Part shown: piece after piece, positions 1-64,000 of the stretch
Numbering within the stretch: the stretch's first letter is position 1
How the letters are laid out: each line of letters begins with the position of its first letter
Assembly (NCBI GenBank): GCA_963969365.1
Contig: OZ017763.1
Coordinates: forward strand, 1,302,001-1,366,000
Reading direction: 5' to 3'
DNA from: Asterochloris sp. CNOR1
Taxonomy: Eukaryota > Chlorophyta > Trebouxiophyceae > Trebouxiales > Trebouxiaceae
Length of the DNA: 64,000 bases
Translations under genes and position numbers: made by a program
The notes under the pieces: generated by a model
Told to the model about the DNA's origin: nothing
The model's database searches: none
Seen by the model: the letters and a program-made list of their open reading frames with translations, nothing else

Positions 1-177
1 TGTCTGGGGCTTCTCTCTGCACATGAGCTTGCCAGGCTCCCAGTTCGTGCCTTTTGCCACAGCCGCCATAGTAGCCCTTCTGAATCAGTTTGTCTATTTG
101 CTTGTCAGCCCATCCTTGGCCAATATCTAGCCAAACTCCATCAGGAACCTTACCACGCTGCTTCAGCTTCTCAAGGA
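1..177 (-). CDS. Partial exon of an unidentified protein, cut by the left edge
   Basis: The complement of 1-177 is open for 58 codons with strongly coding-like composition. It includes the stretches KQRGKVPDGVWLDIGQGWAD and LIQKGYYGGCGKRHELGAW. A plausible acceptor (tccag) sits just upstream at 178-182 on the minus strand, and the frame is still open at the window edge, so the gene continues to the left. There is no methionine at the start, so this is an internal or 3' exon. Part of the 5' neighbour may lie at 180-300 but could not be joined. I do not recognise the family. The next gene, also on the minus strand, ends at 441. Confidence 0.5.
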
Positions 178-440
178 CTGGACACCCGCCTCAAATGCTT
201 GTCTCGTTATTTCCAAAGGAGTCCGCCCTCTCGATCAGCTCATTGCTGTTGAATGCGAACTACCAGCCCCATTTGTCACGCTGCCTTGACTTGTGAAGAC
301 CAGAGCCAGCATTCCGGTGCGGCATGCGTCAATCCTCCCAACTTCCATCCAACCAGCTGCATCGACACGCCAGCGCAGCTGCTTCCCCACCACCGTGCGG
401 CTATGCGTGCAGTGCTGCTCAGCTGATGCATCCAAGCGTC

Positions 441-2162
441 TCAGCGCAGCTCCCTGTAGTCCAAATCCAGAGGAGTTTCGGGCCCAAATGAATCCCATGG
501 GCTGGACAGTCCAAAGGGCTGCTTCCTGTTCCTCAGCACTGGTACCTGAGAGAGCAGAACATCATACACTGAGAGCAGGGCACCACTGGTGCGCTGTTGT
601 TGCATGTGGCCTTCTCTGCCTCCAGCCTGCACAGAGGGCATTGGGGTAGGCATATGCTCAGCAGAGCAACAGGGCAGTAGCTGGCGCCTGTCAGCCCAAG
701 GGTTGGCCCTTGTCCAGCATGACATTTCTCGTGGCAGGCGAGCGCTGCGGAGCAACAGTCCATCACGAATATCATCTCCTGATATCTAGGCACCTGTCGA
801 GTAGCCTGTCAGGACGTCAAGTGGCTGCTGCTTGGGCTCACCTCATCCCAGCCCAGCCTGTGCCGCAGCTCCTCAATGGCTTTGTAGCAGCTGCCAGCAT
901 CTGGCAGGCTGGCACGTCTGGTGGCTGCTCTGATGGCTACAGTCTTGTCTGACTTGGCACAGAGGAACTCTACATCAATGGTGCTGCCCCCCAGGCCCCG
1001 TGCCGGCAGGGAGGCATACAAGTAGTCAGCCTGTTGCGTCTCAATGTGACCTCCTGCAAGCACCCACAGAAGGGGCTGCTGTGGGGCTGCAGGGTACAGA
1101 CGTGAGCAACAGTCGGGTAAGGAGGCCGCTGCAGCTTTGTGTGAGCACCTGCATGCAGCACGCGTGACTGTGGTGCTGCAGGCATCAGATGTATGTATGT
1201 TGCAGCTCAGGTGCAGCTTTGTCTGCTTGCTGCCAGCACATGTGTGTTGGACAAGCAGTGCAGCTACACAGATGGCTTGCATGGCATCACAGCCATCAGC
1301 AAGCTCTGCCCACCTAGCTGCTTCAGCGCCCGCTGCAGCCTGCCCATAGCCTCACTCTGCGACTCCTCAAACTCCCAAGGCGTGACGAAGTGGGAAGGCC
1401 TGTCGTCATAGCTGGATATGCAGGCACTGAGCCCAGCACAGCTCCCCAGAGCCTCACTGCTGGGGCCTATGCAAGTGGGGCAGTCGCCGTACTGTGGCGC
1501 CGCCTCATCCCCAAATAGTCCTGTGAGTAGGTCTGCAGATGTAGTTGGGATGAGGTCTGCTGTTAGACAGCAGGTCACTCATTGTCTCTCAGTGCACCTC
1601 ACCTGGCAGGACCAGCAGGGACACACACATCCGCCGCCTTTCCAGGCATGGTGTTGAGCATGTGTTGGGCCTGGAACGTGATTGAATGGCAGTGCTGGAC
1701 CTGCTGGTGAGCTGGTGAGTCATGGAGAGTTGCTGCATTGCCATGCAAATCAAAGAAATGGCATTTTCAGATTAATATGGCTTCAGAGCCTGCCACTCCT
1801 CACCCCTCCTGCGGCCTGCAGGCATGCTCTCAGACAGATGTGTGTGACACATGTGCAGGCTTCCTCCTGCTGCTCAGCCTGGTCCAAGCCCTCCAGCACA
1901 GAAACCTCGGAGACTGCCCCACCTTCAGTCTGAGGCCCACTGGCATGACATCCTGACACACCTGCAGCCCTTGAAAGGTGTTTGGAGCTGTCAGGCGTGC
2001 TCTGGACCCCTTGCAGATGGGCATCCTTGGAAGACCAGCTAAGCTACAGACATCTGCCAAAGGGATGACCTGGCAGGAGGGACTGAGAGACCAAGAGTCT
2101 TGTCCTGTGAATGACTGTGGTGGGGTGGTGGAGACATTAGAGGCTTGGAACTTCGAAGTCAT
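441..2162 (-). CDS. DUF1499 domain protein, probably plastid-targeted
   Basis: Five exons on the minus strand join in phase: 2070-2162, 1962-2043, 1314-1532, 842-1053 and 441-545. They total 711 nt, or 236 residues plus stop. The ATG at 2160-2162 opens a serine/threonine-rich leader (MTSKFQASNVSTTPPQSF) of the kind seen in plastid transit peptides. From about residue 85 the protein follows the DUF1499 pattern: CISSYDDRPSHFVTPWEFEE, then SEAMGRLQRAL, then a beta-rich core (STIDVEFLCAKSDKTVAIRA). It ends in LGWDEVPVLRNRKQPFG and WDSFGPETPLDLDYREL. DUF1499 proteins are widespread in cyanobacteria, plants and algae, and their biochemical role is not established. The three DUF1499 exons are firm. 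The two leader exons rest on phase agreement and composition only. Confidence 0.72.
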
Positions 2163-3087
2163 GATATTGGCATGAACTGAAGTTGGTTATCCAAGTTTCG
2201 TAAGTCCTCCCATGTTACAGGGCCATCTTGTCGGGCGCACTGCCGGTCGCCGAGGGGTGAGTACAACGTTGCCATGATACAAGGGTGGCCGGTGCCTGGC
2301 CATGGCACAAACGCCAATCTTAGCGACAGTATGTGCTGCAGTAGCTGCACGAGCATGGGTGCTGGTCGGAATGCAGCAATGGCATCTCACACAATTGCGC
2401 TTCGCTGGTTGGAATGCATCGATGGCATCTAGCACTGTCTGCAGGGCAAGATGGGTGACAAGCAGTGTCTGCCTGCAGGTGTCCATGGCAAGCTGCCAGC
2501 GCCGCGCAGCCTGCTGCCTCAAAGTTTTCGCCATCTTGCTTGCGGCGCCTGTGCTCCTCTTCACAGCCCCTCACGTGCTCGTGTATTGCGGTGGCGTTCC
2601 ACCATCAGAGGAAGATGCCTCTGAGCCTGCTAAAGACAGAACCCAGCCATTGCCTCCCAGCATGGACTGCCGGGTCTACCCACTGGCAGCCTGTGCTGCA
2701 TAGGTTGGCCATGAGCTGGCTTATGAGTCCCATTTGATCTCCCACCCGTGCTTTCCCACATGTGTGGCAGCCTGATATCTTTTGTCCTTCAGCCCCAGCT
2801 TGTTCCATCATTCTTTTTGAGGAGCTCTGCTGGCCTGACAAAGCTTAAGCTTCTGCCATGACTCTGTGATGGAGAAGCAACTACCTGAGAAGTAGAGTTA
2901 TGCTCAAGGACCTTATCGAGCGATTTCATATTGATTTGGAGTAATCACAATCATTGGGGATAGGGCGTACACCCTCAAAGATTGACACATGGCTCCTGTA
3001 CAGGCTCCTGTACACATGTGTGGCAGGTCAGCTGAACCCAGCAGCTGACAACGGTGAAAGCAGCCAGCAGGCCATACCAGGCCTGCT
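2163..3087. other. Stretch without a secure gene
   Basis: This stretch lies upstream of the DUF1499 start. On the minus strand an ATG at 2532-2534 opens about 115 codons (MAKTLRQQAARRWQLAMDT...), with an even composition but no recognisable motif. It could be a small gene or an exon of a neighbour. I could not connect it to flanking exons by phase, so it is recorded here and not called as a CDS. Confidence 0.3.
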
Positions 3088-3350
3088 CTAACCACCTGCC
3101 ATTTTAAGCCAGCCTCCAGCTGCCCCAGACAGATTCAGAACCACCAGCAGCAGTACAGCAGCAGCCACCAGCAGCCCAATGCACGTATGTGTCAGATACG
3201 AAGAATGCTCTGCAGAAGACAGAGGGTTGGCTATGTAAAGCTGCAGAATGCCACCACCTGCAAGCAGGGTGAAAGTCAAAGTTGCGCCAAGCACAAGCTC
3301 ATGATGAGCGCCAACATGCGCCCTCTCAGAAGGAGGGTATGGGTGCTCAG
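3088..3350 (-). CDS. Terminal exon of a membrane protein, DUF4079-like
   Basis: The minus-strand frame ending at 3088 (tag stop) reads SERAHVGAHHELVLGATL, then a glycine-flanked hydrophobic stretch (TFTLLAGGGILQLYIA). A 17-residue helix (GLLVAAAVLLLVVLNLSG) follows near the C terminus. The pattern of a histidine pair before one membrane helix, a short loop with a second histidine and another helix resembles the cyanobacterial/plastid DUF4079 family, as I recall it. The exon has no ATG, and the 5' exons, expected between 3350 and about 3950, were not resolved. The gene would be divergent from PEX5, whose ATG is at 4175, so the two may share the region around 3950-4150 as promoter. Confidence 0.4.
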
Positions 3351-4174
3351 CGCTCCTTCTTCATTGTGCTGTTCCATGGATTGACATTCTGCAACATGCA
3401 TGGGGCAAAGCACCGCACAAGGTAGCGACCAGAAGTATTTGACATTGACAATGTCGCACTGCAGAACATGGCATAGCTGCATGGCATCTTTGGCTTGCGC
3501 AGGCACTCGGCCTGCCTAGGGCCCTGCACAATCAGCAGTCCTTGCAAAACAAGCTGGGCAGCAGCCCGCTGCCGTAGACTCCTTACGTACCGTCTGTCCC
3601 GATGGGCCAATGCCGTCTTCTGCCACCTTGAATGCACCTGGACTGCACGGAAAGGTCATGCAAAAGCTTAAAGCTCGCAAAACATCAGGTAATGATGGCG
3701 TGCCAGCAGCGCCGCCCAACAATGGTTTCCTCTGCCATGATGGAGTGCCTGATGAGCCTCTTCACTGCAATCTTGGGACATGTTTGGAGCTCCTGAGCAC
3801 TGGCCTCCAGAGACAGTGTCCCCTCTCAGCAGCAGTCTGCCGGAGTCCTCTCTCCTTTCTGTAGACACAGACTGCAGCCAGTTCCTGATTTCTGACACTT
3901 TGCTTTAAATTGCTGTGGTGGTCAGACAGTCTAGCTTTGCAACTCAGCATTGTTGTGGGCTCCCCATTACTACCTGAGTGCAGCAGACCACAACAAGAGT
4001 TTGTTCCTTTCTTAAACCGCCGCCACCACCGCTGGCTTCGTTCTCAGTGCACTGCGGTCCAGCTGGTGTTTGGTGAGTCCTGTTACAGAGTTGGAGAACA
4101 CGGCCCCCGGGAGGCATTTACAGCGCCTGCTCAGCTGCCCAAAAGCAGGGTTTGCCTACCTCAGGCCAGTGAGG
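3351..4174. other. Presumed 5' exons of the minus-strand membrane gene and shared promoter with PEX5
   Basis: No exon could be assigned with confidence here. Several short open frames exist on both strands (for example the complement of 3668-3898), but none has a motif or fits the phase of the downstream exon. The last 200 bases before 4175 must hold the PEX5 5' UTR and promoter. Confidence 0.3.
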
Positions 4175-7100
4175 ATGGCACTCAGGGAGTTTGTGACAGC
4201 ATCAGACATGTGCACGCCGGATGGGGGTGCAGGGCCTTCAAATGCAGCAGCAGGGCTGGCAAACACACTTCTGGGGCGGTCTGCCAAGGATCAAGAGCGT
4301 TTGCGCGAGGTGATTGGGCTGAGCTTTGCGTCTCAGAACCCCTGCCAGTTGTGTGAGAGCGCTTGCGGGAGGCGAGTTCCTTGGGTGTGGTGTTTCGCTG
4401 AGCTGTCTCTGCACAAGTCTTTGCATCAAGCTGTGCATGTTGCCAGATGTGTGAGGACTCTCCTTCGGTGCCTGCAGCTCCCTGGCATTCAGGGGCAGCC
4501 AGGCCCTTCTGTCTACAGGCCAGCGCAGGCGCACACCGTCAATGCCATTGCTGAGGCTGCTGTTCAGGGTGAGCTCTGTGCACAACCTGCTGTCGCACCA
4601 TCCAGCAGAGGGCTTCTGCTGCAGTGGCTCATTCCTGGGTGCCTGCCTCGCGCACCTGGCATGCTCATCTCATGCAGCCTCCTTCAGACATGCTGGCTGT
4701 CAGTCAGTATAATGGTGCCAGGCCTGTGCGCTGCCTGCCTCTGCCAGAGGGCACCGTGTCCTCTGCAAGTCTGCAGACCTTTGATATAGCTGCCTTGGCC
4801 TGGTGACCAGCTCCAGATTCCAGGCGTGGCAAGCAGCAGTTTGAATCCTCTAAGGCTGCCATGGCCCCTCTGCTCTTGCGCCTGCCGGAGGGATGCACCA
4901 AACATCTCACCTGCGCAGACGCTGATGCCATTCCCTGCCCCTCCACCTGCCAGGTGACCTGCCTCACATCCCAGGCATGGCCAGCAGCAGCGCCTCCCCA
5001 TTCAGCGTGGACGAGTTCTTGCAAGGGGTGCCCCAGGCAGGGCCCCACAGTCACCAGCAGGAGCACTTCGATGCCATCTACCAGCAGGGGCTGCAGCATG
5101 GGCTGCCGCCAGGGCAGTGGCAGCACCAGGCGCCGCCGTCCATGTACCCTCCAGTCAATGCAGATGCCCAGGTGTTGTCACCCAGCCTGCAGGTGAGGCA
5201 TTTAGGTACCGGTGGTGCCCATCGTGCTGATTGAAACCAAAGAACCCCTTGGCCTGTCAGGCTCCCAGAAAAGAACCAGATGTGGCTGACGGCCTGGCTG
5301 GCGGCATGCATCTGCTGTTGATGCAGATGCCCACATGCTGTTGCCCAGCCTGCAGGTGAGGCAGCTGCATGGCCTTGGTGGTGCATGTTGCCCTGGTTGC
5401 GGCAACAGCCCCTCTGCCTGTCAGGTATTGGGAAAGCTGTCAATCTGGCATAGCTGGCGGTCTTCTGCCGCATCTGCTGTCAATGCAGATGCCAGATGCT
5501 GCCGCCCAGTCTACACGTGAGGCAGTTGGGTGTGCCTGTTGTGTTGGAGAGGAAATCCATTGTTGAGGATTGTCTGGAAAATCTTAGTCCTGGCATGCAG
5601 CCTTGTTCTGAGCATGCCTGCTGAGTGAGCAAGCCAATGCTTGTGCCCAGGTGCTTGTTAAGCGAGGCTGCAGGTGAGGTGACTGACAATCAAGGGCTAG
5701 ACAGCTGCAGGGGCTGTCTGACCCTACTCTACCTTCCAGGCTGCTGGAGCTCTGCTGCACAAGACCCATGCTGTTGTTTGGCAGACAGTACAGCTGGAAG
5801 GCACCTTCAAAATATTACACTGGCTCTGCTGTTGGGGCTGAGCTGACCTTTGTCCAACACTTGCGATGCGACATTCTTGGCTTTCTAAGAAAGGCACCCC
5901 CAGCATCAGCAGGCAGGCTATGTTGCTGCGCCCCAGGCCAGTGCAAATGGGTTTGTTGAGGTGCAGGCATCCCTGTGCAGCTGGCACTTTTGTGTGCCAG
6001 CTGCATGACAAAGTCAGCTGCGCGCCCAGGCCATGGCAGCAGTCCTGTACACATGAACTTGCAAATATGAACTCTTGGCAGCCAACTCCATGCCCTTGCC
6101 CCAGAAGGGGTTTTAGTGCCTGCCAAGCCACACAATCCTGCGGGACTACAGCCATCGTGGCCAGCAGCCAAGCTTGCACCACTTTAACGGCCATGCCCAC
6201 ACCCCAATTGTAGCTGTAACACTGCCATTTACTGCACTACTGCTGGGCTGCAGGCATTCATGGCCAGCGGGCGGGCCCGTGCCGCCTTTCACCCCATGCC
6301 GCTGCCTCAGATGCGATTGTCGGTGGAGGACCAGTGTCGTGTGCGTGACCGCAGCACCATCATGGCGCGGCACATGTATGCAGACCGTGGGGACGCCTTT
6401 GCAGACGAGCAGGTCACCTTTGAAGGCATCCTTGTGTCACAGCCCACTGACTCGCTGGTGATACCAAGCATTGTCATGGAAGGTCATCTGCTCAATGCAC
6501 AGGCTGCGCACCCTGCAGCTCCGGCCCGGAAGGTAGCAGCTGCCTGCGCCCGGCCGTTTCCACACAGAGCAACAGACAGCAAAGAGCAGAATGGGGCCAT
6601 GACCGTGCAGCTGGCCTGCCTGCAGGTGGGCAAGCTGCTGCGCTCCCTCAACATCAATGCGGAGCAGCTACCCTCTGGAGGGCAAGGCCCGCCGCAGTCC
6701 TGGGATGCCATTTTTCGTGCAGGTGAGACCTGCTGGTTGCGGGACAGGATGCTGTGCGGCACCCTGCCTCAAGCTTTGTTGCATAGCTGAGCCCTGCACC
6801 GGCTTTGGCTTGAAGGCAGGTCACAACAGCACAGCAGCTGGCCTGGCAGCGCCTGACAGCGCAGGGCTGGCAGGATAGCATTCCTGGTTGCAGTTGGGCC
6901 CATGCTGACAGACAGCCTGCAAATGATCAGGCACCGTCAAGCATGCTGCAAGGGGCACCTGGCCATACTTGTCGCCTATGCTGCAGCCTCTGACTCGCTG
7001 AAGCCTGCTATCACAGGTTCTGTTTGTGGGAGCTGGAGGGTGCTGCTTCTGTGCGCAGCAAGCTGCATGATAATTGGCAGCTGCAAGGTACATGGTCAAG

Positions 7101-10100
7101 CCCATTCTCTGCCTGGTCATGTAAGTGACTTCAGCATGGCACCAGGCCATACAGCATTGTAAAGCTGCACCTGCGGCTTTACACACCGGTGGTGTGTGCG
7201 TGTTTGTGATGTGTAGTCCCACAGTCAGTGGTATGCTTGTGGATTGACAAGTGGTGTGCTTGGCCATGCAGGAGCCCCCCGCTACCTGCACGAGGGCCCT
7301 GCTGTGGCAGATGTGGCAGCAGGCAGCCAGATGGCGGCCCTGCATGGGCCAGAGAACCGCTGGGCCTCTGAATTTGCAGGCCTCAGCCTGGCAGAGCAGG
7401 GGCAGGACCACGCGCCCAACACGTGGGCGGCGGAGTTCCACCAGGTGCCACCTCTGCTGCATTTCTTGCCTGCAGTTTGAGTGTCACTGTTTGCATCCTC
7501 CATCCCCAGGGAGAGCGGAGACTGCCAGCATGAGGCAGTAAAAGAACATGGTTGCATACACAGGGGTCTGAGCAGCCACATCAGTGATGCCTGCCGATTG
7601 TCAGTGCATGCTGCTGCTGACTCATCATGCACTGCTGCTGCCCTGCTTCCTTGCAGCAGTGCTGTCCAAGCCTGCACAAGGACGTGGCAGCCATGTCTTT
7701 GCCAAAGCCAAGGCTGACGAGGACTCAGCAACGCTGGTGCACTGCAGACTGCTGCCTCCCCACGGCAGCGCTGGGTGGAGGACTTTACAGCAGAGCAGGG
7801 ACAGGGGTGGGCAGAGGAGTTTGGCCACTCCCAGACAGGCGCCACCGCCAGCCTGGGCAAGGCTGACCAGCAGCAGGACCATGCAGCCACACTGGCGCAA
7901 ACCAAGGCCCTGGCTGAGCACCTCGCCAAGGATGGCAACCCCAAGATGAAGAACAGCCAGTTCCTGCAATTCCTCAGCAAGATGAGCCAGGGAGAGATCA
8001 TCCTGGAAGATAACCAGGTGGGGCTGGATAACCAGACGGTGCTTGCAGGTGCATTAACGCACATTAATGAGTCCCAGCACAGCGCAGCAAGGCATCTGCT
8101 CAGCGGACTTTGAGTCACTGCTTGTTGGTTGCCATTGCACACAAGCCAGACAGTAGCCCCTTCGATGAGAGCAACACCTGCAGCAGCCCCAGCCCTTTCC
8201 TGCTGATGTTCTGGTGCTGCTTTTCACAGCACTCGAGCTGCTTCAGCTGGCAAGGGCCGCAACTTGGTAAAGCTGCTGCTGCTCTGTTGCAGGTCAAGGA
8301 GGTCGCTGGCGCAGCCCTGGGGGCACAGTGGGCAAATGAGTTTGCTGCACAGGCTAGCGCTCCCAACCAGGTGGGCTCAGTGCCTTACATCTGGCCGCCT
8401 GCGTACCTTAGTCAGGATGCAGTACTGCAGCCCCACAGTCACCTCGCCGGTGCTTTGAGTTGGAAGGTTGCAGTGGCATGGGCAGCACAGGTGCCGTAAG
8501 GTGCCCGGGCTGGACCTGCCTTAGGTCAGAGCTCACAGGTAAAATGTTCAGGTGTTTCTTAAGGCAGCTGCTGCCAGAATGTTGGTTTCATGCCTGCATC
8601 TGATGATGCAGGAACGCATGGCGCAGCCCGGGAGGGACAGCCAGCCCTGCTCTGCCACTGCTCGGCGACGAGCTTGACACACATGCAAGTGCCACGCGCA
8701 CTCACCCTGCAGATTGAGGGAACATCTCTACCCCCTGCCCCACACGCAGCTCCAGCATTCCTGCTCAGCTATCACAAGCTGCAAGTGCTGTGTGCTCTGC
8801 GCATGCAGATGGTTGAAGAGTTCCTGGCACAGCCCCAGGCCAGGCATGGCGCTGCCCAGTCATCCGTGCCAGACCAGTGGGCTGATCAGTTTGGCGCCGA
8901 GGGATATGGCGCCAGCGAGTGGGCTGACCAGTTTGCAGATCAGCTGGCAGCTGGCACGGACGTCAACTCCTGGATGGAGGATTTTGCCAAGGAGATGGAC
9001 GAGCAAGTCGCCGCTCAGCGAGGTGAGCCACAAGTTTTAGTGGAGACCTGCTCCCAACACAGGGGTGAGTGCGTGGCAGCATATGGAGGTGAGCTTGTGG
9101 CTACTGCACTGGTTCGGCGTAAATATACCCGAGTCGTGATAATCTGGTGTGCAGGGGTATGCACAACTGCCTCACCCTATGCAGTCCGGCTGGGCAGCAG
9201 CACCATCACAAGCTTCTGACACTGCCTCTCTTTCTGTGTGAGCCAGTGGTGGGCCCAGCCCCAATGGCTTGGGCGGATTGTTCTGCTGCATTGACCATCA
9301 GCATGGCTGCATCATCTTGAGACAGGCCTCCTATGCCCTACAGGCGGTGACCTGGCCAGTCGCTGCAGCTGCAACTTTGAGGCTGTCAATTGCAGCACAG
9401 CTGACACAAGGGCAGCACCCTTCTGCTGCCAAAGGCATGGGCAAGCACCAACAGCCGGAGGCAGGACTATGACATCTGCTTCAGAGCGCTATAAGCATTC
9501 AATTGTATGTTTGTGCTGCCCTGCAGCCAATGGCGTGGCCAGTACCAGCGGCCAGGAGTATGCGTTTCAGCCCAACAACCCTTTCCTGAGTGACCCTGAG
9601 AGTGCAGAAAAGGGGAAGCAGCTGTTCAGGCATGGCCTCCTGTCAGAAGCTGTGCTGGCTTTTGAGGCAGAGGTGGGGTTTTGGGTCTCTCACTCCTTTC
9701 AAGTGGCTTTCATGATTGCTGATGCAAAGGGGCTCTTCCTTGTTCTGATTGAGCTGAAACAATCTTCACAAACCAAACGGCGTGCAGCATGCTGCATAGT
9801 GTTCGCCTGTGTGCTTCCCAGAACAGACAAGGGTTTTGTTGCACTAGTGCGCCTTCCATGGCTCATGCTGCCCAATGCCTGAGTGATGTAGGCTGAGTGC
9901 TGCTGCCCTGATCTGTGCTGCCCATCTGCTGCGCAGCCCAGCACTGCTCACAACTGCTCACAGCGCTGCTTGCGTCGGTGCCTGCCTCCCTGTACCTGCT
10001 CCACCCAAACACAACCTCTTGCATGCTGCAGGTGCAGCGGCACCCCCACAACGTGGAGGCATGGCGCATGCTGGGGACAGTGCAGGCAGAAAACGATGAT

Positions 10101-12400
10101 GACACCCAGGCCATTGCCGCACTCAATAGGGCTCTGCAGGCAGACCCTGACAATGCTGAGGCAAGCATGTGATAAGCCTGCCATCAGCAACAGCATCAAG
10201 CAGCTCACATTGTGCCCAGTTTAGGGTTTGCATGGCAAACAGCAGGCTCAAGTACTGAGCCAGGCCCTGCAGAGACCCTGACAATGCTGAGACAAGCTGT
10301 TCTGCTTATGCAAGTTGTCAGACAGCCGTCTCGCAGCTTGAAGGTAGCCTCACCCACGGCTTTGTCGAGGCTGCTGAGCCATCTGAGGGGTTCGCAGCCA
10401 ACATGATGTCTGGTGCCGCTGCTGCTGGCGCTAGCTTTACTCAGCGTGCCCTGCCTGTCATCTTCACTGGTGGCAAGCACAAGCTCCTGCAGCATTGGCA
10501 TGTTGTCAGCATGCCTTGGGGAGCCTAGCCAAGCTGTCCTGCTGGATGGGGTTCTTGAGCTGCTGCTTCCCCTAGGAGTCAAGCTGCACCATGATGGTTA
10601 CAATGCTGTGCTGGTGCAGGAGGTGCTCTCTGCCAATAGGAGTTGGCAGCATCAACACATTCCATAGCAGTGCTGGTGCAGGAGCCTCTGCCCTGACTTC
10701 TGCCCCTTATCTGATGCCTCCTGTGACCTGGTGCAGGTGCTGTTGTCCCTGGGAGTCAGCTATACCAATGAGCTGGACCAGGCGCAGGCGCTGAACTACC
10801 TGCATAGATGGCTCAGCCAGCACCCCACGCACAGCCCGGCAGCCAATGCAGTGCCGGACCCTGGGGACCGGAGCCAGCGCCTGGCCTGGGTCATGCACAG
10901 CTTTGAGGAGGCCGCAACCACTGCGCCAGCTGATGGAGATTTGCAGGTGAGCGAACCAGGGAGTGACCTTGAGAGTTGGCTGGCATATCCTGCAGACCGC
11001 AGCAGCCATGGCAGCAACGTCAGAACTGGCTGCCCTCAGGGTCCTGTGAAGGCTGTCTGCAACTGTAGGCGGCCAGCAGCCTTACACCGCAACTTGTTTC
11101 TGCTTCACTCTCTGTTACGCATCTGCTGTCGCTGCCAGCAAGCTCACAGATCCTCTGCCGCTGCTGTAGGCTGCCCTGGGAGTGCTGTATAACCTCTCCC
11201 GCGAGTATGAGAAGGCTGTCACAGCCTTCAGGACATCCCTTCAGATCCAGCCCAAGGACTATAGCCTCTGGAACAAGCTGGGGGCCACGCTGGCCAACTC
11301 CTCACACAGCGCTGATGCCATCACGGCATACCAGCGAGCCCTGGAGCTGAAGCCCAACTACATGCGGGCATGGACCAATATGGGCATCAGCCAGGTGGGG
11401 GGTGGAGCAGGTGGCTGGCAACAGGCTGCAGGACTGCTGTCAGGTTATTGCCCACAAGCGGGCTCTGGTGCTGGGACCCTACTACACATAGGTGTGGGCT
11501 CATATGGGTATTTGCCAGGTGCGGGCTTGATGACCTAGGCTCTGCTCCATCACATTGCATGGGCTGCACGGCTGTCAAGCTGGCCCACCCAGTGGGCTCT
11601 GGCACTGAAGTACATCTGGTGGGCGTGGAGCATGATGGGCATCATCCACCTGGGCATTGGCCAGGGGCTCTTCAAAATGCATGGTAGGCATTGGGCTCCA
11701 CGGCTGTTGTCAAGGTGGTCCACATGGTGGGCTCTGGAGCTGTATTTGCATTACACAAGGCGCTGGACCAGCATGGTGTTGGTCAGGAAAGCTGTGGAGC
11801 AGACCGCCATGCGCTGATTTTGGCAGGCATCCAGTAACCCCCGACAATCTGGAAGTGTTGGCGGCCTTGGTCTGAGTGGAAGCAGTGCTTGCAGCAGACT
11901 TGCTTTGACTGTGTTTGGGATCGCAAAGAGCCTCGTTTCCCTTTTGTTGCCTGCTGTCATGTATCTCTGTCCATCATGACACGTGCTAGCATTGGCTGTG
12001 GCTGCAATCATAAGCAACCTGCTGCACAACCTGCTGCACAACCAAAGATGCCGGAATGGCTTCGCAAAGCTGCCCTCCTCAGGTGCTCCTATTGGACACA
12101 GACAAGTCCCATTGCCACTGAGTTTAAAATGATGCTGCCTTCCTGTGCAGGCAGATGTAGGGGAGTATGAGGTCTGTGCTCAAGACTACAGCCTTGACCT
12201 GCCTTGCTGTGCAGGCAAACGTGGGGGAGTATGAGGTCTCTGCTCGCTACTATACCCGCGCCTTGGCGCTCAATCCTAGCGCCTCTAGTGTGTGGGGCTA
12301 CCTCCGCACCAGCTTGGCCTGCGCTGGGCGTATGGACCTGATGGCTGCTGTCGATAACGAAGACTTGCCATCCCTGCAAGAGGCCCTGCCCCTGATGTGA
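4175..12400 (+). CDS. PEX5: PEX5, peroxisomal targeting signal 1 (PTS1) receptor
   Basis: PEX5 is the cycling receptor that binds C-terminal SKL-type signals and carries matrix proteins into peroxisomes. The ATG at 4175 begins [20 protein letters not shown] and [18 protein letters not shown], matching plant PEX5 N termini. Exons placed in phase: 4975-5192, 6254-6412, 6626-6722, 7272-7444, 7748-8017, 8293-8370, 8809-9022, 9527-9672, 10032-10160, 10737-10946, 11170-11394, 12215-12400. The link between the first exon (ending at 4309 or later) and 4975 is unresolved; 4519-4568 may be a small exon. Exon 6254 carries [20 protein letters not shown], a conserved plant block. Eight WxxxF/Y-type PEX14/PEX13-binding motifs follow (WASEF, WAAEF, WVEDF, WAEEF, WANEF, WADQF twice, WMEDF). 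From 9527 on come TPR repeats ending in [18 protein letters not shown]. Expected length is about 750 residues, near plant PEX5. The intron after 10160 has a GC donor (gcaagc). Confidence 0.96.
5148..5525 (+). repeat. Echo array of a PEX5 exon end
   Basis: The end of exon 4975-5192 with its donor (core: caatgcagatgcccaggtgt ... cagcctgcaggtgagg) recurs in the following intron. Decayed copies lie near 5317-5362 (gatgcagatgcccacatgct, then cagcctgcaggtgagg) and 5478-5525 (caatgcagatgccagatgct, then a gtgagg). The spacing is about 165 bases. Confidence 0.75.
10141..10300 (+). repeat. Echo of a PEX5 TPR exon end
   Basis: The exon end cagaccctgacaatgctgag followed by gcaagc (10141-10166) recurs at about 10270-10295 as gaccctgacaatgctgagac and aagc. 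The copy keeps the junction but has lost the GC donor. Confidence 0.75.
11338..11670 (+). repeat. Echo array of a PEX5 TPR exon end
   Basis: The end of exon 11170-11394 (gccctggagctgaag ... tgggcatcagccaggtgg) is echoed twice in the intron. One copy is at about 11460-11525 (gggctctggtgctggg ... gggtatttgccaggtg). The other is at about 11594-11665 (ggctctggcactgaagtaca ... tgggcatcatccacctgg). Confidence 0.7.
12151..12260 (+). repeat. Echo of the last PEX5 exon start
   Basis: The acceptor and start of the final exon (tgtgcag, then gcaaacgtgggggagtatga, 12208-12260) are preceded by a copy at 12144-12196 (tgtgcag, then gcagatgtaggggagtatga, ggtctgtgct). Both copies are open in the same frame. 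Confidence 0.8.
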
Positions 12401-12861
12401 ACTGCTGTCCAGACACCTGCCCAGGCTGTCGCCGCAAGTGCAGAGCAGCTCCATGAAGGCATCAGAGGGGTGCTGCTATGATGCAATTGCAATTTTGGAC
12501 GCCACCCTTCATCCCCTTTTGCTTCGAATGCATGCAGCATCTGCCAACATGGTCCTGTGCCCATGCTGGCTGATCGTTATAGATGTACAACATATCCTTC
12601 TGTGTTTGCCACACCAGACTCTTGTAAGCTGCAGTACAGCCGCTGTACTACAGTGAGTGTCTCGATCCAACTGGGTTCACCTCTGGCACGCACTTTACTG
12701 ACCTCGACTCAAGGCTGAAAATGAAAATTTCGTGCATCTTGAGTGATACTTTTACTTCTATGAGCCCCACGCTGTTTGAACACCACTGAGTTGTCTGAGA
12801 GTCCGTGAACCTCTCCCGAATGATGAAATGATTACCAGCGTCTTCTTGATAAGGCCCCCTC
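12401..12861 (+). other. PEX5 3' UTR and ABC transporter 5' region
   Basis: This is the 461-base gap between the PEX5 stop and the ABC transporter ATG in head-to-tail orientation. Apart from the TGTAA at 12623 I see no motif. It must hold the PEX5 3' UTR and the promoter of the ABC gene. Confidence 0.5.
12623..12627 (+). terminator. Candidate TGTAA poly(A) signal for PEX5
   Basis: TGTAA lies 223 bases after the PEX5 stop. TGTAA is the usual polyadenylation signal of chlorophyte algae. No mRNA evidence is available here, and a five-base match can occur by chance. Confidence 0.4.
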
Positions 12862-15800
12862 ATGCAGCTCAGATCAGGTTGCCATGGCAAGAGTTTAGAC
12901 TCTCCTGCTCCACTGAATGGGACGCCATGCCTTCGGCAGCAGCTCAGAAATCCCAAGCAATCTCTGCATCGGTTGCCAAGGAATACTCAAACTCGCGCTG
13001 ACAGTGAGACTGGGAGCGTAGCAGACAGATACTACAGCCACAAGGCCCAGCGCGCAACCCTCAAGGAGGGGCCATTGAAGGCGTGGCGGGAATGGTGGTG
13101 AGTTGTGCGCAACAGGCCCCACGGTGTACCTCATGGCACCGGCACCCAAAGCGTGCAGTCTGCAAGCCCACAGCCCATGGTCTTACGGCATCACTTATGG
13201 TGCTGCCCCACATTGTGCAGCAAGATTGCCACCTCGGCGGTCTTTCTGCACACACCAGTGGCCGCGCCACAGCATGCATGGCTGCTGTGCCTCTTGCTGC
13301 CCATCGCTCAGCTTGTGCATACCAGTTGCTGCACAACAGCATACATGGCTGCCTTGCGTCTTCCTCATCAGCGTACACAGCATGCACGCAAGTTGCCGCA
13401 CCACAGCATGCATTGCCGTCGTGGCTCTTCCAGTGCAGTGCCCACACTGTTCTTGTAGCTGTGCCACAGCATGCATGGTGCCTCAACCTCCTGCACAGCA
13501 CCCACACGTTGCTGCCCCTGCCTCCGTCAGCACAATGTGCACCCTCATTACTGCACCCCACGCATTATTCCCATTCCTGCTCTGCGCACAGGTACTTTGG
13601 AGCAGTGGATCAGAACAGGCTGCCCCCTTCACAGGGGCTGGGCAGGATCATGAAACGCATGTGGCAGATCATGAGGCACAGCAAGCGTGTGCTTATCCTT
13701 GCGGCAATCTGCATGGTGAGGTTGGCTTGCATGATATTGGGCTGAAGCACCCCTACATGCTATGTTTTGCTGTCTGGGGCATCCTGCTCAAGGGCCTTCG
13801 GCAGTGCTGCTCAAGGCTGCAAGGCAGCTTTTGCAGAATGCAGTCACCAAGTGTGACTGACATGTGGGAGCCCTGAATGTCTGGTCCCAGATGATCTGTT
13901 GTGTGCATGATGAGGATCAGGGGGCTCTGCAGGACCTGTGCAAGTTGATCAGCCCTCAGGAAACCGCCTTTGTACTGCTTGCATCAGACAGGGGTGTCTG
14001 GCACTGCATCAGGTACTGCATGACAGTACCTAGACATAGTCGCCTCCGCTTGCTCTCCTTTTGGGGTGCTGTAGCGCTCGGTGGATTTTGGTGGGTATTG
14101 CCCAAGTCTGTCATCAGTCCACAGTCAATGTCAACCTGCCCAGCTGCATGGCAGCATATTGTCTTTGATTGCTTTAGATATAGCGACTCTGGCGCGCTGC
14201 CCCCCACAATTACTGGCAGACTGTCCGAGCTGGCCAGTGACTTTTATTATGCTGGACTTCCAAAACTGCCTGTATTTGTCTGACTGAGCTGTGCAGACGC
14301 TGGGTACCCTGTGTTAGTTAAAAGTAGCTGGGTCACATGCCTAGCTGACGCCTCTACATGACTCTTCTGGCTGACATCTGCCTCCACCTGGCTGCAGACC
14401 CTGGCGGCCATGTCAGAGTTGGCCATTCCCCACTTCGTGTCCGCCTCTATTTTTGCCCTTAACAAGGCCAACTCAGCTGAGCTGTTCAAGCGCAACCTCA
14501 CCTTGCTGGCCACCATGGCCTTCAGCTACGGTATCTTTGCTGGCCTGAGAGGTTACCTGTTCAGCCTGCTCAACATCGACCTTATCCAGCGTCTCAGGTG
14601 AGATATTGACATTTATGTAGATCTCAGGCGCTAAGGCTCCTCATGGACAAGAGCAGCCTGCTGGCCTGCTGGTCAAGGCCTTCAGCATGTTCAGCAGAGC
14701 AGTGCTTGATGTCTAGATCTTCCAATGCCTCATTTAGTGTGTTCAGCGAAGCAGTGGATGATATTGAGCTTTGCCAGCGCCTCTGGTGTTATGTTCAGCA
14801 AGGCAGTGCTTGATATTGAGCCTTTCGGCCCCTCAAGTGAGCTGGGACCAAGCAGCAGCAAGCAGCAGCGGCCTCATGCTGCAGGGTGTGTCCTCCTTGA
14901 GCCTGCCACTGCACTGCAGCTGCACATGCAGCCGTGTCTTGCACAACCAGGCACTATCCTCCTTTGCTTGGTGGGGCCACACCAAGGCAATGTGCTGCTC
15001 CTCCTGCCAGCTGCTTGGCGCCCCGCATAGGGCTACCATTCATCCTGAGAAGCAGCTTCTGCCTTTGCAGCAGAAACTCTGTGGTGCCCTGTTTTGAGAG
15101 GTTCAACAGCAATCCCTCCTGGAACGTACCCCTGAACATCCCCCGCTGCTGGCCCTGTAGGGCAAATGCAGGAAGCACAGAGATCATTGTCTGTTCTGTG
15201 CCTTCAGCACAGAGCAGGATGATCCATCCTCCAGAGCCGAATGCTGGTGTCTTGCCTGCAGGGAAGCTTTTTGTTGCCCTGTTTGATCAGAGGGTCTGCA
15301 ACCCCTGCCGCCACCCCTTGCAGTTCCCTGACACCAACCGTTGCACATCGCTTCTCCTGCCGTACAGGGGCGAACTTTTTGGTGCTCTGCTGAAGCAGGA
15401 GATCTCTTTCTTCGATAAGGAGGAGGTGGGGGCTCTGACCAGCCGTTTAGGAGCAGACTGCTCGTCGGTCACCCGGGCCCTCGCCACCAACATCAATGTG
15501 GCGGCTAGAAACTCCCTGCAGGCCATTGGTGAGTGGTTTGATTTTGCCGGGCAGGGAGTGGACTGCTGCCCTGATGTATGAGCACAATGCCTGCTCACCT
15601 GTGTGACCTGACATGCTGTAGCAAGGCCAACGAACGGCGCACCAGCAGCAAAGGCCTGCTGCCGTGTGGCGCACTGATGTGTGCGTGGATCCACCACATG
15701 CAGCAGCCCATGACGCTTCATCGCATCCGACTTGGCTGCATCACCTGCAGACAGGCCTGCAGCGTCTTGCCTCAATGTGTCACTGACACAAGTCTCTGTT

Positions 15801-18800
15801 TCTCTTTGGGACTCCCCTGCCCTATGTCGCAGGTGGGACGGTCTACCTATTCTACCTGTCAAGGGGGCTGGCCTCTGCCTGCTTGGGCGTGACAGCCATT
15901 CTGTGGGCAGTGGCGTTGCGTTTTGGAGCCTTCAGCCGCAGAACAGCACGGACGTACCAGGACGCCCTTGCTGAGACTAACCAGGCAAGCGTGCTGACCA
16001 CTCAGAATATGAGGCAAAGGCAAAGCCGGCACTGTTGCAGGTGCAGGGCGCATGTCCTCAGGATGCAGGCCTGGGGTAGAAGACGACATGAGTGTCTGGC
16101 GTCATGCTGGCTGCAGGCCGCTGCACATCTCAGGCTTCTGCACATCTCAGGCCTCTGCACATCTCTCACTGAGTCCTTTCCCCTGCCTGCAGGTCGCAGA
16201 GGAGGTGTTCCTGCTGTCTCGCGTGGTACGCACCTTTGGCACAGAAGACCAGGAGAAGCGCCGCTACGAGCGCTGCCTCTCCATCCTGCGAGTCATTGGA
16301 GTGCGGCAAGCTGCAGCCTATTTGATGTACCTCACCACCAACAGCGCGCTCTTCAACCTGACCAAGGTGGGCAATCAGCCACAGGTTCTGCAGCAAGATG
16401 CAGGACGGTGTGCCTGAGTGACCAAAATGGTAGCCGCTCCCAGCGCCGGGACTACCGGTGGTGAGTGGACTGAGCTCGAAGCGGGTGTGATAGGGCTTGG
16501 CCTGCCCCTATACGCTAAGCCTGGAGTGCGCCATGCTTCAAATTGTCTGATGTGCCTCGTCGCCAACATTGCACCCTTCATCTGACCAGGCTGGGTGTGG
16601 CAGGTCTTGCTTGAGTGCAGATCTGTGCTGACAGAGGCAGAGAAGAATCAGGACAGGCTGGCACCTCAGCATCGCTTGCTCTCTAAATCATTGCCAGTTC
16701 ACAAGCTACCATTGCATCCACAGGCAAATATGTGCTCAAAATTCTGGGCCTTAAGCAGCAGTGATGCATCTTGCATACACTCACATGATTCAAGCTGGCC
16801 CCCTGCAGGTGGTGACTCTGCTGGTCGGAGGCGGCATGGCTTTGAATGGCATCATTGATGGGCAGACACTGACCACATTTGTTTTCTATGTCGAATTTGT
16901 AACAGCCGCGTCGCTCTCAGTGTGCGACCAGTGGGGCAGCATCATGGAGGTGGGCAACTGAGTCCTTTTCTGCATGTGTGACATCGTTCCCCAGCCAACC
17001 CAACACAAGAATTGCTGGCCTGCTGGGAAAGCAAGCTGTGTCCTCCTTAACCCAAGCATCAGCCTCATGAAGTGCTGAGCTTGCAGTTGTGTTGTCTTGG
17101 CAGTGTGAGTCCCATTGTGAGAGTCTCAGGCATGGCGAAGGTGCTTGCACTGTGCTGCACCACCTGGCGCCCATCATTTGTGTGCAGATGCAGCCTGGGC
17201 AGCACTGAGGGATCCTCTATGTTGCAGGCCATTGGTGCTAGCGAGCGTGTAATGTACTATCTAGACAAGCCGGTGGCTGCCCAGATACAGGGCGGCGACT
17301 GTGTGCCCTCCTGGAGCGGCAAGGTCAGCAACATCTCTTTAGCTGTTTATGCTGGCTATGGCTCTGTTGTCAGGCCAGCAGCTGAGGTCTGCTCCACACG
17401 CGGCCGCCTGGCTTCTCAGGTTGCCTTGCCACGTCTGGGCTTCGCTTAGATACTTGTAATCTCCAGCACACATCACTGCAGGCCCATCATGCAGCAGCAG
17501 CTCAGGCAGACACTCAGCAACCTGCTGTGCTGTGCAGGTGGACTTCAAAGATGTTTGCTTCAGGTGGGCTCATCAGCTTGTGCGTCTGCTGTTGGTGCCT
17601 CTTGCTGCAGATCCAGAGAGGGTGCAGCTTTCTGCATGCAGTCTCTCTCTCGTGACAGTCCTGATACCTTTTGGGAGTTCTCAGGCTTTTGAAATACCTG
17701 GCCTCTATGCCCTGCCCGCTACCCACCAGCATCCTCCATCTGCCCTGCTTCACCACTGATTACAACCGCCCCCTCCAGGTACCCCACTCGCCCTGACGTG
17801 GTGGCGCTTGACAACATCAACCTCAGCCTGGAGCCCGGGCAGCTGGTGGCACTGGTGGGGCTGTCTGGCAGTGGCAAGAGCACGCTGGTGGCCCTGCTGC
17901 AGCGCCTGTACGACCCCACAGGGGGCCAGGTGAGGGCTGTGACTGCCTCGCTGGGGCATGGGGTCTTGGTGCTGGTGTGCTGCGGAATGTTGGGTCCTCA
18001 GCCAGCACATTGCGCTGAGCAAGGCATCTGTTGGTGGGAACAATCAGACTTGGACCCTTTGAGAGACGAGATATGGCAATTGCAAAAGCAGTTGCTTGGC
18101 TGCAGGTGCTCATTGATGGGGCTCCACTGGACGAAGTTGACGCGCAGTGGTACCGCAGCCAGATCGGGGTTGTGTCCCAGGACCCCCGCCTGTTCTCCAC
18201 CACTGTGGCCGCCAACATCACGTATGGCTGCCCCAACAGAACACAGGCGAGCAGACTGCTTGATCGTCCATCGGGGTCAGGCAGCTGCTTCGTGGGTGTC
18301 ATCTGTGCCTACTGACAGTACTTGGCGACACGCACTCGGGTGCAGGTACGCACGCTGCCCATCCCATCAGTCTCTGACAGGAGGAGGCACACGACCTGCT
18401 TGTTGCTCACTACTGTGGCTGCTATGATCAGCTTTGGACACCTGGACAGGTCAGAGTGAGCCTGCTACCTGGTTGCCAGCGCTGTGACTGCCCCAGAAGG
18501 GACAGGCAAGCATGCTGCTGGGTACTCACCACTGTGGCCGATGCTATGTATGGCTGTTCCACCAGGGACACCCATGAGCATGCTGCTTGGCCCCACCACT
18601 GTGGCTGCTGCTTGGTGCATGATTGCCTCAACCAGGTCCACCTGAGCGTCCCTCGGGTGGCATGCAGTCAAGTGCTGAAATCCCTGGGTTGGAGCAAGTC
18701 CTGCCTGGCACTTCTATCTGCTGTTTTGCACGAACACACCTGCGAGGCAGCCCAGCTGCCGACGCCCGTAACTTCCTTCTCAAGCTGCAGCAGGGGTACC

Positions 18801-21800
18801 CTGTGTCTCGCTGCAGCGGGACTCAGCAGAAGACTGAGCTCAGCCTGACTTCATAGCACTGCACCTGTCTGAATGGCAGTTTTGACCCAACCATTCCATG
18901 GCTTGTTGCTGCAGGGACACCGAGTCCAGCCTGAAGTTGCAGCACCATGCCTGTCTGGATGGCGGTCTGACTGTTCCTGCAGGAGCAAATTGAAGAGGCA
19001 GCCAGGCTCGCCAATGCGCACGATTTCATCGTCAAGCTGCCCCAGGGTTATCAGACCCTGGTGCGCGACGGGCTGCTGTCGGGGGGCCAGCGCCAGCGCA
19101 TTGCGCTTGCACGGGCGCTGGTGCGGGAGCCCAAGCTTCTGATCTTGGATGAAGCCACCAGGTGGGCCTAGCCGGCTGCAGTTCTCTCCCACACACACAC
19201 AACATACAGGGCTGATCTGTCTCAGGTATGCATCCTCCCAGGCACTTGGTGCGTAGCTGCTGCTCCTCAAGGCCATCAAATGAGAGAACAAGCTGAGTCC
19301 CAGTCTGTGTGGGATGTATCTCAGAAGGGCAAAGGTCGTTGGACATCAGAAACCGGTCTGCGCTTTGCTCTTGCATGGGCCTTGGGCTGGGAGGCCAAGC
19401 ATTTGACCTTGGAGGAAGCCAACGGGTCGGCTTAGGTGGCTGTGGCTGACATGCTGCCTGCCTGTCTGTGGAGGCAATCAGGCAGGCGGATGTTGTTGAA
19501 GGTGGTGTCTATTGTCAACGGGGTCTGCTCTGGCATGGGCGCTGGTGCAGGAGTTTGAAGACATGATTGCAGAACAAGCCATCCAGTATCTGTGCAGCTT
19601 GGTGGATCCAGGAACATAATCCAGTTCAGTGCCAGCGCATTGCTTTGGTGTGGGCCCTTGTGATGCCCGCGCCAGGCTGTCGCTGCAAGTTTGTAGGTCA
19701 TGTGACCCCGGCAAGATAACACTGGTTTCAAACTGGGCTACGCCATAGCTGAGCCTAGCAACACAGGTTTCCAGCAGTGTTCACATTGGGAATGCCAAGC
19801 CTGCATATGGCAGGCCGACCAACGCTTCAGCAGACCACCCAGGCATGACTCCTTGCAGCTGCCTCCGTGTCGACTAGCCCTGCGCACGTGCCATTGCTCC
19901 CTGGAAATGCAACAACTCCCAGTTGACGCCTGCCTATCTGCAGCTGCAGCTTTCTGCATGCGGAGAGCACAACCATTATGTGCCGTTGCTGTCGGCTGGG
20001 GCCTGGCCCATGCAAGTTGCTCACCCACGCCTGCCTGCACCTGCCTGTGCAGTGCCCTGGCTGTTGAAGACAAGACGCATGCTGGCTGCTGGGGGCTGGT
20101 GGCTGACTGTTTCCCTTGCTTGTGGTGACTTTGACCCTGCAAAAGCGGCTGACGCCTGCCGGACCTGCCCTGCAGTGCCCTGGATGCTGAGAGTGAGGCA
20201 GCTGTGCAGCGCGGGATGGACTCAGCCATGAAAGCAGAGAACCGCTCTGTGCTGGTCATTGCCCACCGGTAAGCTTTGCACGGCCAACAGCTCAAGCTGG
20301 AGTCAGGGCTCTGGGCTTGGGGCTGGCTCTGCACTGACAGGACAGAAGGCAGCGGTCGAGCAAGCTGCATGGCAGCCAACTGGCATGTGACACCTGGGAA
20401 GCATGACCACGCTTGGCCGGCAACTGCCCTGAGGTATCAGTCCATGCCTCTGAGCTTGGGGGCCAGCCACGCCGGCTTGACATGTGCCCAGCTTCCTGGC
20501 AGCCTCTGCCATAAAGGCAGAGGACCAGGCTGTACTCGTCATTGCCCTGACAGTGAGCTTACTTCAGGCATTTTGGTTTGACAACTGGGCACAGTGCGCA
20601 GCGCTGACCTGATGAGCGCGTTGGCAGACAGCCACATTGCAGAGCGGGGCTTTCAGCTGATCCAACTTAAATTAAAGGCCCCTGCAGAATGCAAGAGGGC
20701 CGCAGGGAGCAGTCCCAGCCGAACATTCCAGTGCTGAGCCAACACACCAACCATGAAAATGTTGTAGGCTCTCTATCAACTGCACCAACCTCTGTTTTGT
20801 CATGGCTGACAGGGGCTAGAACAGGGCTCTCAGCCACACTGCTGTCATGGGGCCCTGCAATGCCCGGTAAGGATCGTGAGGAGCAGTGCCAGCTCACCCT
20901 GCCAACCATTGTAATCCCCCAATTGTATATGTGTGTTGTGCAGGCTGTCAACAGTCCGCAACGCAGATCTGACGATTGTGATGGCAGACGGGCGCATTGC
21001 AGAGCGCGGCACGCATGCAGCGCTGCTGACGCAGCAGGGCATCTATGCGCAGCTGGTGCGGCGGCAGACTGATGGCGGGGCGCCCCCGCTGGCAGAGGAC
21101 ACGGAAGATGATGAAGAGGTGAGCTCCTGTTGTGACTTCACAGTCAGAGAGGCTGTGCGTGAGGTGGCGCTTTGTTGAGTGATGGGGCTGCACCGCAAGC
21201 CGCCTGGCACTCCCTGGTAGCAGCAGGCGGGCAGGCTTCTGTACCTAGCACGGCGGCAGACTCAGGGTGGAGCTCAGCTGCTGGCAGAGGACAGAGAAGA
21301 CGATGAGGCGGTGAGGTGTTCTAGAGCACAAAAATGGTACTGAGAATGAGACTCTTGTGCTTGAGCAGATGCTTTTCTGGGTCGTGAGGCCGCCCCGAAA
21401 GCTGCCTGGTGCTCTGTGGCAGCAGAAGGCAGGCTCCTGCAGCTGGTGCGGCAGCAGACTGCTGGTGGGGCCCCGCCGCTTGCACAGGACACAGATGAGA
21501 TCAATGGCGGTTTGACGTTGACATTCATGCCAAGTATTAGATCGGGCAGCAGGATGCCCTCAGCCTCTTGGTCAGCACCTCACACCAGGGCATGCATGCC
21601 AACTTGCCAACATTGCGCTGGCACTTGTCTGGCAAGCATGGCAGCAGAGCTGCTGAGCAGGCACACTTTCACTGGGCTGCAGGAGCAGGCAGACTTCAGC
21701 ATCACTGCCAGTTTTGGGCAGAGACTCCTGCACCTTTCCTGCCTCCCAGCAAGCACCTTGCAAGCTAACATGCTGCAACTTGTGCACAAAGTGTGCGAGG

Positions 21801-22351
21801 GATAGCAGCCAGATTGTTGGGCAACAGAATGTTGACCCAGCCAAGGTGTCAACCGTTAAGCACCCCTCCTACCACTGAACCTGAACCTCCAACTGCAGGA
21901 GCAGGTCTTTGAGCCCAACTCCACCGTCACTGGCAATACCACTGCCAGCCAGAATCTAGATGGCAGCCAGGATCTGGTGCAGCAGAATGGCGCCGCAGCA
22001 AAGCTGCAGGAGTTCCAGGAAGCCAACCTAAGCACAGAATTCATTGAAGTCCCTGAAGCGCCAGTGCCTGGGGCTGAAGCCTGGTTCAGCACTGACCCTG
22101 TGCAGTATCAGACAGGAGGCAGACAGCATGATGTCGACGGGCTGGCGGCGGCGGCACTGGCTGGGCAGCAGCAGGGTGGCAGTGATGGAGGCAGCCAGCA
22201 GCCCAACAGCCGGCGCAAGCGTGACAAGAAGGATCTCAGCAAAGCATCGCTGGATGACGCTGCCAAGCAGTTGGAGCAGTCCTTTGACGATGTGCCGGAG
22301 ATGGCAGGCCTCAACAAAAAGCTCCAAGCTAAAGACAAGAAACATGAGTAA
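12862..22351 (+). CDS. Half-size ABC transporter, plastid type (ABCB26/TAP1-like)
   Basis: Fifteen exons join exactly to 2502 nt (833 residues): 12862-13097, 13592-13715, 14398-14597, 15368-15528, 15833-15984, 16193-16366, 16809-16949, 17228-17323, 17538-17563, 17779-17929, 18106-18246, 18983-19161, 20176-20268, 20944-21118, 21899-22351. The first exon is basic and serine-rich, consistent with a transit peptide. The membrane domain ([33 protein letters not shown]) matches Arabidopsis ABCB26. The nucleotide-binding domain is complete: Walker [10 protein letters not shown] (exon 17779), Q-loop SQDPRLFS, signature LLSGGQRQR, Walker [13 protein letters not shown] and H-loop VLVIAHR. The last exon adds about 150 hydrophilic residues (ESQQ/DDEE/KKDLSK-rich), longer than the land-plant protein as I recall it. 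A half-transporter must dimerise. Its substrate is unknown; plastid envelope is inferred. Introns after 15984 and 18246 use GC donors. Exon 17538-17563 is only 26 nt. Confidence 0.93.
13255..13520 (+). repeat. Minisatellite of about 62 bp in ABC transporter intron 1
   Basis: Four diverged units carry the core gccacagcatgcatggctgc. They are seen near 13265, 13328 (acaacagcatacatggctgc), 13390 (accacagcatgcattgccgt) and 13455 (gccacagcatgcatggtgcc). Unlike the other intronic arrays, I could not match the unit to an exon of the gene. Confidence 0.7.
14555..14850 (+). repeat. Echo array of an ABC transporter exon end
   Basis: The end of exon 14398-14597 (ttcagcctgctcaacatcga, then ccagcgtctcaggtgag) is echoed near 14695-14740, 14738-14785 (gcagtggatgatattgagct, ttgccagcgcctctggtg) and 14792-14845 (gcagtgcttgatattgagcc, ttcggcccctcaagtgag). 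The unit is about 55 bp. Confidence 0.65.
18165..18640 (+). repeat. Echo array of the Q-loop exon of the ABC transporter
   Basis: The segment coding [19 protein letters not shown] (18171-18232) is followed in the intron by three decayed copies. They are at about 18380-18440 (ctcactactgtggctgctat), 18495-18565 (ctcaccactgtggccgatgc, tatgtatggctgttcc) and 18570-18630 (caccactgtggctgctgctt). None is open as an equivalent exon over its full length. Confidence 0.75.
18725..18830 (+). repeat. Echo of the LSGGQ-containing exon start
   Basis: This segment resembles the start of exon 18983-19161 ([15 protein letters not shown]...). Matching words are gaggcagcccagctgccgac, gcccgtaacttccttctcaa and gctgcagcaggggtaccctg against gaggcagccaggctcgccaa, gcgcacgatttcatcgtcaa and gctgccccagggttatcaga. 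It lies about 250 bp upstream of the real exon. Confidence 0.75.
20480..20670 (+). repeat. Echoes of the H-loop exons of the ABC transporter
   Basis: 20505-20565 resembles the end of exon 20176-20268 (gccataaaggcagaggacca, gtactcgtcattgccctgac against gccatgaaagcagagaaccg, gtgctggtcattgcccaccg). 20598-20660 resembles the start of exon 20944-21118 (gcgctgacctgatgagcgcg, cattgcagagcggggc against cgcagatctgacgattgtga, cattgcagagcgcggc). Confidence 0.75.
21050..21510 (+). repeat. Three tandem copies of the acidic C-terminal exon of the ABC transporter
   Basis: The coding copy (21053-21118, [20 protein letters not shown]) is followed by copies at about 21249-21312 (cggcggcagactcagggtgg, ctggcagaggacagagaaga, cgatgaggcggtgag) and 21443-21505 (gtgcggcagcagactgctgg, cttgcacaggacacagatga). 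The first copy still keeps a GT at the equivalent donor position. Repeat unit about 190 bp. Confidence 0.85.
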
Positions 22352-22791
22352 ACACAGCAAACGGCCCCCTGCACCTCCCAATCCCCCAGCCCTCTACTTC
22401 CTGAATTGTGCTGTGGTTCTGACATTCAGCTTGTGTGACTGGCTCCCCAACAGCATCTTCCCAGCCTTCAGTGACTCAAGCTGATTGCATGAGCTATCAG
22501 CAGCTGTATGAGATGAACACACCCTGTTGGCACTTGAAACATTTGCAGGCAGCAAGGAATGTGAGCTTAATCTGACATGACCCCTGGGATCAGCTCGCTG
22601 TCAGCCCCAGTAAAGCTTTTGACCACAAAGTACTCCAAGACCTTCTGGCAACCTAGAGCTTGTGGAAGTGTAGATGCAAGCTGCAGATTCTGTCAAATGA
22701 TTGTACAAGGCATGGCTCCCAAATCAGCTGAACTATAAGTGGTCATGAAATGTTCAATACAAATAGGCACAATCCTGCAGCGCTCATCCTG
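22352..22791. other. Convergent 3' ends of the ABC transporter and MBF1 genes
   Basis: This 440-base gap lies between two stops that face each other, so it holds two 3' UTRs. No coding signal, repeat or clear TGTAA was found on either strand. Confidence 0.5.
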
Positions 22792-24719
22792 CTACTCTGC
22801 AGGCTTCTTGCCCTTCCCCTTGGCGGAAAGCTGAACGCCCAGCGTCCGGGACAGCTTGCCGAGCACCTGTGGATTGGGTATGGCCTTGCCGCTCTCATAT
22901 TCCTGCAGCACAGCGTGGGCAACAAGTCTAACTGGCAGCTCAATGAGGCAGCACTGCAAAAGGTCGACGCTGTGCAGCATGGGGTGACAGGTGCTTCAGC
23001 AAATCCTGCACTAAATGTTGCCAGTTGAGACTGCCTGCACAGGTTAAACCTTCCCACATGCTGCACTGCCTGCTTTGCTGGCTGTAGGCCCTCATCACGA
23101 GGCAAGTTTGCTTCCCACATGCTGCCAACTTTCCTACCAATGCCCGATGCACAGCCTCCCTCTAAAGACAAGGTTCCAGTGGGACATCTGGGGAGGGCTC
23201 TCGCCAGAGTAAGCCCACCGCCCAGATCTTGCTCTGGAGCTATGCAAGCTGCCATCACTCACTCCCCTACTGAAGCATTGTCTGCAGCTGCTCTTACACC
23301 ACGCTCACAAGCACATGACGTTTCATACCTGGATGATCTGTGGCTTCTCGTTGATGGCCTGAGCCAGCTGCGCCTGGGTCATCTTCTTGTCCAGCCGCGC
23401 CTGCAAGCACAGAGGCGCTGTGTCAAAAGGCGCATCTTGAAAGTATTGGCGATGCCTGCAGCCACCAGAACGCCCAATGGGGCACTCAAAGAGGACTGGA
23501 AGTAAGCTGAGCCTGCCTCTGCAGGCTGCCGCTGAGGAGATGCTTCTGCAAGAAGGGACACCTTAAACTTACAGGTGATGCCACTAGGACACTTTACAAG
23601 GCATCTCAATAGGAACATTGGGTGATGGCTGCGGCAGGCCAGGGAGCCCTTCAGAGCTCCTGGTGCAGCCTGGCTTGTTTGAGGCTCCCAGGTGTTGAAT
23701 CACCAGCGTGCTCGCAGCTGCAAGCTTGCCATTGCCTCCTGGCGCCGCTGCCCCTGTCACTTGCTTCAGGTGACTACTGCGCATGGCAGCACTGGACTGA
23801 TGCCCAGTTGCTTGCTCCACCTGCAGCCCACCTGCATTATCTTCTTTTTGAGTTCGCTAGGCACCCGCTCGTGGTGGGTTTCCTCTGTTTCCCTATCAAG
23901 TTTGGCAGCATCCTTGCCTGCACAACACAGCACAAGACTCATGCCCTGGCTGTAGTGTGTATTGGCCTGGTCACCACAGACGACTTGGTGCTGCAATGTG
24001 CTTTCTTGGTAAGCCCTCAGCCGCGCTAGAGGCAATCAGCTGTAGCGATGTCTCACGGCCAACACACCCACATCAGCATGATTGCACCCTGCCAGATATC
24101 AGCTTCAGCCCTAGGCTGACTGGACCCTGAGCAAGTCTGTCCCACTGCAGGCCTCAAACAGCAAAACATTTTGGGAAAAGCTTGCCTGCGCCACCAGCTG
24201 TGTTTTTGCCAGCGCTGAACTTCTTCTCTGTCACAACTTCAGCTCCTGCAGCAGATAGGGCACAGCTTGAGGATATGAGACAAGCAAAGCGACATGCAAA
24301 GCAACAGTATGATGTGGTTTGGCTGGAGACACGAGAGGACTGCCACCTGTAGCCTGCGAGATGCAGATCTGGCACAACACATCTGTTTTGATTGCCTCCA
24401 GCATTGTGGTGGCACCCCCTTCATGAGCAGCAATTTGGCAAGGCATGCCGCCATGTACGACGGCCATCAGCTTCAGCTTTAGAAACAACTCCATGTGGAC
24501 GCCGCAGCCGCACAATAGGATGCTGACCTGTCCGCCGTGCTGCATTGATGGCAGCTTCTGTAATTGATGTGGCTGCTGTCTGCTTTTTTGGGCGAATCAC
24601 CACCTCGTTCCAGTCTGCAACAGACACACAGCCAAAGTAAGGCACACAGCCAGAATCAAGGAGCTGCAAGTACAGGGAGGGGCCCTACCTTGTCCTCCGA
24701 TTCCAGGGCGAGAGGGCAT
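22792..24719 (-). CDS. MBF1: Multiprotein bridging factor 1 (MBF1)
   Basis: MBF1 is a small coactivator that links sequence-specific activators to TBP. Six minus-strand exons join exactly to 447 nt (148 residues, the usual size): 24689-24719, 24528-24614, 24186-24245, 23832-23917, 23329-23400 and 22792-22902. The 31-nt first exon gives MPSRPGIGGQ, joined to DWNEVVIRPKKQ. The linker carries KKFSAGKN and LDRETEETHHERVPSELKK. The helix-turn-helix core is DKKMTQAQLAQAINEKPQII plus QEYESGKAIPNPQVLGKLSR, and the tail is GKGKKPAE. All segments follow the plant MBF1a/b order. The intron between 24245-24186 and 23917 has a GC donor (gcaagc), which is the only choice that keeps both the frame and the family sequence. 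The gene is divergent from the CIA30 gene to its right. Confidence 0.95.
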
Positions 24720-24985
24720 TCTGAGATTTGTTCTACTTGGCTTGTGCTTGCTGGTGGCGAGGGTCTGACAAGCCTTTGTGTTGTCACGTCACAGGGCCAA
24801 CAGTGCTAGGGTATGTGGGCTGATTCTGCTGTCTTTCTTGCTTCAGGCAACAAGGCAGCATCGGGCTGAACCGTACCTGCACTCGACACAGATCCGGAGA
24901 AAGTGGGTCAGAGGCCTGACCCATTGCATAGCACAGGAAGCTCATCAGAAGAGCTGTCCCTGCTTCAAGTGATCCTTAGAACGCT
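24720..24985. promoter_or_regulatory. Divergent region between MBF1 and the CIA30/SDR gene
   Basis: The MBF1 start codon at 24719 points left, and the first open exon of the CIA30/SDR gene begins in or after this stretch. Both promoters must therefore lie here or slightly to the right. No defined motif was recognised. A short 5' exon with the ATG of the CIA30 gene may also be hidden here. Confidence 0.35.
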
Positions 24986-27900
24986 GTGATCACACCAGGA
25001 TGTTTGCAGGTGTGTCCCTATGCATGCAGCCAATCATGCATTGCAGGACAAAGTAACAGTAACCAGCTTGCTGCAGGACCAGGCAGCAAGCTTGACAATG
25101 CACGACCGCACTTGGCACAACAACGGCATGCATCAAGCAGGCAGGGGCCACCTGTGAGGCAACGGAGATCGCTTGCTGTACATGCTGACGGAGACAAAGG
25201 TGACTCCAAGGCCAGTAAACAAGGCCATGGCCTCAGGTGTTCGATGTAGACAGTCCCAGCCTCAACACCTCCCAGGAAGTCAGGAATACGAATAGCCTAT
25301 GCTGTGCATAAACAGCCCTCCTTGGGCCGCTTGCCTCAGCCAGGTATGGAGGTGCCAATGTGGAGGTGGTGTTGAGCTGGCAGAAGTGCCCTCAGCATGA
25401 GCCACCAACCAGTCAGATGCCGCAGCCAGGGAGGCCCTGAGGGCTGCCAGGTCTTTCTGGCAGGTGGTCAACCTTCCAAGTCGCCCCTCAGCATTCTTGC
25501 TGTGCTGCAGGGCAGCGCCAGCCTTGGGACTTGGGCAGATTTGTTCAGACTGTGACCTACTTCAACCAGCCCCCCTCTGCGGAGCAGGTGCTCAAAGCCC
25601 TGGTGGAGCAGCCTGCCAAGCTGGCTAGGCAGCTCACCGGCGGCAACCTGGAGGTAAGGAGCAGCCTCCTGGATGAGTGCTCGGCACTGATCTGGCCTCA
25701 GATCTTGCCCACAGTCTGCCTTTCTTTATCCAGCACTGAGCTGCTGTGCTGCAGGTCTTGTCTTTGCAGGAGGTGGTCGTCGCTGTCAATGTGGTGCTGA
25801 AGTCCTTTCAGTGACAGCTACCAGGCAACAGGGCTGACGAGTTCGCTCCTCTGACACTGCAGGAGCAGAAAAACGCTGTGATGACTCTGCTGGCACCTGA
25901 AGCTGGGGTGGGCGCCGCTGGCAGCGGCGCGGCAGGCAGCAGCAGGAGGAAGGAGGTGGTGCTCGTGACAGGTGGGACCTGCTGAGGGACAGGGCAATCT
26001 GCTGTTCGACTGCCGCTCGCCTCTCTGAATACACAAGAATCGAGTCCACTGCTTGTCCTTACTGCTGCACTGCTGACGGCAATGGCATGGCAGGCAGTTG
26101 CGCCAGGAAGGAGGTGATGCTGATGATAAGAGAGGCCTGTTGGGCACGGCAACCTCCATTGCAGGTCTCAGGCATTGCTGCTGGGTAGACTCGCACAGGT
26201 TCCGTAGTGCTAGGCGGCGGCATGAATGTCACTTACTCCAGCATGCTGTTGCTGCTGTAAGTGCATGCCGCACAGAGTCTGCCGTTGCTCCACCTGAAAA
26301 TGTCAGGCGGCGCCAGGCACATGCCCAGCATGTGGCAGCCTGTGTGCTTGTCACATAACCTGCTGCACAGCACCCACGTGGGCAGCACACATGCTCAACC
26401 TCCACAGTCTGACCTGCAGGTGCCACTGGCGGTGTGGGCAGGCGTGTGGTAAGCCTGCTGCTGCAACGAGGAAGGCACGTACGCGCTCTCGTGCGGGATG
26501 CCGGCCGTGGGCGATGTCTCCTGGTGGGTCTGGACATTTGAGAGGCTGCAAACCTGAGAGGCTTGTCGTGCCTGAGACAGAATCTGCAGTCCTCAGCCTC
26601 CATACCTTCAGGACCCAACAGGTTTCGTGTGGCACCAGAGCTGCCCTGCAGCATGAGACTGCTGCACAGCATCAACTCAGCACAGTGGGTGCTTGGCTGC
26701 CTATCTTTCAGGATGGCAGAGGCTGACAAAAGCCCAGCAGTGCATCCCCAAAGTACTTTCTGTGCTCGCCAAGACCAGTGCCTGTGGTGGACCTGAGAGT
26801 CCTTCACAGCCTGGTGGGCAAGGCAGCCTTCCTGAGGCTGCTGTGCGTGTCTGCAGCTGGTTTGCTGGCCCCGTCTGCCTCAGATGTGCTGGGCTGCCAT
26901 GCGTGCCAGCACACAGCCTTCTACCCACAGGTCCGACAGCCTCCTGGAGCTGGCTTGTGGCGCAGATATTTCTGCCTGTCAGCACCAGCCTGCGTTCACT
27001 GACATGCAGGGCGGGCTGCCTGTGGCTCCAGGCAGTTGCCTGGAGCTGGCTGTGGCAGATCTCACGCGCCCTGACAGCCTGGTGCCTGACATCACGGCTA
27101 ATGTGCGAGCGGTCATCTCATGCACTGCCCCCAGGGTGACGCCCAAGGAAGGGGATACAGCTGACAGAGAGAAGTATCGTCAGGTGCGCAACCTTGGAAT
27201 ATGGTCTGCTATAAGATCAAGTGCACCTCCACCTGCCAGAGTGCTGGCTCAGTGGATGGTTGAAGATGATTGAAGTGGGCTTCCTGCTTGCCCTCTTCGG
27301 ATTGCCTCCCCCATCTGGTGGGTGGGAAGACACAGTCTGGTGGGTGTGCCCTGCCTTCAAGGCACTCTCGCTCAGCGCTGCTGCCATGGCATCGTGCCCA
27401 AGACCCCGTGCAGACCTGTCTGCTGGCCCTTTGTGGCGTCTGTCGGGGAATCCTGGTTATTCCCCATTGTCTGGCTGACAAAATGATTGTCCAGACGCCC
27501 ACTGCCTTTTGTTGGGCAGGCAGCTGCAAAGGATGCCTCCCCATGGTGCTTCTGCAAGGCATAGTCGCACAAGCACAATTTCACATGGCACAGCGTGCAC
27601 TCACTGCCTCTGCAGGCAGTCAAGATTCAAGACTTGTCCAGGGAGACACCCCTGAGATTGTGAAAAGTCGGCTGGCAAACCCCTGCAGTGGTGCACTCAT
27701 ATGTCAGCGCCTGCCTTGCGTGCAGGGAGTCAGGTTCTACGACTCAGTCGTCGAGGGCGACACCCCAGAGGCTGTGGACTTCAGAGGCATCCAGAATCTG
27801 TCAGCAGCTGTGCAGCAGCATGTTGGCACAATGGGGGGCGTCACAGTCTTTTCAGCAGATGGGCAGGTGAACAGCGTGCAGGTTCAGTGCAAATCTGTGC

Positions 27901-30900
27901 CTGGGCAGGCAACTATGTGCTGCACCTTGCAGTGCAGCACACTGAAAAATTCACAGGTCCTTCAGCAGATGGCCAGCTGAGTCGTGTCATGAGCATTGGC
28001 AAACTTTTGCCTGGGCAGGCAGTGAAGCGCTGCCAGGCAGTGAAATGCTGCCTGAGAGTTGCCGTGCGGCACGTTGAAGTGCAGCACAAGTTTCACAGCA
28101 GGTGACGCAGAGAGCTGCTGGCAAGACATCAGCAGGGGCAGGCACCATAACACTGCAGTGCTTGAGCTTGAGTGCCGATCCTATAACAGCAGCATGGCAG
28201 AGGCTGCCACCGTGATTCCTGCAGATGGCCGAGTGAGAAGCAAGCGGGAGGGTTATGCATCAGGCTGTGCTGAGGGCGGGGTGCAAGCTTGCCCTTGCAG
28301 CCTCTGCACATGCTTGTGGCTCAAGTTGCATACCGCATCCTCCGGCAGTGACCTGGCTGGCAGATGTGGCCATGCAGCTCCCAGTGTCCCCATGGCTGAG
28401 ACACATGCCCCTGCCGCCAGCTAACCCTGGGCTGCACCTGCAACATACAGTGCAGAGGTGCTGCATGGTCACTGTGTCAGACAACACATGCATGGTGGCG
28501 CAGGACAGTGAGCAGCTTGATCTCTGTGCAGGGGCTGGCTGGGGAGTGGGGCCCTTTGGATGATGTGGTCATGGGCGGCGTGTCCCAATCACGCTTCACT
28601 GTGCGGGCGGGAGCAGGTCCCGACGGGGGCCCTGCCGGCGTCTTCAGCGGGCAGGTGTCCAGCGCCAACAGCGGTGGTTTTGCCTCGGTGAGCCGCACTT
28701 TGCTTAGACAGGCAGGAGCTAAAATTTGGGGGTGTGCCCCGCTCGGGCCCTCAGAGGGCAGGTGTGCAGTGCCAGCAATGGCAGCTTTTTTTTGGTGAGA
28801 TGCACTGTGCTGTGCAGCTGGGGGCTGAGCAATCAAGAGCCTGCGCTGAAGGCCTCACTGGGCAGGTGTTTCGCCCAAGAGCAGGACCTTTGCTTAGGAG
28901 ACATGGTGTGTACTGTGGAGCCTGGAGAGGGGCCTGACAGCGGCCGCTTTGCTTTATGTTATGGGCATGACTCCAGCGACTAAATCAGCGGCTTTGCCTC
29001 GTCGGAACTGCTCTGGGTCTGCATCGGCAGCTGCAGAGAGGGCCTGCCACCATTCTGCAGATGTCTTACCAAAACACCTGACAGCTTGTGTCATTGGTGC
29101 GCTGTGAGACTGCACCCTGGGGCTGCAGCAGCTGCCCATTGCCTAATCTGCCAGCTGCCTCACGTGGCTTGACGCTGCTTTCAGCTTTGCCATCAACCTG
29201 GACTCTGCTGCAGGCTTGTCAGCCTGTGCCTGCCTGCCATCTGGCATGTCCACTAAACAACTGCTGCTGGACACAGACTCTGTGCCCTTCTGCAGTCCCA
29301 CTGCATATCCACATGACTTCTGCTGCCAAACTCGAACTCTGTGCCGACTTGCAGTCCTGCTGCATGTCCACTCACTTACTGCCGCTGGACACGAACGCTG
29401 CTGTGCCTCCAGATCCGCACGAAGAACCTGAGCCCTGCGCTGGACCTGGGAGCCTACGCCGGCCTGCAGATGCGTGTCAAGGGGGATGGCCTGCGCTACA
29501 AGTGCACCATCAGGACCACCACAGATTGGGACTCCATCGGCTACACCAAGTGAGGCGGCATCTGCAGCTGCAGAGTGGGGGGCATGCTTGCACCCCACGT
29601 GCAGGACACCCCTGAGTCGAGGATCGACCTGCCTCACAGGCTGCACCTGGGAGGCCGCACTGCAGCCTGCAGCGCAGCACGGCACACGCATGCTTCAAAT
29701 TGTGGTGCTGCTCTGCGCTGTGGGACTTGCTGGGGAGATGGCTTGGCTGTACACCAGGTGAGGCAGCGCATCATACCTTCAAACACTGCACCAAGCGAGG
29801 TGCTGGCACCTGCACCTAGGCAGCTGGACCCCCGCTGCTGGGGACCTCTCAACACTGGCAGCGGCTACAAGCCCCCAGCTCACCATGATCTGATTTGCCT
29901 GCTTGGCAACTTTGCAGTTGTGCTCGGCATCTAGGCGCCCCAGATTGCTGAGTAGACCTCTCAGCATCCAGGTGCATGAGATGGTTGAGAAGTCTGCTCT
30001 CAGGGTTGGCAAATGAGGTTGGCAGATGAAACAGAAAGCCATCAATAGTGCGCTGAGGAGCTCATCTGCGCCTCGTGCAGATCCTTCGACACTGCCCCTG
30101 GGCAGTGGCAGACTGTCCGCCTCCCCTTCTCAGACTTCATCCCAGTTTTCAGGGCCAAAACGCTAAGGGATGGGCAGCAGCTTGATGCATCTAGCGTCTC
30201 CTCTATTCAGGTAGATGATTGCTGTGCCCTGCCCCACCCTGGGTATGCACTACCCAAGATCCAGCTCCTTGGCAGGCTCCAGCAGCAGCAATTGGAATGC
30301 ACAGCAGCTTGATGCATTGTCCTCTGCACTGGTGAAGCCTACAGTGCTTTGCCTCTTTTTCCTGGAACAGCATTCTTACAAGGTGCATGCATCCTCAGAG
30401 CGGAAGCAGGATTGACTGGCCAAATTGCAAACTGATATGTTTGCTCAAAGATCCCCAGCAGTGTCTGGGTGTGCTGATTGCGGCATTGCAGACTTACTAA
30501 GTGCCAGGTCATGGCGTGCTACAAGCTTTGCCCTATACAGTAGTGTTCCAGGCGAGTGTTGAGCACTGAGAGGTACAGCTTGTCTGCCTCTGTTGCAGTT
30601 GGTGACATCATCTCAAGTGCTTGCTGGGCATGATGAGCCCGTCTGCTCTCTGTGTACCTTGTCTGTGTCACAGCTGAAGCAGATGCGTCGTCTCCCACAG
30701 CAGTGTCATTTGCTAGTCATGCCCTACTTCCCTGCACGCAGGTGGCCATTGACAGCTTGTGACGAGCTTGCCTCTTCCGGATCTAAGAAAAGCATCCCAC
30801 TCTAAGACATTCTGACACTGCCTTCCATTGCTCTGCAGCTTATGCTCAGCAAATTTGAGTACGATGGCGACTTGAACCCGAACTTCAGGACTGGTCCCTT

Positions 30901-33597
30901 TGAGCTGCCCTTTACTGAGATTCAGACCTACTGGCAGGAGCCTGTGGCGCCCAAATTTGTGCACATCAGTTCGGCAGGCGTGACACGGCTCAACAGGTGA
31001 GCACTGCAGTTTGAGTGCGTGTGTTGCTCACCTATGAGATGCCCCTGAATCTAAAGGCTGCCGCAGGCAAGCCTGGCATGCTAAAATACAGTCTCAACCA
31101 GCATGTGCTTTCTGTTGCTTGACAAATGTTGTGGGTTGGGACATTGCAGCTTAGGATGGGGCAGCCTTGCTGCTGCCGTGTGTGAGGGGCAGGCTCTAGA
31201 AGCCCCTGTTCTGGGGCTTTTGCTGGGCAATCAACTTCTTCAGCCTACCAGGCTGCTAGGCCAGCAGCAAGTTGCCTCACTGACAATGGTGGTCAGTGCT
31301 TGCTTGCATGAGGGATGGGTCAGGCACAAAGGTGACAAATTGACGTGTCTGTCTGCAGACCAGGCATTGACCTCGCAAAGGAGCCAAAGATTCTGCAGCT
31401 CAATGACCAGCTGGGAGGCATCCTTACCTTCAAGCTGCAGGTGAGCTTTGCATCAATGCTGTTCCTGGAAGGCCAGCTACTTTGGTGGAGGGCTTGCACT
31501 ACAATCTGTTCCGTCAAACCGTCACGGCCGACCTAGTCAACACCTTTTTACCTGTGCTGAGCCGTGCTGGCCCCACTGCATTGCCAGCCTGCAACGCCAG
31601 CTGCGGCTTTCTGGTACTACTGGCCTGCAGGCGGCAGATGTGTGGGGCAGCGGCATGCTTGGCGCTGCTATGCGCACTGTGCCGCAGTAGAGCTGGTCAC
31701 CAGACTGCAGATGCATGGGGCAGGGGCCAGACTGCTGTCCTTAGGTGCCGCTGGTACTGGTTTGCTGCCAGTGCTGGACTGCTCCTAAATCTTGTGGGGG
31801 CTGCATAGAGAGACGTTTCAGGGGCCGCAACCTTCCTGCTGCTTCCATCTCAGTCTGCCGCCATGTGCTCAGGGTTGAAAGCTGGGTGGTGTCCTCTGCT
31901 GGCCTGCAGGGTGAAGATGTGGTTAGAAGCAACGGCAAGAGCATGCCTGGTGCTGCTGAATGTTGCTGCGCCCTGACTGACTGGGACCGTGCTGCCCTGT
32001 TGTATGGCGGCGCAGTCAGCAACCTGCATGGCAGCCCCCACCAGACTGCTGCTGCTTGCACAACACCAACAACTCCAGGCTCTCCTGAGCAGGATGATGT
32101 GGTGATAGGCAGCAGCTTCACAGCTTGGTCTGCTGCCCTGCTCAGGGTCAAGAGCTGAAGTTGCTGCTTGCTGTGCCTGCAGGGTGAAGATGTGGTGAGG
32201 GGCAGTGGCATGCCTGCTGCCGTCGTGCGGTGCTGTGCCCTGACAGAGGAACCTGGGGGCGCCCAGCTGCAGCTGGGGCAGGGGGACCAGTTGCAGGCAA
32301 GCCGGGGGACCCTCTGCACTGGGCACGCATGCATGGGCTTCTTGGGGGTTTGGGTCTGCAATCCTGCGAAAAGCTATAAGCAGACCGACATCTCGCTCTC
32401 TTGTTGTCGGAGTCCACTTGCTGGCCGGCTTGTATTTCTCAGCTCAGCATTGCCGTCAAAGAGATCAGCTGCGTGTAAGAGGTGTTTTACTTGAGGGCTT
32501 CTCTTTTTGGAGGCCTGCACGTCTGTCATAAGTTGCACACAGAACGCACAGCCCCCGGCAAGCACCCCTTGTGCAGAGTCAGTGTTGATGCTGATGGTTG
32601 TCCTGGCAGCTGTGGGCATGGGCATGCTGCGCCCTTGCCTCTGCTGCTCTGGTCAGAGGTTGCTGCATCAGCCTTGGTGGGAGCCGTCAGGGTTGGTCTC
32701 AGGCTATACGATGCCTGTGCTGCAGGGCCAGGTGTCGCGCAATGACGTGGCGGCCCTGTGTGTGGAGCTTTTGGAGCAGCCTGCAGCCCTCAACACCACC
32801 TTTGAGGTCTGCAGCAGCGGCCCTGCAGGGGGGCAGCAGGACCTGAAGGTGCACGGCTTCGCAACCTGAACTGTGTGGGCCCGCTCTGTTCTGATCAGGC
32901 CCACACTGACATTTAGGATGTGCAGGGAGCTGCAGGGAGTGAAGCACATATTCCACAAGGGTGGCTGTGCTGGCCTGCCTGATGAGCAAGTGCTACCACC
33001 TGGCTGGACTGCCTCAGATCTGTTGAGGTGGCCCTCAGGGGAGCAGCAGGACCTGCAGGTGCATGGCTTCCGAGTGCTGGCTGTGTGAAGCGCTTTCAGT
33101 GTCAGCGCTGCTGTCATGCGCATGTTCGATATGTGCAGCTGCAGCCCGCCTGTAGATCCATGCATTGGGGTGTGTCGAGTGTCAACTCTGTGACTGCAGC
33201 CAGCCAGGAGACCTGCAGGAGTACCAGCCCACCTGTGAGCTGCTCCCTGCATAAGCCTGGCTCACATCATGAAATACCACATGGCTGCATTGATGCTAAA
33301 TGCCACATGCCCAGCCTGTACAGGCAACGTGAGGCACGCTGGTGACCCAGATGACCTTTCCACTGTGGTGGAGGTGTTGCTTGAAGTCACTTCTTGTCCC
33401 TGTTGTGTCTGGTTGCCTCACCTGCAGGCTGTCATGGCTTTGACGCAGCTGTGCTCTGGCATGACTGACAAGGCTAGCTGCCATGTCTGCAGGCTGTAGT
33501 GTCTTCAGCCCAGCTGCGCCCTGGCGTGACTGGCAAGACTGTGGACGGACGCTACACTGGAACTTACAGGGACCCCACTCTGCCAGACAGCCACTGA
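24986..33597 (+). CDS. NAD(P)-binding Rossmann protein with inserted CIA30 domain (At4g18810-like)
   Basis: The exon order matches the plant At4g18810 type. First comes a basic leader frame (24986 to about 25200, no in-frame ATG seen, so the start is unresolved). Next is 25511-25653 (WDLGRFVQTVTYF). Then 25863-25971 joins 26420 onward to give the dinucleotide fold VLVTGATGGVGRRVV. A segment ending at 27183 carries SCTAPRVTPKEGDT, and 27726-27866 carries GVRFYDSVVEGDTPEAVDFR. The CIA30 part is 28532-28687 (WGPLDDVVMGGVSQS), 29413-29549 (KGDGLRYKCTIRTTTDWDS), 30081-30210 and 30839-30996 (FEYDGDLNPNF). The Rossmann fold resumes at 31359-31440, 32183-32296 (GEDVVRGSGMPAAVVR; CALTEEPGG) and 32726-32848. 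The last exon, 33493-33597, reads LRPGVTGKTVDGRYTG to a TGA. A relative with the same architecture, HCF173, promotes psbA translation; function here is not shown. The intron after 32296 has a GC donor. Confidence 0.85.
27605..28245 (+). repeat. Echoes on both sides of a CIA30/SDR gene exon
   Basis: Upstream of exon 27726-27866, 27612-27670 copies its start (gcagtcaagattcaagactt, agggagacacccctgagatt against ggagtcaggttctacgactc, gagggcgacaccccagaggc). Downstream, 27953-27985 and 28205-28240 copy its end (ttcagcagatggccagctga; cctgcagatggccgagtgag against ttcagcagatgggcaggtga). Confidence 0.7.
31615..32300 (+). repeat. Echo array of the GEDVVRGSGMP exon
   Basis: Exon 32183-32296 is preceded by decayed copies at about 31621-31690 (gcagatgtgtggggcagcgg, catgcttggcgctgctatgc), 31708-31760, 31907-32000 (ctgcagggtgaagatgtggt, tagaagcaacggc) and 32090-32145 (caggatgatgtggtgatagg, cagcagc). 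The 31907 copy even retains the acceptor and several codons in frame. Confidence 0.8.
33425..33545 (+). repeat. Echo of the last exon of the CIA30/SDR gene
   Basis: The acceptor and start of the final exon (tgcag, gctgtagtgtcttcagccca, gctgcgccctggcgtgactg, 33488-33532) are preceded by a copy at 33422-33475 (tgcag, gctgtcatggctttgacgca, gctgtgctctggcatgactg). Confidence 0.85.
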
Positions 33598-34293
33598 CTG
33601 CAAGCAGCCATTCAGCCTGTCAGGGCCAATGATTTGAAGGTTGCAGTACCAGAGCAGTTGTCCAGCAGGTGATATAGCCTGGTGCACTGGAGCTCACCTC
33701 AGGCCACCTATGGCAGAGATCAGTTGTATGGAGAAGCAGTTTTGTGTGCTTGGGGCTGGCCAGTGCTTCCCAACTTTCTGACCTTGCACATGCTCTGGAT
33801 GGTCAGGGTGCTGTGCTACAAACTGCTGTGTTCCTTAATTTTAGACTCCAGGACCCCTCACATTCCTACCCCACTTTTGCGCTGCCTGTTCCTGGAAGCC
33901 CCATAGCCCAAACATATTGGCTTTGCAGTCATTTTGACGTTTGCTTTGAGCATTCAACATAACTGTCTAACAAAAGCGTGTCATTGCACAGTCGGTCACT
34001 GCAGCCCAAACAATGTCATTTCAGAGCTTCACTCTGCAACTTCCCAAAGGGCTGTCCAACATAAGCAAGTGCACCCAAAACAAACCCAAGGAGTTCAAGT
34101 AGTTCTCCTCTAAAGTAAGGCAATTGGTCCTGAGCAAGCAGGGCATGTAAGACATGAAATTCCAATCATCTCAGGGCATAAGAAAGGAGGGAGGCAGAGA
34201 AGGGTGGAGCCTCCTATCGAAGAGGGCAAGGAAGTCCAAGACAACAAAAGCCGTCTGACCACTGCTGGACTTAAGCTGTGCTGCAAATTCTGT
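33598..34293. other. 3' flanks of the CIA30 gene and the TLC-like gene
   Basis: This is a convergent intergenic stretch of 696 bases. The part from about 34050 to 34270 is similar to 37960-38115 (shared words include ggagttcaag, gagaagggtgga and agggcaaggaag), so it belongs to the duplicated segment described for the TLC-like genes. No coding signal was found. Confidence 0.5.
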
Positions 34294-37127
34294 TTAAGGA
34301 GTGTTCCCCTGAGTCAGGCTCATGGCAGTGTCCATCATTTCGAAGCTGCTGCTGACTTTGGGTGCAGCAGACGAGGCGCCTTCAGCTCCCTCTGTACACA
34401 GTTCAACTTTGCATGCCTTCTCAACATCCTCCATTGCTGGCTTGGCGTCTGCAGGACGGCAAAGGTCCTGCAGGGCCAGCTTCACCAGGATCCTCGCTGT
34501 GCTGGCATGCGCCACTGCCAGCAAGAGCAGGAACAGCGGCAGGTAGAGTATCCTGCAGGCAGAGCCGGTACCGGTGCCACTGTCAGAGCACATGACTCTT
34601 CAAGGTGGAGGCATGCACATCCGCCGCTTTGCGCTGCATGCAGGCCAGCACCTGCATGGAGGTATGCAGTCGGTGTGGAAACCTCCAAACGACAGCTGCT
34701 GCATGCAGACCATCCACTTGTGTGACAGCCCCCCAGCATCTGCGAGGGCAACCCTGTTGCCTGTATGCCAGACTCATGAGAGCAAGGGTCTCACCACAAC
34801 CACCACCACGGCTTAGCAGGGCATTCCAGAGGGCTCCCATAGAGCGATGTTGCCACTTTACTCCTGATGGCCATCTGCAGGTACCTGGTCAGGGCCAGCG
34901 CAAACACCAGGACTCGGGTCGCCACAAACCTGCACAACCATTGGAAAAGCACTGGCCAGTGCCTGCGCTAGTTCAGCTTTCCTGCTGAGTAGGCAGCAGC
35001 GCTGCTACGGCGTGCGCAGCGTGATTTGGCACACATGTAAAACAGTTTGTCAACCCCGTTGCCATGCTTGATGACACATTTGTTTTTAGGCATCAGGTTA
35101 GGTGACTGTCAGGCTGAACTCTGCATCTCATAGTCAGCAGATGTTGTAGGCCAAGTGACAGGCAAAAGCAAGTCTGTTGCGTTCTGTGAGGCAGTGGCCG
35201 TCATCTGTTGGATGCAGTGCTGCACAAGGCAGGTTGGGCAAGCTGTGGAGTGCAGGGTATCACAAAGGCAGCACAGATGGCAAGCCTCACCATACTGCGG
35301 CTCCCGCCAGGATGAGGCCAGCCCATCTATGCCTGGTAGGGTGGCGGCCCCAGACACGATGTGCAATCAAAGCGGCGTAGCTGGGACCCTGCACAGGTGA
35401 GGCTAGCAGCAGTGGTATAGCAAATTTGTGCTGGTGCTGAGAGAGGCACATGCTTGTGCCTACCCTGTGTGGCAGGCGCTGCATGCCTGCAGAACGTGTC
35501 CTAAAGGCCAGCAACAACATCATGGCCAGCACACCTAGGGCATGCGTAGACCCCCTAAGCAGAGAGCGTGCCTGCCATGGCTACAGGCCAGTTATGCAAC
35601 CACAGAAGCTCCTACTCTGACAGCGTTGTGTGGGGCAGGAAGGTCCCGTGCCAGCAGCTGCACAACCCCATCATTTGTCACATCCATGCAACATTGGTCA
35701 ATGAGAGCAGGAGTGTCCAGGAGCTTGCAACTTGACGTCTCCACTGCAGGCAGCCCTTGCTCAATTGAGGCTCCACCACCCCAGCCTTATGAGCAGTTTC
35801 GTTGATGCATAACAGCAGCCGCCCACCTCTAGCGTCTCAAATGCCAGGAGAGATTGAGTCATGAGCAGCATGGGCTGCAGCGCGCCAGTGTCGAAGATGG
35901 TGAAGATGACTAAACAGAGCGTGGCCGTCGTGCCGAGGTGGTGCAGTATAAGGGGCCAGTGCGGCCTGCACGCAATGCTAGGCCCAGCTTAGCGTTGTCT
36001 GGTTTTGTCAAGACGCTTCCTCTGCCCAGGTGATGCAGCCAAGATGGTGTTTGCTGTTCTGCTTGAAGGCTTTGTGTACATAGTGGCCTGTGATAAAGTG
36101 CCAGCAATTTGCGGCATCTGCGGGCAACCCAGGCTGGCATCGACTGTAAGCATATGCAGGCAGTCCTTTGAATGAGAGTGCCGCGCAGTGGTGCCCAATA
36201 CAACGCCAGCACACCAGAGGCTGCAGAGTGGCACTGGTGATCACCGTCATGCGCAATTGCTGTGGCCCCGCAATCCCCTACTTTGCGTCAGCACTGCACC
36301 TGTTGTGTAAGACTTTGCAGATGGCGCACAGCACACCTGGAGTAGGCGAGGTCCCAGAGATAGGCTGAAGTCAGCAGGCAGGTAACTGCCATCAGGTTGT
36401 GCAAGTCGGCTGGTTCCCTGACTGTCTGCGCCCTGAATATGAGGCGCATGCTGCTGATGAGCTGTAGCATCAGGGCAATGCTGCTGACAATCAACATCAT
36501 GATGTGGCTGATAAGGCGTCGCTGCTGCTGCCAGTTGAGCCGCCTGCGGTACCATGAACTCCTGCAGGGGGCAACGGGGAAGATGAGCCATCCACACACA
36601 GACTGAACCCAGTACAGAGAGGAAGCTCCTCTTATGCGTGGAGATCTGCAGAGCTGATGTGCTCCTAAGCATGTCTTTGCAGGCTGCCAAGAGCGAGACA
36701 GGACTGGCAGCCGGCAGAAGCCATACGAAGCCATGCAAGGATGGAGGAGCCGGCTGCGAAGGGCATGCCTCACCGCTGCAAGGTTAGATCCAGGGCTCCT
36801 GAGGCGAGGAAGATGGCACAGAAATAGATCGGCATGTTGGGGTTCATCCCCCACCACCTGTGCGGGTTGTTTAGGGTGGCCCTGACCGCTGAGTCCATCT
36901 CTGTATCCTGCACAGACTTCTGACACATTGCATGGTTCCTTGCATAGGGCCCTGCTGCCTGCCAGAGGTGCTCGCCTCCTACTTGGCTGCCACACTTGAA
37001 AGGTGCCCTGCCTGCCCAGGTAACACCCTTTTCCGAGACTGGGGCCTTCAGGGCCGTGTTTCAGCTCCGTTACACATCGACCAGTGAATGCGAGACAGAC
37101 ACAAATGTGATAATCGGGGGCCATCAT
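34294..37127 (-). CDS. Multi-pass membrane protein, TLC-domain-like (partly resolved)
   Basis: Minus-strand exons that join in phase are 36774-36907 (NPHRWWGMNPNMPIYFCAIF) and 36337-36561 (RRLISHIMMLIVSSIALMLQ and AVTCLLTSAYLWDLAYSR). Downstream exons include one ending at 35827 (HHLGTTATLCLVIFTIFDTG), one ending at 34885 (WPVLFQWLCRFVATRVLVFA) and the last, 34294-34552 (ILYLPLFLLLLAVAHASTAR), with a soluble tail to the stop. The series of helices, the HH pair at the start of a central helix, and a final helix followed by a charged cytoplasmic tail resemble TRAM-LAG1-CLN8 proteins, but no diagnostic motif was confirmed. Exons between 36337 and 35935, and between 35827 and 35000, are unresolved. 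The start is also unresolved; an ATG near 37125 is a candidate. A damaged copy lies to the right. Confidence 0.5.
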
Positions 37128-38141
37128 GCCATTATCATGTCAAGGGGAATGTTGGAAAAATCAATCTGAGATGTGAGTTCTGTTACTGCATTGCCCTCAA
37201 TCAGCAGGCTGCTCTCAGCAGGCGTCTTATCTCTTTGTCACTGCCTGCAGGTATTGGAACCAGCTACAGAAGGACTGCATTGGGGTGTTGCTTGTGACAC
37301 GGAGGATGAGGATCTGGAGGAGGGCAAGAGGGAAGAGGGGCTGCTGGAGTTCCAGGGCAAGGCCAGCTGTTTTGCCTTGGCTGATATTTGCCTCTGCGTC
37401 CTGGCAATCAGCCCGTATTGAAGATTGTGAATGTGAAGTAGAAGTCATGATCAATGCAAAATTTGATGTGCCCAAGTGCTTTGTCACAGCATAGTGTACC
37501 CACTTTTTTGGCATGCAGGAGTCCTTGCCAGCTGGCAGACGCTGCCCAGGAAGCCCAGTAGGGCCCCTTACCGCGCTGTTGTCTCAGGCTACAGACATAC
37601 ATGTCCTGATTACACTGCTGTGCATTGGCAGGCGCTCGTCGTGCTATTGTTGAAGCCACCTGTTGATGGTCAACTTTGCAAGTGGCAGGGGCAGCGTTCA
37701 TGTCTGCTCTGCAGGGGCCAGCATCTCCTGATGGGCATGTCCCATCCAGCCATCAGAGGCAGCCCCTCACAAATCCGGAGCCATCTGAGGCTGGAGGTAC
37801 ACAGCTGTACAGTACACGTGTGTGTACCTCCTGCAGGCAAGCTCAGCATTCAACATGCAGCCCTAGGGCTGCATATTTCTTGTAACACATGTGATACAAG
37901 TCAGCCATCAAGCAGACCACAAGGGTCCAGGACCCTGCTGTACAATGCAGGCGAAAAGGAGTTCAAGTGTATCAATCAAGGCAGTTGGTTCTGAGCAATC
38001 CGAAGCATGTAAGGCATGTGGTTCTGAGCAAGCCAAAGCATTGAAAACAAAGAAGCAGAGAAGGGTGGAGAGGGCAAGGAAGGTTAAGACAACAAATGCC
38101 ATCTGATCAGTGCTGGACCGAAGCTGTAATAAAGAACCTAT
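37128..38141. other. Unresolved stretch between the TLC-like gene and its copy
   Basis: Both strands hold exon-like frames that cannot both be real. On the plus strand, 37251-37370 after a tgcag acceptor gives an acidic run (GVACDTEDEDLEEGKREEG). On the minus strand, about 37430-37700 gives a frame ending FYFTFTIFNTG, which echoes the FTIFDTG of the TLC-like gene and might be a remnant of it. From about 37960 to 38115 the sequence is a copy of 34050-34270. Confidence 0.3.
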
Positions 38142-38800
38142 TCAATGAGTGGCTTCCTTTGTCAGGCTCATGGCAGTGTCCATCAACCCCAAGCTGCTGC
38201 TCCACTTGGGTTCAGGAGACAAGGTGTATCCTGCTCCCTGTGTGCGCAGTTCAACTTTGCAGGCCTTTTCAACGTCCTTCACCACAGGCTTGGCTGCTGC
38301 AGGCGGCGGCGCAAGGTCCCGCAGTGCCAACTTCACCAGGATCCTGGCTGTATACATGGACATGGACATTGACATGGACCCCTACCAGTAAGACCAGAAG
38401 GACTGGAATGTAAATCAGCCTGAAGGCAGTGGCAATGTTACTGTGAGGCTACATGACTGTTCAAGATGCAGCCATATGGAGGCCTGCAGCTTTGTGCTGC
38501 CAGCAGGCTGCATGTGCATCGACGTGGGTCATTCAGGGTGTCCCTGACTGCTGAGTCTATCTCTGTGTCCTGCACAGACTGCTAACACATTGCATGGTCC
38601 CCTCCAAAAGGGTCCGGCTGCCTGCCAGCCATGCTCACCTCCTGCTTGGCTGACACACCTCTCTGAGGCCTTCAAGCAAGGCAGTTTTCGAAAGTCTCTT
38701 GGGAAAGGGAAGTACCTGGCCTTCAGAGCCATGTTTTAAGATCCAAACCGTGCTTATGAGTGACAGACACACATTCAAATATGGGGGGCCACAATGAACA
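38142..38800 (-). pseudogene. Truncated second copy of the TLC-like membrane gene
   Basis: The 3' exon (38142 to about 38395) reads ARILVKLALRDL, VVKDVEKACKVELRTQGA and LMDTAMSLTKEA, close to the tail of the gene at 34294-34552. Further up, 38535-38800 aligns with 36885-37127, including the exon start DTEIDSAVRDTLNDP (DTEMDSAVRATLNNP in the intact copy). The roughly 2.2 kb that should lie between them, with most membrane helices, is missing. In the last exon the region before ARILV is 16 bases longer than in the intact copy because of a repeated atggac-type hexamer, so the helix and tail are in different frames. It is most likely a non-functional duplicate. It sits immediately downstream of the E(z) stop. 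Confidence 0.7.
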
Positions 38801-38884
38801 AGGAGGATGATGTTGGTATGAAAAAATTTCATGGTGCAGGCGGCCCACATGTGAAGGACATCCAGTGCAGGGATGTTGGATTTG

Positions 38885-41800
38885 TTAAGCAAGGGTCCCT
38901 GTGAATTTGTGGCCATAGCTGTACAGGATTTCGTCATGAGGTCGCTGATCTTTGAGGGCATACACAGCAACTCTGTGGTCTCCATCAACAAGCTTGATCT
39001 CCACGCGGCAGTTGGGGTCATCCCTGCAGGCAAGGCAGCTGCGTGTGAAGACTTAACGGTAGAGGACTCTGGCGCTCCAGGCCACTCCAGGCACACACAG
39101 GTGCAGGCCCAATGTGTAGGTACAGTGCTCACATTTTGGTTCAAGCAGGTTCTCATGCACAGGCCATGATGGTCAAGGCAGCAGAGACCTGTGCAAGCAC
39201 AAGGCTGCACAAAATTTTGAGTACTTGTGAGGAGGCAGTTTGGCTAGTGCAGCCCAGTGCTCAAGAGTGGTTGGCAATGCGCAGCTTGTTGCCAGTATGG
39301 GGGTGCCCAAGCTGCTCTTGCTGGCAACAGACTTGCAGCACTGGCAAGGTAGCAATGAAGGCAGCTCACAAGGCGTACCTATCTGGTCAGCAGCAGATAG
39401 GTTACTTATTGTCAAGCCCTCACAAGCAGGGCAGCAACTCATACAGGTGGTGCCAGAGGCCAATCAGTTCAGCACATCACTCACGAGTGATTGGCAAAGC
39501 GCAGCTTGTTGCCCTTGTCCTTAGCATCCACCACCCAGTTATCGTTCAGCTCAAAGAGGTACGTGCTCTCGTCCCTGCAGTGCAAACAGTCAAGCGCTGT
39601 GGGTGCTGGTATTGTGGTGCTGACTTCGAGACATGCTCATGCAGACAGGCCTGCACTTGTTGAAGAGCTGCCTGCACACCACACTGTGCTGTTGAACATG
39701 GTGTGCAGGCAGCCAGCGCTGCTTGAGGGCTGCCAAGTGCTGCAGACCATCCTCTGGCTGCACAAACAGATGCATGTCTTGAGCTGAAACAGATGCAAGG
39801 TCTGTCCCTGCAGGACATCCAGCCACATGCTGCACCTGAAGCCTGTGTATGCATGGCATGCAGCCACGCAGCCAGGCAACCCCTGTGTGGCTCCCAGATG
39901 GCTTGTTGCTGCATCTGGAGCCTCACAGGTGCAGGCGCAGGCAATGCAGCACAGCAGGGCAGAGAATCAGCCTTCATTGTGCTGCGCACCCAGGAGCTCC
40001 CTGATTGTTGCTGGCTGCATGCAAAGCTGTGCAGATGCAGCAACAAATGGGTCACGAGCAAACCATCATGCTGTAGGTGCCCCTCTTGCTTCAGTGCTCC
40101 ATGCAGGGCAACCTCGCTGACAGCTACATGCCGGAGGCACTGCAGGCACCTATTGCTGCAAGCATGCAGGCATGCTCCTCTGCCAGGGCTGCCCACTGTG
40201 AGTCACTTCTAAAGCGAAGGGCCTGCAGGTTCTGCAGCACCCCACGGCCAAGTTTGCATGCAGCACAGCCCCCAACATGCACCAAGGCCAAGGAACATGA
40301 GACTGTATGGCCTCCAGAAAACCTGCAGTGCACCTGTCAACTTTTGGTTCTGCCTTGACACACAGCCTTCAGCTAAGGAAACAGCTCCCCAGTGGCTGAG
40401 GGCTGCACCCATCACCTTGCAGATATATTCAAGAGACACGGCGTGCAGGCATGGTGTTGCACTGAGGGCACTCCTAAGTTATTGCGGGCATGCTTCTCAT
40501 GCGATGAGCCCTGCCGCGTGCTGAAACCAGAGGCAGGCCTGAGCCACCGCTCAGCACCTCCACATGCACCATGGCTCCACAGCAGTACCTAGGCGCACCT
40601 TTCATGAGCCTTGCCCCAGTGCCCAGCCTCCAGCTGGTCAAATAATTTTTGCTGAAGCTGCACCGCCAGGGCCCCATCTTCAAACTCATCCAGGGTGGAC
40701 ATGCAGACAGTCCCCTCGTGCCAAGCCATTGTTGAAGCTATGATTGTGGCCACTTCATGAGCTGAATGACACTCAAGGGGTGGGCAGCGCACCTGTCATA
40801 GGCCTTGCCCCTTCGCTCAGCCTCCATCTGATCGATGACCTCCCCGGTGTATTCCCCCACAAACTCATTCTTGGCGATGTGCTCCTGCAAGGTGGATTAA
40901 TGCGAGCTGCAGACATTGTGGGTTGCCTCATTGCCATCTTGTGATGTCATCAACGTGCTTCTGCAGGTGCAGCAGCTGTCTGCCCCGGCCAGGGGCGCAT
41001 CTTACACTCCTCTGTAGCAGGTGCAGGTCGCATTATGCAGGTGCTGTACACATATGCTGCCAGACATTGTAGCAGGGACGCTCCCAAGCTGTCTTGGCAG
41101 ACATTACCCTGAAACAATCTTCATGACACGGCCCTGCACACTGCCGACATGCGTGCCTCCCCTAACACACAACTATGACCCACCATAAACAGGATGTTTT
41201 TCTGGCAGCACTGCCTGGCACCAACACTGTTCAATAACCCTCAATTGCACCTATCAGCAGGTCAGCCTAGATGGAATAGGCCGCTGAGACAGGTCCCTGC
41301 CAGCCCGTAGAAAGTCAGCAGAGGCACGCTGTGTTCGTGGAGCAGTGCGTTAGCCAGGAGTAGGTGCCCATACTGCAGCCTACATGCCTGCTTGTGCGCA
41401 CCAGGACACTTGCCAGCAACGCAGATCCGCACACGTTTTGACTGCCGCCAAGCAGCCCCAGTTTGGCAAGGTCCTCCACCCCACATCCTGAGAAGCGCCC
41501 CTGGCCACCCGCCAGATGACTGACCACACGCGCATTGCAGCAGCTGCTAGACCCCCAGCCTGCTCACCATGGCAAATGCGCCCCACCCCGCAACCTGGGA
41601 GATGCCCATAGCCACCCGCTTGTGCTGGCGCAGGCGCAGGGGCATGTTCAGGCAGTCCATGGCGCCCTTACGCTTGGTCTCAGGGGCGTCTGTTGTGTGG
41701 CGGCAGGGGGCGCACAGGTCAGGGTCGCACTCCCGCCCTGCAGCACAGACGAGAGAGATTGGCTGAGTGGCAACCCCTTTAGGGTAGTGCTGACTCTTTT

Positions 41801-44800
41801 GCAGTCCAGGATTGTTGGGTGTCGCCCTGCAGCAGGCAGGCAGGCAGCGCACAATGATGTGCTACTGGAACATGCAGAAGCCCAAAGGGGCGAACCCCAA
41901 AAGGCGTTAGTGGCGTGGCGGCAGGGGTGGCACAGGTCATGGTTGCGCTGCAAACCTGCAACACAGCAGATGACTGTTTTTGGCAGGAGATACATGCTGG
42001 CACGCAGGGCATGGCCAGTCTGAGGTCTGCATATACTGCCCCACAGCAGAGGGCCCGGCGACCGTCTTGAGACTAGCTGATTCCAGGGCATTGGTGGTGT
42101 GGCGGCAGGGCCCACACAGGCTGCAGTCACACTTGTGCCCTGCTGCATGGCAGGTGGAATTTATGAAATGACCATTTGTGGGCGCAAGGAAGGTGCCATT
42201 GGGACTGATGTCTCAACCTGCTGCTGCAGTCAGGGTCTTGCTTGATGTTGTCGAGGCACGCATGATTTTGCACCTGCTCTAGCAATCACCGCCACAAGCA
42301 ACACCAATCCCTTGGGCACAGAGCACTGCACATGGTATCAGACAGCATAGAGCTACTAGCAGCCAGCACCTGTCCGCTGACGACAGACAGGCAGGGACAG
42401 CAAGTGGTCTTGCACTTGACCCACGGGAGATTTGTTGAGCGGCACTGGGATGGCAAGGACCCAGCAGCCTAGCACCCAACGGCGGCGATGCCAGGACACC
42501 GCGCTTTGAGCAGCCCTGGATTGGCAAGGACCCAGCAGCCGGGCACCCACAGACGGCAACACAAGGGCACCACTTTGTTGAGTGGCACTGGATTGGCACA
42601 GACACAGCAGCCCAGCACCCACCAGCGGCGACGCAGGGGCAACGCTTGGTGCCGCACCCGCTGCGGCACTCGCACCCTGTCCAGCGTGCTGTGCATCTGG
42701 GCCCGCAGGCGCAGAACTTCTCGCAGAACAGGCCGCGCGAGGCGCAGGGGCACCCCTCCTTGCAGGGCCCCTCCTCCAGGTTGCAGTTGCAGGCGCGGAA
42801 CTCAGCGGTGGTGTGGTTCTTGTAGTACCGCTGGGCCACCACCTGCACATGGGGATTTGTGCCTGGAGGCGAGGTGTGAAGGGAAGGGGAGGTGGCTGTG
42901 AGAGCTTTGGCCAATGCTCATATACTGCCTCGCCTTTGACCAGCGGCTGGCGCATCAGACATCCTAGGCACAGGCCAAACAGCAGAGTAGGCACAACTGT
43001 AGGTGAATGCCTCAGTACTGTGAAGGCATGTGACTGTGACTGTCTGGCAGGCTGCTCCGCCACAGTTACAGGGAGGCATGTCAAGCAGACACCACTTAAT
43101 TTGGCAAGAGACAACGCAGCGCTCCTTTGCTGCGGTTGACACCACTTTTGCTTAGCTTGTGCACCAAATGCAGGCTCTTCCAGACATGCACAGCCATTGC
43201 TGATCAGCAACTTCTCAAGACCAAGTGCGTGTGACTGATAGTTCTGCAGTACTGCACTCATAAGAGGGCGGCTTGCATCTGACCTGCTTTGAGGCACACC
43301 CAGGTGACGATTGCAGAGCAAATATACTGACAGACTGCAAGTCGTGCTCACATGAGAGGCCGGCTTGCGCTTGATCTGTCCCGAGGACTTCTTGTGCGCC
43401 ACGAGCAGGCGCTTCTTGCGGCGCCGGACCATGTTGGGGGCAGCCTTGGCAGCCTGGCTGTCCGTGAGGGCGGCCGCACCCGCCAACGCTGCTGGCATGC
43501 CCACTAGCTGCAGCGCAAGGGAGCAGTCACCAGACCTGCATGCTGTGCTGGACAAAAAGTTGAAGCTGGAAGCAGTCGCCTGCTGTGTGTCAGCATTGCT
43601 GCTCTGTCGGCCCTGCCGGCATGCTGGGCCATTGCAGGCTCAGTGACTGTTCAGCATCAATGTCTGCCGGTTGCCAAGCAGCTGCAGGGGAGTGGAGCGG
43701 GTAGACCTGCAGGCCATGACTGTGAGACACACAAGTGGAGAGGCATTGCAATGCGAGCAGCTGCGCATCAGTGGAGCTGCCAGTGTGCCGCACATGCTGG
43801 CGAAGGCGGCCACCAAGCACCGACTGCAATGTGTTACAAAATATCTACCCAGGCGTGATGTTCCTTGTGCAACAAAGCTTGATGGGACAGTCTGATCAAG
43901 CCAGCTGCGGACTAGCTGTGCACTTCAAAGCGCTGCAGACGCCCTGCTGTTTGAGATTGCAAGCACACCTAACTTGGAGCGTGGCTTGCATCTCACTGCA
44001 GGTCTAGAGCCCAGCATGCCTGCTTGAGCCGTCCTGAGCAGTTCTGGATGCCTCACCTGGAGCCTGGCATGCACCTCGCAGCAGGTCTTGGACCCCAGCA
44101 GGCGCGTCATCTTGCAGGCATCCCCGCAAAACATCTCGGCCGCTCGATCAAAGACGCTGATCTGCAGAGGGGGGCAGAAGATGCAACAGGCGAGAACAGC
44201 TGGTGGAGCGTGGTGGTCTCAGGCTGGGGCAGCAGCGCAGCCAGGCTGTATGTGCTGCCGAGCAAGTGGAGTGAGTGTGCTGCTGAGCAGGTGGGGTGAG
44301 AGAGGTGAGAGAGGTGAGATGGGAAGAGGAGGGGATGCTCTTCAGACGAGCATGCAAACATTGATGCCAACAACAGCAGCGGCGTGCTGTGAGCACAGTT
44401 TGAACCCTGGAATTGCGAAAGCTGTGATGCAGCTCCTGTTCTCGAATTTGCATGGTTGTGCTGGCTACAAGTGGACATAGGCAACTGGGCAAGGCTCCCG
44501 CATTTGAAGGCAGTTTGCGGCCACAATGTTCACCAACCTCAAAGGGCGTCCACATCCGTTCCGCATCGTGCACAGTCGTGGCCTCTGCCTTGTTTGTGTC
44601 TGGAGGACTCTCGGCCACTGCTGAAGCGGTAGCAGGCAGGGTCCTGGCTGCCTCGGGATCCCGCTGCTGAGTGTGCTCTGCAGCGTCGGCTGCAGCTTGC
44701 ACAGTGAGCTCAGACGTGGGCGGGGGGTCGGCGCGTTGCAGCGCGAAGAGAGCAGCAGCCAGCAGCACGCTGCGTGCAGCAGCCCCCGCTTGCGCTGCCT

Positions 44801-47800
44801 CTGTCAGTGCTGCCTGTGAAGCCTGCTGGCTGCACGCAGCTGCCCCACCCTGCCTGGTCTGCTGGTGGTGTGCCCACAGCTGGTGCCTGGCCGAGGCGGC
44901 AGCAGCACCCTGAGCAGCACCACGCACCTGCCCGGCTGCCTCTGCCTGAGGGCCCAGGTGCTGTCTACCTGCAGCATCAGCACCGTGCCCTGCCTGGGCC
45001 TGCCGTGCCTGCCCAGCCCCCTGCCTGCCCTCAACAGCCACCAAGCTGCGAGAGGCCCTGTGGCCCTGCTGTGCCCCCAGTGAGGTCGCCTCCGAGTCAG
45101 AGCCGCTGGCCCCAGCTGCCCTCTCACCAGAGTCCCAGTTGCTGGTGCTGGGTGACAGCACTGAACGGCGGGAAAGTGGTTGAGAGGCAGCCTGTTGCAT
45201 GTCCCCTGCCCGCTGTCCTGCCCGACGTCCCGTCGTGCCAGCTGCTGGCTGTGCAGTGCTGCTGCCAGGTCTGCCTGCTTCCCCGCTGCAGCGGCCTGCG
45301 CTGCCCAAGGCAGTGCCTGGGTGGTCGAGCTGAGGCTCATCGTTGCTCAGGCCAGGGCGGGAGGCAGCCTCATCGTCGCTGCTGAGCAGGTCAATGACAT
45401 CGCCTGCAGAGGCATCGGCTTGGATGCCACAACTGATAGGCATGCATTGGCTGGAGGGCAAAGTGAAACCCTGCCAGAGCAGCTTGATCTGTGTCACTGC
45501 TGAACATATCAACAAGGTCTACGCAGCGGTAAGGCCAAAGATCGCAACTGGCAAACCACCACTGGCTGGGTTTCTTAACAACTCTATACTGTGTGGCACT
45601 GACAGGATCCATGATATCCCTTGCAGATTGTCGTCACTATTGTTCTTGTCAGACTTCAGCATTGGCTCACGAGTTCTGCCACTGCAGCAACTGGCATCCG
45701 TCCACTCAGCTGGTCAAGTAGCGGCAAGGACTGGCGACCCCACCTGGGGCAGCCTGCACCCTGCTCTTGCAACAGCAGAAAATACTTGAAGACCCAGAGG
45801 CGCAACAATGAGAGTGCAGGGCCTTTAAGTCTAACATCTGCAATCACCTGAGGCAGCTTGCATCTGCTCCCACAGCTGCCGGCTGTGCTCTGACTGTGAC
45901 TCAGCTGCCCTACCTGAGGCATTCTGTATGGTCTGTTGATTATGTTTGACAGGCACCACCCAGACAGCAAGGCCTGGGCTCAGACAACCACATTCACCTG
46001 AGGCAGTCTGCACCTGCTCTTGCAGCAGCTGGCTATGCGTGGGAGCCTGAGATCCGCTACGCCGTCCCGAGAAGGTCCTGGCCGGCGTGATGGCCAGACT
46101 GCGCCTGAGCTGGCCATCCAGGGCTGCCTCCTGCTGCTGCTGCTGCTGAGCCTGGACGATTGCCGCCAGGAACAGCTCTGCAGGGCATGTGGGTCCTGCT
46201 CAGAACTGGCGCAATGGGATGGGGCCAACCAGCTGCCTCCAGGGTGGAGTGCTTCAGCAGGGCAGGGTAGCTGACCTCAGGGACAGGTGTCAGGGCAGTG
46301 TGTGTGATTGCTGCTCAGCGTCTGGAACAGTTCACTGTATCTGCAGGTCATGACTTGTACTGAGCAAGGACAAGAGGCAACGTCCCAAGTGGCAGCTCCT
46401 GCTGCTGCTGAGGGCTGCCGGGCCTGGGCAGTGCCCCCAGTGACAATGAATGGGGCAGCCATATGATGCTCAGTGCGCCGCAGGAAGTGTGTCAAGCTTG
46501 CCGACACCAGGCTGGGCAGAATGGCCCTCGATAGGCTGGACAGGGCCACTTCGAGTGCAAGGCCACCTGCTGTGACGACAGCTCGGCCGAAAGCAGGCCA
46601 TCTGGCAGGTTACATCTGGCGTCACGACCATGCAGCCTGTAAGCAAACACAGAGCAGTGTACCATGGACACCTGCAGTGCCCCATTCCCGGAACCAGCAT
46701 GCCAAGGCACGCGGCTGCATTTGCAGCCACACTACAGGTCCAGCCTGCAGTCTGCAATCTGTCCACCTGCATACTGGTTGATGCCTTCAGGCCCTGCCTC
46801 AGTCCCTGCTCCCTCATGCCCTGGCAGCTGACAGCCCTGCGACGGGCTTTCCCCGCCGCTGCTGATCTCAATGACGTCCACCTCTGCAGCAGACATGGCT
46901 GCTGCAGGCTCAGCAGCCTCTTGCCGGTGTGCTGCCTGGGGCTGCTGCATCTCGCTGGTGCCAGCTTGGGCTGACTGTGCAGCAGTGATGGCAGCACGGA
47001 TGAAGGTGTTTGCGGGTGAGCTCGGGTCGGTCCCTCTGCTGGTGTCCATGGACCTAGAGCCTGCAGACACAGGTACCTGCTCAAGCAGCCGTCCAGTGGA
47101 GGCAAACACAAGCTCCCTGCAGCCGTCCACGACATGCATCCTGCAGACACAAATGCCCGCTTGAGAGCCGCCCATCAGTACAGGCAACCTCAAGCTCCCT
47201 GCAGCTGTCTACCACAGGGAGCCTGCTAACACAGATGCCCACTGTAGTGGCTGCCCAGCAGTGCAGGCACCCCAAGGCTGCAGCTGTCTATGAAGTGGAC
47301 CCCTGCAGACACAAACAGCCCTGAACAGCCCCTCAGCAGTGCGGGCGACCTCAAGCCCCCTGCAGGGCTCCACGCACGCAGTGTACTTGGGAAGGAACTT
47401 CACGTCTTTGGCTTTTCTGAACTTCAGGATGAGGCTCACAGCAGGTTTGCTTTCCCGATGTGGTTAGCAGAGACAGCCATCATGCAAAGATCTCTGCTTG
47501 CCCAGGCATGAAGAGTTGGACACCTGCAAGGGGGCCTCTGATGCAAAGAGAGATCAAAGAGGAGCACTCACAGCAGCACTTTACTCCCACAGCATGGGGG
47601 ATGCTTCAATGGCTGCAAGGGGACCTTGCATGCAGGGCCCACACCTGCATGCAATGCTGCTGTAGTCCCTCCTCAAGGCCTGGAGCCACTGTCCCCTGGC
47701 AGCTGGCTGATGGGGGCATTGACAGCAGTGGTGGATAGCACAGGAAGATCTGGTGCAGCAACTTCCCACTCACTTGAAATCACAGTCCCCCCTGGGCTGA

Positions 47801-50800
47801 TATGCCCACGCGGTGATGCTGCAGGTTGGGCCGCTGACGGCTGCTGGGCTTGGAGGGGGCGTCCCCGCCAGCGTCTGCCGTGTAGCTGCGGCTGCTCGGC
47901 AGGCTCTGCCTGGGCAGCCGCTGGCTCAGAGTCCGTGTCCATGTCGTCAGCAGAGCGCTTGGCGCCAGACAGCGGCATGTTGACGCCGACCTGCACCGGC
48001 ACATGGGCTCTCAAAGGCGCGATAGCTGCCTCTGTGTGCTGAATGGAAGCGCAAGCAACCCCTACTATTCTTGAGCATCACTGATGCTCAGGCTGGGCCC
48101 AGAGTGATGAGTGTGGTGGTGAGTACTGCTGTGACGCACAGGCACATCGTGACACATCGGGGGGGCCAGGGCTGACCCAGTGCTCAGGCAATCAGGTTCA
48201 GCAGCTTTGGACCTGGGGGCTGCACACTTCCTGCCTGCCGCCCGCAGCTGCATCGGCATGCACTGCGCTCCCAGCGGCAGACTTGGAAGCCCTGCCTCTG
48301 GGCCTGCCTGCTCCACATGGGCTGCCTGGCTTGAAGGCGGCGTCAGCAGCACGCAAACCTTGCCCAGGTGCAGCTGCATGGGTGCCTGCCTCTGCCCTGG
48401 CAGCAGCGCCGCTACCTGTGCCAGCGGTGGCCAGGCCTGCAGCACTTATGGCAGCTGCCGCAGCGGCAACACTGCCACTTGCGTGCCGCCAGCAGCTGGA
48501 GCCGCAGGCTGGAGCTTGCAGTTGTGGCGGAGTCCCCTTACTCCTCTGGTGCGGCCTGCACAGCACAGTGCAGTGCATCAGCCAGGTCCCTGAACTGCAA
48601 ACAAGTTGTGTAGCATACAGATGGCATGCATCAGCAGCTAGTGATAGTGCGCCTTGCATGACACCAGGATGCCAGCCTGTTCTACCCTCGCGGAGCAGTC
48701 GTTGACAGCAAATCAAGCAGCACCACTTGGTTGCTAGCCAAGCATTGTTCGTAGCCGCCATGAGCAAACTCCTCTTGGATGGATCTGGGTTCCCACCCGG
48801 AACAGGGTGCAGGGCAGGGCACCAAGCAGCACTTGCCTTCAAGCACCTGCCATGTGGGCCCCTCAATTGATGTTTTCACCTATCTGTGCAGTGCAGGCAG
48901 CTGCCCTGGGTTGATGCAGCTTACTGCGAGGTTGAATGACCCATCAGCAGACTGAACCGGCCGAACAGTCTCTGATTCTCATGCAGGGTCTCACTTGGGG
49001 TTGCCGCCTCTGTGCATGGAGCATTCATACACCTTGCACCGCCGGCAGAAGTTGCGGGCCAACCTTGCCAGCAGAATGTCCAGCTTCTGTCTGTCTGAGG
49101 CGAAGGCAGGGCTGGGCGGCACCGAGGGGGTCAGCACCCCCCTCATCCGCCGCAGGATCACCTCTGCACGGCAGGCGCAGAGCTGTTGGTGCTATGGAGG
49201 AAACAGCGGCCTGGGCAGGGCTGGAGGTGTACAGCACGCTCTTCTGAGCTGCAGGCAGGGCACGCAGGCAAAGTTGCTTGGAGAAAGAGGGAGGGTTGGT
49301 CACCACTGAAGTAGCACAAACACATTTCTGTAGGGCAGAGTGGGCAGTCATTGTGGCTGTGCTGACAATGAAGGGCAAGAGAGTACAGCACCGTCCTATT
49401 CCACCAGGCACAGCACATCATCAAGCACAGCACAGTGTTGGCACAAGCTCATGTAGGGCAGCCACTATCAGGGCCTTCAGCCCTGTGTGCGGCGCATGAT
49501 GGCCTTTTCTAGATGGCATCAGGATGGCCTCTACTGTGTTGCAGCAGGAGGTCGCATGCCAACTGCACGACACAGGAAAGCAGGCGCATATGCCAGGCCA
49601 GGCAGCATCATAGCACCAAGCAGGTTCACTGTTGACGCCAGCAAGCTCACCATCAGCTCCACTATCAGCAGAGCCAGCGCCAAGCCCTCACCCTCATTTA
49701 CATCAGATCTTTGCTATGATAGGCCTCACCCACAGCTGGGGAGCTCCAACAGTGCAAGCCAGTTGGTGCAGCAGAGTCGGGGCCAACATCCCACAAAAGA
49801 GGCTCACCGTCGTCAACATTATACTCCTCCGCGACTGCTTCCACCACAGCTGGGGACATCCCATAGGTGCGGGCCAGCTGGTGCAGCACAAACAGCTCGC
49901 GCTCACGGTGGGGCCCCTCGAAGACGCCCTCAGCCTCCCCGCCATCTCCCTCACTGTCTGAGGCAGGGATGGTCTCCCCTGCAGCGGGGAGGAGACGCGA
50001 TCTGGTGAGGACTCGTGCCATGGTGTGGCACTACATCAGCTCATGAGCAGGGACTGCCTTCCTCCCACTTGCTGCATGCCCCTGCACAGAGCTCAGCCTC
50101 AAAGCCAAGCACGTGGCTAAGCAGGCAGCTTGAGCTAGCATTGAAGCCTGGATGTGCAGCAGCACTCACAGTGATCCCCGGCAGTCTATTCCGCTGGCAA
50201 GGCCATAGCCTGCATCTGGATTCTTGTCAACAACAGAGCAGATCTCAATGGGGCAACTGGGCCCTGTTTGCCCCCTGGCAGACGGGCATTACCATGCACA
50301 GATTTCTTGTTGAAGGAGCATGCTTTTGCATCATTCAAGCGACGAATTTAGCCAGCTCAAATGCAGCGACTGTATAGAACACAGCCCTGCATGTCATATG
50401 CACCCCTTCCATGCAGAGGAAATGCTTTTCAGACCGGTCTAGGTGGCAGAGAGCTTACAACAGGTGGCTTCCGGTGCACTGATGCAAGCAGTTGCCCCTG
50501 CCAGCCTACCGGCAGCGTCTGTGTAGAACATGGTCCTGCCTGTCTCCTGTGCTAGCTCGTTCCTCTTGAGATAGACCCATGTCTTGTACTGGGGGACAGG
50601 CTCGTACGCAGGAAGCACCTGCACACGCGCATTACAGCAGCTCAGCCATCAGGTGACAGGCCAATCGGCAATGGTCGAACAGGCAAAACACCTCAACATC
50701 TTCGCACAAGTAACAGCTGCAGCCAGCAATTGTGCGTGAAGGGTATTCAATGCATGCCACCCCCAAGGGCAGGCACAACCTGTCAGTGATCAGCTGGGTT

Positions 50801-51527
50801 GCGTGGCCAGCTTTTGCAAGTGCTGTCCCCTCCCATGTGCATGGCCTCATGATAACATGCCAACACCTCTGCTGCCTGCTGTAGCGCTTCAGGCTACTAG
50901 CTACCTGCCTCTGTGTAGCAGCAAGGTCCGCTTGCACTACTATGCCAGGCCGTCCCAGATGTGTTTAAACGGTTTTAACATCCAGCTGAGCTGACCTCTG
51001 CCCAGCATGAGGTCCACGCCTCTCTGCTGTGTGTGTAGAACTTGGAGCCCTCAGCGCTGGCCGGTGTCCGGGCAAAGGGCAGCGATGGCCAGGCTTCCCG
51101 CTGCTGGTGTACCTCTAAAGCCCTTTGCTGCACGTATGCCTGATGCAGCAGGCACACAACAAGCTTGGTTGAGACTTCCAGCGAGCCCAGGTAGGCTGAG
51201 AGTCGTTGAGCATGAGGTGCACCTAAAATCTGCTCAAGATTGGACTCACACAATTCAAGCACTTAGACTCCTGAACCTTTTGCGCTGCCACTGTGGTGCA
51301 GGACATTGAGAGCTGTCAGCAGTCACATGCTGTGCATGCTGACCTGATTCTCCTTCAGCACCTGCTTGGCTGTGCCTAATCTCTGGGCAGCAAAACGGTT
51401 GCGCAGGGCAGCTATCTGCTCTGTAAGCTGTCCAGATTGAAGATCTGCACTTAAGGAGTAGTCAGAAGAGTGGCAAGCAATACCAAAGCAGCTGCGAAAC
51501 TTCCCTGGCACCTGTGCTGTCCGTCAT
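38885..51527 (-). CDS. EZH: Enhancer of zeste, PRC2 histone H3K27 methyltransferase
   Basis: E(z) is the catalytic subunit of Polycomb repressive complex 2. The ATG at 51525-51527 starts a 16-nt exon (51512-51527), joined to 51344-51444 ([17 protein letters not shown]). Next are 50996-51139, 50510-50618 ([19 protein letters not shown]), 49808-49978 ([16 protein letters not shown]) and 48995-49163 ([19 protein letters not shown]). The linker at 46500-48600 is only partly resolved. Then follow 44538-45403 (Ala/Gln/Ser-rich, ending MWTPFE), 44057-44161 (SANT-like; [18 protein letters not shown]), 43352-43507 (basic), 42623-42842 ([23 protein letters not shown]), 41568-41737 ([11 protein letters not shown] ... 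VAGWGAFAM), 40793-40884 ([20 protein letters not shown]), 39485-39574 ([11 protein letters not shown]) and 38885-39023 ([20 protein letters not shown] to EILYSYG, then stop). All SET motifs are present: GWG, GEYTGE, NHSxxPNC and a late Tyr. The protein is larger than animal or plant homologues because of the low-complexity linker. Confidence 0.95.
39240..39530 (-). repeat. Echo of an E(z) SET-domain exon end
   Basis: 39480-39520 holds the end of the exon coding [11 protein letters not shown] (plus strand: gagtgattggcaaagcgcag, cttgttgcccttg). A copy lies at 39256-39300 (gagtggttggcaatgcgcag, cttgttgccagta), inside the downstream intron. Confidence 0.8.
40575..40885 (-). repeat. Echo of the E(z) EYTGE exon end
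   Basis: The end of exon 40793-40884 and its donor (plus strand: cgcacctgtcataggccttg, ccccttcgctcagcctccat, ctgatc) are echoed at 40589-40645 (cgcacctttcatgagccttg, ccccagtgcccagcctccag, ctggtc), in the downstream intron. Confidence 0.8.
41690..42150 (-). repeat. Three copies of the E(z) RECDPDLC exon start
   Basis: The acceptor-proximal part of exon 41568-41737 (plus strand: tgtgtggcggcagggggcgc, acaggtcagggtcgcactcc) recurs at 41917-41960 (ggcgtggcggcaggggtggc, acaggtcatggttgcgctgc) and 42094-42140 (ggtgtggcggcagggcccac, acaggctgcagtcacacttg). Spacing is about 190-210 bp; both copies lie in the upstream intron. Confidence 0.85.
42425..42665 (-). repeat. Tandem copies of the E(z) CXC exon end
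   Basis: The CXC exon end (CPCVAA, donor at 42622) and its flank are repeated about every 75-95 bp toward the 3' side. Plus-strand units carry caccagcggcgacgcagggg (42619), cacagacggcaacacaaggg (about 42549) and caacggcggcgatgccagga (about 42478). They are joined by cagcagcc...cacc...ggcactggattggca spacers. The CXC reading frame stays open through all three. Confidence 0.85.
43968..44105 (-). repeat. Echo of the E(z) SANT-like exon end
   Basis: The exon end at 44057-44105 (plus strand: ctggagcctggcatgcacct, cgcagcaggtcttggacccc, agcaggcg) is echoed at 43973-44020 (cttggagcgtggcttgcatc, tcactgcaggtctagagccc, agcatgcc), in the downstream intron. Confidence 0.8.
47080..47400 (-). repeat. Tandem echo array in the E(z) linker region
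   Basis: A unit of about 75-85 bp recurs four times on the plus strand with the words cctgcagacacaaatgcccg / aacagatgccc / cctgcagacacaaacagccc and caagctccctgcagc(t/c)gt / caagccccctgcagggct. The last unit (47330-47440) joins the open minus-strand frame coding [17 protein letters not shown] and [12 protein letters not shown], probably the real exon, so the others look like its echoes. Confidence 0.7.
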
Positions 51528-51968
51528 GACAAGGGTCTACAGATGATCAGGCATGATGCCATGCCCATCAGCCTGGGCACTCGAGTGTCACCCAAGCAGA
51601 GCCCCGAGAAGGAAACCATGTAGGTCAACAGCAACTAACGGCAACATTGTAAGCTAGATGTCTGATTCACAGGAAACTCACAGGATAAAAAGTACAGAGA
51701 CCTTTGAAACATGCTGCCGGAGTGGAAAGGGCTCAAGACTCCATGCTGCCTGGATATGTACAGCTGTTGAAGCGTTCTGTCTTGAAACGAACAACATAAA
51801 CGGCAAGTGAGTCCATAAGCAGCGCGGGAGCAAGTGCAAAACAAAACCATATGTCGGACAGGCAACCACAAAGACGCAAGGAGCACAACAAAGCAAGGAT
51901 GGGGGTGCAGTGAGTGAAGTGATCACGGTCATAAGCAGATTGCAACAGGAGATCACGAGAAAGACACT
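51528..51968 (-). promoter_or_regulatory. E(z) promoter and vWA gene 3' UTR
   Basis: This is the 441-base gap between the E(z) start and the stop of the upstream vWA gene in head-to-tail orientation. It is slightly AT-richer than its neighbours (51630-51720). No specific motif was recognised. Confidence 0.4.
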
Positions 51969-54900
51969 TCAAAGAATGCTATGGAACATGGTGTCGCCGC
52001 CTCTAGCTTTGGCAGAGCCTGCAGCAGAGGAGCTTGCAACAGATGGCTTGCTGAAGAAGGCTGAGCGCTTCATTGAATCCCTGCAGCCAAGCAGCAGTGG
52101 CAGCTTGCAGGGCAGCTGTGCAGGAATGCAGAGTGAGCGTTTCTTCTGCAAGCGCTGCCAGCAGGCCACGCGCCAGGCATGCTGGCGCCTCAAGTGGACG
52201 CACCTTATTGATGCCACCACCATTGGCACGAAGCTGCTGGCGGCGTCAACGTGCTTTATAACCTTGAAGACAGCGTTCTGGCTGTGGGCGTACTGCTTGG
52301 CAAACAGGTCTGTCATTACGTCTGTGGTGGTGTTGATCTGGGCAAAATAATAGTTCACCCTGCAGCACCCATAGCACAGGTGAGGGGGACACATGCTAGC
52401 AGTGGCACGGCAGGCGGCCTCCAGCCTACTTCAGAAACTTCCAGGTGCTTGCAAAACGCGCAGAGCACGTGTCACCTGTTGTCGCATAGGGCCCTCACAA
52501 AGTCTTCAGGCACCAGGCCTGCACCAAAGCAGAGCAGTCAGGGCCAGAAGCTAGCATGCTGTGCTGCACTGCTGCAAAAGGTGGGGACAAGCTTCAGCAG
52601 CAAATGTGCAGAGCAGTCCTGCGGCAGTCACTTAGCACAGGGGCCTTCAAAACAATCCTAGCAGCAGCCCTGCAGTACAGCTGTAGAGCAGGGCAGCGTG
52701 CTGAGCTGTCATCAGATCCATCAGGGGGGCACTCATTGGAGATGGGTGAGTTGCTCAGCAGCAGGGATGCACTGGCACCTGGGCAAACAGCGACTTTTGG
52801 AGGCAAGAACTACCTGTGGGGTCGCCTCCAGGGTGATTGTCATGGCAGTAGGTGTAGTACTTGCGGCCGTGGGCTGGTGCGTCCCCAAAGTGGATGACCA
52901 GCTTGGTGCTACTCTGCCAATCCAGGCCCATCACTTTCTGCAACAGCATCAGTGCGCCAGCTCAGCAACCTGCCTGTGTTGCGCTTCACACACTCTTTCA
53001 GCATGCAGCCATAACCGCAAGTAGATTCTTTGCGTACTCGGCACCACGCAAATGCTTTGCATTTGCAGAGCCATGTCCCTGTGGCAGCAACTCAGCATAT
53101 GCGTCTCCTATGGGCCTCCTGTAATTATGGCCAGAACTACAGCTGCCATGGTAGCACACAGAAGATGTGCAAATCATGAGCTCAGCCTGTAGCTGTTGCA
53201 CATGCAGCATGTGCAGCCCTCAGCATCCCCACACGCAGTGATGTGCACCTCCAGGCCGCCAGCCACATCTTCTGCAATGTCATGATTGCCGATGTCCCTG
53301 ATCGCAGAAACAAAGCTGTGCATCTCTCTGCTGTCCTCCTTGAGCAGGAAATCTTTGACCTCGAAGCGATTGTGAGGCAGGCTGTGGTCCCTGTAGCCCA
53401 CGAAAGCCTGCAATTGCACAACAGCACACCTTCAGTCCACTGGCAACACTCTCAGCTTCATCTCCCCCGCCAGTGGCTCGGACACCCCCTAAGAAGGAGG
53501 CCATGTCTGCTTGCTGTGTCTTGCTCACAAAGTCCCTGGCCTCCACAGTGAGCACATCATCCACATCACGGTACCCCACAAAGGCCTGCAGCAAGACAGT
53601 AGAGCAATGCAGCACGACAGCAGTAGAGCCAGCCAGAAGGGCTTGGTCAAGCACCTCGTTTTGCAGCCCAAAGCAGCACATCAGGCCTGAAGCCAGCAGT
53701 CACCTGGTGAGTGTGGGACTGTGGCCAATTGTGCAGGGCTATAACAACCAGAGGACCTACACAACCTAATCACCAAGCTGTGCAGTGCCCAAGCACCACT
53801 GAGGCATTTCAGTACACGTGCTTATCAAGCTTTGTGGTGTGCACACGACCATCATCATGACCAGATGGCAGCAGGAGGAAGGGGAAAACACATGCAGAGG
53901 CAACCAGAGAGGGACACCCACAGCAGGGTTCAGATGAAGCTGCCGGGCAGTCACAGCCACCCACCATGCGGGTGATGGCCTGCTCATGAACCTCCTCAGC
54001 AGCACGCATGATCTCCTGCACCTTGGCTTTGCAGGCCTCGATGTAGGGACCCTGCAGGCAGGCAGGCACTCACACTATCAGTACCCGACATTCACAGCTC
54101 AGCATTTCCGCCCAGAATGCGGCACATTGCAGGGCCTTGCTGGACTGATGCGGCCAGGGGGAGGGCAAGCAGCATGATCCCAGACATGCTGGCTGGACCA
54201 GTCCAGGGCACCCTGCCACTATATAGTAGCACATGTGCAGCCATGCACAGCGGTGGAGGCAGTTTCAGGCTTGCCAATGGCAGCCTGGCAGGGGTGACAG
54301 GGTTGCAGGAAGGCTCAGACTGCTTACCATGGAGCCTGTGCAATCCATCAGGAAGCAGATATCTACCTGCAGCCATAGCATCAGAGCCCCATCGGCTCGG
54401 TTTTCATGATGTGGTGCTGACCACCAGGAGCAGGTCAGACTACAAACCTGACTGGCCAGCTCCACACTGCACTGCCAATTAGTATGGAACAGCTTGTTCA
54501 TGCCTCTAGCAGATAGTGCCTGGTGATTGAGGTGCGTCAAATGGCCTCAAGGCCCAGCATGCAAGATTACAGCAGTCTAGTCGCATGCACCAGCAGGGCC
54601 ACAGAGCTTGCTGATTGTACAAGGGGCAGCCACCGGGCACAGCTTGTATCTTGTCAGCCAGCCAGCAAGGCTGCAGCTGTGTGGCTGTAGAGCACATGCT
54701 TGGAGCAGCAATAGGGGTGACTTCACTACACCAATGGCATGAGCAACCTCAGGTTGTAGACAAAATTTGGAGAGCTCACCCCATGCTGCTTGGCCTCAAG
54801 CTTGCGTTCCAGAGCACGACGTTTGCTCTCTAGCAGGCCTGTGTCCAATCTGGCACTGGCAGACTTCTGCAGGCAGGGATGGACATGCAGTTCAAGACCT

Positions 54901-55722
54901 GGAAAGGCCTAACATGCATTGTGCTGTTGCAGCCCAGTCTGGCACCCTGTGTGCCTGTGTCAATACCGCCAGGGACTTGCGTGATCAGTATGCGCAGAGA
55001 ACAAGCATCCTACTGGTGACTCACCAGGCTGTCAGTGCGCTTCTTGGAGGCGGCCAAAAGCTCAGACACTGGTGTTTGCACCTCAGGTATCTTGCTCAGG
55101 CCGCTCCCTGCAGCAAACAAGCAGATATTCAGCAACAGGTGATGCTGTGACTGGTGGTCTATAGCACTGCTTCATTACCCCCACGGGAATAGGGCCCGAC
55201 CCTACATGTCGCTGCACATAATGCCGTACACAAGCCTGTACATCAGCCACATAACCATGGCCTGCACACCCAGTGCACAGTGGCGCGCACCTGACGCCAG
55301 TGCCTTACGGAGTTTCAAGTTCTCAGCCTCCAGCTTGGCACCCTCAGCATGGGCTGCTGCCATTTGTGTGTCTGACCTGCGGCTGGAGCTGTCTGGCTCA
55401 GCAGCAGCTGCCAGCATCTGCTTGAGGCGAGCATTCTCGCCAAGCAAGGCTGCACGCTCATCCTCAGGCTTGATGGGTTTTATCTCTGTGCTGTTTGTGG
55501 TCTCTGCATATAGGGCGTCAGATCTGGCTCAAGTGCTGATCTGCCTCGTGGCAGGCTGGCCAACACAGCACAGTGGGCCGAGGTCAGCACATTAGCGGGG
55601 CACACAGCACGCCGAAGGATCTGAGGTCAAATCAAAGACCCACCTGCCGCACCAACTTCAGCCTCAAGCGCAGCGATCTCTGCTTGAAGCTGCTCGACGT
55701 GCTCCCAACTAGAGTCTGCCAT
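51969..55722 (-). CDS. Coiled-coil and von Willebrand factor A domain protein (vwkA-like vWA)
   Basis: The ATG at 55720-55722 begins MADSSWEHVEQLQAEIAALE (exon 55644-55722). Coiled-coil exons follow at 55300-55440 (ENARLKQML; LEAENLKLRKAL) and near 54780-54840 (SKRRALERKLEAKQHG). The vWA domain starts with exon 54328-54366 (VDICFLMDCTGSM; the MIDAS motif DxTGS). It continues in 53965-54051 (YIEACKAKVQEIMRAAEEVH), in one of two alternative exons (53430-53585 or 53249-53407, both AFVGYRD...), near 52770-52930 (LVIHFGDAPAHG and HPGGDP), and in the last exon ending at 51969 (NYYFAQINTTTDVMTDLFAK). The order matches the vWA domain of Dictyostelium vwkA-type proteins, which bind partners through a metal ion. 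No alpha-kinase domain is seen. A few connecting exons are unresolved, and the frame of the final 80 residues is uncertain. Confidence 0.8.
53249..53585 (-). other. Two tandem alternative vWA exons separated by 22 bp
   Basis: Exon A (53430-53585, 52 codons) and exon B (53249-53407, 53 codons) both start after an acceptor (tgcag) with AFVGYRD. Both keep phase 0 at each end and finish at a GT donor. They share AFVGYRD, DF, SF, the GD/HD...E.V..GL ending and overall spacing, but differ at about two thirds of positions. The 22 bp between them (53408-53429) start with gt and end with cag. That is far shorter than any other intron here (next smallest seen about 76 bp) and not a multiple of three, so splicing A to B or reading through both looks unlikely. 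Confidence 0.75.
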
Positions 55723-56031
55723 GGCTGGTGATGTCGGCGGTACAAGTTCTGACTGGCTTGGCCGCAACACAGAAGTAGTCAGAACACAGGGGCAAGAGTG
55801 TGTCTGTGTTCGACACAACCACTTCTGGGACAGCCCAAAGTCTATTGAAACGTTTCTCAACACAGCAGCATGGGGCGCCCACAGACAGAGCATTCGAGGG
55901 GCTTCCTGCACAATGTCAGAGACTTTCTTTGCAGTCCTTTCAGCCTGCGTTCCGGAGCAGACAAAAGACCCACCCATCAGCATGCACAGCCTGAGGTAAA
56001 GCTAGTCGCCACAGAGGCTTGTGTAGTCCTT
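55723..56031. promoter_or_regulatory. Bidirectional promoter between the vWA gene and the helical-protein gene
   Basis: The ATG of the vWA gene (55722, leftward) and the proposed ATG of the helical-protein gene (56032, rightward) are only 309 bases apart. Both transcripts must start within or near this stretch. No TATA-like or other motif was identified. Confidence 0.45.
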
Positions 56032-59000
56032 ATGCTGGTGGCAACGGCCTCAAAGGTCAAGGTATGACAACATTCTGCAGGAGGCCTTAGAGAGGCAGCA
56101 GCCAGTGGGCGCAGCAGCCCACTGGTGGTGTGATGAAAGGCAAGGGCCACGACGCACTGTGCTGCACAGCAGACAGACGCCGCCGGTGGCTCAGCAGCAG
56201 CCTCTGCGCTGCAAAGAGGTAAGCAGCTGCTGCAGTGCCCCTGGGTCTACAAATGGGGCTGTGCGCATTCCAGCACAAGTCATGCACCGCTTCACAGCTA
56301 AGTCAATTGACCAGTCTGAGGCACAACTCAGGCCGTTTGTTGACTGCAGGTGCTTGCTGACACCAGGCCTGACGCATCAACCAGTCAGAAGCAAGCCCAG
56401 GGCGGCTCAGCTGCAGAGCAGGCTGAAGGTGGCAGCGCATCTGCTATAAGCGAAGCAGGGCACAGTCCCACACCTGCCAGCGGTGCGGCTGGAGGTAGCA
56501 GCCCCAGCGGGCCTGCAGCTGGCCAGCTGCTGCCTGACAAGTCAAAGGACGCTGCTGAGTCAGAGGTTAGAAAGGGAGGAGCAGTGCAGTATGCTGCCAC
56601 GTTTCAGGATGGCCAGTGTGGCACAGCAGGGCCTGGCAACACGTACTTGCACACCATTTCGAATTTCACATATCCACCCAATCCTGCCTACACAGGCCTG
56701 GAGCCTTACTCCCTCAGCAAATTCACCCGCACAGACACGCCGGCAGAGTGGGGGGCTGGGCCCCCATGCCAGACAGGGCAGGAGGCACTCTGGCCCCTCG
56801 AAGCATTGCAGAAACAGCTCATGACATTGGCAGATGGCAGCCAGCGGCATCCTGAGGCAATGCCCTGGCAGTGGCTGCTGCTGGACATGCTGGCGGCTAT
56901 GCCTACGGACAGCTGCAGCAGGCAGTGTCTCCAGGAGGTAGGCTGTCCAGTTCAGATGTGCAATGTTGGTGCACTGTAGTGGTGGTGATTCTGTCGCTTG
57001 AAAAAGTTGAGCCTGCCTCAGTGGTAAACTGTGCTGCTTCAACACAAGCAGAGTAAGCACCATCAGCTTCCATCCCTGCCTGATCACAACACTGTATTGT
57101 ACCAGCAGGAGCCCATATGCTCCTTGCCAAGAAGCAAAATAAGCAATATATATCGGTGCACCTGCCTGCAGGATGAGGGGGTGCTAGTTGCAGTGCTGCA
57201 GCAGCTCACTGTTGACAGCCAGCTGACCAACACAGGGCTGGGGGTGCTGGCAGAGCTGCTGCAAACCTGGGCTGCTGATGATGCACCAGGCATGATTGCT
57301 TCGCTTGAGAGCAGCCCCGCCGCCTATGCTCGGCTGCAGCAGCTCTGCGTCCTGCAGGCACAGCAGCAGCAGTCCAGCCTTTCACAGGCCCCGTCTGTTG
57401 CTGCTGCTGTCATGGAAGCCTGCTTGGCGGCTGCAGGCAGCCAGCCTGCCGAGCTTGTCAAGGCATTCCACGCTGTTGATGTGTGGCTGCACCTCTTGCC
57501 TGGCCCAACGCAGTATGCAGCGGTCAAGCAACTGCTGGAGCAGCACATGGATCTCACGGTGAAGCTGGTCAAGCATGAGCTGGAGGGATCCGAGGCACAG
57601 CGCCTGCAGAGGCGGGTGGCAGTCACCATGTTGGACATGCTAGGGGACACTGCTGCCATGCCAGCCAGAGCAACCAGCAGTGCTCTGGCCAGCCTGGGCA
57701 GCTGGGCTCTGTGGAGGCAGATCTCGGTTGCCAGTCTATCCAGTGCCCCTGTCATTGTGGCAGATCTGCTGCGCACGGCCCTGCTGCCTGTGCTGCATAT
57801 ATTTGTGGCACAGCCAGGCTTGTGCAAGGAGCCCAGAATGACTGCCCTGTTGAGGCAGGCTCTGCTGGAGCTTGAAACGACCCTGACTCGTGGCAAGGCC
57901 CTCGTCATGAGGTGGCCCAGCAACGAGCGCCACCAGGCATTACGCCTCATGGTCTTGATTGCAGCCTTGCTGATGACAGCCCACAAGGCCAAGCTGTGGA
58001 GGGCAGGCCGCAACAAGGTGCTCCCTGCAGAGCTCAAAGAGCTGCAGCAGGCAGCATCCATGTTCAAGGTGCCTGCTGCAGCTCTGGAGCAGCTGCGTGG
58101 TGTCCTGGGAGGCGCTGGCTGCTCCAGGGAGCCTGGTGCACAGGACCCGGTTCAGATGGCTGGAATACAGCCTGAAAGGAGGCCTGTTTCACAGCCTGGA
58201 GCGCAATACCCCACAGTCACAAGTGCGCCAGTCACAGCTGCTGCTGGGGCTGCTGTCGAGGCTGCTGCTGTTGTGGCACAGCCTGGCGAGCGGGGCAGCA
58301 AGGATGTAGAGGTGCCGGCCGGGGTGGTCGTTAGTGCTGCTGGCGCTGACCCACAGCCCCAAGCAACCTCCTCACCTGGAGAACAAGCTGAGCCAATGGA
58401 GATGGACCTACAACTCGCGCCTACTACAGCCAGCCACTTCCAGCCAGCTCCAAGGAAGAGCGACCTGGAGCTAGCCAAGGCAGCCGCTGGTGCGGCTGGC
58501 GCTTACCAGCAGCCCCAAGCAATCCTACCACCTGAGGATCAAGCCGAGCCAATGGAGGTGGAGCAGCATCCCACGCCTACTGCAGCTAGCCAGTACAAGC
58601 CATCTCCTGGAATGAGCTACCGGGACGCTACCATGCGCCAGCTCATCCATTACCCGCAGCAGGTGAGCAAAGAGTGCCTGACAGCAAGCCTTGGCAGGCA
58701 TCCCAGCTATAGTCGGTGGAACTTACTGCTGATACAAAGATATATATGCAGAGACTCTGCTTAGATTTACAATGACTATGTCTTTTCACTACATGCAGGT
58801 TTGAGCAAGCCAACAGCCAGACCTGAAGCTCAGCTGTTGCTCTCTTTCACGCATACACCATCAGTATATCAACGGACAAAGCCACTTGTTGAGTTGTAGA
58901 TGATCTGGAAACTGTTCTGCACAGATGATAAAGGCCATGTTCTGTACGGTCTGGACATACAAAGGAGACAGTACTGACTAGTCATGTACTAAGGCAGCGG

Positions 59001-61023
59001 ACAAAGTGGATGATTCCACAGCAAACTTGTATGGCTCAGCCAGGGGTGTGTCCGCAATGCAGATCGTGCCTCACACGATTAGCTTCCCCAGACTGTTCAG
59101 CCCAACTTGGAGCAACCTGGCTGCCGCCGCGTTGTCGACAGACTCTCCTGACGCCTGGCATCTGCTCCTCACATCGTCTGATGCTCTGGCAGCGGGTGTC
59201 AAGACCCTTGAAGGGCCTGCCCAGCTGGTGGCCCTGGAGGGCGACAGTGCTATTGATGTGCTGAGGTGAGCCTGCAGGCTGCCTGATGCCAGACTTCAGT
59301 AGATCTGTATGCCGCTGTACACTATGCAGCTGTTGCCTGCAGGCTCTACTTTGAGGTGCCAAAGCTTTTGGCTGGCATCGGGGGGCTGTCGCTGATGAGC
59401 AGTCCTGCCCTGCTCTGTGAGCCCGGCATTGCTGAGCTGGCGCAGACAGTCCTGCACTGTGAGGCAGTAATGCAGAAGCTGCTGCAGCCTCGTGGGACGG
59501 GCGTGTCACTTGGACTGCTGGACGTGCTTGCTCTCAATACGCCGCACAAGTAGGCGTCTGCTGTGAGAAGCACGGCAGCAGAGAGCATGCCCATGCTGTT
59601 ATGACAACAGATGCAGCTATCTTGCTATGGCATGCACCCTGGTTGGACTCCTCAGTTGCCTTGAAGCAGTGCTTCAAAGTAGCAAGGAGGGCTTTGCCCT
59701 GAGCATGGCTCTGTACACTGCATCCTGAGCATGAGCTGGATGCAGCTGGCACTCAGAACTTGGCTTGGCAATCATCCCTGCAGGCCAGGGTACTTCGGCT
59801 TCTATGAGGCTATCGTGTCAGCATTGAGGGCAGTCATCAGCCAGTCTGCAGGCGCAGGGGAGCAGCAGCCCTTGGGGCTGGCACGGGTCCACATTCACAG
59901 CCTGGCGTGCCTGCTCAAGCTGTTCAAGATGCTGCTGAAGGCCTCTCTTTCAGCGGGAAGAAGCGATCACCTCGCCAGCCTGCAGGCAATGCTGACCAGC
60001 AAGGTTGAAATCGCGCCCAAGCGCTCTGCCAGCCTTCTGTGGTCATTGGTCAACATGTTAACAGGTGATTGCAAGAGGATGCAGCTGTGTCTTGATAGGC
60101 TTCGCCACCCCCAAGCTTGCTGTGCTGATGCTGACGGTTGTCACTTTGCCAACTGCAGGTCACCGGCCTCCTAGTGTCGCCATGCACGGGGCACATGACA
60201 TCCTGGCGTTGTGCCTGGAGCATGCAGAGCAGCTGCCGCGGGCCGCATGCTTCCTGCTTTTTGACTGTCGTTTCCTGGCTGTCGTGGAGCGCCATCTTGA
60301 GCATCCCAAGCCGCAAGTGGTACCTTCCAGCAAGGGGTCTGAGGCCAGAGTGCAGGCAGACAGGCAGACTGCTAAAGCTCTGCTGACGGTGCGAGAGCGA
60401 CTTGACTGGCCAGGCTGTTTCTTCTGGAAGTCCTGCTGAGTTTCCTGGTGTTGTAGTAGTGTCAATACTCACTGTGATGTCTGGGCCCCCTGCAGGGGCT
60501 GGCCAGAACAGTGGTCAGTTACAGGAGCTCCCTGGCAGAGGTCTGTGGGCCACATATCTCTGAGTCAGTGGGCAGGGTTGGTGCACTGCTGGACAGCCCA
60601 CCCTTCAAGCCTGTTAAGCCCCTGTGGGACGGGCAGGACATCCAGCCCCGCCCTGTCACAGCAGCATCTGCTGAGGCAGGTGCTGGTGTGGAGGACCACA
60701 TGCCCCCAGACATTGGTCAAGCACATGCTGCCTCAGACCAGGGCAGTGTACCGCCCCAGCCGCCCCTGACGGACACACCTGCCTTCGACAGTCTGGCTGC
60801 ATTCCACTGTGCCAGCCCAGCCACCCAGCCTGCCCCCGCAGCAGGGCCTCCCTCCAGCGACGCGGCTGGCAGCGCACCAACAGCCAGCGACAGCAAAATG
60901 AATGCAGCAGAATTGACCCACAAAAAGCTGAAGCTCAAGCGCTTACAGCTGCAGCTGGCCATGGCTCAGATGCAGAAGCAAGGTGTCTCAGCTCTCAGGA
61001 ACAGAGATGACAGTCTTGCTTGA
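56032..61023 (+). CDS. Large helical protein of unknown function
   Basis: Eight exons join exactly to 3558 nt (1185 residues): 56032-56061, 56350-56937, 57172-58662, 59063-59265, 59343-59549, 59784-60064, 60159-60388 and 60496-61023. The first exon (MLVATASKVK) is inferred from phase; the others rest on long open frames and splice sites. About residues 10-75 are low-complexity (Gly/Ala/Ser/Gln). The middle (57172-58100) is a leucine- and alanine-rich helical region, possibly HEAT-like (LVAVLQQLTVDSQLTNTGLG; WLHLLPGPTQYAAVKQLLEQ). A disordered part follows with two imperfect repeats (SPGEQAEPMEMD and PPEDQAEPMEVE). A second helical region spans 59063-60550. The end is another disordered stretch and a basic amphipathic helix (ELTHKKLKLKRLQLQLAM). 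I do not recognise the family; a scaffold role in a nuclear complex is a guess. Confidence 0.75.
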
Positions 61024-61817
61024 ACTTGTTCATGAATTTGCCACTGCATTCAGTAGACCCCAGCTGCTGTATACATGAGTGTCCGGCAGATGCAGCAGGG
61101 CCTGTCATTTCCAGGCAGCACTGAGGTTGTGGTACCCGGAAGCACAACGTCTGCCTGATCAGCTGCAGGCACTTGCTCAAACCTCTAGCAGTGCCCAGCT
61201 GCTCACAGGCTGTGTCACGCCTTTGGAGACCTGATGCCTCAGACCTGCGCTATTCTTTCAAATCAAACTGAACAGCAAGCATCTGAATGCAGTAGGCTGA
61301 GTTGGGACGATGCCTGGGCGGCCCAATGGCTGAGGTGCAACGCCTCAGCTGCTGTAGGGGTGCTAGACAGACCGTCAGCAGCAGTGGCAGGATGCTAGGG
61401 CTGCCCTTGGGCCCCTTGTTCTTCCTCTGAGGGAAGTACAGATACAAGCAAACACCATCAGAACTTAGGCCAGCCCAGTGGCAGCACAGATGCCAAAGTG
61501 GGCTCGGGGAGCCTCAACAGGAAATGCCTGCCACATTCAGTGTGATATGGTTGGCCAAGGTGCGAATCAATTGCAGCAGCAGCATGCCCTTGCCAACTTC
61601 AAGGCTCAGGTCTCAGCCAGTAGTGTGCGCCAAGACCAGGCATTCCACAGCGCACCAGGCTGCTTCAAAAATGTTCTGTCAGTGTGTCAACACAGATATG
61701 GCAGCCCCTGTCCTGCAGCAGGGGACATCAAAACCTCAGTTTGCAGCATGTGATTGATCGGGGTAACCTAGCAGCCCATGTCACCTCATTTTCTTGGCTC
61801 AATTTGCAGCTGTCAGG
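61024..61817. other. Intergenic region, no gene seen
   Basis: These 794 bases lie between the stop of the helical-protein gene and the GSTZ ATG. Short frames exist on both strands (for example 61478-61753 plus), but they lack codon-like composition and splice-site support. The region should hold one 3' UTR and the GSTZ promoter. Confidence 0.5.
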
Positions 61818-63719
61818 ATGCAGCTCTACTCCAGATCTACATCCAGTGCCTCCTACCGTGTTCGTATAGGTGAGCAAGCAGTGCCAAGTTTCGACCATCA
61901 TCTGCTGGAGCATCACCTGATGTCACTGCTTCCCATGGAATGCAGCTCTCAACTTGAAGGGCCTCAAATATAACTTGAAGGCCATCACAATGGAAGACCA
62001 GGCAAGATCTCAATCAGCTGATGCACCAGCCTGAGCATCTCTTCCTTAGGCTTTCATCTTACTGTCTGTCCGTTGCTGACTGCAGCGGGCCAGTTCTGAG
62101 TTTAAGTGAGGCCTGGCGGGGGGACTGCTTTTGCATTCATGCATCATCAGTCTTGGGCTCTGATGCATGCATCAGATGTCTGACAGACATCAACAAGAGC
62201 TCCCCTGCTGCAGGCAGCTCAACCCACAGGTGCTTGTGCCTCTGCTGGTACTGGAGGAGAGAAAGTCCAAGCCACTGGGGCAGTCACTGGCCATCATGGA
62301 ATTCTTAGAAGTGAGTGGCATCCTCACGAGAGAACTTGACCCACCATCACAGTGAACTTGTTAATGGCCGATTTGAGAGATTTGGCAGCCTGTAAAGGCT
62401 ATCTGAGGGTGAAGTTAGGATGATGCCAGCTTGCCGCATGGGCCAGGCTGCAAGAGCCAAGCAGCTGCACTGGGGGTGCGCTGCAGCTGGGCTGGCATCA
62501 GCTGCCTGCATGTGCAAGCTGCTGCACCAGGGCACATCATCGCTGGCACTGCAGCTCCCGCATGTGTGTTCAAGGCAGCAGGACTGCCTGTGGCCCAGCA
62601 GACAATGCAGCCCCAGTCTGCATGTGCCAGGCTGCTGCACAGGGCCATGGCATGGGCAGGGCAGCACCTACCTGCACATGCTGAGCTGCTGCTTGCATGC
62701 CCCAGCTTTGAGACTGGCGACCAGCACAGGTTCACTGACGCTCCCACCACCCTGTCCAGGAGAGATTTCCAGGCCAGGGGACTCCGCTCCTCCCCTCTGA
62801 TGCTTTTGGCAGAGCACGTGTGCGGTCCCTGGCTCAGCATGTAGCCTGCGAGATTCAGCCCCTGCAATCTACCAGGTCAGGCGTGACCACCTGGCAGCTG
62901 AGTGGTGTGGATTGCGTACACTTGTGGGCGGCTCCCTGATGGGTTCTGCATGCCAGCTTGCTGGGTGCCTGCGGCGTGAGGCTGGCCCAATAACGTGCTT
63001 GGTTGACCTGCACAGCACACAAGGCACCTTTCTGCTTGCTACCTGGCATGATTTGCCCTTCCTGGCAGATGGCTTGATGATTGCTTGTCACATTACTGGC
63101 TTGCGCTGACACCAGATGGGCTTGATTGCGGCCATGCAGGTGCAGGTACCTGCCCAGTGCACTGGGCGCCACGTATGAGCTATCCTTCCATGTTGCTGCA
63201 GGACAAATGAGTACATACGGGATGTTTTCAAGCAGCCAGCTCAGTCAGTTCAGGCATGGCAGGGGCACTGGATCAGCCTAGGGCTTGACGCACTGGAAAC
63301 AGAGCTTAAGTCACCTGAGACAGGGAAGTTCTGCCATGGGGACAGCATGACCGTTGCAGACTGCTACCTGGTGCCTCAGGTGGGTCATGCAGGGGCATTG
63401 ATACAGCAACAGCCTTCTGTGCCCCTTTGAGAGGCCACTGCAGGGGCAACACGCAAAGGGGTGTGCATTTCTTGGCAACAGTGGAGGGTGTAACTTCAAT
63501 AAAGATCCAAGCCTCAAGCGCTGCATGCATGCACGTTGAATGTGTGTGTTTGTGGTGCAGTGTTTCAACTTGCTCTGGAGGCCCACAGGCCTGGACCTTG
63601 CCAAGTGGCCAACAATTAAACGCATTTATGAAAATTGTCTGAAGGAGCCTGCAGTGCAGCAAGCAGACCCCTTCAACCAGCCAGATGCCCCCAGAAGCGA
63701 CAAGGCAACCAAGCTCTGA
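61818..63719 (+). CDS. GSTZ: Zeta-class glutathione S-transferase / maleylacetoacetate isomerase
   Basis: The enzyme isomerises maleylacetoacetate to fumarylacetoacetate in tyrosine catabolism using glutathione. Seven exons join exactly to 678 nt (225 residues, the family size): 61818-61869, 61946-62001, 62086-62105, 62214-62310, 62760-62875, 63202-63379 and 63561-63719. The start MQLYSRSTSSASYRVRIALN contains the active-site SSxSxRVRIAL block, with Ala where many plant enzymes have Cys (SSASYRVRI also occurs in bacterial forms). The thioredoxin-fold glutathione-binding part is LNPQVLVPLL plus GQSLAIMEFLE. The helical domain carries GTPLLPSDAFGRARVRSLAQ, EIQPLQSTRTNEYI, GKFCHGDSMTVADCYLVPQ and LAKWPTIKRIYENCL. 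Exon 3 is a 20-nt microexon (RASSEFK) needed for both phase and family sequence. The intron after 62001 has a GC donor (gcaaga). Confidence 0.94.
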
Positions 63720-64000
63720 CACAGTCCAGCTTATTGCCAGCACATCCTGCCTGTTGAGCATTGAGCTTACGCTATATCATGCAGTCTCATTGCCATCATG
63801 ACCAGTCCCCAGAGCTTTTCTTCCCAGCGTCAAAGTCCCTGATTGAATGCAGCCTTTTGAGTGCCAGCCAGGCCCTATGCAGATATCCAGCTCATTACAC
63901 ACTGTAGATACACGACACTTGGTCCTGGGGACCCTCTCAAAAAATTGGTATGCGAGGAAGGCAATGCATAAGATTTTGTAACAGATCAATTGAAAAGCTT
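63720..64000. other. GSTZ 3' region to the window edge
   Basis: No gene was recognised in the last 281 bases. A TGTAA at 63977-63981, 258 bases after the GSTZ stop, is a candidate polyadenylation signal. The minus-strand frame 63777-63989 has no motif. Confidence 0.4.

Follow-up and report, generated by a model that had tools for sequence, protein, structure and literature searches.

Introns of Asterochloris sp. CNOR1 carry decayed copies of adjacent exon edges, probable remnants of local tandem duplication

Little is known about how introns become longer when transposons are not involved. Insertions and new introns are both known products of tandem duplication (PMC4974935, PMC2891723, PMC3443670, PMC8355091). 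In the intron gains described for potato RdRp (PMC4974935) and Drosophila (PMC2891723), the duplications are direct, lie within the gene and carry splice-site sequence in the unit, as do those reported here; there the new intron is bounded by the copies, whereas here length is added to an intron already present, the two outer sites persist, and the edge that was copied lies far from the opposite site (0/72 within 15 bp). Staggered double-strand breaks give rise to duplications that PMC8355091 names as the commonest short (<100 bp) human insertions. These are likewise direct, contiguous, short and local and are the likeliest mutational source of our copies, although here the median offset of repeat pairs is 143 bp and the copies appear to have built up in introns during a past wave. 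Tandem exon duplication, as outlined for mutually exclusive exons in PMC9013439, also places exon sequence in an intron on the same strand, whereas here a single exon edge is matched and the copies decay like non-coding sequence. Introner elements add intron sequence genome-wide, as here, but they spread over many genes (PMC9860276), whereas each copy described below resembles its own neighbour only.

We analyzed a window of 64,000 nt from Asterochloris sp. CNOR1 (assembly GCA_963969365.1, contig OZ017763.1, positions 1,302,001-1,366,000) and a separate sample of 200 kb drawn from ten other contigs, giving 264 kb in all. Exon and intron boundaries were taken from ab initio gene models, in which neighboring genes are sometimes merged. 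In the final round of gene models 427 of 451 introns were tested (95 in the window and 332 in the sample), the other 24 being dropped as outside 80-3000 bp; an earlier round (322/516 introns) agreed with it. The last or first 60 bases of each exon were compared with the adjoining intron by Smith-Waterman alignment, and matches scoring at least 90 are here called echoes. Exon edges of other genes, reverse complements and each exon's own far edge served as controls. The comparison covered matches to a single exon edge. Independently of the gene models, the DNA was compared with itself (E<=1, offsets of 50-400 bp), and block-wise simulated Markov sequence was searched for repeat pairs at 30-450 bp.

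The window introns hold 28 echoes, where about 0.2 would be expected from the exon edges of other genes. A preceding sequence-only reading had described two forms, a repeated exon end with its donor and a repeated acceptor with its exon start, in the PEX5, ABC transporter, CIA30/SDR and E(z) genes. Both forms are borne out (18 donor-side and 10 acceptor-side copies), and all 28 lie in these models: 14 in the merged PEX5/ABC-transporter model, six in CIA30/SDR (HCF173-like) and eight in the model containing the E(z)-like gene (Table 1). Its figure of about twenty was a slight undercount, with six edges bearing two to three copies each and a further pair in the CIA30 intron before 32183, and its spacing of 55-210 bp was too narrow for the measured offsets of 52-360 bp. 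Four other window gene models had four or more introns tested, 24 in total, and contain zero echoes. Two of the 28 copies have doubtful source exons, namely 14799-14836 (38 bp) and 21227-21310, the latter probably itself a copy. The CIA30 pair consists of the tabulated copy and a weaker partial one at 31623-31661, both partly modelled as exons by the gene finder; they are intronic, since the protein segment at 32112-32247 occurs once in three aligned orthologues. One duplicated PEX5 segment is also single-copy in orthologues.

Table 1. Exon-edge copies in the window, with the exon edge from which each derives (positions in the window; identity as identical/aligned bases or percent)
Gene	Copy	Strand	Edge copied	Source	Identity	Remark
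PEX5	4803..4839	+	exon start (acceptor side)	4954-4990	30/37	
PEX5	5305..5355	+	exon end (donor side)	5141-5192	40/52	first of at least three copies
PEX5	5479..5531	+	exon end and donor	5154-5207	81%	second copy of the preceding exon end
PEX5	10252..10291	+	exon end	10119-10160	33/42	
PEX5	11459..11518	+	exon end	11335-11394	41/60	weaker extra copy 11589-11654
PEX5	12151..12203	+	exon start	12215-12267	39/53	offset 64
ABC	14747..14783	+	exon start	14799-14834	28/37	weakest-scoring of the 28; source exon short and doubtful
ABC	15073..15125	+	exon start	15263-15314	38/55	
ABC	16532..16590	+	exon end	16307-16366	42/60	
ABC	18398..18456	+	exon end	18188-18246	38/59	
ABC	18744..18788	+	exon start	18995-19040	33/46	
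ABC	19366..19425	+	exon end	19102-19161	46/60	ungapped; source presumably the Walker B region; weaker extra copy 19526-19553
ABC	20502..20547	+	exon end	20219-20264	36/46	
ABC	20585..20643	+	exon start	20945-21003	44/59	
ABC	21449..21498	+				third member of chain 21049-21108 / 21251-21310 / 21439-21498; middle copy modelled as exon
CIA30/SDR	26072..26128	+	exon end	25914-25970	41/57	
CIA30/SDR	27616..27664	+	exon start	27726-27778	36/53	
CIA30/SDR	28736..28788	+	exon end	28629-28681	38/53	
CIA30/SDR	30294..30330	+	exon end	30167-30204	29/38	
CIA30/SDR	31838..31980	+	acceptor and exon start	32112-32247	72%	outside the counted 28
CIA30/SDR	33014..33058	+	exon end	32803-32848	36/46	
CIA30/SDR	33428..33475	+	exon start	33493-33540	36/48	
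E(z)-like	50363..50395	-	exon end	50512-50544	27/33	
E(z)-like	46396..46445	-	exon start	46128-46174	39/51	CAG-rich, least secure
E(z)-like	45744..45799	-	exon end	45998-46051	42/56	extra copy near 45841-45888
E(z)-like	43975..44019	-	exon end	44058-44103	37/46	
E(z)-like	41903..41951	-	exon start	41685-41733	39/49	extra copy 42086-42147
E(z)-like	41464..41512	-	exon end	41570-41619	37/50	
E(z)-like	40599..40641	-	exon end	40793-40835	33/43	
E(z)-like	39265..39293	-	exon end, SET domain	39485-39513	27/29	homology ends ~19 bp into intron

The excess recurs outside the window. Window and sample together yielded 72 echoes in 427 introns (donor 42/427, acceptor 30/427); exons of other genes gave 12/12810 and 18/12810 (Fisher p 7e-53 and 3e-33). 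The sample alone contributed 44 in 332 introns (donor 24/332, acceptor 20/332; p 2e-30 and 1e-22 with the same controls). Within the window, edges of other genes reached the threshold in 4/2850 donor and 3/2850 acceptor comparisons, reverse complements in 0/95 and 0/95, and each exon's own far edge in 0/51 and 1/54; for such far edges over both data sets the counts were 0/222 and 2/231.

Repeats found without gene models are exclusively direct. At 50-400 bp there were 152 direct and 0 inverted pairs (window 43 vs 0; sample 109 vs 0), and the only close inverted matches in the window, 10 in number, are palindromes less than 50 bp apart. Simulated Markov sequence gave 0 direct pairs at 30-450 bp where the real DNA gave 157; its 19 inverted matches below 450 bp are counted from distance 0 and include palindromes. 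Among pairs of at least 86% identity, homology spans at least 0.85 of the period in 12/19, several of the 19 pairs coming from shared arrays on C7 and C5. Copies sit close to or directly at the splice site. In 14/60 testable echoes the alignment more than 12 bp into the intron beats all 40 controls, with about 1.5 expected; in the other 46/60 the intron part beyond 12 bp fails to beat every control. By 25-60 bp from the edge, pooled ungapped intron identity is down to ~0.25-0.3. This drop is steeper than we roughly estimate by hand for decay on both sides with indels, and one echo, 39265-39293, speaks against a tandem arrangement, its exon part being nearly intact yet its intron homology ending after 19 bp. 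Predicted intergenic DNA (22.8 kb) had no pair counted, a weak test given that the gene models merge neighbors. A dispersed family was sought across the 264 kb and none was found, matches between different sequences at E<=0.01 amounting to just four same-strand and five opposite; an origin from introners or transposons is rejected on this ground, in agreement with the sequence-only reading. Offsets of the ungapped echoes are multiples of three in 13/38, i.e. without bias, and intronized coding repeats are rejected accordingly.

Introns with an echo average 564 bp and those without 332 bp. The detected duplicated length in echo introns averages 218 bp, and its subtraction leaves 346 bp against 332 bp in the others (p 0.29). 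The excess length of echo introns equals the duplicated length. Taken with the direct orientation, the contiguity of younger pairs and the decay of the copies, this indicates that introns grew here by partial duplication in tandem across splice junctions, as had been proposed. At a score of at least 85, echoes occur in 4/144 introns below 250 bp, 14/134 of 250-400 bp, 31/92 of 400-600 bp and 30/57 of 600 bp or more, while the reverse-complement control marks three introns at 250-400 bp and two at 400-600 bp. Detectable echoes make up 9.4% of the tested intron length.

The copies decay as non-coding DNA. In strict alignment cores (66/72 echoes), which replaced an earlier permissive codon alignment, mismatch is 16.4% at second positions and 25.8% at fourfold sites, and 11 stops occur in 845 codons (12.7 expected); in the permissively extended alignments of all 72, codon positions are flat, with 24 stops against 44.7 expected. 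The matching splice site is kept as GT in 16/42 donor copies and as AG in 18/30 acceptor copies. The supply of copies does not look steady, contrary to what the sequence-only reading had suggested: only 1/69 is at least 95% identical to its source, where a constant birth rate would give 9.0, and the pairs obtained independently of gene models are equally short of young copies. In the fit, births per unit divergence are ~20-fold lower at K<0.1 than at K 0.3-0.45, and by this model most copies date from a past wave, with few recent. Where an edge bears at least two copies (n=22), the nearest scores higher in 15, lower in six and equal in one, which is no more than suggestive of a conveyor with farther copies older. 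Splice edges are touched by 18/24 pairs of at least 85% identity (8.7 +- 2.0 under random placement) and by 79/138 of all pairs (52.7 +- 5.6). By hand calculation, one-sided decay combined with the age curve predicts a ~3.5-fold edge excess where ~5-fold is seen; we judge one-sided decay sufficient for most of the raw excess, and some edge preference is possible.

We observe direct-only orientation, anchoring at splice edges, neutral decay, contiguity in most younger pairs and a match in length, and we hold, with a probability of about 0.8, that the echoes were left by ordinary tandem duplications, local in scale, whose span by chance included a donor or acceptor. Local same-strand duplication with the original splice site kept and the copy drifting, as the note on this DNA had suggested, is supported. 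An alternative that we consider unlikely is that the exon edge and splice site alone were copied into the neighboring intron, through templated insertions near breaks or an RNA-mediated route, without tandem arrangement. The extended alignment of 29/72 echoes, with fewer than 20 intron bases, and the surplus of edge-touching pairs among younger ones would fit such copying. Templated insertions, however, arise in both orientations, and inverted copies are absent beside the 152 direct pairs at 50-400 bp; intron parts also align in the 14/60 old echoes, and 12/19 younger pairs cover most of the period. Composition, by which gcag-rich exons would resemble introns by chance, draws on the strong TGCAG motif of splice acceptors, and we give it practically no credence: at the score threshold the other-gene, reverse-complement and far-edge controls stand at 0-0.9% against 7-10% for own edges, the Markov control gives 0 direct pairs, and low complexity is refuted by these four controls. 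The prospect raised beforehand, that matches would be no commoner than to random exons or would reflect gcag-rich sequence alone, does not survive the comparisons with other exons, reverse complements and Markov sequence.

Two further readings are each very improbable. One takes echoes to be duplicated exons that still function, as alternative or mutually exclusive ones, in keeping with the few that the gene finder called exons (31910-32101, 21227-21310), with the retained GT and AG and with the stop deficit of the looser alignments; against it, stops in the strict cores are at the neutral level and second positions mismatch at 16.4% against 25.8% at fourfold sites, offsets show no multiple-of-three pattern, and the checked segments are single-copy in orthologues of two genes. 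The other is the Rogers/Hellsten model, in which an exon segment bearing AGGT is duplicated in tandem and an intron is born, the echo being the duplicate that supplied new splice sites. It invokes the same mutation type in direct orientation and is established for intron gain (PMC4974935, PMC3443670), but it expects the copied edge to coincide with the opposite splice site, from which the median distance here is 371 bp, and echo introns as long as others after subtraction were probably introns already. The signature of such gain was looked for in the 72 echoes and was absent.

Under the tandem-duplication reading, local duplications mostly of 50-400 bp would arise, some spanning a splice donor or acceptor. 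The surviving products would be those still spliced at the outer original site, leaving the exon intact and the extra copy intronic, and the duplicated length would become added intron length. Purifying selection would keep the exon copy while the intron copy drifts, so the exon-derived part should outlast the intron-derived part and remain recognizable ~2x longer, for which reason a copy may come to resemble the exon edge alone. Replication slippage or flap errors would yield direct contiguous copies. Small tandem duplications from staggered double-strand breaks are reportedly a subject of Vaughn and Bennetzen (2014). Staggered-break fill-in and rejoining, as presented in PMC8355091, would also yield direct contiguous copies and may be the molecular cause; most copies here have aged too far for their junctions to be located base by base, and the median offset of 143 bp lies above the <100 bp class of that paper.

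The suggestion of a distinct, possibly undescribed mode holds in part. Undescribed is too strong for the process, which PMC4974935, PMC2891723, PMC3443670 and PMC8355091 already contain; its role as a main visible source of long introns is new, with no description of tandem duplication as a main source of intron length among the matches listed in the open-licence literature. Echoes may mislead gene finders into false exons, as happened in the CIA30 gene. Selection on the exon copy turns exon-edge echoes into a readable record of duplication; the record outlives the faded intron parts, and growth becomes countable and datable intron by intron. Tentatively, and with more doubt than belief, we propose that a past wave of short tandem duplications in an ancestor of this trebouxialean alga was the main source of its long introns, that junctions may have been preferred, and that thousands of datable exon-edge fossils (by extrapolation 12,000-15,000 in this genome) may persist, from which the growth of introns could be retraced one event at a time. 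The scarcity of young copies yields a testable claim, that mutation or repair changed in this lineage.

Exon edges are duplicated within the adjoining introns of Asterochloris sp. CNOR1, as the sequence-only reading had claimed, and these decayed same-strand copies, here termed echoes, are a real, strong and repeatable feature of the genome. Each of 427 introns of 80-3000 bp was aligned with the 60 bases that end its upstream exon (donor side) and with the 60 bases that open its downstream exon (acceptor side). Smith-Waterman scores of at least 90 were obtained in 42/427 introns on the donor side and 30/427 on the acceptor side, compared to 12/12,810 and 18/12,810 for exon edges of other genes, 2/427 and 0/427 for the reverse complement, and 0/222 and 2/231 for the far edge of the same exon. 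The independent sample alone (200 kb; ten 20-kb places on contigs 1-10) gave 24/332 donor-side (Fisher p = 2e-30) and 20/332 acceptor-side (p = 1e-22) echoes against the same other-exon controls. At least one echo was present in 21 of 41 genes. On the donor side 22 of 42 matches ended precisely at the splice edge, and the farthest ended 28 bp from it; on the acceptor side 16 of 30 did so, and the farthest ended 12 bp away.

Gene models were produced with a purpose-written, self-trained two-strand hidden Markov gene finder, which returned 43 genes, 494 exons and 451 introns from 264 kb (the 64-kb window plus the sample) of a 56,383,464-bp genome in 21 contigs. The splice consensus was clean (donor CAG/GTGAGC, acceptor TGCAG/G; matrices from the training round preceding the minimum exon length). 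The homology check covers the window genes, and the sample models are ab initio predictions. Six of seven window proteins or pieces matched Pfam families at E ≤ 0.001, including MBF1, CIA30, ABC_tran and SET, and tblastn of orthologous proteins placed 13 PEX5 and 12 HCF173-like (CIA30 gene) blocks on predicted exons. Among the best 8000 candidates, the top match of the PEX5 protein was Trebouxia sp. C0006 (60%), followed by Myrmecia bisecta (56%). The PEX5 and ABC genes were erroneously fused into one model. Echo counts are conservative because the models swallow some echoes as exons, and the effect of false exons on the counts could go in either direction.

Coordinates of gene-model features and duplications (L-numbers denote joined sample pieces)
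Location	Coordinates	Feature	Detail
Window	6254-6722	PEX5 exon	Model error; split by orthologue
Window	4478-4568; 29605-29757	Predicted exons	Examples of several without orthologue block
Window	31631-31678; 31910-32101	CIA30 gene exons	Model error; parts of two echoes
Window	21227-21310	ABC gene predicted exon	Probably likewise a miscalled echo
Window	441-2024; 22792-24719; 34294-36898; 56032-63719	Gene models	24 tested introns, 0 echoes; many in PEX5, ABC, CIA30 and E(z) models
Window	37978-38658	Decayed second copies of both ends of gene 34294-36898	Middle absent; identity 74% over 34117-34500, 83% over 36864-36995
Window	38170-38391	Small predicted gene inside 37978-38658	Probably a pseudogene fragment
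Window	58334-58630	156-bp (52-codon) tandem repeat, 78% identical	Within long predicted exon 57172-58662; same duplication kind, surviving in coding sequence
Window	42431-42645; 47057-47365	Tandem arrays, periods 71 and ~80 bp	Adjoin E(z)-like gene exons
Contig 2 (L005-L006)	6238-8996 vs 9273-12223	Long duplication, ~3-4 kb	Piecewise identity 72-84%; probably a tandem gene duplication
Contig 4 (L009-L010)	4487-8362 vs 8694-12655	Long duplication, ~3-4 kb	Piecewise identity 72-84%; probably a tandem gene duplication
Contig 7 (L015-L016)	17751-18136	65-bp units in tandem (~six, near-identical at 96%) around exon start	Youngest example seen; model sets exon pieces in three units

Without gene models, blastn pairs (E ≤ 1) at 50-400 bp offset numbered 43 on the same strand versus 0 on the opposite strand in the window, and 109 versus 0 in the sample; the stricter cut-off of E ≤ 0.01 left 32 versus 0 and 71 versus 0. 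All ten close inverted matches in the window lay less than 50 bp apart and were palindromes. Direct pairs at 30-450 bp numbered 157, versus 0 in a block-wise first-order Markov simulation, which yielded 19 inverted matches (counted from distance 0, palindromes included). Matches between different sequences (E ≤ 0.01) were about equally frequent on the same (4) and opposite (5) strands, and therefore no dispersed repeat family is visible in 264 kb.

Copying of edges alone is the alternative to duplication of a full tandem unit, and intron-side identity does drop to background 25-60 bp from the splice site. Beyond 12 bp into the intron, 14 of 60 testable echoes outscored all 40 controls, and p < 0.1 was reached in 22 of the 60 where 6 were expected. 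Among 19 pairs with at least 86% identity, several of which come from the same arrays on contigs 7 and 5, homology spanned at least 0.85 of the period in 12. Contiguity is clear where still visible; elsewhere it is plausibly hidden by two-sided decay, and for old echoes edge-only copying keeps a small probability. The core interpretation of the sequence-only reading, that tandem duplication over splice junctions lengthens introns, is judged to be right. Strict ungapped cores, taken from 66 of the 72 echoes and totalling 2647 bp, showed mismatches of 20.4%, 16.4% and 23.1% at codon positions 1, 2 and 3 and of 25.8% at fourfold sites, with 11 stops in 845 copy codons versus 12.7 expected, a pattern that fits a drifting copy and an exon changing mainly at silent sites. 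Looser alignments were discrepant: the codon positions differed less from one another, and there were 24 stops where 44.7 were expected, probably as a result of over-extension. The matching splice dinucleotide was kept in 16/42 (GT) and 18/30 (AG) copies.

Introns with an echo (score ≥ 85) made up 4/144 of those below 250 bp, 14/134 at 250-400 bp, 31/92 at 400-600 bp and 30/57 at 600 bp or more, with at most 1.1 (other-exon) and 3 (reverse-complement) introns per class in controls. Mean length was 564 bp with an echo (n = 68) and 332 bp without (n = 359). An intron must be long enough for its echo, so the telling result is not this raw difference; subtracting the duplicated length (offset of the farthest copy, both edges summed; mean 218 bp) left 346 bp, with no difference from the echo-free introns (p = 0.29). 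The excess length of echo-bearing introns is thus matched by their detectable echoes, which account for 9.4% of tested intron bases.

The claim that such duplication is a "steady source" of intron length is not supported. The 69 of 72 echoes with a full 60-bp query were sorted into identity bins, the highest ≥95% and the lowest 60-70%. Once detectability had been estimated by simulation, a constant birth rate predicted 9.0, 7.7, 8.3, 9.7, 11.9, 12.0 and 10.4 per bin in descending order, compared to 1, 3, 5, 6, 24, 20 and 10 observed (likelihood ratio 26.8). Fitted births per 0.1 divergence (K) were 1.8 (K < 0.1), 5.5, 19.7 and 37.1 (K 0.3-0.45) from young to old, and 0 beyond K 0.45, a range of poor detection. 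Gene-model-free pairs (aligned length ≥30) became sparse towards high identity as well, numbering 11, 10 and 3 per 5% step from 85% up and 43 at 75-80%. Because constant birth cannot make survivors rise with age, either duplication was formerly commoner or copies were born diverged, of which the latter is unlikely. Very young copies may have been lost through assembly collapse.

Splice edges were touched by 18/24 pairs with at least 85% identity, versus 8.7 ± 2.0 under random placement in genes, and by 79/138 of all pairs of at least 30 bp, versus 52.7 ± 5.6. An edge pair is about twice the age of an intron-intron pair at equal observed identity, and since older pairs are more frequent, an excess of edge pairs is expected. 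A hand estimate from decay and age gives 3.5-fold, versus the ~5-fold seen, and it is possible that duplication prefers exon-intron junctions.

The Rogers model reportedly describes intron gain through tandem duplication. Such gain should leave the copied edge at the opposite splice site, but in 0/72 echoes was the distance 15 bp or less. New introns from tandem duplication are established (potato case, PMC4974935; Drosophila, PMC2891723; review, PMC3443670), and small tandem duplications arising from breaks are well studied (PMC8355091). None of the open-licence papers listed, judged by title and start of abstract, dealt with duplications across splice junctions as a way for introns to gain length, and the word "tandem" occurs 0 times in the main texts of two lichen-alga genome papers. 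If the ten places are representative, densities of 44 echoes in 200 kb and 72 in 264 kb would scale up to ~12,000-15,000 detectable echoes in the whole genome.
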